Positions 1 through 64,000 of a stretch of 64,000 nt of DNA are shown piece by piece. The notes below the pieces were generated by a model. It was given only the letters and a program-made list of their open reading frames with translations. It ran no database searches and had not been told where the DNA came from. The stretch covers positions 26,284,501-26,348,500 of the forward strand of contig NC_092672.1 of NCBI RefSeq assembly GCF_964355755.1, in the 5' to 3' direction. The position numbers and the translations under genes are program-made. How positions within the stretch are numbered: the first letter of the stretch is position 1; every line of letters starts with the position of its first letter. This stretch comes from Antedon mediterranea. Its lineage: Eukaryota; Echinodermata; Crinoidea; Comatulida; Antedonidae.

Positions 1-542
1 ATTTGATTGATATTTTGTTTAGCATCTTCAACATCTGATTTGTATTTAGCAAGTATGATTTTACTTTCTGGTTTGTCCGTCATTTCTGTAACTGAGGTCT
101 TCATACTTTGTAACTGCATTCGATGTGATTCGAGTTCATTTACTTGACTTTTATTGAATTCCTCTCTTTGTGTACATACAGTTTTAAGGTCCATCCTTAG
201 TTTATCGCCTTCCTCTTTAACTTGTTTAACAACACATTCAACATGCCTTACAATCAGCCTGTTTATGTAGTCTGCATGTGACTTGAATTCTCTGTCATCG
301 CTAATTATGGAATTAAAAATAGTTTCTAACTCTTGGTTGACATCTTTAATTGACTTGATAACTTCGGTTACGTTTATGTAAAATTCATCTACTGAATAAG
401 GTTTGGTATCATGCTTCTCTGTATAACACGTCATAAAATGATCACAGTCCTTACATGCACTTTTGGTACACGTTGTACAATACCGTTCTAGTATGTTATC
501 AGGATGATCTTGACATCTTAATTGTACCTCTTGACTCGACAT
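1..542 (-). CDS. B-box/NHL family member 1, N-terminal part (runs off left edge)
   Basis: The frame is open from the ATG at 540-542 to the window edge (180 residues). It begins MSSQEVQLRCQDH and holds the B-box zinc ligands (CQDH, CTTC, CKDC, then C and H in CYTEKHDTKP), followed by the family coiled coil. The filamin and NHL parts would lie to the left, outside the window. The start is firm: it matches all paralogs and the splice acceptor TTTACAG lies immediately before the ATG. Its closest relative here is the copy at 17926..19630; both have CTQREEFNKSQ in the coiled coil. Relative to that copy it lost two residues just after the last B-box ligands (KPYSVDEF versus KPMINAVDEF), in frame. 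Whether the full gene is intact cannot be judged. The role is inferred from the family: a TRIM-like scaffold without a RING. Confidence 0.8.
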   Translation of the reverse strand, partial: MSSQEVQLRCQDHPDNILERYCTTCTKSACKDCDHFMTCYTEKHDTKPYSVDEFYINVTEVIKSIKDVNQELETIFNSIISDDREFKSHADYINRLIVRHVECVVKQVKEEGDKLRMDLKTVCTQREEFNKSQVNELESHRMQLQSMKTSVTEMTDKPESKIILAKYKSDVEDAKQNINQ

Positions 543-699
543 CTGTAAATATTTTATGTAAATCATTTTAGTTTTAGTTTTCAGCCGGTTAACATTCTAG
601 TGTGTGAAATAAAGAAATAACTTAAAATTGTATTCTTATTGTTCATAAGCTTTATGTAGTAACTTTTTTTTCTTTTAGGCAATTCAATATGATACGAAC

Positions 700-840
700 C
701 TTGATTTCTTTAATACTTTAACTTCCTCGTAGTTCAAATAATCCTGTGTAGTAGAGTTAGGTTTAGCAATGATTATCATGCAAATACACAGGAAATAGTT
801 CACTATTACCTTTAAACTTGATCGTAGTTAAATTACCTAT
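700..840 (-). promoter_or_regulatory. Leader exon donor and promoter block of family member 1
   Basis: On the minus strand a leader-exon end reads AAG|GTTCGT (last exon base about 700). Just upstream is the family leader motif, TACGAGGAAGTT-like (about 719-732). Further up is the shared block with a GGAAAT-like stretch and the reverse complement of tttaaactt-gat-agtta (about 785-830). The intron to the ATG is about 157 bp. The assignment rests on the same layout in every paralog; the transcription start is not proven. Confidence 0.55.
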
Positions 841-842
841 AA

Positions 843-2514
843 TAAAAAATTGCCAAGGACACTCATAAGCAATAACACAATAAATATAATATGTAATATT
901 TACAAGGGGGAAAAGAGAGTCGATCCCCTCTCTATTCGTTTAGTGTACCATTACGTTCTGTAACGTGCACTGTGTGCACGGGACCTACGCCTTTATGTAC
1001 CATACTAGATGCGAGAATAAGACGTTAATAGGAAAACAAAATCATTGTTGTCAAAATCCAGTATTTTTTCGAGTGTTATTGATTTGTAGTAGGCTACCAA
1101 ACACTAGCATAATACATTGAGAAAACGTCTTGTTGCTATTAAGATAACAATGTGGCAATTACAGCATGGAAGTATAAAATAGAACAGTAGCACGATGTTA
1201 ATTGTTATCCTTTGGAAAAATGAATAATAGTAAAACTATATTATATAGATTTCTCCAGTATCATAGGAATATGTGATAGGCATAATATAATATCATACGT
1301 GTTTCACATGTATCTACCATTATCATATTTAACTTAACCTTACATGATAAAGCACCACGTATGATATGAATGAGAAGCTGTATTACTAATATACAGCACT
1401 GAGAATCGGGTGACCAGATATGCTTTAAAGTTTCCAGCCGCATACTAGCATCTAGTTTACTAAACAAATATAACATAATGTCTACATCTATCACCTTACT
1501 TACGTACGCCGCTTACCTTATTTCTTAATATACTGTAAGTTTCAGTCTCAGCCTTACCTGCCGTTATGTAGTGAGGCTAAACATTACTATTAACCTTCAA
1601 GAATAATGCAGTATGTATCAATTTGCGCGCATAATCTTTATTGGTCACCGATGCGGTACCCACAAACTTGTGTTTTGACAATAGATACTTAGTATATACT
1701 TCCTTGGGATTACTGCACCGATGTAGGTGAATTGGATAGTAACATCTGTATACAGTATTGCTGTATTCCTGCATAATCTTAGTTCATAATTGTGTTCTGT
1801 TTATTTTTTTTCACCTTTTCACTCACTTTGTCTCTGGAACAGAACATTACGTTGTATTGTAAATAAAGTAGGCCTGCAATTCATATTTTATAATGTAATG
1901 TATATAATGTAAACCTTTGTTTTTGTAATGTAAGAAGAAATGTATTTCAAATTTAGCAGCAATGAGGTTTAACCACCGGGAAAACATATATTTTAATGGA
2001 TTATAATAATTAAAAAATATATGTAAAGAATACAGTTAAATTATTAAGTTGTGAATAACATTTGTAAAATGCAGAATAGAGAATCAATCATTTTTATTTC
2101 AAATTGTACAGTTTTTAAGTGAATTCTAAATCTAAACTTTAGTGTTGTCAATTGTATTCCCTGGCTATAAGTATATTTTTTAAATAACATAATAACAGAA
2201 AGGCTAAATGCTTAAGTAATCAAGGGACCATAAACATAAAACAAGACTTTATATGCAAGAGTTTTTATAGGCTGCTTAAATGTTATGCCAAATCAATTTA
2301 TATAATTGTGTATTGTAGTTTGTATCTAACGTCATCTTACCGTCAGAATGGATCTGTTATAAAGTAAGTACTGGTTATTCAAAGTTAGATAGTTATTTAA
2401 AAAACTGTTTAAGAATAAATTCAGACGTTGTATTCTAAATAATGTTTTCCATGTTTATTGAGCCTGGATTTTAATTTTTAAAAACCATTTAGTCTTTTTT
2501 TTTCTTCTGAACAA
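843..2514. other. Intergenic, no gene recognised
   Basis: AT-rich sequence with only short, uncharacterised open frames. The part from about 2160 to 2400 is homologous to the 3' flanks at about 6300-6500 and 21180-21420 (shared words such as ataagtatatttt and actggttatt). It therefore belongs to the duplication unit of the gene array. Confidence 0.5.
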
Positions 2515-4235
2515 TTAATAATTAAATATTTTCACATTGTTTGCCCCATAATTAGCAACAGCTAATCTCCTTGGATTATTACTGATAACAGTGATTCCAG
2601 CAGGAGTATCAATGTTGTCATTTACGCCATCTATTCGTTTTATAAAGATACCATTCTTATCAAACAATTGTAGTTTATGGTCACTGGACACTATCATATT
2701 TTCCTCCACGTCCATTACTATACTTCTAGCGTTCCATACCTTCCCATCTTCCTTACCTCTGTCTACAATTGTCTTCATGAACATACCATTTGCATTGAAC
2801 AATTGTATTGTATTGGTACCCTGATCAGGAACAAGTAAATTACCCTTCTTGGTTAAAGTAGCATCATGTGGTGCAGTTAGTGGTGGCCTACCATTCGAAC
2901 CAATCTTGCCCAACAGCTTTCCACCATCAATATTAAATTGATATATATAGAGTGAGTTTCACTGTCTGCAACATACAGAACTCGTGTTTCATTGTTTACT
3001 GCCAAACCTTCTGGAAATTCTAATATTCGTTTACCAAATTGAGTGACTACTTTAAATCTATCGTTACACATTACAATACTCTTTATTGCTGCATCAGTAA
3101 ACATAAAATAACCATTTTCCATTTGATGTATTCTATAGACTATGACACCAGTAACCTGTACATTTTCCATGAATGAACCTGATTGGTTGAATTTCAGCAA
3201 CTCATTACACCAACTTGATACTAATATACAACCATAGTTGTCTAATTTCACATAGATTGCATTTCTTGCGTCATCTATTTTAAGGGTTCCTATGTTTTCA
3301 ATGGTACGTAAACGGCGTGGTATAACTGTGATATTCACTGGTGAACCTTTGATGCTAGCAACTCCAGCACTGATCTCCATCTTCCACTCACCTTCATCAT
3401 TGCTTCTGCCGTTTATTTTATACTTCCCACTGTACGTGTATTCTACTTCATCAACGGCAATGTTGTCACATGATGGCTTGTTCAACATAGCAGTTAATGC
3501 ACTTGAATCACTTTCATCTACTTTTTCAACATTCACTGTAAACTGCTGTCCCTTTACAACAGTAATAAATTGATCATCTGTATTAATGCTGTACCTTTTA
3601 TCAACACATGTGATTTTACCAAGGCCTTTCGATATAGCATCATGCATGTCTGCATTTATTGTGAAGTTTGGTGTAAGATTTTTTGCATACGAGTAGAATT
3701 TGTCTTTCATTTGTTTGATTTTTTGTTCAATCCCTTCCATGTCCAATTTGAATTTGTCAAGTATGTTTGTATTTTCCGGTTTATCCTTCATATCTGTAGC
3801 TGATGTCTTAAGACTTTGTAATTACATTTGGTGTGGTTCGAGTTCTTTTACTTGACTTTCAATTGAATCCTTCTTTTGTTTACATACAGTATAAAGATAC
3901 GTCATTAGTTTCTCTCCTTCCTCTTTAACTTTTCTAACAGTAGCGTCTACATGGTTTTTAATCAGTTTTGTAATGTAGGCCTAATCTACTTGTAACTTAA
4001 ACTCCCTGTCATCGTTAATTATGGAATTAAAAATATCTTCCAATTCTTGTTTTATATCTCTGGCAGACGTTGTAACTTCATTTACCTTTTTGTTAAATTC
4101 ATCGACAGCAATTGTATAACAACTTACAAACTGTTCACAATCCTTACATGCACTTTTGGTACAAGTTGTACAAAACCGTTCCAGTGTATTAGTAGGATGG
4201 TCTTGGCATCTAAACTGGACCGATTGACTCGACAT
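2515..4235 (-). pseudogene. Family member 2, full-length but disabled
   Basis: The copy is collinear with the intact paralogs from MSSQSVQFRCQDH to the family C-terminus NNVKIFNY, but several lesions break it. (1) The B-box lacks nine residues after CYT, including the last zinc-binding His. (2) An insertion that includes TAGGCC creates a stop at 3981-3983 in the coiled coil. (3) A CAA to TAA change gives a stop at 3822-3824. (4) A two-base insertion in a TA run near 2945-2960 shifts the frame within the NHL part. (5) The 3' splice acceptor before the ATG reads CG instead of AG (4236-4237). Both ends are almost identical to the copy at 7239..8972 while the middle is more divergent, which suggests gene conversion or a mosaic origin. 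A filamin repeat and NHL strands can still be read. Confidence 0.9.
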
Positions 4236-4380
4236 CGGTAAATATTTATAAAATTAATTTAGAAATTTTAAATAATAATGTTGAATTTATAAAACATTTT
4301 AATGTTCATTAACTTTGGTTTAAATCTTCACTTTCGAATGTTTTCCTGTTGTGTTTCTGTTAAGTTAATTAACAACTTAC

Positions 4381-4560
4381 CTTATTTCCTGGATTTATTG
4401 TAACTTCCTCGTATGTAGTTCTTACGTTTACCATTTAAAGTTGGCAGTAATGGAGTGTATACTTCTATACAAATCAGTAACAAATGGGTATATGAAACAA
4501 CTCATGCATGACATTGGTCACAGTTAAATGATCTTATACAATGTGTTTGATATTAATAGG
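4381..4560 (-). promoter_or_regulatory. Leader exon and promoter of the disabled member 2
   Basis: The donor AAATAAG|GTAAGTT ends a leader exon at 4381. The leader motif TACGAGGAAGTT lies at 4402-4413. A TATA-like TATAGAAG is at 4462-4469 on the minus strand, and the shared TAACTGTGACCAA-type element is near 4520. The promoter looks preserved although the coding part is dead. Confidence 0.5.
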
Positions 4561-4569
4561 CCAAGATAT

Positions 4570-5374
4570 AACAAGTATAAATCAAATTCTATAAGCACAA
4601 TAGGTGTTATTTATAGAAGTAATTTCCCAACAGAATAAGGTGGTACTACCTGTAATGTGAAGGTACTTCCTCCCGGTGCATATAATACACTTCATGATCA
4701 ATCATTAGTCTTTCTTGCAGGATATGTTTATTCTTGTAGACAGTTTGAAGCTGGTATACACTGGCACACTTTTCTTCCCAAACTCTGAATTTGTTCAGTG
4801 TGCAAACACAAGTGTGCTTGTGAAGACTATAGGCTTATAGCTCGGTATAAACTATTAAACTAGTATTTTTAAAAAGTTTTAAAAAAAAGTTTAAAAAAAA
4901 AGTGATATGACATCATTTTTTGTCACATAAATTTGATAGTGTAGACAGATTAGCGGCATCAATTGCAACAAATACATACTAGTAATAGGAATTACGATTT
5001 GCGTCTCTGCAAAGTAGCTATCCTGATGTAATATTTTCCATCAGTGAGTTTGTGCCCTCATGGGTAGTTTTCTTCGTTGTCTATTGTTTTAGAATCACAG
5101 CTTCACATAAGATACGTAAGTTACGATACGTTCAAACAGTCTCGTTTACTACAGTAGGAGATTGTGTGAATAGGGAGAAATTCTGACAAACATTTGAATA
5201 CAAGCAAACCAAACTAGCAATTCACAATGCATCTATAATGTTTCTATTTTAACTGGTACAGTGTTTAATTATAATTATACACTTTCAAATATAGATTATA
5301 CACCATGATGAAATCATAAAAAAGAGGCTGAAAATACAATTTCAGGAGAAAACAAATATAACTAAAAAATAGTG
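4570..5374. other. Intergenic
   Basis: No gene is seen. The stretch at about 4725-4960 has copies of gtgtagac and cacactgg-like words near both ends, and could be a worn MITE related to the one at 49779..50231. I could not establish clear termini. Confidence 0.35.
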
Positions 5375-6026
5375 TAGAGTACATTCGACGTCACTAAACA
5401 TAACATTATCAATTCCTATTTTATGTACTTTATAGACTTGGAAGTTTGGAATTGGTATGTTGGCAATAAATAAATAGTATTGGTTAATTTTCAGAAACTC
5501 ATTAGAATAGATTTGTAGTAATAAACAACCGCCTTTAATGCTATAACCTCCGCTTCCTATGTCCCCTGCCGCCAATCCAATGTTGTTGTCACGTGATGGA
5601 TTTATCAGAGTAGCAGTCAATGTACAAGTATACCATTCATCCACATGTTTTACCTTCACTGAAAATGGTTGTCCCATGATAACGTTAACTGATTTATCAT
5701 TTTTATTAATGATGTACCTTTTATAAACACGTGATTTTACCGATTACATTGGAAATAGCACCATCCAGCTCTGTATTTATTGTAAAGTTTGGTGTAAGAG
5801 TAGGCCTATTTCAATAAGAGGAAAATTTGTCTTGATATTTTGTTTAACTTCTTCAATATCCGATTTGTAACTATCACGTATGGTTTGCAGTTTTATTATG
5901 GTTTGCAATTACTGGTATTTCATTTTCTCTGTCACAACTAATTACAACCTCTATTTTTTCCTTGCTATCTGTGATTGACGTTGAGATGGTTTTGAGATTT
6001 GAACGGCATCTCTTGACTCAACGTCT
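5375..6026 (-). pseudogene. Family member 3, internally deleted remnant
   Basis: Patches match the intact copy at 12820..14568: part of the NHL start (IPNFQVYKVHKIGIDN), a filamin piece (GDIGSGGYSIK, TLINPSRDN), the linker before it, and a small coiled-coil piece near 5850-5880. It ends at 6000-6030 with the family start region, where ATG has become ACG. Most NHL blades, the filamin core, most of the coiled coil and the B-box are missing, and the frame is broken repeatedly. Non-functional. Confidence 0.8.
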
Positions 6027-6030
6027 GTAA

Positions 6031-6777
6031 ACATTTTTTTTTAACTAACTATTTAACTAATATGCATTACCATAAGTGTTTAAATCCTGTGTTAACCTAA
6101 GTAAACATTTTTCTGATTTGTTTATAAAAAGTTTTTTTTTTTAATTTGATTCTATAACAAAACAAATGATTTTTAAAGAATTGATTTCGCCATAGAGTTA
6201 TTTATTACTATGGTTTTCCATACATACTTTTACACTATAATGATATACAATGCCCCATGTATCAGTGCCACCTAAACTTACATATTGCTATTTTATACTT
6301 TAGTTATAAGTATATTTTACGTAAAATGTTAACAGAAAGAATTATAATGCTTCAACAATTACGCGCCAATAAACATAAAACAAGAATGTGTATTCAGAGC
6401 AAGGCTACTCAGATTTGATACCATTGCATACATGTAGTTTTTAACTGACGCTATCTTACCCTCCATATAGCTAGTTTTTCAAATTGGTTTTTGTAAATAA
6501 AAACTGGTTATTCCAAATAAGATATCATAATCTAACCGTTATTATTGATATTATTATGTATGATAATTAATTTATGATAGATTAGAGTTAAACAACTATG
6601 AAGAAGGATTTTATACAAACTGTTTATATAATTACATGTATATAATTATTTGTAAAATAAATTATGGCACCGCATTTTGCCCTCTACATCTTTCTAAAAT
6701 ACATTATGTTATAACATAATAACTTGTTATTCCAAATAAGAAATCTCTAAAAGCTATTTACAATCTAGCAAGAATAG
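6031..6777. repeat. 3' flank of member 4, part of the duplicated unit
   Basis: From about 6290 this AT-rich sequence is homologous to 21180-21780 and to about 2160-2400, all lying 3' of family members. It marks a segmental duplication unit larger than the genes. No coding sequence is seen. Confidence 0.55.
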
Positions 6778-7135
6778 TTAAAGATGTATTGTCCACCAAA
6801 AACATCAAAAGTGAAGATTAATTAAATTAGACTTTGAATAGGTTATTTTGTAGTTTTAATAAAGTGAATCACTTCCGTAGAAAAAAAACCGGAAACAATA
6901 ATGTTTTCACTTATAAAATAACATGATGAATGATTAAATTCAACCAAAAATCCATTGGCTGGCAGCCATTTTGACCAGTTTTTGCTTTAAATTTCCAGTT
7001 TTTTTAGGTAAATAAAATTGTTTTCGATCCAATTTTTGGTTGAAGTCAATAACTATTATGTGACATTTAAAAATGGCATAATCAACAAAAAAATATTATA
7101 AAAAATATTTTTCAGGGGGACAATACTATATAATG
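6778..7135 (-). mobile_element. MITE family A, copy 1
   Basis: The element starts TTAAAGATGTATTGTCC and ends near GGGGGACAATAC, so its termini are inverted repeats. Its interior matches, in reverse orientation, the copies at 39163..39492, 46491..46823 and 51531..51863 (shared words ggctggcagcc, tatgtgacatt, accaaaaat). There is no coding capacity. The homologous 3' flank of the fragment at 21787 lacks it, which gives an empty-site comparison. Confidence 0.7.
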
Positions 7136-7238
7136 GCTATAATGTCTTCCATGCGCAGATTTCACTTTTGTTTAAACATTAGTTTATACAGTAGTGACTT
7201 CGTGCAGGTGTGACGTCAATGTGCTTTCAACAATTTGT

Positions 7239-8972
7239 TTAATAATTAAATATTTTAACGTTGTTTGCCCCATAATTAGCAACAGCTAGTCTCCTTGGGT
7301 TATTACTGATTACAGTGATTCCAGCAGGAGTATCAATGTTATCATTTACGTCATCTATTCGTTTTATAAAGATACCATTCTTATCAAACAATTGTAGTTT
7401 ATGGTCACTGGACACTATTAGATTCTCCTCCTTGTCCATAACTATACTTCTAGGGTTCCAAACTTTGCCATCTTCCTTACCTCCGTCTACAATTGTTTTC
7501 ATAAATACACCATTAGAATTAAACATTTGTATTGTATTAATACTACAATCAGGTATTAATAAATTACCTTCTTTAGTTGAAATGATGTCATATGGTGTAA
7601 TCAGATTACCTTTTGAACTTATCTTACCCTTCAGCTTCCCATTATCCTTACTAAATGTATAAACACAGCGGCCCTTTCTGTCTGTAATATACATAATTCG
7701 TGTTTCATTATTTACGGCCAAACCACTTGGAAATTTTAATGTTCCTTTACCCAATTGATAAATTTCTTCATATCTATCATTACATATAACAACACTCCCT
7801 CTTTCAGGGTCACTAAACATATACTGACCAATTCCTACATGGAGTATTTTATGAGCCTGGACATTTGGAACCTTTATATTGGCAATGAATGAACCTGATT
7901 GGTTGAATTTCAACAATTCATTAGAAAGACTTGATACTAACATACAACCGTTACTATCTAATGCTACATCTGTTACGTTGTAAGTGTTATCTTCCTTTAG
8001 TGATCCTATGTTGTCAATGGTTTGTACAAGTGTTGGTAAAACCGTGATATTCACTGGTGAACCTTTGATGCTAGCAACGCCGTTGGTGATCTCCATCTTC
8101 CACTCACCTTCCTCATTACATCTTCCTTTTATTGTACTCTTTCCACTTTCCATATATTCTACCTTATGAATGGCAATATTTGTATGCGATTGCTTGATTA
8201 ATTTAGCAGTTAATGTGCCTGTATCATGTTCGTCTACATTTTCAACTGTCACTGCAAAAGGTTGACCCTTTATAGCAGTAATGCATTGGTCATCTTCAGT
8301 AATAATGTATCTTTTATCAACACTTGTGATTTTACCGAGCCCTTTCGATATGTCACCATCCAGTTCTGCATTTATTGTGAAGTTTGGTGTAAGATTATTT
8401 TCATAAGAAATGAATTCGTGATTCATTTTGTCGATATTTTGTTTAACTTCTTCAATATCCGATTTGTAACTATCAAGTAGGGTTTTAAATTCCGGTTTGT
8501 CTGTAATTTCTGTAACTGATGCCTTCAGATTTTGTAATTGCAATTGGTGTGGTTCGAGTTCCTTTACTTGTCTATCAATGGCTTCCTCCTTTCTTTTACA
8601 TACAATGTTAAGATTCATCATTAGTTTCTCTCCTTCGTCTTTAACTTTTTTGACAACAACTTCTACGAGGTTTTCAATCAGTTTTTTAATGTAACCTACT
8701 TGCAACTTAAACTCCCTGTCATCACTAATTATGGAATTAAAAATGTCTTCCAATTCCTGCTTTGCATCTTTGGCAGACATTATAACTTCATTTACCCTTT
8801 TGTTAAATGCATCAACAGCAATTACCATAGGTTTGGTATCATGTTTTTCTGTATAACAACTTACAAACTGTTCACAATCCTTACATGTACTTTTTGTACA
8901 AGTTGTACAAAACCGTTCCAGTGTATTAGTAGGATGGTCTTGGCATCTGAACTGGACCGATTGACTCGACAT
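7239..8972 (-). CDS. B-box/filamin/NHL protein, family member 4 (intact, 577 aa)
   Basis: A RING-less TRIM/NHL-like protein with no signal peptide or membrane segment. The B-box-2 finger spans residues 10-49 (C10, H13, C22, C25, C30, C33, C39, H44). The coiled coil spans about 55-190, rich in K/E heptads. A filamin-type Ig repeat spans about 196-314 and ends in the family signature ASIKGSPVNITV. NHL propeller repeats span about 318-577. The family context (TRIM2/3/71-like proteins) suggests cytoplasmic oligomers that bind protein or RNA through the propeller. Without a RING it cannot itself be assumed to be a ubiquitin ligase. The start is fixed by the acceptor TTTACAG abutting ATG and by paralog identity. 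The CDS is a single exon. A retrotransposon lies about 100 bp upstream of its TATA-like box. The exact function is unknown; an immune role is possible but speculative. Confidence 0.9.
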   Translation of the reverse strand: MSSQSVQFRCQDHPTNTLERFCTTCTKSTCKDCEQFVSCYTEKHDTKPMVIAVDAFNKRVNEVIMSAKDAKQELEDIFNSIISDDREFKLQVGYIKKLIENLVEVVVKKVKDEGEKLMMNLNIVCKRKEEAIDRQVKELEPHQLQLQNLKASVTEITDKPEFKTLLDSYKSDIEEVKQNIDKMNHEFISYENNLTPNFTINAELDGDISKGLGKITSVDKRYIITEDDQCITAIKGQPFAVTVENVDEHDTGTLTAKLIKQSHTNIAIHKVEYMESGKSTIKGRCNEEGEWKMEITNGVASIKGSPVNITVLPTLVQTIDNIGSLKEDNTYNVTDVALDSNGCMLVSSLSNELLKFNQSGSFIANIKVPNVQAHKILHVGIGQYMFSDPERGSVVICNDRYEEIYQLGKGTLKFPSGLAVNNETRIMYITDRKGRCVYTFSKDNGKLKGKISSKGNLITPYDIISTKEGNLLIPDCSINTIQMFNSNGVFMKTIVDGGKEDGKVWNPRSIVMDKEENLIVSSDHKLQLFDKNGIFIKRIDDVNDNIDTPAGITVISNNPRRLAVANYGANNVKIFNY

Positions 8973-9143
8973 CTGTAAATATTTATATAATTCATTAAAA
9001 CATTTTTAATATTATTGTTGAATTAACAATATTATAGTTTATTAAAAGCATTAAACAACTGTTTTGGCGTTCAATAACTTTAGTCTAAATATACGAATGT
9101 TTTCTGGGGGTTTTTTTTCTGCTAATTTTAATAAGCAACTTAC

Positions 9144-9345
9144 CTTATTTCCTGTATAATGTAACTTCCTCGTACGTAGTTATACCATTACGTTTATATT
9201 ATGGTTACCAGTAATGGAGTGCAGTGTGACGTGGTATACTTTTATACAAATTGGTAACAAATGTATATGAATGGCGTATACTAGATGAACTCATGCATAA
9301 GCTAAGAACGTGGTCACAGTTAATGATCCTATACAAATTGTTTTA
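9144..9345 (-). promoter_or_regulatory. Leader exon, TATA box and promoter of member 4
   Basis: The leader-exon donor AAATAAG|GTAAGT ends at 9144, and TACGAGGAAGTT is about 20 bp into the exon. A good TATAAAAG lies at 9239-9246 on the minus strand. A start about 30 bp downstream would give a leader exon of roughly 65-70 nt. The shared TAACTGTGACCA element lies near 9310-9322. The block is cut on its far side by the retrotransposon at about 9345. Confidence 0.6.
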
Positions 9346-11987
9346 AATTAACTTTACCCATCTGATAAAGGAACCAACTCGAATTACTAAGTATACATCA
9401 ACAGTTTTAGATATTATCATATGTAACCATTCGCAAAAAATGTTGCAATCGGGTGTCATCCATGTAGGCATTAGTGACCACAGCCTAACGTTTTGTACTC
9501 GTAAATCTTTAAAATATAAATTTAACCAACATAAAACTATCAAAATTCTTTCACTTAAGAACTACGATGTTAATATTTTTAATGAGCAATTAACACAATC
9601 TGATTGGTCGCCTGTTCTCGATTCATCAGATGTGGACTTTGCCTGGTGCCCTTTTAAAAAAATATTTGTGTCTCTTATAAACAGAATGGCTCCTCTCAAA
9701 CAGGTGCGCCTAAAACAAAAATCTGAAGAGTGGATGACACCGGAAATATTAAGTGCCATAAAAGAAAGAGACTCACTATTAAATAAGTTCAAGAATAACC
9801 CAAATAGGCCAGACCTTTATGATGCATTTCGTAAGTTACGTAATCGCATACAAAAGGACATAAAGAAAGCAAAATCTGAATGTTTTTTAAATAAGGTAGA
9901 AGTTAACAAAAATAATCCCAATAAACTCTGGAAATGCCTTAAAGATTTGGGATATAAAAATAAGCCACAAAAGGGTAGCACTGTTTCGTTAGATGTTAAT
10001 GGGAATCTTTGCCATAATGAAAGCGAAGTTTCAAATTATTTCAATAAATACTTCGCAAATATTGCTTCCGATTTAATGAAGAAATTGCCTTCTCCCAGTA
10101 ACCTTTTTTGTGTGGGTTCGAATGCCTTTAAAAATTACTATAATAGCAAAATCAAACATGTTTCTGGTTTTTCTCTCGAAGAAATTGACGAGAGCCTTAT
10201 CGAAGAGGAATTGAGAAATCTCAACCCATCTAAAAGTGTAGGCCTTGATCAGATTCCTGCAAAATTTCTTAGAGACGGAGCTCCTAATATTAAAATACCA
10301 ATAACACATATAATTAACCTCTCCATTAAATACGAACGTATTCCCTCGGATTTTAAACTCGCAAAAGTCACGCCCCTTCATAAAAAGAATTCCAGAACTG
10401 AGGCTAACAATTACAGACCTATAAGCATTCTCTCCTCAGTTTCGAAAATTCTGGAGAAGGTGGTATATATACAAGTTTCCGATTACCTTGAAAGGAATCA
10501 ACTTATCTACGATCATCAATCCGGTTTTCGTAGATCATTTTCTACCGACACATGTCTTATCCATCTTAGAGATCACCTTAGAGTTCAAATGTCAAATGGT
10601 TTATTTACGGGTATGGTTTTACTCGATGTCCAAAAGGCCTTTGACTCGGTCAATCATGATATTTTGTGTAAAAAACTTAAGTATCTAGGATGCCGGTCTA
10701 TCGGTTGGTTTCAAGCGTACCTGTCTGGGCGAAATCAGATTGTCGATATTAAAGGTACCAAATCGAACTCTATTGAGATTGGATGTGGAGTCCCCCAGGG
10801 TAGCCTTTTGGGTCCTCTCTTGTTTCTTATTTACGTGAATGACCTACCATCTAGTATCGAAAGTGATTGTAAAGTTGTTTTGTACGCTGACGATTGTGCA
10901 ATTTTTTACTCCCATAAAGATCCAATCGCAATCCAATCTAAACTCCAAAACAATCTCGTATCATGCAATAATTGGCTGATCGACAATCAACTTTCGCTTC
11001 ATATGGGTAAGACCGAATGCATCCTGTTTGGTTCTAAACGTAGATTAAGCAAAGTAAACGAATTCTATATTGATTGCTTTGGAACGACTATAAATGGATC
11101 AAAATCTATCAAATATCTAGGTATTGAGATTGACCAAAATGTATCAGGTGACGTCATTGCCCGCTCTGTTATAAACAAAGCAAACGGCAGACTGAAATTT
11201 CTGTACCGACAATCATCATTTCTTAATTCACATTGTCGCAAAATTCTTAGTTTTGCTTTAATCCAACCGATGTTCGATTATTCGGTTTGCTCATGGTCTT
11301 CTACGGTAAATAAAAATTTAAAATCAAAATTACAAACGACTCAAAACAAAATGGTTCGTTTTATAAAAAAGTTAGGTCCCCGATCTCATGTTGGTCAATA
11401 TCAGCTAAACGACGTTGGTATGTTAAAAGTCCAAGACCGTGTCGAATTTCTTAGAGTCTGTCATGTTTTTAAAATATATAATCATTGTTGTCCACCTTAT
11501 TTATGCAATCGTTTTATTAGAATTTCAGACAGTCATAATTACAATACTAGGGGATGAAATTTTAATTTTAGAATCCCAACTATCAAGCCAATGGCACATG
11601 TGACCTTTTTTTACAATGCTATTAAAGAATGGAATAATTTACCAATTAACATTAAGGAATCACAAACTGTCTGTTGTTTTAAAAGTAAAGTTAAAAAGTA
11701 TCTACAGGAACGTTCACTAGCTCTAGAAACTATTTAATTAGCGCTTCTTCTTTTTTCGATTGTCCTTTTTGCTGTTTTTTGTATTTTTTTTTATGTTGCT
11801 TTGTTTGTCTTTTTTGCTGTTCTTTCAAAGGACCTCATTGGAAACAAGTCCGTAGAGGACTTTTATGAGTTATCCTTGGCATCCTTGTTTTATATTGGTA
11901 TTTTTATATTTGCCAATTTTAATTGTATGTCTGTGATATTTTATGTACTGATGCCGAAATAAATCAAATCAAATCAAATCAAAATCA
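9345..11987 (+). mobile_element. Non-LTR retrotransposon, 5'-truncated (jockey/CR1-like group)
   Basis: It is 5'-truncated inside the endonuclease domain: the open frame begins around 9347 with the end of an AP-endonuclease (the SDHSL motif is visible). It continues through a full reverse transcriptase and a C-terminal region. It ends after a short 3' UTR in a tail of AAATC repeats (11957-11987), typical of target-primed insertion. No clear target duplication was found. It was inserted into the upstream region of family member 4. Clade assignment beyond jockey/CR1-like is not possible by eye. Confidence 0.9.
9347..11557 (+). CDS. Reverse transcriptase ORF of the retrotransposon (truncated, premature stop)
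   Basis: The frame is open from 9347, with the first ATG at 9440. Residues below are counted from that ATG. The end of the endonuclease (VGISDHSL) is near residue 10-17. Reverse transcriptase motifs follow: NPSKSVGLDQIPAKF, motif A LLDVQKAFDSVNHD, motif B GVPQGSLLGPLLF, and the catalytic YADD near residue 481. After the thumb region (SIKYLGIEID) the frame hits TGA at 11555-11557. The same frame then continues with family-like sequence (FNFRIPTIKP, EWNNLP) to TAA at 11735-11737, so the TGA is a premature stop. With a missing 5' end and a nonsense codon this copy is almost certainly inactive. Confidence 0.9.
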   Translation: MNFTHLIKEPTRITKYTSTVLDIIICNHSQKMLQSGVIHVGISDHSLTFCTRKSLKYKFNQHKTIKILSLKNYDVNIFNEQLTQSDWSPVLDSSDVDFAWCPFKKIFVSLINRMAPLKQVRLKQKSEEWMTPEILSAIKERDSLLNKFKNNPNRPDLYDAFRKLRNRIQKDIKKAKSECFLNKVEVNKNNPNKLWKCLKDLGYKNKPQKGSTVSLDVNGNLCHNESEVSNYFNKYFANIASDLMKKLPSPSNLFCVGSNAFKNYYNSKIKHVSGFSLEEIDESLIEEELRNLNPSKSVGLDQIPAKFLRDGAPNIKIPITHIINLSIKYERIPSDFKLAKVTPLHKKNSRTEANNYRPISILSSVSKILEKVVYIQVSDYLERNQLIYDHQSGFRRSFSTDTCLIHLRDHLRVQMSNGLFTGMVLLDVQKAFDSVNHDILCKKLKYLGCRSIGWFQAYLSGRNQIVDIKGTKSNSIEIGCGVPQGSLLGPLLFLIYVNDLPSSIESDCKVVLYADDCAIFYSHKDPIAIQSKLQNNLVSCNNWLIDNQLSLHMGKTECILFGSKRRLSKVNEFYIDCFGTTINGSKSIKYLGIEIDQNVSGDVIARSVINKANGRLKFLYRQSSFLNSHCRKILSFALIQPMFDYSVCSWSSTVNKNLKSKLQTTQNKMVRFIKKLGPRSHVGQYQLNDVGMLKVQDRVEFLRVCHVFKIYNHCCPPYLCNRFIRISDSHNYNTRG

Positions 11988-11989
11988 GA

Positions 11990-12819
11990 TGCCCGACCAT
12001 GACATCGCATAATGATTGAATATGCCAGTAAATTTAAACATTTCCCCAAAAATGAAGTGGTTTTTTTTATTCTGAATAAGTCTGAAAGTTTATGATTGTT
12101 TCTCTGTTTACTTCTATACATTTACATTATTTCCATTGTACAAACTATATGCTGCTATTCTTATTATTATAAAGGATAGACTTTTAAAATACTTTATTCA
12201 TATCGTTTAATGAAAAACATTAATTCCAAAATTTTTAATTGTAATATATATTTGGAAAATTAAAATTATACAGATTGTAGGCATACTAGAATCTAACAAC
12301 AGGCATGATAACAAACCGAATAACTGCTCTTAATCTATCAATTACAGCATATACAAAACATTATTTTACAAACAGTTTCTCATACAAAATAATAACACAT
12401 TATAAAAAGAAAGAAAAAAAAAGATAGAATAATACAAAATGATCATGATAGTACTTAAAAATAAATTCTGTGAAAGTATGATGATGTAAACATGTTGCTC
12501 TCATAATCCTAGGAAATATAAACGATGAATTAAAAAAACGAATGTGTCTTGACCTACAGTACACGTGTAACAAACGCCCATATAACCTCCCACTTGATCT
12601 CGCAAAATTGTTAAACGATGGAGGAAATAGGCCATGCATTATTTATTTCCCTGTATTCATTAAAATGGTACATGCTATGTACATACGGTATGCAAATTTA
12701 AATTGTGTGTGAAGTTGAGAATTTAAAGTTACCTGTAAAATATGTCAACATGAGATTGGAAGTTTTGGAATCTCGGTGAAGTCTTTAGGGTCTATATTGT
12801 TGTTAAAGAGCAAAACATA
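11990..12819. other. Intergenic
   Basis: AT-rich 3' flank of member 5. No gene, RNA gene or repeat could be recognised. Confidence 0.5.
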
Positions 12820-14568
12820 TTAGTAATTAAATATCTTAACAGTGTTTGTTCCACAATTTGCAACAGCTAATCTCCTTGGCTTAAAGCCGATTACAGTGAG
12901 TCCATCTGGAGAATTAATGTCATCATTTATTTCATCTATTCGTTTTATGAATGTACCATTCTTATCAAACAGTTGTAGTTTGTGGTCACTGGACACTATT
13001 AGATTTTCATCCATGTCCATTACAATACATGTAGGGTTCCAAACTGTGCCATCTTCCTTTCCCCCATCTACAATTGTTTTCATAAATGTACCATTTGCTG
13101 AAAACAATTGTATTTTATTAGTATGCCAATCTGGTACTAACAAATTACCATCCATGGTTAAAGTGACGTCATGTGGTTTAATCAGTGTACCTGGTGTTAC
13201 ATCAACTGAACCTGAACCTATCTTGCCCATCAGCTCCCCACTATCAATGTTAAATTTATAAACACATTGAGCCCCTATGTCTGCAATATACAGAACATTT
13301 TTATCATTGTTTACTGCCAAACCAACTGGATATTCTAAGATTCCTTGACCGAATTGAGTAATTATTTTAAACTTCTCATTACACATTACAACACTCTTAC
13401 TTTCGGCGTCACTAAGCATAAAATTATCAATTCCTATTCTATGTACTTTATAGATTTGGACATTTGGAATTTGTATGTTGGCAATAAATGAACCTGATTG
13501 ATTAAATTTCAGTAACTCATTAGAATAGCTTGGTACTAATAAACAACCATCTTTATCTGATGTTACATCTGTCACATGGTATCGGTTATCTATTTTGAAA
13601 GATCCTATGTTATCAATAGTATGTAGAACTGTAGGTAGAACTGTAATATTCACTGGCGAGCCTTTGATGCTAGCAAATCCATTAGTGATGTTCATCTTCC
13701 ATTTACCGACGTCATTGCATGTACTTTTAATGCTGTACCCTCCGCTTCCTATGTCACCTACCACCAATTCAATGTTGTCACGTGATGGATTTATCAGAGT
13801 AGCAGTCAATGCGCAAGTATCCCATTCATCCACATGTTTTACCATCACTGCAAATGGTTGTCCCTTGATAACAGTAATTGATTTATCCTCTTCATTAACA
13901 ATGTACCTTTTATCAACACTTGTGATTTTACCGATTACATTAGAAATAGCATCATCCAGATCTGACTTTATCGTGAAGTTTGGTGTAAGATTATTTGGAT
14001 AAGAGGAAAATTTGTCTTCCATTGTATTTATATTTTGTTTAACTTCTTCAATATCCGATTTGTAACTATCAAGTATGGTTTTACATTCCGGTTTGTCTGT
14101 CATTTCTGTAACTGATGTCTTCAGATTTTGCAATTGCATTTGGTGTTGTTCGAGTTCTTTAACTTGTCTTTCAATTGCTTCCTCCTTTTGCTTACATACA
14201 ATGTCAAGATCCATCATTAGTTTCTCGCTTTCCTCTTTAACTTTTTTTACAACAACTTCTACATGGTTTTCAATCAATTTTTTAATGTAATCTACTTGTA
14301 ACTTAAACTCTCTGTCATCGCTAACTATGGAATTAAAAATGACTTCTAATTCCTGTTTCATATCTGTGGCCTTTGAGATAGCTTCATTTACGATTTTGTT
14401 AAATTCATCTGCTGCAATAATCATAGGTTTGGTGTCATGCTTCTCTGTATAACAACTCACAAAATGTTCACAATCTTTACATGCACTTTTGGTACACGTT
14501 GTACAAAACCGTTCTACTATGTTATCTGGATGATATTGGCATCTGAATGGCACCTCTTGACTCGACAT
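12820..14568 (-). CDS. B-box/filamin/NHL protein, family member 5 (intact, 582 aa)
   Basis: This is the same architecture as member 4 and the longest copy. The frame extends 15 codons further upstream, but I place the start at MSSQEVPFRCQYH because the acceptor TTTACAG directly precedes it, as in all paralogs; the extra codons are intron. B-box ligands are all present (CQYH, CTTC, CKDC, C..H). The filamin repeat (about 198-313) ends ASIKGSPVNITV. The NHL part includes DVTPGTLIKP, a small insertion relative to other members, and ends NTVKIFNY. A filamin loop GDIGSGGYSIK differs from the usual CGKYKIKG type and is shared only with the remnant at 5375..6026. The leader intron is about 1 kb, longer than in members 2 or 4. 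Confidence 0.9.
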   Translation of the reverse strand: MSSQEVPFRCQYHPDNIVERFCTTCTKSACKDCEHFVSCYTEKHDTKPMIIAADEFNKIVNEAISKATDMKQELEVIFNSIVSDDREFKLQVDYIKKLIENHVEVVVKKVKEESEKLMMDLDIVCKQKEEAIERQVKELEQHQMQLQNLKTSVTEMTDKPECKTILDSYKSDIEEVKQNINTMEDKFSSYPNNLTPNFTIKSDLDDAISNVIGKITSVDKRYIVNEEDKSITVIKGQPFAVMVKHVDEWDTCALTATLINPSRDNIELVVGDIGSGGYSIKSTCNDVGKWKMNITNGFASIKGSPVNITVLPTVLHTIDNIGSFKIDNRYHVTDVTSDKDGCLLVPSYSNELLKFNQSGSFIANIQIPNVQIYKVHRIGIDNFMLSDAESKSVVMCNEKFKIITQFGQGILEYPVGLAVNNDKNVLYIADIGAQCVYKFNIDSGELMGKIGSGSVDVTPGTLIKPHDVTLTMDGNLLVPDWHTNKIQLFSANGTFMKTIVDGGKEDGTVWNPTCIVMDMDENLIVSSDHKLQLFDKNGTFIKRIDEINDDINSPDGLTVIGFKPRRLAVANCGTNTVKIFNY

Positions 14569-15556
14569 CTGTAAACAATATTTAGAAAATTGTATTCTTT
14601 GTTTAACATGCATTTCTAGTGTTAAACCTACGAATCATGATTGATACTAGATTGAAACTCAATCACCTAGTTCAAACACAAAGTTAAAGTGATGTATGTT
14701 ATACTAGCAATTTTCTAATTTTTAATCAAGAAGACATCAAAACGTGTGAACGAATACTATTTTAGCAATAACATGTGTAATTTGTGAATTATAATTACAT
14801 TAGAACCACATTGGAGCAATTAATCAAGCATCAAGTTTAGTCTTGTACACTGTCTTGTACGTACAGATGCTGGTTATCTCGCTAGCATAATAATAGAATA
14901 AAAAAGATTATCCGCTGAAAATCCTCAAATGCCGAATAATCTTTATATCCTGGTACCAGTTATATTCTTTGAACAAGGACTAAATCCTTCAGATTTCTTT
15001 TGCTTTGTTGTTTTTTCATGTATGTTTTGTTAATTGGTATGCAACTTATCTTGTATTTTTGTTTTTCGACACACTGTAACTCTCGTGGAAATATCTGCAC
15101 AAGATTTTCCGTTACGTTTACCATAGAGGAAATATTATATTTCCTCCATGCGTTTACTAAAATTTATTCTGTTGTTAGCAATATAGTGATTATGCATTAT
15201 TTCACATAATATGTTAATAATGTTTGAGTTCATTTAAGTCCACACTGTGTATAACACTGTTCTTTGATTTTATTAGGCAAATAAACGTATTTCTTCAGAT
15301 TAAAAAACAGATACTCATCAGTAATAATTAAAACAAATGGTATACAACAACATAGTTAATCAGTTTCAATTAAGTTTTTTTAAATATGGTTTTTGTTTCA
15401 TCAACTCAGATATAAACCTTTCGACTAATATCTCATTTTCGGTTCGTTTATTATTTCACATAATGCATGTTAATTGAATTCGCATCACAGCATATTAATC
15501 TAATAAGTTGTGTTATCTTTGAAGATTAGATGTTTATAGTTTTAAACTCAACTTAC
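14569..15556 (-). other. Leader intron of member 5
   Basis: A 988-bp interval between the leader-exon donor (CTTAC read on the plus strand at 15551-15556) and the acceptor next to the ATG. It holds no recognisable gene. The analogous introns are 145-170 bp in members 2, 4 and 10, so this one has expanded. Confidence 0.55.
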
Positions 15557-15740
15557 CTTATTTTCCTGATTCTGGAACTCCCTTGTAGCATTAACTGATA
15601 TGTTTCCAGTTGTAATATTAGTGGTAGTAATGGTATGTGCTTAACCAATTGTATTCTTTTATAAAACTTACTAACAATGGTGTATGAATGACGTATAGGA
15701 AATAATACAACTATGAACTTTAACCTTTGTCACATAAGAA
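15557..15740 (-). promoter_or_regulatory. Leader exon, TATA box and promoter of member 5
   Basis: The leader exon ends AAAATAAG|GTAAGT at 15557, with a diverged leader motif (TACAAGGGAGTT). TATAAAAG lies at 15656-15663 (minus). The shared upstream block carries ATTATTTCCTATACGTCA (reverse of 15689-15707), then an AAAGTTCAT word and a GTGAC word. ATACGTCA resembles a CRE/ATF half site. Confidence 0.6.
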
Positions 15741-17925
15741 ATAGGTCTAAGTTTAAAAACGTCTGATCTGAGTTTTCTATAGATAATAGTAGGATCTACC
15801 TAAACATTTGTCTTCGTATATTTGATCATTATAAAAATAATAAGCAAAACATTTGGTTTCTGTAGAGAGGAAAACAATACGAAAACATAATTTCCGTTGA
15901 GCACCGCTATTGCATAATGGTTTTAGTTTATTAGGTGTTTATTCAGGTAAACCGTACTTATAGACTACCAACACCAAGTTTATATCTAGCCTAGCTTAAA
16001 CCGATAATAGCCAGTAAAGCACTGGGTAAAAAATTAATGCATAATAGTACAGTACCTACCTATGTGAGGTGCTTGGTTTGCGGCTAAATCCGATAGGTAG
16101 TAAGAAGTAAAGGTAGATTGCGTCCGCCATCATGCCATCTTCAGAATATCAAGTAGAGAAATCTACCAAAAGTACGGTACCGCTCAAGATGTGGCAATGT
16201 CACGCACCTGCCGCATATGTGCCGTTGGAGGAATGTTCAATGATCCAATCCAATTATGGTTGATTTTGGTCAAAAGGGGGACATTAAAATGAATCAATGA
16301 AAACCCTGGGAAAGCACATCAAGTAATTGTGGCTGCCCAGCCACCTCGTTTTAGCTCCAGCAAGACGGACGAAATCATTTTCATCATCAACCGATTATTC
16401 AAATTCCTGAGGTTTATGTCGCATGTCGTCTGTTTCGCCGATCAATTGTGGAGAACTCTATTTTATTTTTTTTGTTTAAAGGTATCCCAGACCTATTTAT
16501 ACTGTTTTAAACAATTCCCAAAGTAGGCCTATCCGTCTTCTCCCGGGGAACTGGAAGTCGCAAGGGCGTCATCAACCTCTCGCATTACTATGGTATCTCA
16601 CACTGCCACTGCGTTTCAGTCTCGCGACGAGCTCCCCTCCTTAATCGGCCTAAAAGTCTTCTTGCCGTGAGAATGACCAGAAGTTGAGCGGCGTGCGTAT
16701 AGGCTAAACGTTGCATATCGCTTCGACGAACTACCTCCTAAGAACAAGAGTACCAATGGAAGGGGTGATATGAAGAGAGGTTATAGGGGCATCTGTTTCG
16801 GTAACGCTCTCACCGCTGCCGCGATGTCTCGCAGAGAGGACTGGGACAGCATATCATGTGTCCGGTCCACAGAGACCGCATCAGGAGCATGCATCGCGAG
16901 ATTACTGTCATTGTGCATCGTGCCTACTACCTGGAAAAATATAGATACAGTACCGAAGAAGCATTTGAATATCAATCTGCATTGTATGAATTCGTTTGGT
17001 TTTTAATGCGTAATACACACTCTTATTACTATATTTCTGCGTGCAATGATGAAAAGTAGACAGACAAGGAGCATTGTTATTATTTTTTTGTCTGTGTCGA
17101 AGTCGAGACAAAGAAGAATAAAGAATGATATATTGACAATAGAATCTGATTAAGTAAATCAATTATTTATCATGTTTCCAATGTACCGTACTTTTATAAA
17201 GTAACAAAAAGTTTAAATCTATCTTTACAGTTTTATACAAATCATCATTTATTTCGGTCAAACTCTGTGTATTCATAGTTCTTACTCTCAAAGCGTATGG
17301 TTTGAAAATCAACAAACTTACTCTGAGTGCATATTATTTGTCCCATTCAATCCCGAATATTACGTTTGGTACAGAAGCTGTCTATTACTTCCAATGTATA
17401 CGTTTTGAGTTAAATTCAGAGAGTATATGTTTAAATCTTGAATTTTTACTCAAGATATAGGTTATGGGATATATTTTGCCTTAGCCTTACTTCTAGGAAT
17501 ATGTTTAGAGTTATAAACCCAATGTTCCTGATCAGAAGGTTGCAAGGCATAGAATTCGGGATCAAACATCAACATGTCTTATTACTGTTTAGTCAGTTCG
17601 TAAATTTAAGTATTTTACGGGATTATGTTTCAAAAACTGCATTTTGCAGTGTAGGCCTACATATAAAAACATCCTGGTTACACGATTAGTCGTTTGTGGG
17701 TTCATCCCATCGCAATTCAAGGGAAACATAGAATATAAATTCTCATGATTTTGTAATATTGTTTTTGATAAAAATAAAAACCAGTTTACCTAAATAATAA
17801 TTAGGAAATAAAGTTTTCTATAAGATATAGCCATAGTAGGCTTAATACAGAATAAGTAGAAAGAAGTTGAATAATAATCAACGCTGATTGTAGTGATTAA
17901 GCATGTAATACAAACATTCTGCTAT
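15741..17925. other. Intergenic; one GC-richer block of unknown origin
   Basis: Mostly AT-rich with no recognisable gene. About 16080-16900 is GC-richer and contains short open frames on both strands (for example 16781-16975 minus, with DMLSQSSLRDIAAAVRALPK). I recognise no domain. It could be a transposon remnant or an orphan exon. Confidence 0.4.
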
Positions 17926-19630
17926 TTAATAATTAAATATTTTTACATTATTTGCTCCGTAATTTGCCACAGCTAATCTCCTTGGGTTATCACTGATTAC
18001 AGTAATTCCAGCTGGAGTATCAATGTTGTCATTTACGTCATCTATTCGTTTTATAAAGATACCAGTCTTATCAAACAATTGTAGTTTATGGTCACTGACA
18101 ACTATTAAATTCTCATCCTTATCCATTACTATACATTTAGGTTTCCAAACCTTACCATCTTCCTCCCCACCATCCACAAATGTTTTTATAAATGCACCAT
18201 TTGCATTAAACATTTGTACTTTATTAGCTCTCCAATCAGGTACTAATAGATTACCTTCACTTGTTAAAATGACATCATGTGGAGCATTTAGTGTATCCAT
18301 TGAACCAATCTTACATATCAGCTTTCCGCCATCAATATTGAATTGATATACATAGTGCCCATCTCTGTCTGCAACATACAGACTTCTTGTTGTAAGGTTT
18401 ACAGCCAAGCCAACTGGGTATTCCAGTATGCCCTTACCAAATTGAGTGATTACTTGAAACGTATCATCACACCATACAACTTTCTGATTTTGGGCATCGG
18501 TAAATACAAAATGACCAATATCTACGTCATGTATCTTATAGACATTGACATTTGGAATTTTTATGTTGGCAATAAATGAACCAAATTTTTTAAATTGTAA
18601 CAACTCATTACAATAACTGGATACTAACATACAGCCGTTTTTATCTAATTTCACATCTGTTACTTTGAATCTGTTGTCTATTTTGTATGATGCTATGTTA
18701 TAAATGGTTTGTACAAGAGATGGTACAACTGTGATATTCACTGGTGAACCTTTGATGCTAGAAACTCCATTAGTGATCTCCATCTTCCAGGCACCTTCCT
18801 CATTGCATCTTCCTTTTATTTTATACTTTCCACACCCCATGATTTCTACCTCATCAACAGCAATGTCGTCACGAGATGGCTTGATCAAAGTACCAGACAG
18901 TGTGCATGTATCGTCACATTCATTCACATTTTCTACTTTCACCGAAAATGGTTGCCCCTCTGTAACAGTAATGTTTTTATCATCTTCGATAACGCTGTAA
19001 CGGTTATCGACACTTTTAATTTCACCGAGGCCTTTTAAAATATAAGCGTTCAGCTCTGTGTTTATTAAGAAGTTTGGAGTAAGATTGTTTGCAAACGAGC
19101 AGAACACCTTCAACATCTGATTTGTATTTAGCAAGTATGGTTTTACTATTCGGTTTGTCTGTCATTTCTGTAACTGATGTCTTCAAACTTTGTAACTGCA
19201 TTTGATGTATTTCGAGTTCATTAATTTGACTTTTATTGAATTCTTCTCTTTGTGTACATACACTTCCAAGGTCCGTCATTAGTTTCTCGCCTTCTTCTTT
19301 AACTTTTTTGACAACACCTTCTACATGTTTTACAATCAGCTTTTTTATGTAGTCCACGTGTGACTTGAATTCTCTGTCACCGCTAATTATGGAATTAAAA
19401 ATAGTTTCTAATTCTTGGTTGACATCTTTAATTGACTTGATCATTTCGGTTACGTTTATGTCAAATTCATCTACTGCATTTATCATAGGTTTGGTATCAT
19501 GTTTTGCTGTATAACACGTCATAAAATGATCACAGTCCTTACATGCACTTTTGGTACAAGTAGTACAATAACGTTCCAGTATGTTATCAGGATGATCTTG
19601 ACATCTTAATTGTATATCTTGACTCGACAT
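17926..19630 (-). pseudogene. Family member 6, frameshifted
   Basis: The copy is almost complete. It starts MSSQDIQLRCQDH at 19630 (acceptor ATTACAG abuts the ATG) with an intact B-box and coiled coil to KYKSDVE. It then lost about 29 bases of coiled-coil coding sequence near 19105-19112. The deletion shifts the frame; the downstream part (SFANNLTPNF, filamin repeat, NHL propeller to NNVKIFNY, about 17926-19115) is otherwise fully open in another frame. As a single lesion it may be a young pseudogene, a segregating allele or an assembly error. If translated from its start, the product would be a B-box plus coiled-coil fragment only. Confidence 0.8.
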
Positions 19631-19711
19631 CTGTAATATTATTAATAATTTTTTAGTTTTAGTTTTCAACAGGTTAACATTCTAGTATTTTAACTATATA
19701 ATAAATATGAT

Positions 19712-19775
19712 AAAATGATTCGAACATGTGACCTCTTGCTTACAGGACGAGTATCATACCACTAAGAGACATTTT
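19712..19775 (-). repeat. tRNA-like remnant in the leader intron of member 6
   Basis: Read on the minus strand it has an A-box-like TTAGTGGTATGATACTCG, an anticodon-arm-like CTCGTCCTGTAAGCAAGAG and a B-box-like GTTCGAATC. The acceptor and T stems pair poorly, so a working tRNA is unlikely. A tRNA pseudogene or SINE head is the better reading. Confidence 0.4.
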
Positions 19776-19998
19776 TTCATACAACTAAAAATACGGAACT
19801 TTCGTCGATGAGCTATGCTCGACGCGATTATAAGATCATGTTCCGAATTTGAGCACTGTTTCTATAATTTGACAGTATAAAGTATATATAATATAGACAC
19901 AGTGCTACGCAACACAATTGATTCACAATTGTTATACAATTGTTTTAGCTTCAATTTATAACTTTTTTTGTAGTTTTGTAATTCGTTATCATACGAAC

Positions 19999-20100
19999 CT
20001 TATTTTCATGAATAACTTCCTCGTAGTCCAAACCTTTAGGTTTTATTCAAAAACATGAGAAATAAAATAATAAAAACTTTAAACTGGGTCACAGTTAAAT
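19999..20100 (-). promoter_or_regulatory. Leader exon and promoter block of member 6
   Basis: The leader exon ends AAAATAAG|GTTCGT at 19999 with TACGAGGAAGTT about 15 bp in. The shared TAACTGTGACCCAGTTTAAA element follows at about 20077-20096. No TATA box is evident here. Confidence 0.5.
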
Positions 20101-20429
20101 AACTCTGTGAAAAACTCCATTCTCACACCTCTATGAGGTTAATTGTGTGTGTTAGCATGGTCTTTGCAAAGATGTATATATGGGGAAAAATATTAGTATT
20201 AAGCATAGCATCTAGTTTGCTAAACAAATATAAAGATCACCCTCTTTTAGTTTAAAAAAGTAGTCAAAACCTTAGGAGTGCGTTTAAATTACTTTGTATG
20301 ATATTAACTGTTATACTATTCCCGCTGTGATCTTTATCACGGCAGGAAGGGTGGTCACAGGTAGAACACAAACAAACGTATGTTTTGATAATGATTAAAT
20401 GGCAATTGTAATACTATGTATAACTTTAC

Positions 20430-20635
20430 CTTATCTTCATGATTTGTAACTTCCTCGTACGTAGTTCTAATCTTAGGTTTGTAATGAAGTGATTATTAAC
20501 AGTGACTTGGTACGGTATGCTTTCATACAAATGAGTAACAAAGGAGTACGAATGGCGTAGGTTTTTAATAGAGTGCGTTATCAGTGACTTGGTTAGCTTT
20601 CATACAAATCAGTAACAAAAGTTTATATTTAACTG
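20430..20635 (-). promoter_or_regulatory. Second leader exon with a duplicated TATA region
   Basis: A further leader-exon copy ends AAG|GTAAAG at 20430 with the full TACGTACGAGGAAGTT motif, but no coding copy lies between it and member 6. Upstream, a segment with a TATA-like TATGAAAG is present twice (20520-20527 and 20597-20604) in a tandem repeat of about 77 bp. It could be an alternative first exon for member 6 or the relic of a deleted gene. Confidence 0.45.
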
Positions 20636-20639
20636 TATG

Positions 20640-21786
20640 TAATTTCAAATTATACACATTTGATGATTTAAGGTAGTTTCAAGATAACAATAATAATTGG
20701 TATTAATTATTTGATGATGTAATGCGGATGTATGAGCAAGTGAATCACACGAGCACTTACAGTATGTTAGTAACTCGTATGACTGGCTTATCTCCGTTTG
20801 TGTATTTGTGTGAGTGGGGTGTGAACAAAACTTTTGTTACTAAACTAATCTAAATTGTTATTAGATTAGCTCTGTTCATTGTGCAATTTCTCGACAGAAA
20901 TTCTTCCTTTAATATTTAGTTGTCCTGTTGGGTTATTTTTGTAGTTGTAATTGGTGGCGCAATGTCTTATCATTCTACAGCATCACTAGATGAGATGATA
21001 CGTTTAAACATTCTTGTTTAATGTGTGAACGGAAACAAATACAAGAATGTTGACACACATTTAATTAAAAAAATAAGAAGAAATTTACAATATAGATTTA
21101 AGCATCAGTAATGTTTATTTCAATTTTTGTTTTACAGTGTTTAAGGCGATTGAAAATATATATTTTAGTTAGTTTGTTTTTTTTCCTACTTTATAAGTAT
21201 ATTTACTTCACTTAAAAGAAAGACTAAAATGATTCAACAATCAAGAGGCTATATAAACAAGGATGTGTAATGAAGGATGTTTTGCTAAGTTGCTCAGATT
21301 TTTTTTAAACCAAGTTTATATTATTGTTTATCATGTGGTTTTTAACTGAGGTTATCTTACCCTCAACTTGAATTTCAAAATGGTTGGGTTTCTGTAAATA
21401 AAAACTGGTTATTCCAAGTAAGATTTCATAATTTTATGAATAATATAGAGTTAAAAATGTATGGGGAAGGATATGATACAAAATGAAGTTTATATAGATG
21501 CGTGCATGTAATTATTTGCAATACATATAATGGCACCGCATTTTACCATCTACATCTTTCAAAAAATATCGTACAAAATACTGGTTATTCTAGGTAAGAT
21601 TGAAATTACACTCTTCCCTAGTTAGTCAAAATAAAAAATTAACATCTCTATGTTATTTACAATTTCTATCTAACGTATTCTTAATATCTTCATTTGATCC
21701 TGTAGGCCTATTTTAAATAAAAAACATATTGCGTTATACAGCAGTGGCATGAAAGTGTGACGTGGATGTGCTTTCAGCAATTTGTT
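20640..21786. repeat. Duplicated 3' flank of fragment 7
   Basis: From about 21180 this is homologous to the 3' flank of member 4 (6290-7238), including the words just before the coding end (gtgacgt..atgtgcttTCA). It lacks the MITE found there. No gene is seen; 20640-21180 is featureless. Confidence 0.55.
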
Positions 21787-22198
21787 TAATAATTAAATAT
21801 TTTAACGTTGTTTGCCCCATAATTAGCAACAGCTAGTCTCTTTGGGTTATTACTGATTACAGTGATTCCATCAGGAGTATCAATGTTATCATGTACGCCA
21901 TCTATTCGTTTTATAAAGATACCATTCTTATCTAACAATTGTAGTTTATGGTCACTGGACACTATTAGATTATCCTTCCTTGTCCATTACTATATATTTC
22001 TAGGGTTCCAGATTTGACCATCTTCTTTACCCTCATCTACAATTATTTTCATAAATTCACCATTAGAATTGAAAATTTGGATTGTATTAGTACTCCAATC
22101 GGGTATTAATAAATGACCTTCTTTAGTTAAAATGATCTTCTTTAGTTAAAATGATATTATATGGTGCCATCAGTATACCCTTTGATCGTATCTTATTT
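21787..22198 (-). pseudogene. Family member 7, C-terminal NHL fragment
   Basis: Only the last NHL blades remain, most similar to the end of member 4 (7239..7660) and sharing its 3' flank. Frameshifts lie near 21970-22000, and there is a tandem duplication of a 19-bp word (cttctttagttaaaatgat) near 22120-22155. It abuts the 3' end of member 8 with about 35 bp between them, so it is a truncated duplicate rather than a gene. Confidence 0.85.
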
Positions 22199-22232
22199 CT
22201 TGAAGGTGTATGTACATAAAACAGTGTTCTGT

Positions 22233-23966
22233 TTAGTAATTAAATATTTTAACATTGTCCTCTCCAAAATTTGCCACAGCTAATCTTCTAGGATTATAGC
22301 TGATTATAGTGAGTCCACCAGGAGTATAAATGTTATCAGTTTTGTCATCTATTCGTTTTATAAAGAAACCGTTCTTGTCAAACAATTGTAGTTTATGGTC
22401 ACTGGCAACTATTATATTCTCATCCTTGTCCATTACTATACATTTAGGGGTCCAAACCTTACCGTCTTCCTTACCCCCATCTACAATTGTTTTCATAAAC
22501 GTACCATTTTCATGAAACATTTGTACTTTGTTAGCACTCCAATCAGGTATTAGTAGGTTACTTCCTCTGTTTAAGATGACATCATGTGGGCCAATCAATG
22601 TATTACTTGAACCAATCCTTCCCAAAAGCTTCCCATTATACATATTAAATTGATATACATATGGTTTTTCTCTGTCTGCAACATACAGAACCTTTGTTTC
22701 ATTGTTTACTGCCAACCCCACAGGAAATTTCAATATTCCTTTACCAAATTGAGTTATTACTTCAAACCGATCATTACACATTACAACATTCCTGTTTTTG
22801 CCTCCACTAAACATAAAATTACCATTTTCCATCTGATGTATTTTGTAGACAACACAATCCGGAACTTGTACAGTGGAAATAAATGAACCTGATTGGCTGA
22901 ATTTCAACAATTCACTGGATACGCTTGATACTAATACAGAGCCATCTTTAATTAACTTCACATCTGTTACTTTGAATCTGTTGTCTATTTTGTATGATTC
23001 TATGTTGTCAATTGTATGTACAAGAGTTGGTTCAACTGTGATATTCACTGGTGAACCTTTAATGCTAGAAAATCCATTAGTGATCTTCATCTTCCAGGTA
23101 CCTTCCTCATTGCATCTACCTTTTATTCTGTACTTTCCATTTCCAATGCATTCTATCACATCAACGATAGTTGTGTCACCTGATGGTTTTATCAGAGTAA
23201 CATTTAGTGTGCATGCAAACTCCTTGTCAACATTTTCTACCTTCACTTCAAATGGTTGCCCCTTTGTAACAGTAATGGATTTATCATCTTTATCAATGCT
23301 GTACCTGTTATCAATACTTGTGATTTTACCGAGGCCTTTGCTTATAGCGCAATCTAATTCTGCATTTATTGTGAAGTTTGGTGTAAGATTGTTTGCATAA
23401 GAGAGTAACTTGTGTTTCGTTTGATTAATATTTAGTTGAACACTTTTGATATCCGATTTGCAATTTTCAAGTATGTTTGTATTTTCTGGGTTGTCCATCA
23501 TTTCTGTAGCTGATACCTTCAGACTTTGCAACTGCATTTGGTGTAAATCGAGGTCCTTTAATTGGCTATCATTGGCTTCATCCTTTTGCTTACATAGAAT
23601 ATCAAGGTCTATCATTAGTTTTTCGCCTTCATCTTTAACCTTAGTAACAATACCTTCTATATGGTTTTCAATCAGATTTTTAATGTAGCCTACTCGGGAC
23701 TTAAATTCTCCGTCATCTCTAATCATAGAATTAAAAATAGTTTCTAGTTCCTGTTTGATATCCAAAGCTGCCATGATAGTTTCAGTTACGTTCTTGTTAA
23801 ATTCATCGACAGCAACTTGCATAGGCTTGCTATTGTGTTTCAATCTAGAGCAACTTATAAAATGTTGACAATCCTTGCATGAACTTTTGATACATGTTTT
23901 ACAAAACCGTTCAAGATTATTATTAGGATGATCTTGACATCTGAATTTTACTTCTTGATTCGACAT
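22233..23966 (-). CDS. B-box/filamin/NHL protein, family member 8 (intact, 577 aa)
   Basis: It starts MSNQEVKFRCQDH, with the acceptor ATTACAG directly before the ATG. All B-box ligands are kept (CQDH, CKTC, CKDC, C..H), but the loop between the last two is unusual (CSRLKHNSKP versus CYTEKHDTKP in siblings). The coiled coil, the filamin repeat (ending SSIKGSPVNITV) and the NHL propeller are complete. It is the most divergent intact copy, for example KEFACTLNVTL in the filamin part and GEDNVKIFNY at the C-terminus. The leader intron is about 370 bp. Confidence 0.9.
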   Translation of the reverse strand: MSNQEVKFRCQDHPNNNLERFCKTCIKSSCKDCQHFISCSRLKHNSKPMQVAVDEFNKNVTETIMAALDIKQELETIFNSMIRDDGEFKSRVGYIKNLIENHIEGIVTKVKDEGEKLMIDLDILCKQKDEANDSQLKDLDLHQMQLQSLKVSATEMMDNPENTNILENCKSDIKSVQLNINQTKHKLLSYANNLTPNFTINAELDCAISKGLGKITSIDNRYSIDKDDKSITVTKGQPFEVKVENVDKEFACTLNVTLIKPSGDTTIVDVIECIGNGKYRIKGRCNEEGTWKMKITNGFSSIKGSPVNITVEPTLVHTIDNIESYKIDNRFKVTDVKLIKDGSVLVSSVSSELLKFSQSGSFISTVQVPDCVVYKIHQMENGNFMFSGGKNRNVVMCNDRFEVITQFGKGILKFPVGLAVNNETKVLYVADREKPYVYQFNMYNGKLLGRIGSSNTLIGPHDVILNRGSNLLIPDWSANKVQMFHENGTFMKTIVDGGKEDGKVWTPKCIVMDKDENIIVASDHKLQLFDKNGFFIKRIDDKTDNIYTPGGLTIISYNPRRLAVANFGEDNVKIFNY

Positions 23967-24338
23967 CTGTAATGTAATTCATTTTAAGTTTTCAATAATG
24001 GTAACCAGAACTTCTAGTGTTTCAAAAGAAAAAACAACAATCTTCCAAAGTACTTCTGGTGTCGATGTATGTCTTAATACCATCTCCATCGTTCACTATA
24101 TATACTGCTATAGTTTAGCATGTAACTAACTTTATTTTATCTATTATTTGTTTATTGTAGTCTTAATCGTACGTATACAATTGGATTTTGTAGTATAGAA
24201 TCTCATGGAAATTATTACCAAAATTGTATTTTAAAATATGATTTGGGGTTTATTAACCAACGCCATCAACCATCATGTACTAATAGTTCGACATCACTTG
24301 TAGTTTCAATTGTTTTTCTAATAACATTTGCAACTTAC

Positions 24339-24490
24339 CTTCTTGATCGACTGCAACTTCCTCGTTGTCCTAAACCAATATAGTTTGTAGTATAATTAAT
24401 GAAAGTGCGGTTAGCAATAACACTACCATTTAACGGATGTGTATGCATGACGTATAGAAAGAAATTTAAACCATGAACTTTAAACTTTGT
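24339..24490 (-). promoter_or_regulatory. Leader exon and promoter block of member 8
   Basis: The leader exon ends AAG|GTAAGT at 24339, with an AACGAGGAAGTT motif. The shared block carries ATACGTCA (reverse of 24448-24455) followed by AAAGTTCATGG. No TATA box is obvious. Confidence 0.5.
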
Positions 24491-24559
24491 TAGCTGTACA
24501 AAAGTGTTTTGATATATAATCCTCATACTAGCATGGTGACTGAGTTCAATGGAATTCAT

Positions 24560-25515
24560 TGTTAACATTTTGTTCCTGACTTATATTAGTTTATATTGAG
24601 AAAGTGTAGGCCTGCAAAGACACAGTCCTTTCCTTAAAAATGGAATAAATATAGAGTAGAGCTATCAAACATAATGTTATTGACTATAATATTATATTAC
24701 ATAGCCTATGGAAATACGTTAACGTGATTGGTTGAAACTGCATCACCGCTGCGAGGATTGTAAATCGTATTTATCCTCGAATACGATGATATTGGCTGAG
24801 TAATTTTCGCGTAATTATCGTGTCCCTGTCATTAAACATAAAATCCAGCAAATTCTCGAGTACGATGATAATGACTGTAATTTTCGTGTGGCAACACTCG
24901 CGTTTGGCCATAAATAAACAAAATCATTTACTGAGATTTTAACTCGCGATGATTTGTCCATCATCACCATACGCAACTTGCTTGAAGAAATTAATCAACT
25001 AAACTATTTAAACTATGCATACATAGCGCCCTCATTTGTTATTAGCCCTCCCTAGGTGTGCTGAAAGACCCGTCTGTGATTGATTAATACTCACGGTAGT
25101 AACCTGGTACACGCGGCGCGCTGAACATCCGGTGATTCGACTCCTCGAAGAAGACGAATTGTTATTTATTCGAGACCAGAATTTAATGTAACTAAAGTGA
25201 ACACTAACCGTTCGAAACATTTTATTCTCAATCACGGTATTTTCTTTGACTGTTAATCACTCATGCAATCGCGAATAATTTTAGAATTTGTATATAATAA
25301 CTTTTATTTTGTTTATTTTTATATTATTTTCATCTAATATTCTAAATGAAAATAACTAAAACTGTAAATGATAATTGATATTCGTTTTTGTATGTAACTC
25401 TGCAATATTTTCTAGGCCTTTGTTCAATTTCAATCTGTATTTTATTTTTACGATTGCAATAAATACACAATTTCATTTATACACATTTTACACATTTGTT
25501 ATATAGATATCACAG
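24560..25515. other. Interval before the beta-mannosidase exons
   Basis: No earlier beta-mannosidase exon could be found here, although a full gene would need more than 600 upstream codons. A repeated word pair around 24770 and 24855 (acgatgata.. then gtaattttcg) suggests a small tandem duplication. Nothing else is recognised. Confidence 0.4.
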
Positions 25516-28276
25516 GCAATGTGTATAAAAATAGAGACAGAGCATTATAGAAGACATCAAAGTGATGTTGACAAGAATAATAATGGTATGACTAGAGGGG
25601 CACTCTACTGGCAATTGAATGATATCTGGCAGGCACCAACATGGGCATCCACAGGTAAACATCCGAATCTATCAATGTCAATGCGTCCTTACATGGACAA
25701 ATGAACACATGGATATGCATCAATGGTGAAATCAATGATTATCAAAACGCGCTTACCTATGTTAAAGCACTGCTGTCAATCGAACAAACACGCTCTACAA
25801 CCCCGTGTCTCTTACCGCGGCCCTCTATAGAAAGTTGCGAATCAACTGTTATTATTTTAAATCAGGATCAAAAACAAAACGTGCCCATGTATAAATCGTA
25901 TGCGCAGTCTCCGGAAGGTTAGCCAGTATAGACTATTAAATGATGCATTTAACCATACTATTCTCCTATATGAATCGTGCTGCCTGGTTATTGGCTAGTA
26001 TTTTTAAATTTTAAAAAACATGTTCTTGAAACACCTCGACCCGAGGGCTCCAGTGTAATAGGTTAAAGCCTTTACCACTAGACAAAACATTTCGATTGGC
26101 AAACGCTGTTTACACAAATTATTTAATCACTCCGCATGTTTATATAACGCCCTCTATAATGTCCCATTCTATTTCATAATTATTCTAATGAATTATTCAT
26201 GATTTCTACCTTAATTTGAGTTTTGGGTTTCCTGACGTCATGCCAAATGAAAAATAAATATAATAGAACTTCACACTCATCAAGATACCTTTATTTCAAA
26301 TCGTTCCATTCTCCAATATACCTGTTATGTTCATAAATTTGTTGGTAAAATTATCGATTCGGTTCTTGTATCATCTGTTTGTACACCATATTGTTTTAAA
26401 AAGAACCGTGATTGACGGTAGTCGTGACGAAAGCCAAGACAATTACAACGATGGAAACAATTATCAAAGTGTAAAACAAAATACTTATTAAATTTAAAGA
26501 GCAAAGGATTAGATGATAATAATAGATAATTACAAAACATACATACTGATTAAGACCAACCTCAATATTGAATGTAGTGTTCAAATTTAACTAGCCAACG
26601 ACGAGAGTAAGGGGTGAATCATCTGTGTGAATAATAGAGTTTACCTTTTTTTTGTTTCTAAGAATACGAAGGTAAATGGAAAATGCTACACTACTTTGCC
26701 AAGGATTTCTTTGCACCATTGCTAGCATCAGGTTATATTGTGGATGGTCATCTGTATGTTTATGCTATATCGGACTTGACTGACCCATTAATCAATGCAA
26801 CATTGGTGGTCAAGATCTGGTCCTGGGATAGCTTTACACCACTACTTGTACAAAATTATAAATTTAATCTGGTAAGTTATGTTTAAATCATTCCTATTAC
26901 TTAAAGCGAAAACTTTTTAGGAAAGTAAATAGGTCCATTATATTTGCGTACTATCTATGAAATGGTTTTATCCATTAGGTTAAGTGAAATACAATTTTGG
27001 TGTGGGATTTGTGAAATCTGTCCTTTATAGAGATTATTTGTTCATTGTAGGTGTTTTTTCTGTCCATTATAGGGGTTGAGGTCGCTGTTATTCAGAACTT
27101 CCTTTTTAAATTTCTAAGCCCTTACTTGTGTGTTCTCAAACAATGTTGAAATCACAGTCGTTTGCAGTGGTTTTATCCATTAGGCTAAACTGGTAGAACT
27201 ATGCAAGCGACAACATGATAACCTATGTCTGTGCTCACACTATATAGAGATCATCACAGTCGTCTGCAGTGGTTTTATTCATTAGGCCAAACTGGTAGAA
27301 CTATGCAAACTACAACATGATAACCTATGTCTGTGCTCACACTATATAGAGATCATCACAGTCGTCTGCAGTGGTTTTATCCATTAGATGATAACCTAGA
27401 TGTCTGTTTTCACAAAATTATAGAAATCACAGTCATCAATAATGGTTCTAACCGTAACGTCAAGTGAAATACTTAGCAAAGCTGGATGCAAGTCTCGAAA
27501 TTCGTGTTTCTTTACATTTGGTGTTGGAAGGATGGCCTCAAACAAAATTGAAACCAATCCTCTCTATATCTCTTCTTTCTTCGATGCAAAAGGCTTAGTA
27601 CAAGATCCATATTTACAGGTATGTGTTTATTTTAGATTAGGACAACGCGGTCGTGTCGATATAAAACATTATAAGCACGATCGGATCAACCGTGCCACGC
27701 AAGTTTGAGAATGCTGATATAGTCACTTTTTAAATACCTAATATTATATCAACTCGGCTTGAAATATAACCTTTCATCATTCACACCTCATGCCATTATT
27801 TGTACCATTTACACTTATAAACATTGATCATTTGTATATTTATTATTGAGGATAGTGGCATATATTGTATTGAGACTATGGAGTTCTCTATGTTGAAACT
27901 TTGCCGCAAGAAATTGTAAAATTATATATATATTTTTTAGATTAAACATTATTTATTTTTAAAGATTACTAAAGTCGTTCAAGAAGGCAACATCTTTACA
28001 ATCGGGATTAAAAGCTCTGCAATCGCACCCTTTGTGTGGCTAGACGTAGGCGATATTAAAGGAAGATTCTCCCGTAATGGCTTTCTCCAGTTGGAACCAA
28101 CCGTCACTGTGACGTTTTATGCTTGGGAAGTTGTAAGCTTACAAACGTTAGAAGATTCTTTGACCATTCAATCACTAACTTCGAGAAAACCAACCAAAGT
28201 GCAACCTTACAATTATATGTTTATGTATTTCTTTTATTTCTTTAATTTAGTAACAAATGTTTTATTTTTTACTTAA
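25516..28276 (+). CDS. MANBA: Beta-mannosidase, C-terminal four exons (partial gene)
   Basis: Four exons with good splice sites and consistent phase encode the C-terminal part of lysosomal beta-mannosidase (GH2), which removes terminal beta-mannose from N-glycan-derived oligosaccharides. Exon a is 25516-25654 ([18 protein letters not shown]). Exon b is 26663-26871 ([32 protein letters not shown]). Exon c is 27433-27618 ([11 protein letters not shown]). Exon d is 27965-28276 ([17 protein letters not shown]). The exons upstream of a, including the GH2 catalytic centre, are not in the window on the left side. So this is a truncated duplicate, or the 3' end of a gene split by a huge intron that holds the array of opposite-strand genes. 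The last exon runs about 30 residues past the usual end (after TIQSLTS) into a hydrophobic tail ([12 protein letters not shown]), which may be an unspliced extension. Confidence 0.85.
27151..27432 (+). repeat. 102-bp tandem repeat copying an exon acceptor
   Basis: Units begin ATCACAGTCGTCTGCAGTGG at 27151, 27253 and 27355 (period 102 bp); the last is truncated and leads into the true exon c acceptor (ATCACAG at 27426-27432). Each unit contains a copy of that acceptor and a diverged copy of the first part of exon c (ATGGTTCTAACC versus GTGGTTTTATCC). Another diverged piece lies near 26955. Confidence 0.7.
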
Positions 28277-28974
28277 ATGTACAACAATTAAACATGATAT
28301 TTAACATCTGGACTTGTGCAGTTCAGTTCTATGTTTGCATTTTTTGGCTTAATGAGCAACTTTCCTATTGAAACGGATTTTCTTCGTAGTTGTGGATTAG
28401 TTTGTTTTAAGTTTAAGCGGTGTGAAAAAAAGTAAAACTGTAATTTACAAAACAAATGTACAAATGAATTTGTTTGTATAAATGTACTGTAAAACAGTAC
28501 TACATCATGTAGCATGATATATAGGTGTGCCCTGAAAAAAATCAATATTTCTATAAAAAAAATACAAAAATCATGAAATTAAAATTGATACAAAACGTTG
28601 CAGCTTTTTATAACGAAACAATATTGGAAATCGTAACAAACCCACTAATTTCGAGATAGGCGGACACAATTCACAAGCGGTTATGCATAACCATCTTGGT
28701 TACTCACCCTAGCTGATAATAATATTTTATAACATTTTGTAAGGGTTTGTCTGTCAATTTTGTCGAAATCTGCCGCTGAAAATCAAACACATTGGACTAT
28801 AAATCAATTATACCATACGAACGTATGTTGTTCGTGGTTTTGCTACTAATAATTATTTTGTTTATGACATTGATACCGTATTGGTTGTTTTCTGTTGTTC
28901 AATTGAGAATTGTTTGAATTAACCATTTGTGCTGAAATCCAAATTTCAATGAGTTAACGTTAACATTTTTCTAT
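28277..28974. other. Interval between MANBA tail and member 9
   Basis: The two genes converge here, 3' end to 3' end. An ATTAAA polyadenylation-like signal lies just after the MANBA stop. Nothing else is recognised. Confidence 0.45.
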
Positions 28975-30705
28975 TTAATAATTAAATATTTTAACATTGT
29001 TTGCTCCGAAATTTGCCAAAGCTAATCTCCTTGGTTTATAACTGATTACAGTGATGCCACCAGGAGTGTCAACGTTATCAATTACGGCATCGATTCGTTT
29101 TATAAATATACCATTCTTATCAAACAATTGTAGTTTATGGTCACTGACAACTATTAGATTCTCATCTTTGTCCATTATTATACATTTAGGGTTCCATACC
29201 TTACCGTCTTCCTCGCCCCCGTCTATAATTGTTTTCATAAATGCACCATTTACATTAAACATTTGTATTTTATTAGTTTTCCAATCAGGAACTAATAAAT
29301 GACCTTCCTTGGTTAAAATTACATCATGTGGGGTAATCAGTTTACTCCATTTACCAGTTATCTTACCTATCAGTTTTCCACTATCAATATTAAACTTATA
29401 GACACAGGAAGCTTCTCTGTCTGCAATATACAGAACTCTTGTTTCATTGTTTACTGCCAAACCAACTGGATATTCTAATATTCCTTTACCAAATTGAGTG
29501 ATAACTTTAAATCTATCATTGCACATCACAACCTTCCTTTCGGCATCACTAAACATGAAATTACCATTTCTCATTTTATGAATCTTATAGATTGGGATTT
29601 TGATTTGTATATTAGCAATAAATGAACCTGATTTGTTAAATTTTAACAACTCATTTGAACAGCTTGATACTAACATACAGCCATTTTCATCTAAATTTAC
29701 ATCTGTTACCTTGAGTCTATTATCTAACTTGTGTGATCCTATGTTTTCAATGGTGTGTACAAGTGTTGGTACAAATGTGAAACTCACTGGTGAACCTTTG
29801 ATGCTAGCAACGCCAGCACTGATCTCCATCTTCCAATCGCCTTCCTCATCGCATCTACCTTTTATTCTATACTTTCCCCATCCCGCGTATTCCACCTTAT
29901 CGATGGCAGTGCTTTTACTTGATGGATTTATCAGAGTAGCACTCAAAACACATGCATCACATTCGTCCACATTTTCAACATTCACTGTAAATGGTTGTCC
30001 CTTTGTAACAGTAATTGATCTATCAGCTTCACGAACGCTGTACCTTTTATCAACACTTGTGATTTTACCGAGCCCTTTCGATATAGCACCATCCAGCTCT
30101 GCATTTATTGTGAAGTTTGGTGTAAGATGGTTAGCATAAGAGAGAAATTTGTGTTTCATTTTATTGATATTTTGTTTGACTTCTTCGATATCCGATTGGC
30201 AATTGTTAAGTATGTTTTCATTTTCCGGTTTGTCTGTCATTTCTGTAATTGATGTCTTGAGGCTTTGTAATTCCATTTGGTGTGGTTCAAGCTCTATTAC
30301 TTGACTTTCAATTGATTCTTTCTTTTGTTTACATAAAATATCAAGATTCATCATTAGCTTCCCTCCTTCCTCTTTTACTTTTTTAACAACAACTTCTACA
30401 TGGTTTTCAATCAGTTGTTTAATGTAATCTACTTGTAACTTAAATTCTCTGTCATCGCTAATTATGGAATTAAAGATATCTTCCAATTCCTGTTTTGTAT
30501 CTGTGACAGACGTTGTAACTTCATCTACTCTTTTGTTAAATTCATCTACAGCAATTATCATAGGTTTTGTATCATGTTTTTCAGTATAACAACTTACAAA
30601 CTGTTCACAATCCTTACATGCACTTTTGGTACAAGTTGTACAAAACCGTTCCAGTGTATTATTAGGATGATCTTGGCATCTGAATGGGACCTCTTGTTTA
30701 GACAT
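28975..30705 (-). CDS. B-box/filamin/NHL protein, family member 9 (intact, 576 aa)
   Basis: It starts MSKQEVPFRCQDH, with the acceptor TTTACAG directly before the ATG. The B-box is complete and the coiled coil spans about 55-190. The filamin repeat (about 195-313) ends ASIKGSPVSFTFVP, departing from the VNITV strand seen in all siblings. NHL blades run to NNVKIFNY. A tryptophan in the filamin loop (AGWGKYRIKG) and ITGKWSKLITP in the propeller are private. The leader intron is about 1.5 kb and filled with repeat debris. Confidence 0.9.
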   Translation of the reverse strand: MSKQEVPFRCQDHPNNTLERFCTTCTKSACKDCEQFVSCYTEKHDTKPMIIAVDEFNKRVDEVTTSVTDTKQELEDIFNSIISDDREFKLQVDYIKQLIENHVEVVVKKVKEEGGKLMMNLDILCKQKKESIESQVIELEPHQMELQSLKTSITEMTDKPENENILNNCQSDIEEVKQNINKMKHKFLSYANHLTPNFTINAELDGAISKGLGKITSVDKRYSVREADRSITVTKGQPFTVNVENVDECDACVLSATLINPSSKSTAIDKVEYAGWGKYRIKGRCDEEGDWKMEISAGVASIKGSPVSFTFVPTLVHTIENIGSHKLDNRLKVTDVNLDENGCMLVSSCSNELLKFNKSGSFIANIQIKIPIYKIHKMRNGNFMFSDAERKVVMCNDRFKVITQFGKGILEYPVGLAVNNETRVLYIADREASCVYKFNIDSGKLIGKITGKWSKLITPHDVILTKEGHLLVPDWKTNKIQMFNVNGAFMKTIIDGGEEDGKVWNPKCIIMDKDENLIVVSDHKLQLFDKNGIFIKRIDAVIDNVDTPGGITVISYKPRRLALANFGANNVKIFNY

Positions 30706-30954
30706 CTGTAAATATTTATATAAACCATTTTAAGTTTCAACATATAAAAATATATTTAAAAAAATAAACAATGCTGTAGGTCTAAATATTTGAGCTTTGT
30801 GCACTTTGTAATGTTTTATGTCGTTATTTTGCAACTGTGTCGTTATGTTATGATAGGTTTCCTATTTCTATAGGAAGGTGCTTCAGGTTAGTTGTCAAAC
30901 AAACAGTGTGTTATATTTTGGTCGGAAACCTTTTGGAGAAAATGTATATAATAG

Positions 30955-31245
30955 GCAGACCTCCCAACTTGGAAAAATAGATATCGGAAGGTTGTAAGAC
31001 AATATAGAGGGCGCTATAATAATACATCAAATCATAGAGGGCGATTTAAAAAAAAACCTAAAGATATTCATCTATTGTAATGCATGAATTGATTATAAAC
31101 ATCTTACGAACTGACGTTAGTATGTTTTTATGGTAGAAATATTAATTATAAGACTGTTGTTGGTTTATCCCAAAATATCGGGAGAAAATATTTTTATCGG
31201 CAGACCGGGAGATGACTCGAAATATCGGGAGACTCCCGCAAGTAT
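30955..31245 (+). repeat. Dispersed repeat with AGAGGGCGC motifs
   Basis: This shares an ordered set of words with 50262-50580: two TATAGAGGGCGCTAT-like motifs about 45 bp apart, attataaacatcttgc/acgaac, and repeated aatatcggga. A cagacctcccaact word at its start appears inverted at the end of the other copy. The mobile element type is unknown; there is no coding capacity. Confidence 0.5.
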
Positions 31246-31439
31246 ACGATACGATACGAGGAAATGTTGCAATCACAAATAGAATATTTAAAATTGAAGT
31301 TTAACAAAAAAAAAGTTATGAAAATATCTAATAAAAATATAGGTACAAGATATATCTCTTTCAAAAACATAATCAATATAAAAATACATATAATTTACAA
31401 ACATGGGATAAAAAAAAATAATAAAACGTCAAAATAAAG

Positions 31440-31990
31440 ACTCTTATCAGAAAGGGGCACTCGGGTACAAGGATAAACTACCAAGAATTGAAAAGGCCAA
31501 AATTAGTGATAAATCTTCTCGAGTGTTCGGATTTAACTCTAAAGATAGGAAACGGGTATTTACCTCTAAGGTTGTACTGAGATTCGTTAATACAGGTTTC
31601 CCAAACTGGAACCGCGTATTCTAAAACGGGACGTATAACAGCTGTAACCAACCCACAAACCGATTGTCAAACAATTCAAGATAATAGAAAGCAAAGGAAA
31701 TATAACATTATAGACTTAAAGAACGCATAGACAAAGTACTAGGCCTAATCCTAAGATGCAATTGCAGATTAGAAGCGATGCTACGCATCTAGAGTAGAGA
31801 TGATTGGAATGCTCTGCTAAATAACATTAGGGCAACATGAAACCAATTCAAATCTGGAATTAACATTTCGTCTAACCACCATTTAAATACCTCCCATATT
31901 TTCCGAAGAATGACTCGACAATGACCATGGAGGGACAAGATGAATCAAGGAATATTATCATGAGAAAGAGATATTGTAATACATATAGAA
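31440..31990. mobile_element. Decayed non-LTR retrotransposon pieces in two orientations
   Basis: Read on the minus strand, 31580-31680 gives a reverse transcriptase C-terminal segment (AVIRPVLEYAVPVWETC). Read on the plus strand, 31755-31990 resembles a LINE C-terminus and 3' end (DDWNALLNNIRAT, NQFKSGINIS) followed by aagaaataaaatgtcatgtc. Both are broken by stops. They lie in the leader intron of member 9. Confidence 0.55.
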
Positions 31991-32186
31991 TTCAGTTTTA
32001 AGAAATAAAATGTCATGTCATTGTTGAATATATTGTATGTTGATTTTAGCCTAGCCTGGAGTACCTTAACATCAGTACGGTTGCATCTCTTGCATTATAT
32101 GCCAGAGAATGCGTTTATATGTAACATTATGCCATGCCTAGCATTCAACAATACACACTACTACATTACTACAGTCAGTAACTTAC

Positions 32187-32400
32187 CTTATCTTCTTTTA
32201 TTATTTGTAGTCCTATTATTATCTTTACCAATATACTTGGTAATAATGGGGTGCGGTTAACAAAGGCTTTGTATTCTGTGAATTATTAACAACCTCAATG
32301 ATAGTGTATAGGCCTATCTTTGACAACTTCTATAATGACGTAAAGGAAATCATTTAATTTAACCGTGAACTTTGTACTTATTCACTATACAAACTTCTCT
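32187..32400 (-). promoter_or_regulatory. Probable leader exon and promoter of member 9
   Basis: The donor AAG|GTAAGT ends at 32187. The leader motif itself is diverged, but the upstream block is recognisable: a GTTAACCGCACCCCATTATT word (reverse of about 32244-32264, matching 38947-38962) and ATTTCCTTTACGTCA (reverse of 32336-32350). The leader intron would be about 1.48 kb. Confidence 0.4.
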
Positions 32401-33039
32401 TTTGATATTATTAGACCAATGGTATGTTTAGATTATAGTATATTTTTTAATTCCATTTTCAGCTAACAGAGTATAGCGCCAATAAAAAAATTCAGTATAA
32501 AAGGAGAAAATAAGATTTAAGATTTTTAAATTAGACATTTAAAATGTAAAACTTTAGTTAACAATTATTAAAATTAGAAAAGTATGTTATCGTAGCTTTT
32601 CCAATAAAACCTCATATCTCCATTTTGTTTCTGAAATTTACTTTTTTGTAAACAATAATGATAACATTTTTCAGAGAAACAGCCACTCAGAAAGCAGACA
32701 ATGTTGTGTTTTTTGTCTAAACGTGTATGTTGTAGTGACACATACGAGGTTTTGAGCACATACAAGATACAATACTCCTTCCAAAACTGATTTAAATAAG
32801 AACCAAATCAAAATGCATATAAAACCAGAATTTTATTTAATTATTATAATGACGATATAAACAGTGTTTTTAACCGAAAATGTGTCTTCACATTCCGACC
32901 TCTCAATTATTTAAAAAAATCGTTCTTCACAACTTTCCTAATAATCAATCAAGAAACATTTTCTTCCGAATCTATTTTTTTACTTTTCCAAGTTTTAATT
33001 ACTAATTTTGTTTCTAATCATAAAGCATCTCATTTTTAA

Positions 33040-34770
33040 GGAAATATGCTCTCCACAAGAGTATGGAGGTAAATTGAAAATGCTAAACTATTTTTCCAAG
33101 GATTTCTTTGCACCAGTGCTAGCATCCGGTTATAATTATTACGAATGGTGAATATCCTATATCGGACTGACGACATATTTATGGTACATATCGTCATTCA
33201 CGTGATGTTTTGCAGCTAAGGTTTTCATGACGTTTGCAATTGCTCAACGTGACTTGCGCGTGATTTTATGAATTTCGCGTATTTAACATAGGGGCCTAGT
33301 TAAAAAACAAATAACATTTTAAATTGAAACTTAGCAAAAGTTTAATTTATATCATGCGCTAACTTTCTATTGAAAAAAAATGGCATGTTTCACAGAAAGC
33401 GCGTTTAAAATTTTAAAATGCGAAAAATCAATTTCTAATCAACTTTCTACGCGTTTCATGTCATTTTGAGCATGTCAAATATTCCCACGCGCGCGAAAAA
33501 GCGTAAAAAACAGATTTTTCGCGAGATTTATGTTTTTTCAGCCTTTTCTCGTAATTTTACCAACTTTTAAACAATTTTGACTTAAAATCACGTCATACGA
33601 GTATTAAATAATTTGCGCGCGTTTTTAATGAAAAAGTTCACAAATTCGTCCAAAATTATGCCTTTTTTTTTAACAGTCATAGTTTCTAAACTAAACGGTG
33701 AAAGTTACTTTTATTACGTATTCTGAAAGATGATGAGTTGTAACCGGACATCATATGGCCACTCGAATATAAAATATGAGATTTTTGTCTCTTTCGTCAT
33801 AGCTCATCGCCTTTAACAGAGCGCATCTCCACTTATTCGTTTTCCATTTTGCACCTGATTTGATATTGTCTAGGTCAATCAACTATCTTTCGCATGATTT
33901 ATTATTTGATGACGTCATCATATTCAAAATTACTTGGGTAACTTTTGTTCATCATTACAGTGAATTTCAATATGTTATAGCTCCTCAGAATAAAGAGTGA
34001 TACTCATGATTAAAACGTTTTTCGGAAGCTGTTGAATTTTAGATACGAATTCATGTACACGTTTTGCGCATCGGATGTTGTGACGTCATAATATGGCCAG
34101 TTGAATTATAAAAGTCGTATTTTCTTATTTTGCGTCATAGTTCATTGCATTTAAAAGAGCGCGCACCATATTCTATGTATCCAAATTTCTTCAACACGTT
34201 AATATGTTGTTGCTCATATAATTTCCTTCCAAAATTGTTATCTAAGTATTTCATTTTGATGACGTCATCACGTTAGAATTTGGAATAAGAGAAGGGTCCC
34301 GTTATTTTCACCTATTCTGCACTGTATTTAGTATGATACAGTAGTGTACTGTATATATATTTAGACACAAAATAGAGAGGGCACACTAACATTTTATTTT
34401 CTTCAGGTCACAATGGCATAATCGATTTTCTGTGCACAATATTTTAACGTATAACGTGCACGTAGCGTTTGCGCGGCGGATAACCTAACTCGTCCATAGT
34501 GACGAGTTCAAATCTAGTTAATAATAACCAGTGCTATCATCCAGTTATATTACGAATGGAGAATTGATAGAGGTTGTCAAATATAGAAAGATACCAAGAT
34601 ACAAAGAAGAGGCCAAAGAAATCAATATATGATTACGTTACATTAGTAAATTATAATGTATATATAATATATAATATATCGGACGACCTATTAATGCTAC
34701 ATTGGTGGTCAATATCTGGTCGTGCTTTACACCACTTCTTGTACACATTTCTACTTTAAATCTCGTAATT
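33040..34770 (+). pseudogene. Decayed, split copy of beta-mannosidase exon b
   Basis: 33050-33165 encodes a diverged copy of exon b (KMLNYFSKDFFAPVLAS) that soon ends in a stop. 34670-34765 resumes it (LINATLVVN, then TPLL-like sequence up to a CTCGTAATT remnant of the donor). About 1.4 kb of unrelated repeat sequence lies between. A short stretch around atcc-gttata-ttacgaatgg occurs at both edges (33126-33150 and 34539-34560), consistent with a duplication made on insertion. Confidence 0.75.
33180..34535. repeat. Inserted repeat block with a 350-bp tandem dimer
   Basis: The block interrupts the MANBA exon remnant. 33200-33680 is homologous to 35075-35455 (shared words acgtcatacgag, tttgcgc, aacattttaaattgaaac). 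33690-34290 is a diverged tandem dimer, each monomer ending GATGACGTCATC (33908-33919 and 34258-34269). There is no coding capacity. Confidence 0.6.
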
Positions 34771-34889
34771 ATTCTTTTTTTAAATTTGGTTTTTTTGTTA
34801 AAACTGACAGAAATAATTTGTAGCATCATCATCAGGACAAAAAGATACAGTATCTGAACGTCTGAACATCCTCACCTTTATTTTTAGTA

Positions 34890-34990
34890 GCGTGGACGCG
34901 ACTCTATAGTTCACTATGTCGGTCGGTCGGTCGGTCTGTCGGTCTGTCGGTCTGTCTGTCGGTCTGTCTGTCGGTCCGGTATCACTATGC
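34890..34990. repeat. GGTC/TGTC tetranucleotide array inside a repeat module, copy 1
   Basis: A (GGTC/TGTC)n array of about 65 bp is flanked by ggacgcgactctatagttc on the left and ggtccggtatcactatgc on the right. The same flanks surround the second copy at 35455-35560, so the array is part of a mobile module rather than a free microsatellite. Confidence 0.65.
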
Positions 34991-35454
34991 GTTTTAATGC
35001 TTTTCTGTACTTTTTGAACTGTTTTGATGTCAACATGTGGGCATTTACGTGAAATTGTGCACCTCCTATTGTGAATGACGTTAGAGTTGCGCAACGTGAT
35101 TTACGCGTGATTTAACGATTTTCTCGTTTTTAACTTAGGTCAAAAACCAAATAACATTTTAAATTGAAACTTTGCAAAATTAGTTTTTAATCAATTTTCT
35201 ACGCGTTTCTTGTCATTTTGAGCATGTCAAAAATTCCCATACGCGCAAATTTTTACGCGCGCGGTGCGCACGTAGCGTTAAGTACATACTTTTTTCGCGT
35301 GATTTATGTTTTTGCAGCCTTTTATAATAATTTTACCAACTTTTAAACAATTTCGACTTAAAATTACGTCATACGAGCACGTCGAATTGGTTAATTTGCG
35401 CACGTTTTTGATGAAAAAGTTAAAAAATTCGTCAAAATTAGTATGCCTTTTTAG

Positions 35455-35565
35455 TCGCGTGGACGCGACTCTATAGTTCACTATGTTGGTCGGTCTGTCT
35501 GTCGGTCTGTCTGTCTGTCGGTCTGTCGGTCTGTCTGTCGGTCCGGTATCACTATGCATTGTAGC
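35455..35565. repeat. GGTC/TGTC tetranucleotide array inside a repeat module, copy 2
   Basis: It has the same flanks and array type as the copy at 34890-34990. It is preceded by the same upstream repeat (35075-35455) that is found at 33200-33680. Confidence 0.65.
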
Positions 35566-35569
35566 ACGC

Positions 35570-36986
35570 GACTTAATGGCTGTTGGTCTTGTTTATTTTC
35601 TGTATAAATACTACACTACTATAATATTGTAAAATGATGAGAAATCATTATGATTAAGTCACCAACCTTCCCACTTGGGCTCATTTTTTTAATCTAGACG
35701 CCTGCCATGACGACGTACGTGCATTTTAATGGCGCATGCGCTGCTAAGAAGCCTTTGTTTATTTTGTAACAATGTCTTTGCAGCCGATTCTCGGTACTGT
35801 ATCTATTTCCGAAATATTATAGGAACATTTGGTAATACAACATCACTACCTTAAACTAACCTTACATGATACATGATAATGAAAGAAATGTATTAATAAA
35901 TATTCCTATGATACCTCGCAAATAGTAGATAGTTTGTGGAGATACAGCACTCTGGGAATCGGATGGTCTTCGTCATGGCCTGTTATGGAGAGAGCGGTTA
36001 CTCTGCCCTGTAAAAGACATAACAGATCAGAGTGATTCGAGTCCCTGTGTCCATTTGGCCATGGTAAGAATATGTTATTTATGCGCGCACAAACAGTTAT
36101 GTTCACTATATTCTCTGCCAATACGCAATGCAAGATATATACAACACATTGAAACTATAGAAACAATTCACAATACAGATGAAAGGATTACCAATTTTAA
36201 TTTTCAAGTTATATTTGTACAGTGCCGATGCTCAGTGCTCTGTGCCGATATATGGACATGATGACGTCAAATCACTACCATATTATTTGGGTATATCACT
36301 ACCATATTTGGGCATATCACAGATTTTTTTGTTAAACTAGTTAAACTGTCTTGCCAACGTAAGTTTTATTGGTTTACTATCAAAGAACTACTTATATTAT
36401 TATACGAATCGAAACCAGAAGAAATGTTTTCATTAGTTTGATAGTGTAGACAGAGGTTATTAAGGCAATTTTATGTTCAACAATTCTTTTCTTTACCGTA
36501 CCAACGTGTTACATATCTACACAGATGCTCCAACAATCAACAGAATGTTTAAAATAATATTTCCGGGTTTGCCGTTATTATAAAGCAATCCAGTATCAGA
36601 AAATAAAGTCGCTAAATGTGCATCTTATAGTTATTCTTATTTTTAGTACACAGTAGAAAACCCCATCCAACACATTTTTATTTAACACTGAACAATCTTT
36701 CAATTTCACATGTAAAATAAATATTTAAGAATGTAATGTAGCTATTCTATAACTTATAATATTAAAACGTATGCCTATTCAATTATTGAGTTTTAATCAA
36801 ATCTAATAAATTTGGTAAAGATTCAAAACAATATCTTATCATCATTTTGTTTTGTTTTTTTATTAATAATGGAAATGTGATACATGAATTATGTAAAAAA
36901 AATCTAATGAAAAAAGGTGTATCTGAAGATTCTCATACAAAGACGATTACACTCATTTTATGTAGGAATGAACTGTATTGTTAAGT
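35570..36986. other. Intergenic
   Basis: No gene is recognised. A tRNA-like B-box word (GATTCGAGTCC near 36033-36043) follows a GAGCGGTTACTCTG word, which could be a worn SINE head. The rest is AT-rich. Confidence 0.4.
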
Positions 36987-38699
36987 TTAGTAATTAAATA
37001 TCTTAACATTGTTTTCTCCACAATTTGCCACAGCTACTCTCCTTGGGTTATTGCTAATTACAGCGATTCCACTTGGAATATCGATGTTATCGTTTATGGC
37101 ATCGATTCGTTTTATAAATATACCATTCTTATCAAACAATTGTAGTTTATGAATGCTTGCAACTATTATATTTTCATCCCTGTCTATTACTATACATATA
37201 GGGTTCCAAACTTTATCATCCTGCTCACCCCCGTCTACAATCGTTTTCATAAACATACCGTTTGCAGAAAACATTTTTATTTTATTAGTACTCCAATCGG
37301 GAATTAATAAGTTACCTTCTTTGGTTAAAGTAACATCATGCGGTGAAATCAAACCTATCTTACCTATCAGCTTTCCATCATCAATATTAAATTGATAAAC
37401 GCAGTGAGCTTCTCTGTCTGCAACATACAGACATTTCGTTTCATTGTTTACTGCCAAACCAACAGGACATTTTAATATTCCTTTACCAAATTGAGTGATA
37501 ACTTTAAATCTATCATTACACAATACTACATTCTTTCTTTCTGCGTCGCTAAACATAAAATAACCGTTTTCCATTTGATGCATTTTATAAACATGGATAT
37601 TTGGAATGTGTACAGTGGAAATAAATGAACCTGATTGGCTAAATTTCAGCAATTCATTAGACCGACTTGACACTAACATACAGCCATCTTTATTTAATTT
37701 CACATCTGTTACTTTGCTATCTATTTGGAGGGATCCTATGTTGCTAACGGTATGTACAAGTGTTGGTAGAACTGTGATATTCACAGGTGAACCTTTGATG
37801 CTAGCAACTCCTGTAGTGATCTCCATCTTCCAATCACCTTCCTCATTGCATTTACTTTTTATTCTATACGTCCCGTTTCCAATGTGTTCTACCTCTTCAA
37901 TTGCGATGTTTTCACCTGATGGTTTTACGAGTGTAGCAGTCAATACACCTGCATCACATTTGACCACATTTTTTACCACTACTGTAGATATTTGCCCCTT
38001 GATAACAGTAATGAATTCATCATCTTCAGTAATACTGAATCTGTTATCAACACTTGTGATTTTACCAAGCCCTTTCGATATAGCACCGTACAACTCTGTG
38101 TTTATTGTAAAGTTTGGAGTAAGATTGTTTGCATACGAGAGAAATGTTTCTTTCATTTTATCAATATTTTTTTGAATTCCTTCAATATCCGATTTGTAAC
38201 TGTTAAGTGTGTTTTTATTTTCTGGTTTGTCTGTCATTTCCTCAACTGCTTTCTTCAGACTTTGCAATTGCATTTGATGAGGTTCGAGTTCTTTCACCTG
38301 ACTTTTTATAGCGTCTTTCTTTTGCTTACACACAATTTGAAGATCTTTCATTAGTTTCTCGCCTTCCTCTTTAACTTTTTTCACAACAGCAGCTATATGG
38401 TTTTCAATCAGTTTGTTTATATAGTCTACTTGAGATTTCAATTCTCCGTCATTGCAAATTATGGAATTGAATATAGCTTCTAATTCCTGTTTGATGTCTT
38501 TAGCTGACGTGATAGTTTCAGTTACGTTTTTGTTAAATTCATCGACAGCAACTTTCATGGGCTTGGTATCATGTTTTGCTGTATAACATGTCATAAAATG
38601 TTCACAATCCTTGCATGCACTTTTGGTACAAGTTGTACAATAACGCTCCATTATGTTATCAGGATGATCTTGACATCTAAATTTCTCTTGCCCAGACAT
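36987..38699 (-). CDS. B-box/filamin/NHL protein, family member 10 (intact, 570 aa)
   Basis: It starts MSGQEKFRCQDH and is the shortest intact copy. The acceptor TTATAG directly precedes the ATG. The B-box is complete (CQDH, CTTC, CKDC, CYTAKH), the coiled coil spans about 54-188, and the filamin repeat ends ASIKGSPVNITV. The NHL region is shortened by a few residues at two places (IDSKVTDV and IGLISPHDV) and ends NNVKIFNY. It is the outermost member of the array on the right; the next gene is an unrelated housekeeping gene. Confidence 0.9.
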   Translation of the reverse strand: MSGQEKFRCQDHPDNIMERYCTTCTKSACKDCEHFMTCYTAKHDTKPMKVAVDEFNKNVTETITSAKDIKQELEAIFNSIICNDGELKSQVDYINKLIENHIAAVVKKVKEEGEKLMKDLQIVCKQKKDAIKSQVKELEPHQMQLQSLKKAVEEMTDKPENKNTLNSYKSDIEGIQKNIDKMKETFLSYANNLTPNFTINTELYGAISKGLGKITSVDNRFSITEDDEFITVIKGQISTVVVKNVVKCDAGVLTATLVKPSGENIAIEEVEHIGNGTYRIKSKCNEEGDWKMEITTGVASIKGSPVNITVLPTLVHTVSNIGSLQIDSKVTDVKLNKDGCMLVSSRSNELLKFSQSGSFISTVHIPNIHVYKMHQMENGYFMFSDAERKNVVLCNDRFKVITQFGKGILKCPVGLAVNNETKCLYVADREAHCVYQFNIDDGKLIGKIGLISPHDVTLTKEGNLLIPDWSTNKIKMFSANGMFMKTIVDGGEQDDKVWNPICIVIDRDENIIVASIHKLQLFDKNGIFIKRIDAINDNIDIPSGIAVISNNPRRVAVANCGENNVKIFNY

Positions 38700-38872
38700 C
38701 TATAACAATTTATGAAATGTATTCTAGATTTTAGCAGGCTAATGTTCTAGTGTGTTATAATAAAATATCTCCTAATACATATTGTGGTATTAGTTTTAAT
38801 TAACATTATAACTAAATCTTCCAGCTTTCTCTTGTAAATGTTAGTAGTTTGCTAATTAAGTGTGCCACTAAC

Positions 38873-39075
38873 CTTGTTTTCTAGTGCAACTTCCTCCATT
38901 CTAACTTTACTTAGTCACCAATAATAATATAGTTTGTAGTAGGCCTAAATGGGGTGCGGTTAACAAAGAGACGTTTGGCATGGTATGCTCACATCACAAT
39001 ATACAAAAGTGTACATGACGTAGGCATATAGGAAATAATTCATACATGACCTTCAACCTGATCACAACAATACAT
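38873..39075 (-). promoter_or_regulatory. Leader exon and promoter block of member 10
   Basis: The leader exon ends AAACAAG|GTTAGT at 38873, with GGAGGAAGTT. A GTTAACCGCACCCCATTT word lies at about 38945-38962 (reverse). The shared block with ATTTCCTATA and TACGTCA lies at 39016-39036 (reverse), then a TGATCAGGTTGAAGGTCATG-like element. The leader intron is 173 bp. Confidence 0.5.
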
Positions 39076-39162
39076 TGTGTTTTTATACTAAATCCAATTC
39101 AAGTTGCAGTCAGTTTCGGAGCGAGACGCGCTAATATTTGTAAAATGAAGTCGGTGCTGACC

Positions 39163-39492
39163 TTAAAGATGTATTTAATAATAATGTATTAATTTTTACA
39201 TTTTTTTGTTGTTGAATATGCCATTTTAATGTCACATAATAGTTATCCACTTTGACCAAAAATTACCTGAAAAAAACTGTAATTTAAAGCAAAAAATGGT
39301 CAAATTGGCTGCCAGCCAATGGATTTTTGGTTGAATTTACCATTTATTATGTTATTTTACCGGTGAAAACATTTGTTAATATTTTTTTTTCTACGGAAGT
39401 GATTAACTTTATTAAAACTACAAACTAACCTATTCAAAGTCTGATTTAATTAATCTTCATTTTTCATGTTTTTGGGGCACAATACATTTTTA
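39163..39492 (+). mobile_element. MITE family A, copy 2
   Basis: It begins TTAAAGATGTAT and ends ACAATACATTTTTAA. The interior carries the family words atgccattttaatgtcacat, tggctgccagcc and cggaagtga. It is 330 bp with no coding capacity and lies between the gene array and POLR2D. Confidence 0.75.
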
Positions 39493-40149
39493 ACATCTGC
39501 TTTGTCTTTTGCATTGTTAAAATCTGGCAGTCAATTAGATATCCAACTATGCAATGGCATCGTCAGTTTCGAAGAAATTCGTCTAAAAACACATTTTGCC
39601 GTAATTAAAATATGTACTAACTCGAACGCAACAATATGCGTTGAAGAAATAAAAAGTGGGACGACGATCCCTAGACAAAAAAAATTACTACCATTCATTT
39701 AGCAATGGTTTATTAAAAGTTATAAATTACACGTAATAATTTTAATGTTAGACCCACAGTGACTTAATCTTTACTTGATTTTTTCCATCAAATTTACACT
39801 TTAATCACACAATTTTCATTAAAAATGTATAGCAATATCATACTTAATATTAAAGTTTTTACATTAGATAAGCAATATTTACAGTTATACGTTACAACGT
39901 TATGCCTCAATATTTGTCATACAGTACATGTCTGGTGCTTGGTTTGATAGCAATATTATTTCATAAATATTGTAGAGATGGGCGTTAGATTTTCAAATAA
40001 CCTCCTCAAATAGTAAAAGTTCACGAACGGCAGGTTGTAGATATATAGTGCTGATGAAACAAGTTTGGTCTTGCAGTGAAAATGCATGGAGCATATTTTA
40101 TTGAACATGTGAAAGAAACATTTAATGCCAGTAAAGTTTTTTTGCTAGT
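39493..40149. other. Intergenic 3' of POLR2D
   Basis: Contains the probable POLR2D 3' UTR, with AATAAA (minus) at 40097-40102, about 50 bp past the stop. Nothing else is recognised. Confidence 0.5.
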
Positions 40150-43100
40150 TCAATACTGAAAGCTCCTCTTTGTTTGAATGTTATCCAACATTTCCTGCAT
40201 ATCTTCGTCTTCAAATCGGCTTTCCAAGCTTTAACAAAAAAAATGATTTATTACACACAGCAATCATAAATAAATCATTTTGTAGGAGGTTCCGACACAT
40301 TTTTAAATTGATATGCTATTTTTCACTACTACTACAAATTCTCCAGAAATATCCTGGAAGATTATGGTAAAAATTCTTTGATTCAAAGAGAAACATATGC
40401 CTGAAGCCAGTATGTTGACAGAAAAGGTAATTGTCTTACCTTGGTACCAAAGCTCTGGCCTCTTCTGCAGTGTCTGGACAAAGGTTGGCCAGTGATGCTA
40501 CTTCAAATTTATGCAGCTGTTTTTGCTTCATTAAACTGAAACATAAAATTAAAGTTTGTGTAAAGAAAAAGTTATTCAGTGTTTAACCAATTAATTACAG
40601 TATGATGAGATAATAATATTCATTTATATATTAGACTTTACAAGCCACACATAAACCCAGAGAAGTACTATTGAAGGGAGAAGCTAAAATTGTAATTTTT
40701 TGATTTAGAAGAATTAAGATGTTTACCTTCGAACATCAGCAATCGTTTCCCGGTTTTTAAAGCGTGAAAATCGTTCTGTGTACTGTAATGTTTTCATGAA
40801 TACTTCACTTAGCTCTTGTTCATCTTCCTGATTCTCATTTTGTGTCTTACGATGTTCCAACAACATTCTTACTTCTGAAATTAGCAAAGTTTCTGCTTGC
40901 TCAAATTCTGTAAAACAAACAACAATAATCACATTTTTAATAAAATGTACTTTTATTTATCGCCGTTGCTAAAGATACGGTACCGTATCCATGCTTTTAA
41001 AAACTAAAGATACGGTAATTATAGAGGGCGCTTCCGTTTGCTAAAAGTACGGTAAAATTGCATTCCTAAAACTCGTACCTAAATATAAAACTCGTTCCTA
41101 AATATAAAACTCCTTCCTAAATATTAAACTCCTTCCTAAATATTAAAAACCTAACCCTCTAAATAATCTCTCTTAAATTAAAAACTAAAAAAAAAAAAAT
41201 TAAAAAAAAGACGTCAAGAAGAGTATCGAACCTACAACCCCTTAGGCCAAAGCCTCACCACATGGCCACTAGGCTACACAGCTGGCTTGCAGAAAACCAA
41301 TGCAATAACCTATTTGATTAACATCCACATTACATAGCGCCCTCTATAATTACCGTACCTTTAGTTTTTAAAAGTATGGATACGGTACCGTATCTTTAGA
41401 CATAGCGTTTATTTATATTTATAAACTGATGATGTAAACAAGGAACTTTAATGCATTTTCATGGCATTTCTACTACAGTAGACCTACAGTAGGCCTAGGC
41501 CTAGTCTCTATTTATCCGGGCCTACTAAAGCTTGCCCTCTTAACGCGGTCACAGTGCATATCGGCCGCCAGTCATTTCGGCCGCCGGTTATGGAACGCCT
41601 AAAATCATGAAACGCCAAAAAGGACAAAATATGTATTGTTCATTTCGGCCGCCAATCGTCAATATTGTTAATGTATGGCACGCCTCAATTATAAAAAATG
41701 GTGTATACATGTGCCTATCCCCTGAATAGACGTCCGTATTCAAACAGCAAGCAGCAATCAACAAAAACGATCATACTTTTTGATTTGTACAGAGTTGCGC
41801 TATTTTACTGTCATTCGCCGGCTTCTTCCTGACTGAGCCCTACAACCTCTCAGCCCCCCCCCCCACACAACAACCACTGTGTTAGTGTTAGTTAAAACTA
41901 CTAAACTAATGATTTACACGGTTTTTTTATCATATCGGTCGCGTTTGAAATCGGTCGCCCTATTTTGTATGGAGCGGGATGCATGCTAGCGGGATATACA
42001 TTTTCTTCATTTATATAGATTTAATTGATATTTTTTAGGGGCTAGATTATTTATGTGGATATTTTTTATTTGGTTATCAATCATTATTAATTTTAAATGT
42101 ATTTCACAGGTATCTTTCCAAAATAGTCATTTCTAAACACGTTTAAATATTAAATTAGGTAAATAATTATATCAGGCATATAATAATTTACCTCCAGTTA
42201 TATGTACTGTAATTAATATATTATATAGAGAATATACGTCTGTCCTTTATTATGCAAACAATTACGTAAAAGAGAACAATTTATTTAAAAACAATAATTG
42301 TTACAATGTATAGCCCGTAAAGCCAGCGTATCCATTGTTATACTTATGCATAGGCCTACTGTGGCAGATTATATCATGTCGTTAACAACATACTTTTCGA
42401 TCGATCACATAATTTTTATTTTTTTATTTTATTTACATACTTTATGTAGGATAATATTATTAAGTGTACAATAATAATTGTTGAGACAAATCACGTGTAT
42501 ACTTTTATTTCTAATGTTTAAAATAGTTGTTAGTAAAAATGATCATTATATGCGGATGGTTAAAAGGCGAGTTACTGAAATAAACCCCCAAATAAGCCAT
42601 ATTGGGGGAGATGCGCCTTCTATGATCGTGCAGCTGTTTCCTCTAACAATGCGTTATTTTGCTGACGGGGTTTCCCCTTTTTAAAATGGCCAGGTAAAGA
42701 TGACGTCTATTACTAATAACCATACTTTTAAAACGTCTATAGGCCTCCTGCACGTGTTTTTGTGAAACGATGTATATAATTTACGTATACTGTACGTCGA
42801 TACTATAGATTTTAATTTGAAAAATATCTTTTATTTCTTTATTTACAATAACCATTTAATGTAAATAATTAAGTAAGTAGTCTCACATAACATCCATATG
42901 ACGTTCGTAAATCTAAATGTTTAAATATCAGTACCTCTTTGAGAATCGTGTCCACCTTTATTATCCATACATTATTCTCACATCTATCATTGTACATCAT
43001 AGACATACTGTAGGGCTGGTAGATTGATTTATAACGGAATATTATCTATATATTTTATTATTATCCTAAACCATGCTCACGTCAGAGTGGCGGATATCGA

Positions 43101-43994
43101 ATGCAAAAATCATCATCATGCATCAAATTCCTTTATTGCATAAACCTCATTGAGCTGGTATCCACTTGCAGGTATAGAACGAGTTTCGTAATTAACTGTG
43201 ATTAAAAAATACGCAATAGGCGCGTCTACTTGTTTAACTATTAAATTATTATTTATTTTCAAAACCTTAAACAACGGCATGCTAAAAGAACACATTACAA
43301 TTCATTAAAACCTGTAAGATAAAATGGAAACACAAATTATTTATAAATAATGAGATAAATATTAATATTTACTGTACTTAAAAAATAACGATCGAGGTTT
43401 AAAAAAATGTCAAACAGTATTATTAGAAATTCCAATATTCACAATTAACTAAAAACATAATGACCGTTTTCATTAAAAATGTATCTAATGCGCCATATAC
43501 AAATTAGCGCGACCGATATCAAACGCGACCGATATCAAACGTAACTAATAGGATAAAAAGCGTATCTAGCGGCGCTCCATACAAAATACCGGATGTTTCT
43601 TTTATCGCGACCGATTTCATCTGACACCATTTACACACGTCTATTCAGGCGATAGGCACATGTATACACCCTTTTTGACAAGTAAGTAAGTAACAATACG
43701 TTAACAATATTGACAATAAAAATTCTGGCGGCCGAAATGAACAATACATATTTTGTCTTTTTTGGCGTTTCATGATTTTGGGCGTTCCATAACCGGCGGC
43801 CGAAATGACTGGCGGCCGAAATGATCAGACACCCTTAACGCTTGCTTATGCTAGGGCCGAAACCCGACCTAGCTCAGGCCTAGTTTGTTAATGTAGAGCC
43901 TCCTTTTTAGCCCTGTTTTCATCCCGTAACATACTGTACCTTTTGGAAATTTTAATTCTGAAGCATCTTCTTCTATTTGCTCTTCAGTCGCCAT
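40150..43994 (-). CDS. POLR2D: RNA polymerase II subunit RPB4
   Basis: Four exons, 136 residues. Exons: 43940-43994 ([18 protein letters not shown]), 40727-40907 ([47 protein letters not shown]), 40440-40535 ([20 protein letters not shown]), 40150-40228 ([16 protein letters not shown], ending RSFQY). All donors are GT and acceptors AG, and phases agree. The human protein is 142 residues and aligns throughout. RPB4 pairs with RPB7 to form the stalk of Pol II. Intron 1 (3.03 kb) holds two inverted-repeat elements. It is head to head with SPAG7, with 434 bp between start codons. Confidence 0.96.
40969..41399. mobile_element. MITE with 64-bp terminal inverted repeats and a tRNA-like core
   Basis: Both ends read CTAAAGATACGGTACCGTAT and continue for about 64 bp with very few mismatches, ending in ATAGAGGGCGCT. 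The interior at 41213-41284 (minus) resembles a tRNA-derived unit: A-box TAGCCTAGTGG and B-box GGTTCGATAC. No target duplication is clear. It lies in POLR2D intron 1. Confidence 0.75.
41547..43833. mobile_element. 2.3-kb long-inverted-repeat (foldback-like) element
   Basis: It is flanked by a perfect 8-bp direct repeat CTTAACGC (41539-41546 and 43834-43841). The termini are inverted repeats that contain repeated TTTCGGCCGCC motifs and extend, with gaps, for several hundred bases (41547-42000 against 43500-43833, including the GATAGGCACATGTATACA and CGCGACCGAT words). The AT-rich centre encodes only short frames and no transposase. It is non-autonomous; the superfamily is unassigned, though 8-bp duplications suggest a cut-and-paste type. 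It lies in POLR2D intron 1. Confidence 0.85.
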
Positions 43995-44428
43995 CGTATT
44001 ATTAATTAGCTTTCTTTAACTGTAAAATGTCTGGTTTCTTTCTTTCCGTCCTTCTCTTCAAAAGGGGTTGTGGTCGTGCGTTGCAATGAATTCAATCGTT
44101 TGGAATTCGTTTACAAAACGTGTATTCTCGTTTCGTTTGTAAAGCAAAGCGAGTTTAATTTATAGATTGCATGATTGCTTTTATTTATTAAGTTATGTTT
44201 GTTTTCTTCAAAAACCTTTCGCAAAAAAAAGCTGGAAAATAAAAAGGTTTAAATATTAAATTATACATTATTTTTTTTGTTAAACGCGTCTAAACGTACC
44301 TATAATTATTAGTAATATTGTGCTGCCCTCTACCATGGGTTAAAGTACAAAATCATCACAACAATTTTTGCGGGGGTCTATTTTACTTTTAATTTGTCCC
44401 AAAAATAGAGTTAAATTTTATTTTTAGG
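43995..44428. promoter_or_regulatory. Bidirectional promoter region POLR2D/SPAG7
   Basis: 434 bp between two divergent start codons of housekeeping genes. A pyrimidine-rich tract (ggtttctttctttccgtcc, 44032-44050) may mark POLR2D or SPAG7 initiation. TTTTATTTTTAG just before the SPAG7 ATG resembles a 3' splice site, so SPAG7 may have a non-coding first exon. Confidence 0.6.
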
Positions 44429-47400
44429 ATGGCCGACTTGCTAGGAAGTATACTAAATTCAATGGAAAAGCCTCCATCAGTCGGAGAAAAAGAAAAAAAG
44501 CTTGCTAAAGGTAAGTTAGTAGTATTACGCCAAGGAGCTAGCTTTTTAGCTACTGCTGTTGCACACAGCAGGACAGCCAGGCCTCTTTTTCTAGATTGGC
44601 TATAGGCCTAGCCTAGGCCTATAGGTATGTATATGTAGGCCTATGGGTTATCAGACGATCGGGCCCAAATCGTGAGACTATCGGGCCCATCAAGGGTGAA
44701 AGACGATCGGGCCCACAGACGATCGGGCCCAGTCCCAGACGATCGGGCCCAAAAAACAAGACGATCGGGCCCAAAACATTCTCGGGAAAATAAAAAATAA
44801 ATAAATACTTACTTGTTTACTTGTTTACTTGTTTCCCGTACACTTTCGTCTACGGGATCGAGGCGAAGCACTCAGTGCTTAAAAGCCCCTCTTAGCAATA
44901 AAATCATATTCTATATAGTATAGGGTGAAAACTTCAGCGGGTGGTTAGACCATGCGACGTTAAGTTTTGCTTACGCGAATACAAACAACACAATAATAAC
45001 AATCAAAATCAATCACATTTATTCATAAATCGAGAGTATTGGTAAGAAATTCTTAAAACCCGATCGTCTTGGGCCCGATCGTCCGTGGTCCCGATCGTCT
45101 GTTCCCCCTAGCTAGGCATAGAATAGGCATAGCCGTTACTAAATTTAGTTTAAAAAAAAGTTAAAGCCTAATAAATAGGCATAGCCTTTACTATTAGAGA
45201 GAACCTAGCAGACATGAGCTGCCCGAGTGGATTGGAATAAAAAAAGACTAAAATTGTAATAAGACTCGAATCGTCGAGTATCAGATAGGTAGTCAAAAAA
45301 AAGTTTATGCATTAATAAAGAAGGAAGATGATGATGAAATGTATGATACAGAATAAACAGGTTTATACAGACTTTTATCATATACTGAAATTTCTGCGAA
45401 TAGGCCTATATTATTTGCCCAAGTAAAGCTGCACAATTAAAAAGTGCGCAAATCGTGCAGCATAATTAACATACTTAGTCCTTGTGTATTGATCATGATT
45501 GTATATTGATCCAGGCTAACGCTACTGTAGATATAAAGTGATAATATGCTCATCCATTAGTTCAACCAGTATTAATTAAAAATCGATAATTCTAAATTTA
45601 ATTTTCAGAACGAAAAGCTAAACTTGAAAAAATGAAAGAAGATGATCGAAAAAGGAAGAATGCTTTTCGGGAGAAAATAGAAGAAAGAATAAATGCATTC
45701 ATTAACGACAGTAAAGAGACGAGATTAAAGCTAGAAAATATGGACAAAATGTGTAGAAGTATAGTGTAAGTCGAGGCGACGGCAAATCCAATCGAACGTC
45801 AATGTTTCGTTTTTATGCGGCTCTGCGCATATCGATTGGTGCTTGGCCGCGTGGAGCATCGTGAAAACGAAACATTGGCGTTCGATTCGCCGGACCGGAA
45901 CCGTGCCGGAACAGGTGTGGAAGACCCTTCCTTAAGTCGAGGATCTTTCACTGGTGGTGACCTTACCAAATCATCAGTCGTTTCATTTAAGTTTGTGTTA
46001 TTTGTAGATGTATTTTTATTGGTAAAATACCAAGTATTTATTATTGCTAAAATTGCAAAATAACATCCAAAATTTGAGTGAAGTTTTCATCCTGATTTAT
46101 TTTTCAAGTTCAATTATATAGGCCTATTTCACATTCATAACTTTATAATATACAGCTCAATACAATAAGCTATAATACATTCCAAGCTGGGTTACCAAAA
46201 GGGCTACTGTATATATATTGATACAAGGTTATTAAAATAATGATAATAAAATGATGATTGAAATATTATGATGCAATCTTTCATTACTAACTACTGTAAA
46301 TTGAGCTAATTGTCTGTGTGTGGGACCTTTGCAAAGTGTCCTCTTAGTAGGGGTGTCCCTGTAAAAGGGGTTGGCTGCAACATATTGCCTCTTTCACAAA
46401 TCAAAGAAAGTGTCCCCTAAATAATGGTGTTCCCTTAATAATGGTGTTCCCTTTATAAGGTTTTTGTTGTTCAGGCTAAATTGTCATACATTAAAAATAC
46501 ATTGTCCCCCTAAAAAGTTTATTTTGAATATGCCATTTTAATGTCACATAAAAGGTATTCACTTTGACCAAAAACTGGATCGAGAAAAAACAATTATTTA
46601 CCCGAAAAAGGTGTAATTTAAAGCAAAAAATACTTAAATTGTCTGTCAGACAATGGTTTTTGGTTAAAATTAACCATTTCTTTTGGATAGGTGAAATAAT
46701 TATTGATTTTTTTTTTTTTTTTAACTGAAGTGAATACTGTAACTTTTTTTAAACTGAAAATATGGCCTATTTAAAGTCTGATTTCATTAATTTTCATGTT
46801 TTTGGGGGTCAATGCATCTTTAAAATGTTTAGCTTGTTGTAGATTCAAACAATATAATAAATGTAATATAATCTTTATTATTTAGCCATGATATCGCTGA
46901 TGTAGCTGGTTTAACATCGTTTTCGTTTGGTCTCACAGATGATGAAAGATATGTTATGTTATTTAAAAAGGTAAGATAAGATAAAAGTGAGGCTAAATGA
47001 GAAATGTTATAAAGACCTGGTTTCAAAAATGGGTTTCTAAGACTGAACTCCATAGCTCAAATTATGCTTCCCTTTTGTTTTTTCTTGTACACAATGAAAA
47101 TCTGTTAAAATCATAACAAGCAGAAGGTTTGATTTTTGGTTGAAACAGCCTTCTCTCTTTCTCACAGATTTCCTCCTCTTTATCTGGGCAGTTTCGAGTT
47201 TACCTAAAGCTGCTCATAATTTACTAATTTTAAATATTTTTCAGGAATATGCTCCTACAGATGATGAGTTGGAAGCCTATAGACGAGGAGAAGAATGGAA
47301 TCCTGAAATTGCCAAGGAAAAAGCGAGATTGAAAGTTAGTGATGAGAAATAACAGTTAATTTAAGAGTGCAGGGTTCTATGAAAAATATATAGTTTTTTT

Positions 47401-48422
47401 ATTCAGTCTCTAATTTGAATGGCCCTACAAAACATAGTGTCCTATATGTTATTCATTTAGTTTCTAATCTATATTATAAAACTAAAACATCATTTTTTTT
47501 TTATTATATTATTTTACTAAAATTTAACCCAACTTTTGACAAATTGTTATGATAATGTAATTAAATTATTATAATTAATTGTATAATTAATTAATGTATG
47601 CTTACATTTCATTGATGTAAATTACATCTAAATTACTTTCACATAAAAAAAAAAAATTTAATCGTAAGTAATTAAAATTAACCCGCTGGCTCAATTATTA
47701 ATATATTTATTTTAAAGTTTATTTGGTATAGGTTACTATTTTACTTTATCATGTGTTTTTGTAAAATCAAATTTTTCATTTTATTTCCCTTTTTTTCAGG
47801 AATTGGAAGAAGCTGAATTATCAAGCACCTCAAAGAAGGAAAAGTTTGTGCCTGCTACAAACTACAGAGATAAATATAAAAAACTTATAGGTGAAGAAAG
47901 TGCAAAAGAGGCTGCTCATAATTTAACACCCAACAAGCAATTCGGATTCGGTGAGTTTTGAATAATTAAATCAATTGCACCAGTATAAATTTAGTAAAAG
48001 AATTACTCGCTCCTAACCGGACATCTCTTCTTTACCTCACTTCAATACCTCACTACCCCTGAAAGTTTTTTGTTTGTGAGAAAAACTGTAATTAATTTCC
48101 AACTCTCTGAGCTACAATATGTCTTAGACATTTCTATCGCATGATCATTGGTATTGTGACTTTTAACAGGTTGCCTGTCGGGACATAATTTGTGGGTGGC
48201 CTTGGGAGGTCGGGTAGGCAATCCCTGTTAAGTACACATTAAAGCATTTGCTCGATTAAATTCCTATTTTTTGTTTTCTTTATTCAAGTTCCAAGTGCAA
48301 ATAAAAAGGACAAGCGATCTGTTGAAGAAACGTTGAATGAAATCAGAGCGAAGAAGAAGTTGAAACAAACTGCAAATGAAAGCAATAGTGAAGAAGCAAC
48401 AGTGTCATCAAGTACATCTTGA
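44429..48422 (+). CDS. SPAG7: Sperm-associated antigen 7 homolog (R3H-domain protein)
   Basis: Six exons, 232 residues. Exons: 44429-44510 ([20 protein letters not shown]), 45609-45765, 46886-46970 ([15 protein letters not shown]), 47245-47334 ([20 protein letters not shown]), 47800-47950 ([20 protein letters not shown]), 48289-48422 ([20 protein letters not shown]). Phases agree at every junction. The R3H signature (RSIVH) spans the exon 2/3 junction inside a lysine-rich single-strand nucleic-acid-binding domain (about residues 45-108). The length matches the human protein (227). It is a nuclear protein; SPAG7 function is poorly understood in general. AATAAA at 49001-49006 could end the transcript. 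Introns 1 to 3 hold repeats. Confidence 0.95.
44650..45112. repeat. Foldback-like cluster of CAGACGATCGGGCCCA units
   Basis: In SPAG7 intron 1, six direct copies of a CAGACGATCGGGCCCA-like word lie at 44650-44775 and three copies lie in inverted orientation at 45057-45105. About 280 bp of AT-rich sequence with a TTACTTGTTTACTTG run lies between. Each unit has palindromic cores (CGATCG, GGGCCC). The layout (inverted ends made of short tandem repeats) resembles the larger element in POLR2D intron 1. Confidence 0.65.
45792..45887. repeat. 24-bp perfect hairpin next to a splice donor
   Basis: The arms at 45792-45814 and 45864-45887 (AATCGAACGTCAATGTTTCG against its inverse) pair over about 24 bp with one G-U, across a loop of about 49 nt. 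The structure begins about 25 bp after the SPAG7 exon 2 donor. Confidence 0.7.
46491..46823 (+). mobile_element. MITE family A, copy 3
   Basis: It runs from TTAAAAATACATTGTCCCCC to GGGGGTCAATGCATCTTTAA. The interior words match copies 2 and 4 (atgccattttaatgtcacat, aagtctgatt). It lies in SPAG7 intron 2 and ends about 60 bp before exon 3. Confidence 0.75.
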
Positions 48423-49778
48423 TATAGTTACTAAGCAACAACAACAATGTGTGGTTGCTACACATAGACACCAGTATGGGAGCGAACACAAATAACATTG
48501 ATACCTTATTGTGTATTATTGCTAAATAACCAGCAAAAACAGCAATACAATGTGTTTATCAATTGGTATTTACTTGTTGCTATGATGGCCACCTCCGCTG
48601 TAATTGCAGGAATATTTTCCAGGATATGTGATGAAGCATATCAACATTGGTGAAACTAACATTGATTGAATTACTGTACACGCTTCCCTGATTGAATTTG
48701 ATATTTCATGGTCTGGGAAATTTTGGTTAGAAAGTGTTATTCACTGCAGTACATATGCTTATTTGACTGGAGTGCTTTTTATTTAGACTGAGTTTAAAAG
48801 CATCAACTATTCGATACCACAGTAGAAATCTCATATTTCAGTATGTCTGTCTATTAATACAGTTGAATTTTCCTTTGCGGACCCCAGTAAGCTTGTACTT
48901 CCTATATAATCAGTTAATTTGGTAATCTCTTAATTGTTAAAACCTCCCATAGTCACTCATTCATCTGTTGTTTGTTCTTCCTATCTAATCTATTCAACTA
49001 AATAAAATTACTCGTTTTTATATACAGTATAAACAATTGCCTTTAAATAATAAAAAGCTTTTTGAGCTATATCAAATCTCCCCATAGAGTGGCCGCAGAC
49101 ATTTGTTACTACATTCTGATCTTACATGAAGTATAGGTGTATAGGACCTATAACAATAATTAAATAACCAGTTATTTAAAAAATAAAAGGGTAAAAAAAT
49201 TACAACTATAGTACAGATAAATTATTTGATGATGTGTGTGCATATATGATAACCTTTTTATAGAGCCATAGTAACCAGTTATTAGAAATAAAAGGGTAAA
49301 AAATGTCCATTTAAAATTTTTTTAATGAACATATCGACATTATAATATTTGCATTTAGGTAACATGTGTAGACCACATGACATAGTAAACTGTTATTTTA
49401 AAAGAATAAAAGGATTTTCGAAAATTTTCCTGTACTATAGTACAGAGTTATTTTTAGAATTTTTTGGGGAAAAATTATAGAAATATCGACTGTTGAGGTA
49501 AAATGCGCAGACCAGATTATATGATTCAGCGCATGTCAAATTATGATGGTTATTTTAAAAAATATAAGAATCGAAATTTGGCGATTTCCCTGTTGGTTTA
49601 CTATAGCAGGGATTATAGTCTATGAGGCTTGCTAGCGCTGAATACTATTCAGATCTTTACGAACATTATGGAAACATAGATGTCTGTGACATCTAAGGCC
49701 TTTTGGATCAAGTTTAGAAAGAATCCTTTTTTAGAGACTCAAATGACACTGAGATCAGTACTATACATTCAGTGTTAA
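48423..49778. other. SPAG7 3' UTR and intergenic sequence
   Basis: Probable 3' UTR to about 49020. From 49140 to 49600 there is a loose, diverged series of segments with aataaaagggtaaaaa-like words about every 110-130 bp (49183, 49288, 49405), suggesting an old tandem repeat. No gene is seen. Confidence 0.45.
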
Positions 49779-50231
49779 CCTAGTCTACACTAGCAAACTT
49801 TTTTTTCCAAAGCTTGCTAGTGTTTAGACAACTTTTTCAAACTTCAGGAACACAAATTTTTAGAAGTTAGGACGTGTACATTTTTGGTATTTTAATACTT
49901 AAAAATAGTTTTCTGAGGTTTCTGAACTTAAGAAATTACAGTCTTTGTAGTCCTGCAGGTGGAGTAACTAGTAAGTAACAAGTTTAGACAGGAATGGCAA
50001 AATTCTCCAAACAGTAGAAAACTCTAAGTTTGCAAAGTTCAGTAAAGTATATATATATATACTTTATTGCACTGATGAAGGGCTAGTGTTGCCCGAAAGC
50101 TCTGCTAACTTTTCTGGCTGTTTTACTTAATCGTTTTGATTTAGCTTTTTGCTTTTTTTTTGTACAACATTGTCATTTTTTCAGTAATTTGCCTTTGGAT
50201 TTATATATAAGTTTGCTAGTGTAGACAAGGC
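49779..50231. mobile_element. TTAA-flanked MITE carrying a hammerhead-like core
   Basis: It is flanked by TTAA on both sides (49775-49778, 50232-50235). The left end CCTAGTCTACACTAGCAAAC is inverted at the right end with one mismatch over 22 bp, plus one extra terminal base. TTAA target sites and CC-starting ends suggest a piggyBac-type non-autonomous element. The interior at 50072-50110 holds CTGATGA, a GGGC/GCCC stem and GAAA. Confidence 0.7.
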
Positions 50232-50261
50232 TTAATGTATGGTGAAAAATGAAATATAACT

Positions 50262-50580
50262 AGAGGGTGCTATAATATTTTGAAAAATATATCAACTCAT
50301 AGAGGGCGCTATTGAAAATGTAAAGGTATCTATTTATAATGAATAGTAAACATGGGTATGTCAGACGTACCAAAGGCGAAAAATACAATGCCAGCTCATT
50401 ATTTCACTTATTAAACAATACATGAATTTATTATAAACATCTTGCAGACCAATACTTAGCATATTTTTTTATTTTTCTTTATTTACAGTAATAGAAATTA
50501 GAAATATCGGGATGAAATTGCATTTTATTGGGAGATATGACTTAAATTATTGAGAGATCATTATCTGGAGAGTTGGGAGG
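50262..50580. repeat. Dispersed repeat with AGAGGGCGC motifs, second copy
   Basis: Shares an ordered set of words with 30955-31245 (AGAGGGTGCTATAAT, then CATAGAGGGCGCTAT, attataaacatcttgc, aatatcggga). It ends with agttgggaggtctgg, the inverse of the start of the other copy. It overlaps the likely 3' UTR of OTUD3. Confidence 0.5.
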
Positions 50581-50631
50581 TCTGGCTTAATGTAAGTAGT
50601 GTAATGGCTTGTTTAACTATTGTATTCCTAT

Positions 50632-53600
50632 CTATATTGCAAGGGATTGTAACCCATCTAAAACTAAAGCATTTTCATCATTATCATTTTCATTTGGTGA
50701 TGATGCCTGTGTCCCTTGTATACGCTGTTTATGCCTCTCTGATTGTCTTTCTTTTTTCTCTATTCTGTTTTGCTTCTTTCGTTGTGCATTTGTTAAACGG
50801 GTCTGTAAAAGTTTTAAAAAAATTTCCTATTATTAAAGGCCATGTGCAGGCAAAACATTTCTATTGATTATACATTTATATAATCATGTTACTAAAGGTA
50901 ATAGTTTCACCATGTTTCATACTTTTTTAAATTTTGCTTGCGTGTGTGGTTTTTTTAAAATGAGCACTTTCTTGTCAGGTTTGGGAGTGAAAGCATTTAA
51001 AATAAACAGTAAAAACCTACCCTACCTTGTTGTACACTAATTTTCAAAGGGTTATGAAAAATAAATGGTGGGGCGAAAATTGTTATCAGTTATAATAGGT
51101 AATGTAACTTTAATTGATTTAGTTTCTTTAGTTAATTTTTAGTGTTTTAATGATGGCACTAGTTAGATTCTAGACAGAAATTTGGCTTATACATGACATT
51201 CCATTACTAATACTTGAATGCAACAAATTCAAAACACCCGGTGGTGATCTACTATACTAAACATGAACAAAAATATCCAATGCTACTTATTTGTTGACTT
51301 ACTTCATTTTTCTTTGACTTTGTTCCTGTATTCTGGCTTTTTCCTTTATGTGGATTTTGTTTGTTTTTTACAATGTTTTCATTCGCATCGCCAAATATCC
51401 TCGACCCAGTTCCATTCGTATCCCACAATCCTCCACTATCGCTGTTGGATAATAATGATCCATCTGAAATACATAATTAGTATTTCCTTTTATATATAAA
51501 AAAACCCTGTTACACAATATCCCACAATCCTTAAAGATATATTTTCCCCATTAATTTTTTCAAATTCTGTTTACATTTTTTGTGGAATATGCCATTTTAA
51601 CGTCACATACTGTAGTTATTAACTTTAACCAAAACTTACCCTGTACCTGAACAACTTTTAACTTAAGCAATATTAAAATTGTCAGATGGGTTTTTGGTTC
51701 ACTTTAACAGTTCATTTTGTCTTTTTATAAGTTTAACCATTGTTTTTGTTGATTTTTTTTAACGGAAATAAATAACTTTACTTGAAACTACAAAATGGCC
51801 TATTTAAAGTCTGATTTTAGTAATCTTCATTTTTAATGTTTTTTGGGAACAATACATCTTTAACAGATTACTTGGATGGCTGGTTTGAGTGTACCTTCCT
51901 TTATTCTTATGCTGATGGTACATGTGTAAATATTTCTACGGAGCATATTTTCAAAAATGGGAAAATACAATACCTTCTTGTTGATCTGATGACAACAACA
52001 AAGCCATAATGAAGTCTACAGTTGATGGAACATCATAAAAATGTTCTTGTAAAGTTTCTCGTACTAAATTTACATCCTATAAAAAAAATTAATTGAGTCA
52101 TAATAATAATTATTTAACAAATCAAGCAAAGTTTCTTTATGTAAATGTTACAGTTGACAGAGAGTGCCCTACGAGCAGGTATATATAATTCATTTTTTCT
52201 ATTAATGAATTTGACATTCTTTTCTCCACATGTTGCATTTCTGTTAAAACATCCGAGGGCATAAGAAGGGATACACCTTAATTAACAGTTTTACCTGTAC
52301 AGTAAATATTAATTGAAGCATTGTAACGTTTACCACCCAAACTGTGTACAGTGATTTAGTAAATATCAATCAACAGTTTCTTCTGTAAATATTTTCTAAA
52401 GCATGGCATCTTTTACCAGAATTTTTAACAGTGTTAAGTATCAATCAACAGTTTTTTCTGTAAAAATTGAGTGAAGCATCGCAACTTTTATCAAAATTGT
52501 TCACAGTGATAAGTATCAATCAACAGTTTTTCCCATAAATATTCACTGAAGCATGGTAACTTTTTGTGCACAGTGATCACAAATCAAAATATATTTTTGT
52601 AAAAAGTCAGTGAATCATGGCAACTTTTACCAGAACTATAATCAACAGATTATTTCTGTAAAATTCAGTGAAGCACATTTTTTTTTTTCAAATTACCTGT
52701 TAGCCCAATAATTCAAAAATATTCAAATTACCTGACAACCTGTTAGCTCAATAATTTGCATAATACTCATTTCAATATCATCTATTTCACCATTGCACAG
52801 ATCTGAAGGCCCTCCACAAGCACCCTCATGTTTTATATTTTCAGATTTCTTTTTTGACGTTTTCGTTGTTAGAGAACCACAGGAAACACTAGTTGGTAAC
52901 TGTAAATTAATCAAGAAAAAACATGAAATTATATATCATTTACTGAATAACTCAGAATGCAAAGAATTGTTTAATTGGAACCATTTAGAGAATGTTTAAT
53001 ATTAAAGAGATATAGAAACAAAATAAAGGTTAGGTATCCAATTGGAAGAAACATTTTCTGTTGGCTTGATGTCCAATGAGTGTATACAAATGTTTATAAC
53101 CATATGAGTGTATACAAATTATATGAATGTGTTTAGATAGCTATTTCTGAAAAGAAAAAAACATATATACTTTTATTTTTGTGTTGTGTAATTCTGCATG
53201 ATCATAACACTGTGTATAAAGGTTAAAAATAGAGAAGTGTAAAAATTATAAAATAACGAAAAAAGGTAGAAAACGGAAATTTTATATGAGACTGTAATAC
53301 TTATGAAAGATTAAATGAAAAAAGGTGGTGTTTATCTACAAAAAAATCGATACATATTTGGTGCCATAATATATATTGGCATAATACTATGCTTGCCTCC
53401 ATGGCATACCATTATAATACAGTAATTATTATAAATATTAATGGCAAGATTTGTTTTATAAAATGACATTTTATGTTTGGATGTGTCAATTGAAAAGTAT
53501 AGCACAATTTGGTTTGGTCTTGCTTTTATATATTAAATATTAAATTTGTTTTCACCTCTGAGTTTATAGTACTGTTGCATTTGTTTGTTTGTTTGTTTGT

Positions 53601-56009
53601 TTTATCTTTATACTGGGTGACCTCTTCAGTCAAAGACTGATCTCCCAGAGGGCCCAGTTGGTGATCAGTGGCTGTGATGTACTAATACACCGGTGTAACC
53701 CCCCACTCGTCTCGAAAGATGTACTAGGTTCTTTAAAGTGCACACGAGCAAGTTGTGTACACTGGACCTACGGTTTATAGTCCTTATCCGAGAAGACTCG
53801 TTCTACCACCAGAACCATGGAGTGAGTGAGCCTCGAACCCCTGCCGATGTTATGGCTACGTGATTACGGTTCCACTGTCTTAACCGCTCGGCCACTCACT
53901 CACTCATTATCCGTAGTATTTTCTACTTGATAACAAATACATACCGAAGGTGTTTTAAAATGTGTTGGTTCATTGGTATTATCACATAGCTTGCGTACGC
54001 TTGAATAATGATCTCCATTGTGATAGGATATGTGTAATTCTCTAGACCCTGGTGCATCATTACCACTAACCTGAAAATACAAGAAAAACAAAAGAGCTTT
54101 AAAGTTTTTCTTAGGCAAGGTTGACATTGCATATAAATTATTATTTTTTATCAGCTTGGTTGGCTGTGATTCTTGTCTCCGGGACGAGGAATAGATAGCT
54201 AAGTAAGGAAACTAGGCACAAAGATTCACTGTCAACAAATGAAAATAATTAGTTAGTTAGATCATCATCATCAGCCGTGTTTCTGCCATAGTGAACGATT
54301 TCTAGCTGCTCCCTGCACTTTCTATTATGGTAAATCTTCGTATATGATTGTATATACAGACTTTGTTATTGTAACTTAGTGTATACAGTATGTATAAAGT
54401 TTAGGATGTTTTTTACCCTGAATACTGGAGCATTGAGTTGGTGTATGACGACTGTGAGTTCCTTTAGCCTGGCAAATCCTACAATTGCATCATTGCCAGC
54501 GTATGTTCCTGACTTCCGTAGATTAGAAACTGTGAAGAATATCAATTAATTAATAGTTTGAGAGTAACATTTAACATAAATAACACAACAAAACAAGATT
54601 GATAATATAAAAAAAAGTGAGACAAGCCATTATAAAAATTCTATATTTCAAACATTATTTGTTTAGGAATCAAAAATAATTAACAGTGTGAAATCTTTAG
54701 GTGCCAAGAGTGTTGAGATGGAAGATTAATTAACCAATCATAACTAATAGGATATTTAAATAAATCATGAACCAATAAAAATAAGTCCAGCTAATAATTA
54801 TAAGCCTGGGGAAAAGCTTTACATGAACAACTAAGTTGGATGACAAAGCCCCTTTGTTGAACAATGGAGCATGTTTTTTATAACAAAAGAATTCAAGTTT
54901 TACCAACAATCACATCACTATTAGTATTATTGTAAATAAAAAAAGCCTAAATTATGTTTAAAGGTTTGCATGGCAAAAATCAATATGATTTATGGTATAC
55001 CACATACAGTATGTAGTTTTGAAACTGTTGAGTTTCTCAACATTTCAATTAATCTGCTTCGATCATTCTCAGGACTGAGAGTTATAGTCTAGAAAAAAAG
55101 GTTTAGAATTTGAACAGTCTTTTCCGAATATACATGGTCTGTTTTTAAACATTAATTTACCATGTCTTTCAAACGGAACATCATCTTCCACAAAGGGCTC
55201 AAATAATTCACGATGATCTATTATGTATTGTACTGTGTCCTCCCTATGATGCAAATGGTTTCTTCCATGGCCTTCAAATTGGTCACCAAGTGCTCGAAAT
55301 AAACAGTTACTGGAAAAAGAAATATTGTTAAAGTTCATTAAAATACAAATGTTTAAAGTAAGAGAATGGGCATAAACCAAGTCCGGATTGGTGTCGGTTA
55401 AGTTTATGCATGCATATTTTTCGCAGAAACATACAAAGTTTAACACCAACTTGTATGATTTGGCTGGCATCTTGATTGATATGGTTAGGAAGGAATTACG
55501 GTGAGGTTTTTTGTTGCTTTAACAATATTGTCTTTACTCACCATTGTCTTTTATTGGGTACATGGTTAAGCTAGTATAGTACATTCACACTTGAACAGAA
55601 GATGGTGCCGTTTGTTAAATAATGGAAAATCATATAAAGAATTAAACTGCACCATCTTCAGTTCTATGAAAAGTGTGAATATAGCTCTACTCTCACTTGC
55701 ATAGAGGAAAATAAATTTGAATGTGGTTGACGCCCATTCTCTAAAATACTGAACAATATTTCTATAATAGTATTTATATGGAATCTGTGCATACCCATCT
55801 CCAGGAATGTCTCGTAATTGTAAACATAGAGTTTGTAGTTGGGTTGCAAAACCAGCAAAGTTTTCGTCGTCTGCCAAGTATGATTTGTCTTTTCTTTGTT
55901 TTCTGTAACCTGACTTAATAGCTCGCTCATCACGTTTTCTTTCTTGTTCGTCTTGTCGTTGACTTTTCGTCTGTTTTCCTTTACTATAATTCCTATTTTG
56001 CTGCGTCAT
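50632..56009 (-). CDS. OTUD3: OTU-domain deubiquitinase 3
   Basis: Eight coding exons, 401 residues (human 398). Exons: 55795-56009, 55161-55309, 54417-54529, 53945-54070, 52732-52899, 51974-52076, 51303-51463, 50632-50802; all splice sites and phases agree. The OTU cysteine protease domain has the catalytic loop [13 protein letters not shown] across exons 1/2, [25 protein letters not shown] in exon 3, and the His-containing strand [16 protein letters not shown] in exon 4. A UBA-like helical segment lies in exons 5/6. [11 protein letters not shown] motif is in exon 7. A basic tail ([20 protein letters not shown]) precedes a C-terminus like the human one. OTUD3 cleaves ubiquitin chains in the cytoplasm. 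An AATAAA lies at 50524-50529 (minus). Introns contain a MITE and a SINE. Confidence 0.96.
51531..51863 (+). mobile_element. MITE family A, copy 4
   Basis: It runs from TTAAAGATATATTTTCCCC to GGGAACAATACATCTTTAA. The interior words match copies 2 and 3. It lies in the OTUD3 intron between exons 6 and 7. Confidence 0.75.
53576..53907 (-). mobile_element. tRNA-derived SINE
   Basis: Read on the minus strand it starts with a tRNA(Ser/Leu)-like head: GGCCGAGCGGTTAAGAC (A-box side) and AGGGGTTCGAGGC (B-box), about 53826-53900. The body contains CGAGTCTTCTCGGATAAGGA and GGACTATAAACCGTAGGTCC. It ends in a (CAAA)n tail (53576-53602). The body resembles a central domain found in SINEs of many invertebrates (MetaSINE-like; from memory, not verified). 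It lies in an OTUD3 intron, about 40 bp downstream of exon 4. Confidence 0.85.
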
Positions 56010-58170
56010 TTTTTATCATTCTTCACATATTTTCTGCAAATAAAAAAAATACAATGACAAATTTCTTATAAAATTTAAATTATGCATATTGCTATTCTAT
56101 CTCAGAGGTTCGTTTTGGGAGGTGATCATTTGGGAATGAAGAATAATTTAAAATTTCAATTGTAAGTAATACACTACTAACAATAACATTATGAGGGTCG
56201 AAACGACCATAGGCCTATATAGAATATACAACTCTCAGACGGCGACGGTTTGGTTTCATAATCTAGGACTCCTAGCTACAGAGTAGTACAGTTAGGGATC
56301 TTATTCTAGGCCTAGGCCTAGATAGATAGTCTAGCCTATGCCTACCTAGAGTAGTAGTACTTAGTAGTAGGCCTAGGGCTAGGCCTAGCCTAGTAGCCTA
56401 CTAGTAGTAGGCCTAGGCCTAGGCTATATTATTATTACTTAGACTACTACAACTACTACTAGGACTAGGCTAGCCTATACATACTTTGCTAAAACACTAA
56501 AAGTAACACAAAAGAATACTACACCTTATAGGTTATTGCAAAGGCATTCCAATCTTAGTTTTTAGTACATTTATTACTCAACAAAGTGAAATGACGGAAA
56601 TTTTGTTTTTATTTTTAATCACAGAAATACTAATGTCATGGTCGGCTGAGCAGCAGTAAAACGCTATGGAACGTCAAACACTGGCAATACAAATTACGAA
56701 TTATATAAAGATAAAGCCTCTTATCTTTATTTTTTTGTTAAAGTATTATACATTCATTAGAAGTTAGCATAATAGAAGAATTATTCTAAATAACTGACAG
56801 ATAACATATAACTGTAACTAAAATAATGAAGTTTATTTGTAATCCTAATTGCGTCAACTATTTTCCAATAAACGCATATATCACTTAACAAACGCAATGT
56901 GACGTACGAAATGACCGACAAAAAAAATTGTTAACGAGTTACGTTTTTATCGTGTCGACGATAAAAATCAGACCACGAAGGTCAGTTCCAGTTCCAAAAA
57001 AGAATACTTTTTACTAAATATGGTTTCTGAATCACAGCATAATATTTAACAGTATGTTTCCTATGATATTGAAGTATTTATACGTAGGCCTAATGCAAAA
57101 TATCGCTTATAAAAAATGCTAGGCCTAGGGCCTAGGCTACTAGGCCTACCTACCTCTAGAGGGTAGGCCTTTTTAGCTAGGCCTAGCTTTATCCCCATCC
57201 ACCTCTCTAGCCTGCCAGCCACCTGTCCTAGCTAGTAAAAGCCTCTACTCTAGAGGCCTAGCCTAGCTAGGGCCTAGCTAGAAGTCTACCTAGCCTATTC
57301 CATTGTAGTCAGTGAGTATGGCTACTTGGCCCGGGCGGGGGCTGGTAGTGTAGTGTGGCCCTATTTCATGCATGATTTGGTTATATTTTACGAAATTGAA
57401 ATTCAGAATTGTATTTTTCTTGCACAATTTATTTTATTTGTAAATTAAATGTTAAGATTGATTGTGCTGTCTCTGACTCTGGTGGGTTGGTTGAGAAAAA
57501 ATGTAGGCCTAGGCCTAGGCCTAGTTGTGTTTGTGTAAAATGCACTTTTTTCGCACAATTCAAAATTTTGCTAGGAAATCCTTGCACAATTTAAAATTGT
57601 AAACAAAGTATGCATTTTGATTCCTGATTCATGTGTCTGGCTATGAAAATGAAAGAACATTAACTATTAAATTCATTGGGTACTGAAATTTGACTAAATT
57701 AAGAATAATTTGCTACTGTAGTAATAGGCTGTACTTTTACTTAATTAGAATTTATTTATATTAGGATCGTTAATGTGTATTTTATCTATCTTTATGTACT
57801 GGATGTCTAAGGATGGATAAGCAAGCCTGCGAGCTACAGTGATTTTAATTGCTTTTGCTTATCCTTGCCTCCTTAGATTTCCACCTGTCTTGTTTTATTT
57901 CAATTTTAAAGGCTAAATAAAGAATGAATGAATGGCTTAAAACTTGCTGGCCAGTTTACCCAGTTGTACTGCTAGAAACATTGTATTAAGTACAGTATTA
58001 GGAATTGGTAGAAAAAAAAAAACAAAAACACATACAATATTTTCTTAAGGCACTAACTCTTAGTCAAATGTATAAAATTGTTGTAATTTTTTTTTGTAAT
58101 GGTTTGTTTTTTATCCAAGAACCTGTACCTGAGTTAAGTCAATCTTTAAACAATCTTTTTCATATGACAG
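56010..58170. other. OTUD3/VPS13D divergent intergenic region with GGCCTA tracts
   Basis: The start codons diverge across 2.2 kb. Dense palindromic TAGGCCTAGG-type low-complexity tracts lie at 56230-56480 and 57110-57300. A short GC-rich block (57320-57360) may be part of a promoter. 57745-57940 ends in taaagaatgaatgaatgg and looks like a LINE or SINE 3' tail. TTTTTCATATGACAG (to 58170) may be the acceptor of the VPS13D 5' UTR exon. Confidence 0.5.
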
Positions 58171-58191
58171 GTATAACTTCCGACACTAAAG

Positions 58192-61100
58192 ATGTTGGAA
58201 GGTTTAGCAGCGTGGGTACTCAATACCTATCTTGGAGAATATGTTGAAAACCTTAACCAACATCAACTCTCCATTGGCTTTTTAAGTGGTAAGGTCATTC
58301 ACATTATTACCAGCATTGACAATAAAACATTACTAATCCCAACATCATCAAGAAGGTCAATAACCAATAACAATATCATTGTAATCTATATCATCATCTC
58401 CATAATCTTCCTTATCATCTTCGACACCATCATCATTATCAATATCAGTAGCATCATCAACAGTCATCATTGCATCAGCAATTCTCTTCTTTTCATTTTT
58501 TTTGTTCAATGTATTACATATACCGTAATCTTATGTTTTTCTGTTGGAGAAAAATAAAATTGTATTGTCCCTTTGACTAATTCCAAAAAAATTAAAGATT
58601 TCGAAAAAAGGTGGGTCATCATTTTGAAGTATCATAATAGTTTTTAACTATCACCAACAATTTTTCGAAAAAAAAAAAATTTAACTGAAATACAGACGTT
58701 TTTTGTTAAAAAAATAACTTTGACTTCCAGTCAAAGTTTTCAATCAAAACATATCCCATAATGAAACGCGCTTGTTTGGCTACTCTGTAGTTCATAATCA
58801 TAAAACTTCCTCATGATCTGTGTGAAAATACCTTCTTAACCGTGACGAGTTGTAAACAATCCTAATTTAGCATATGCATAATGCGTACTCATGGTTTGAA
58901 ATCTTTGTTTACTTTCGCTCGTGACGATTTTCCAGATGAAATGTAATCAAACTAATTTACCTGTTAATTACGTAAACTTGTTGTTTTGGCTTAAATTTTC
59001 GACTTAAAGTGAATGACTTTAATATTACTTTGATATGGCAACTTTAAATTTACAATATTTTGACCTTCATTTTTTTGTGTTTCAAGGGACAATACATCTT
59101 TAAACAAAAAAAAACATTTAATACAAAGAAAATGTCTTTGTTTTCCATACTCATCCAAGAGTATGTGAATAAAATGCCAGTAAATTTAGAATTAATAAAT
59201 TCATTCATTTCATCATCAGGTGCTGTCGAACTTGAAAATCTTCCACTAAGAAAGGATGCATTGAAGGAACTTGATCTACCCTTAGAAGTCAAAGCTGGTA
59301 ATGTATTCTATTTATTCAATGATATTTAAATACAGGTTGATTGTAATTAATAACAAACATGGTTTAAAATGAACAATGTCTCAAAACAAGATACTCATCC
59401 AACTTTTTGCATTTATTAATATTATAAACCCTTTTGTGTTATAGAACAAAAGAATACACTTTAGTACTTAGTAATTTAGCACACAAATAGAAATTGACAA
59501 TACCGTTACAAGCCAAAGTTTGTACAGTAGATTGTCTGGTCGTGTATTGGAACCAAAATGAGCTTTTCATTTTAAGAACATTTATTAATTTCAGTAATAG
59601 CAAAATAACAATACATACGATTATAAATTCAATGATATTTATAAATTTTAACATACGGCTTTACCACGTTGAAACACCGGTTCTCGTCAGATCACCGAAG
59701 TTAAGCGACGTTGGGCCTGGTTAGAGCTTGGATGGGAGACCATCTGGGAATAACGGGTGCTGTATACGGAGCTGGGGTCCCGTTAGGCATTTGAAGTCAG
59801 CACTGCTGACTCTTATGGCAGCCCCTGCATCTAGTATCTGCCTCAGACCTCTGGGTCAAGGTGGGCACTGGACGAGAGAAGCCCTTGATCAATGTTAGGA
59901 CCAATCAAGGTGCTTTAAACAGTCCTGGCTTTGTTTGTGGCGGTAATTATCGCTGTTGATTTCGATTAAATAAAATAAAATAAAAATAATTAAGTAATAT
60001 TAATTAAGACCATTATTGGGTATCACTATCATGTAAAACAAAGAAATGAAGAACTACAAAGCAACAAAAACATTTCATTATTTCAAAGTGTATTGTTGTG
60101 TAATTAGTAATTTTAAATTAAAAATCTTTTAAATTTTTTTTTGAAAAAAAAAATATGGATTTATTGTCTCTTTGACGAATTCCAAAAAAATAAAATATTT
60201 CGAAAAAAAGTGGGTTATTTTGAATTATCATAATAATTATTAACTTTCACCAAAAATTAGTAAAAAAAAAAATTTAACTGAAATGCAGATGTTTTTTTGT
60301 TCAAAAAATAACTTTGACTTCCAGTCAAAGTTTTCGATCAAAACATATCTCATAACGCAACGCGCTTGTTTGGCTACTCTGTATGCATAATCATAAAACT
60401 TCCTCGCGATCTGTGTGAAAACACCTTCTGAACCGTGACGAGTTGTAAACAATCCTAATTAGCATCATGCATAATGCATACTCATGGTTTGAAATCTTTG
60501 TTTACTTTCGCTTGTTACGATTTTCCAGACGAAATGTAATCAAATTAATTTACATGTTAATTACGTAAACTTGTTGTTGGCTCAAATTTTCAACTTAATG
60601 TGAATAACTTTAATATTACTTTGATATGGCCAATTTAAATATAGAATATTTTTCATTTTTTGTGTTTCAAGGGACAATGCATCTTTAACAATTGTTTTTA
60701 CGTAATAGGTTACATTGGGCGTATCAAGTTACAGATTCCAGTGAGACATCTTAAGAGTGAACCATGGGTCATTTCAATTGATAATCTATACTTAGTAGCT
60801 GGTCCAGCAGCTCGGTCAGCTTATAATGCAGAGAAAGAGAAATCATGGCAGAAGGATCACAAAGATAAGCAATTACAAGCATTGGAGAGCCAATGGAAGG
60901 TAACAGTGAAACATATTATTGTACATCAAAATGAAACATTGCTGATGATAATTCATTATTATAAATTCCAGTATAGGAACAGTGTTTTGATTTCACAGAG
61001 GAGTACATATAGAAGATATTTGTACAGCACACCATAATATCACCACTTTTCCACTGTGGTTCCGGGCCTTGATAAGATCCACATACGAGACAAAACAACA

Positions 61101-64000
61101 TTTTAATATTTAATTAATCCTGCTATATTTAGCCTGAAAACCAAAATTGTCAGTACGCTATAAATGGACCTTCTACGACCCTGGTTCTTTCCCTATTCCC
61201 TTTTCTCCCAATAATAATTCACTTTTTGTTCTATTGTAGGAGTTTTTACATCACAAAATCTTAGGATTTTAATCATAGCATTTAAAACACTACAGTGTAC
61301 TATAGTAAATCAATAATTCTTGGTCCTCTCTTCTTCATCTTTTGTTGATGGTTGTTACAGAATTCAATTTTTTTGTATTATGTGTATCCTATGGACAGTT
61401 TGTCTGATATAAAATTGAAATAATATTATTAATTATACAGTATTGATATGTTACATTTTTTGTTCTTACTTTTTTAGGCCAAAATGGAACTAAACCTGCC
61501 AAAATCTGGCTCGTCATCGTGGTACACTTATTCAACATCACTTCTCTACAACATTATGGAGAACCTGCAGGTATATTTAAATTCTATTGACATTTAGTGC
61601 ATGAAATTGGTATTATCCTTGTTCTTGTATCAAGAGAGTAGCAAACTTTCGTTTTGGGACAAAGGAGACAGCAATTTCTACAAAAGATTTTTAATTTTTT
61701 TGACATGCGTATAAGCCAAGTATACGTGGCTCTGTTCATTATTTGGTCGATTTTACATTCGTACTTTGTCTACTGTCTGAAGCTATTTAACACCCTCATA
61801 AATTGGATAGCAATAACACATTAATAATAACTACTTCAATTTCTCAAAACCTCCTATAACTTGAAACTCAAAATGATAGGATCAAATTGATTATGTACAT
61901 ATGATTGGTTTATTTTGTATTTATAATCTATCTTTTAGCTTGTAGTGAAAGATGTGCACATTCGTTATGAGGATTCAACAACAATACCAAATGAAACATT
62001 TGCGTTTGGTATCACTATAAACAGCTTGTCTGCTCAGAGTACTAATGAAAACTGGGTAAATTATAAACTATCAATATACTTATACATTTAAATTAAAGGG
62101 GTATTAACATGTGGGGAGTAACACTGTCACATATTATGATAGTAACGTCGTTCTTCTTCATCGTTGTGTGTTCTACAATCAACATCTTGTTTATTACGGA
62201 ACAAGGAGGCTTAAAAGACTACTTTAAGTGGATATGTGTAAAATTTGCTGTGTTTGTTACTAGCATGTAAACAGGCATTTCCTGAATCGTACCATCTCAG
62301 TAAATCAGTGCTGTTTTCTACGAAACTGACAGGACTTGCTTGCGCACTATGAAAGTGATCAAATGCCAGTGAATGTTAAATACACAGTTGTATTTGCCTC
62401 ATGAATTATTCATGATTCAAGAGATCATGTGTGCATAATCATCAAGGCAGCTTTGTATCCCATCAGCAATTAGTTAGCCTGGAGCATTAATACTGTGTGC
62501 AGTGTCCCAGGTTCAAGTCTGGCTCAATATATTTGTTTTTAGTGTATGGAGAAGATATTGACAGTTGTAGGCTTATATTACTGTAGAGTTTTGAAACTGC
62601 GAAGTTAATGAGTTAAAAAACAGTGCTTTATAGTATGTGAAAATGAAAAATGTGTACTGTACCAATAACTGGAGATTAGTAATATTTATTCTTATTTCTC
62701 CTTATCTAGGAAACCAACAGTGCTAGTGAAAGTGACAGCAAAATGCGCTTCAAGCTGATTGAACTCAAAGACTTTGCTATGTATTGGGATATGGATGCCC
62801 AGCTGCTTGGAGATCAAAGCTGGGAAGACTTGGCAGTAGGTCACATTTGCGGATTAATTAAGTCTACAAACCAAACAATTAGATAACCTTTAGGCAAATA
62901 ATATATTAAAATAAATTGAAAATGATCCAAAACCACCTACTAACCCAAAATTAATCACAAAACCAACTATAAATGCAAAGGAAAGGCAATAAAAAAAAAT
63001 CCTGTATTTTCCATTGCATTATAAAAAACATTGTGGGTCTGAGATATCCAGTGAGTTGACCGACACATTAAAGATAGGTATGGGATTATCTTCATCCTAT
63101 TCACAGTACTGTACATCGTTGCAAACGCTACCGCATGTGTGGTATGTTTAATCAAGGGAATTTAACAGGAACTCATAACAGTCCTTTGGTCTTATGTCTG
63201 GCTGCGACAAATACCCACAGTGTGTACTATGTAAATATTCTTCACGGTGCACGGTGTCTGTTAGGGGGTGTGGAATTGATTGTATCGCAGCCACAGATAA
63301 ACCTTTTGATCTTCGGAGCTCAGCATTCTGTTTGTAGATTGCCTTGGTTTAATCCTGTTTTAAAAGGGCTTGAATGCACTATAAATAAATAAGAAGTAAA
63401 ACTAATAAATATATTTATTTAATCACTCGTTCTAGGCATCACTACATATTTCTACAGATAAAACTGGAAAACAAAATAATGTAAGTGCCTTATTACTTAT
63501 TTTTTATATGCATTAATAGTTCTTATATTTTTGTGATTTAGTTTCATTCATCCGCAAATATGCAATATTTTTTAGAGTAGCTGTGGAAAGCTTAGTTCTT
63601 GCAACATCAAAAAGAAAGCATTGGGACATCTTAATTGAAAAAGTACTGAGCTTCCATGGATGACACTAGAAGTATCATACAGATTCTGGAATTGAAGAAA
63701 AACACTTGTACTTTTTGTGCCACAACTAAATTATTTTTCTTTTTGCATAATACAAATATTACATGTTGATTGAGTCGGTTTGTTAATATTATTGTATTTC
63801 TCCTATGTTGTAGAAACATGAGTATCTATTGGAACCAGTTACCGCCAAAGCTAAACTGAGAAGGAATTGTTCTCCATTTCCGCTACGTTCTCGTTTAAAA
63901 CCTCGCTTCATCGTTGACTTAGAACTCGATAAGATACCACTCTCATTGTCACAAAGTCAGTATCGGTCATTAGTTGGTCTTTTAAAGGAATTCGAAAGGC
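58192..64000 (+). CDS. VPS13D: VPS13D, N-terminal exons (runs off right edge)
   Basis: Eight in-phase exons encode the N-terminal chorein region of VPS13D, a rod-like bridge protein that moves lipids between organelle membranes and supports mitochondrial and peroxisomal upkeep. Exons: 58192-58288 ([20 protein letters not shown]), 59220-59297 ([19 protein letters not shown]), 60709-60899 ([27 protein letters not shown]), 61478-61570 ([19 protein letters not shown]), 61939-62055 ([17 protein letters not shown]), 62710-62835, 63436-63480, and 63814 to the edge ([20 protein letters not shown]). The MLEGL start and DALKEL motif identify VPS13D rather than VPS13A-C. The upstream intron may contain a 5' UTR acceptor at 58170. 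Only about 290 of several thousand residues are present. Confidence 0.95.
58551..59104 (+). mobile_element. MITE family A, long subfamily, copy 5
   Basis: About 550 bp, ending GGGACAATACATCTTTAA, with the left end TTGTATTGTCCCTTTGAC. The interior shares ttccagtcaaagtttt, gcttgtttggctactctgt and gtgacgagttgtaaacaat with copy 6. The ends are like those of copies 1-4 but the interior is longer and different. It lies in VPS13D intron 1. Confidence 0.75.
59653..59990 (+). mobile_element. 5S-rRNA-derived SINE (SINE3 type)
   Basis: 59653-59767 is a recognisable 5S rRNA sequence: ACCACGTTGAAACACCGGTT, GATCACCGAAGTTAAGCGAC, GGGCCTGGTTAGAGCTTGG, GGGAGACC and GGGAATAACGGGTGCTGT. It is followed without a break by an unrelated body (for example CAGCACTGCTGACTC) and an A-rich TAAAATAAAATAAAA tail. 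The body and tail show it is a SINE, not a free 5S gene. It lies in VPS13D intron 2. Confidence 0.88.
60150..60689 (+). mobile_element. MITE family A, long subfamily, copy 6
   Basis: Closely similar to copy 5 through its whole length (ttccagtcaaagtttt, aacgcgcttgtttggctact, accgtgacgagttgtaaac), ending GGGACAATGCATCTTTAA. It stops about 20 bp before VPS13D exon 3. Confidence 0.75.
62056..62709 (+). other. VPS13D intron 5
   Basis: AT-rich intron. A tRNA-like remnant (GTTAGCCTGGAGCATTAATA, then CCCAGGTTCAAGTC near 62508-62521) may be a worn SINE head. Confidence 0.35.

Follow-up and report, generated by a model that had tools for sequence, protein, structure and literature searches.

TRIM-NHL proteins and related systems

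TRIM-NHL proteins are usually regarded as conserved developmental RNA regulators, and the classic fast-evolving antiviral factors of vertebrates are TRIMs with a B30.2 domain. Brat and NHL-1, both TRIM-like, are known only as single genes. TRIM2, TRIM3 and TRIM71 (class VII, subfamily C of Marin) carry a B-box2, a long helical region, a filamin repeat and an NHL propeller in this order. RING-less TRIM-like NHL proteins are already known in Brat and NHL-1 (PMC3503706). In fish finTRIM/TRIM35/btr and primate TRIM5alpha, all of the RBCC-B30.2 type, tandem expansion is combined with selection on C-terminal ligand loops and with a conserved N-terminal scaffold (PMC3137616). In fungal NLRs of the HET-E type, selection acts on four positions in every repeat of the WD40 propeller, all located on the interaction surface (PMC4986451). 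A sea urchin study reports 140 annotated TRIM genes, TRIM71-, TRIM56- and TRIM45-like genes included (PMC13043383).

The genes described here lie in a stretch of 64,000 nucleotides (the window). They share the domain order of TRIM2, TRIM3 and TRIM71, but lack a RING, stand in tandem multigene arrays, show selection on one face of the NHL propeller and lack most of the basic contacts of LIN41. Like Brat and NHL-1 they combine a B-box and NHL without a RING, but neither of those is described as a tandem diversifying array in PMC3503706. The variable domain is B30.2 in the fish and primate TRIMs and the NHL propeller in the present family. HET-E type NLRs, although unrelated to TRIM-NHL proteins, show the same diversification of one propeller face for recognition; there the variation lies within the near-identical repeats of one gene, whereas here it lies between paralogues. 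The sea urchin TRIM expansion (PMC13043383) is likewise a large invertebrate repertoire, but is not known to show selection on an NHL face. In the open-access literature we found no earlier account of diversifying selection on an NHL face.

The array forms a single tandem clade of TRIM-NHL genes without a RING, belonging to a lineage-specific TRIM(FLN)-NHL expansion; that its variable propeller faces make up a repertoire of binders we consider probable, at roughly 60%.

Ten homologous loci on one strand

Employing the intact products as tblastn queries against the window, we found exactly ten homologous loci between positions 1 and 38,705, all on the minus strand: five intact (570-582 aa), one cut by the window edge, two near-full pseudogenes and two fragments. 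A reading made from the sequence alone (the sequence-only reading) had counted ten related same-strand loci in less than 39 kb in these same states, and the count holds. The edge gene is complete and intact beyond the window (G000:C3:26283315-26285042), where the search showed it to be the leftmost copy of the array. Intact copies are 62-72% identical in pairwise comparisons over 570-580 aa (75-81% at the DNA level), which excludes chance likeness. The loci, with the 3' ends of the upstream exon 1 found by a conserved-exon profile, are as follows (a slash marks a splice boundary).

3..542 (tblastn match 3-584), minus strand: edge gene, N-terminal part of a RING-less B-box/CC/FLN/NHL gene running past the window edge
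700..728, minus strand: non-coding exon 1 of the edge gene, 3' end (GAGGAAGTT...CAAG/GT donor), profile
2518..4253, minus strand: near-full pseudogene with in-frame stops and a frameshift, tblastn
4381..4410, minus strand: conserved exon 1 (3' end) of the 2518..4253 pseudogene, profile
5384..5983, minus strand: fragment, nearest to the 12823-14568 gene (85% DNA), tblastn and DNA comparison
7242..8972, minus strand: intact gene, 577 aa, tblastn and ORF
9144..9171, minus strand: exon 1 (3' end) of the 7242..8972 gene, GT donor, profile
12823..14568, minus strand: intact gene, 582 aa counted from the post-acceptor ATG, ORF and acceptor
17929..19633, minus strand: near-full pseudogene, frameshift near 19100, tblastn
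19999..20022, minus strand: exon 1 (3' end) of the 17929..19633 pseudogene, profile
21789..22136, minus strand: NHL fragment (C-terminal), matching 7184-7586 at about 90% identity, 3' flank included
22236..23966, minus strand: intact gene, 577 aa, tblastn and ORF
24339..24363, minus strand: exon 1 (3' end) of the 22236..23966 gene, GT donor, profile
28978..30705, minus strand: intact gene, 576 aa, reference for residue numbering, ORF and model
36990..38699, minus strand: intact gene, 570 aa, tblastn and ORF
38873..38896, minus strand: exon 1 (3' end) of the 36990..38699 gene, GT donor, profile

Gene structure and absence of a RING

In nearly all full-length family members a splice acceptor (typically TTTACAG/ATG) abuts the start codon. 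Because TTTACAG/ATG occurs there, we moved the start of ORF 12820-14613 to 14568, probably the true start. Upstream of most copies in the window lies a short conserved exon with the 3' end GAGGAAGTT...AAG/GTAAGT, about 150-400 bases from the ATG (about 1 kb in the gene starting at 14568); its profile matched seven of eight copies, the exception being the 28978-30705 gene. In the reading frame set by splicing, stops occur a short way upstream in this exon, and it varies in length without regard to frame, which identifies it as 5' UTR. The gene plan of the array is a short non-coding exon 1, an intron and one coding exon opening at the ATG. In RING-bearing paralogues RING, B-box1 and B-box2 lie within one coding exon, behind a similar acceptor before the ATG.

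We built a profile from 28 paralogous RING/B-box1 regions and applied it to all six frames of the window. RING-bearing paralogues, as a positive control, scored 250+ bits; no RING was detected in the window, where the best match was no better than E 0.18. The RING finger of the strict TRIM (RBCC) definition is therefore absent from these genes, as the sequence-only reading had claimed, and the upstream spliced RING exon that it had named as a refuting finding was not found in the window, exon 1 being short and non-coding with in-frame stops. Trans-splicing is an unlikely source of the CAG/ATG junction, given the conserved exon in seven of eight window copies and the GT donors in the copies read. 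Nor is it supported that the single coding exon arose as a retrogene, since the 5' intron and the tandem order are retained.

Domains and predicted structure

The window genes encode, in order, a B-box2, a long helical region, a filamin repeat and a six-bladed NHL propeller; in the 28978..30705 protein these span residues 10-44, 46-191, about 200-310 and 312-576. Their B-box and filamin matches stay below the Pfam cut-offs (17-20 bits vs 24.1 and 15-21 bits vs 26.9), whereas those of relatives pass, and the filamin call rests mainly on these relatives. The B-box2 zinc finger of the strict TRIM definition is present: zinc ligands C10, H13, C22, C25, C30, C33 and H44 are kept in 58 of 58 family members and C39 in 55 of 58. 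The filamin repeat followed by an NHL propeller is the arrangement of TRIM-like subfamily C (class VII), and the NHL region matched TRIM2/3/71 at phmmer E values of about 1e-18 to 1e-17.

AlphaFold was run on seven window sequences, and the NHL alone was usable (pLDDT mostly 78-92 by ten-residue block). Long helices were modelled at 47-191 with pLDDT 42-52, and the filamin region is of similarly low confidence. Foldseek with the modelled NHL returned the NHL domains of TRIM2, TRIM3, LIN41/TRIM71, Thin and Brat (E 3e-17); the LIN41 FLN-NHL structure was matched too, and TRIM2 gave a TM score of 0.79 on the target. Of the modules named by the sequence-only reading, B-box2, filamin and NHL are thus confirmed; its coiled coil would correspond to the long helical region, modelled at low pLDDT.

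The family across the genome

The search covered one genome (354.4 Mb, about 11 large contigs), and family counts are lower bounds. At least 78 stretches matched one window protein; there were at least 151 RING/B-box1 matches, at least 102 filamin-repeat matches and at least 150 B-box matches, true filamin and other TRIMs included. In the family tree that the sequence-only reading had proposed, drawn for this genome, a clade with support 100 unites the array's six intact genes; it is nested in a RING-less group of 16 genes on C3, C5, C6 and C9 (support 100), inside a large multi-array expansion. RING-bearing members lie on C2, C3, C4, C6 and C7, mostly in arrays; they have the same B-box2/CC/FLN/NHL layout, with an identity of about 40-44%. 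The birth-and-death array of that reading stands, but as a small part of a genome-wide, mostly RING-bearing TRIM-FLN-NHL expansion.

The labels RING-bearing and RING-less switch at least three to five times over the tree, and two genes (L067 and L078) have lost the RING while retaining B-box1, which shows independent losses. RING was lost more than once in this expansion. The window clade would then descend from RING-bearing TRIM-NHL genes, a direction that we infer only, since the tree was rooted at its midpoint.

Mean dS within the window array is about 0.57-0.59; this array is therefore not a young one. Its fragments are more recent: 21789-22136 shares 90% identity with the terminal part of the 7242 gene together with its 3' flank. 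On C9, the pair L015/L016 is near-identical in the upstream region, B-box and helices, whereas NHL dS is about 0.53, a mismatch that is a sign of conversion or exchange. Given its pseudogenes and fragments, its mosaic copies and the many arrays of recent origin elsewhere, the family is not the conserved single-copy set without recent turnover that would have spoken against birth and death.

Diversifying selection in the NHL domain

Codon models (GY94, F3x4; M0, M1a, M2a, M7, M8a and M8, with M0 branch lengths and naive empirical Bayes) were fitted with our own script, so exact values need confirming with standard software. By domain, omega in the window genes was 0.12 for B-box2, 0.37 for the helices, 0.44 for filamin and 0.34 for NHL. 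B-box2, the most constrained domain, is under strong purifying selection, and in genes with the NHL signal RING is constrained as well as the B-box.

With trees of the NHL alone, a class with omega >1 was favoured in all six copy groups, strongly in four. M8a against M8 gave p=1.2e-4 (w+ 3.5) for the six window genes, p=2e-13 for the C3:31.9 Mb array, p=3e-18 for the C2:37.2 Mb array, p=1.6e-8 for the C9/C5/C6 RING-less group, and p=0.012 and 0.045 for two further groups. In a parametric bootstrap for the window six, none of 27 replicates reached the observed statistic of 13.5 (replicate maximum 6.8). Over the whole protein, M1a against M2a gave p=0.16 for the window genes, and the signal in the window's own genes is modest. 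The control domains (B-box and helices) showed no signal in the window six. In C3 they were marginally positive (p 0.049), and both the C2 and the C9/C5/C6 group gave a weak positive (p about 0.002); recombination may therefore add noise.

A tree-free count between two NHL domains of the C3:31.9 Mb array gave 52 non-synonymous against 1 synonymous differences (p=6e-5). In this youngest RING-bearing array the signal is visible without a tree; it is weaker in the older window genes. In the C2 array, dN of the NHL pairs does not rise above dS overall; the signal there is carried by site models and loop positions.

Selected sites lie on one propeller face

In all six groups it is a single face of the propeller that is under diversifying selection, with two affected loop positions in each blade. 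We set the register to human TRIM71 by sequence alignment for blades 3-5 and by hand (D-x-x and strand landmarks) for blades 1-2, and transferred the RNA contacts of LIN41 (PMC5908797). Apart from R770, which could not be placed, 13 contact equivalents were obtained in the 28978-30705 protein: 331, 332, 349, 350, 371, 388, 389, 412, 414, 431, 460, 475 and 505. Their mean posterior for omega >1 was 0.44, against 0.10 overall, and 0 of 264 circular shifts gave as high a value. Over the six blades the top-face loop pair varied in amino acid in 70-97% of cases, compared with 16-65% at other positions (p 0.0012 to 2e-9). Top loops gave 0.17-0.53 and bottom loops 0.01-0.07, the loops of the opposite face being the quietest part; the top-loop excess was present in six of six groups. 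Such one-sidedness is hard to obtain from drift, misalignment or conversion.

Of the seven Arg/Lys contacts of LIN41, R564 alone is usually basic in the window genes; each of the other six is basic in 0-1 of six genes. The basic top face of a LIN41-type RNA binder is thus mostly lacking, which makes LIN41-style stem-loop binding unlikely, although these domains may bind RNA in other ways.

A probable repertoire of binders and its alternatives

A multigene family with birth-and-death turnover and diversifying selection on a binding face is what one would expect of a recognition repertoire. The one-faced selection in the NHL directly supports the repertoire proposed by the sequence-only reading, which may be an immune one. 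The conserved B-box2 and coiled coil would form a dimeric or oligomeric scaffold, on which the propeller would present a single variable face, altered repeatedly between paralogues by diversifying selection. The copies would most likely bind changing ligands. These may be products of pathogens or selfish elements, or else allelic or non-self partners of another kind, and the diversity of the copies would be maintained by duplication, pseudogenisation and partial gene conversion. RING-less members would have to act without E3 activity of their own, as scaffolds, by partnering in signalling, or within oligomers that also contain RING-bearing paralogues. The broader generalization, that the NHL propeller is a one-faced hypervariable recognition domain in a repertoire of some hundred or more TRIM genes, with RING-less clades as ligase-less receptors, is tentative, at a little short of even odds.

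The RING-less copies might instead be regulators or decoys that modulate the E3 activity of RING-bearing paralogues by co-assembly through coiled coil and B-box. The domain plan common to both kinds and the retention of the highly constrained B-box2 through repeated RING loss speak for this, but the window clade lies far from the RING-bearing clades and has selected sites in its own NHL, suggesting recognition of its own. We regard this role as somewhat unlikely, and it is compatible with the binder repertoire. The copies could also be Brat-like RNA-binding translational repressors, each specialised for a different set of mRNAs in the germ line or in development, with the face diversified for regulation rather than immunity. 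Brat is a RING-less precedent (PMC3503706), NHL binds RNA via the same face (PMC5908797) and the selected sites coincide with the LIN41 contact positions; the lack of nearly all basic contacts, and the rarity of big tandem arrays under repeated strong diversifying selection among developmental regulators, make this unlikely.

Pseudogenes, fragments and an omega that averages less than 1 over the window genes would fit neutral birth and death, with copies arising by unequal crossing-over and NHL loops drifting under relaxed constraint. This is disfavoured as improbable, because NHL pairs of the C3 array clearly have dN/dS >1, the top loops stand out in every group while bottom loops are quiet, and RING and B-box are constrained within the same genes. 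An artefact of gene conversion between paralogues or of misalignment, to which mosaic pairs such as L015/L016 and the weak positives in the control domains could point, is very improbable: the signal survives NHL-only trees, appears in tree-free counts, and conversion neither produces dN >dS nor picks one propeller face. Finally, the acceptor at the ATG does imply some upstream exon, but that a distal RING exon is spliced in, making the products ordinary RING TRIMs, is barely credible given the short exon with its nearby stops, the single RING/B-box exon of the paralogues and the negative profile search.

If the binder-repertoire reading is true, the NHL class would join the rapidly evolving recognition systems, in parallel to B30.2 loops and WD40 propellers. 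The expansion names exact top-face residues and would offer a natural variant library on one scaffold for ligands of the NHL face. Repeated RING loss raises the question of how such proteins function without a ligase; the NHL-like domain of human TRIM56 boosts TLR3 signalling without the RING (PMC11768893), so RING-less action is possible.

TRIM-NHL copies elsewhere in the genome

The TRIM-NHL genes L067 (C4:22.3 Mb) and L078 (C7:1.52 Mb) retain B-box1 and B-box2 with the RING excised, and represent independent RING losses. L015 and L016, which adjoin at C9:1.28 Mb, are nearly identical over 530 upstream bases and the N-terminal half, and their NHL propellers have diverged (dS ~0.53); the two genes are a mosaic pair. 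The strongest diversifying selection on the NHL was seen in a very recent RING-bearing array at C3:31.92-31.99 Mb (L034, L039, L046 and L053). This array is a better test object than the array in the window.

Surroundings of the window array

RING/B-box TRIM genes also form a cluster of their own (L079) at C3:26.39-26.41 Mb. It is on the same strand as the window array and lies to the right of it, at a distance of ~70-85 kb. Within the array, a LINE-type ORF was inserted ~270 bases upstream of exon 1 (the non-coding 5' exon) of the 7242-8972 gene, on the opposite strand:

9440-11557, +, LINE-type reverse transcriptase ORF (RVT_1, E 1.7e-37)

The right flank of the array (40726-61034) contains exons from ordinary multi-exon genes:

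40726-40956, -, Rpb4-like
55072-55518, -, OTU-like
59048-61034, +, VPS13, N-terminal

The genome is therefore not intron-poor.
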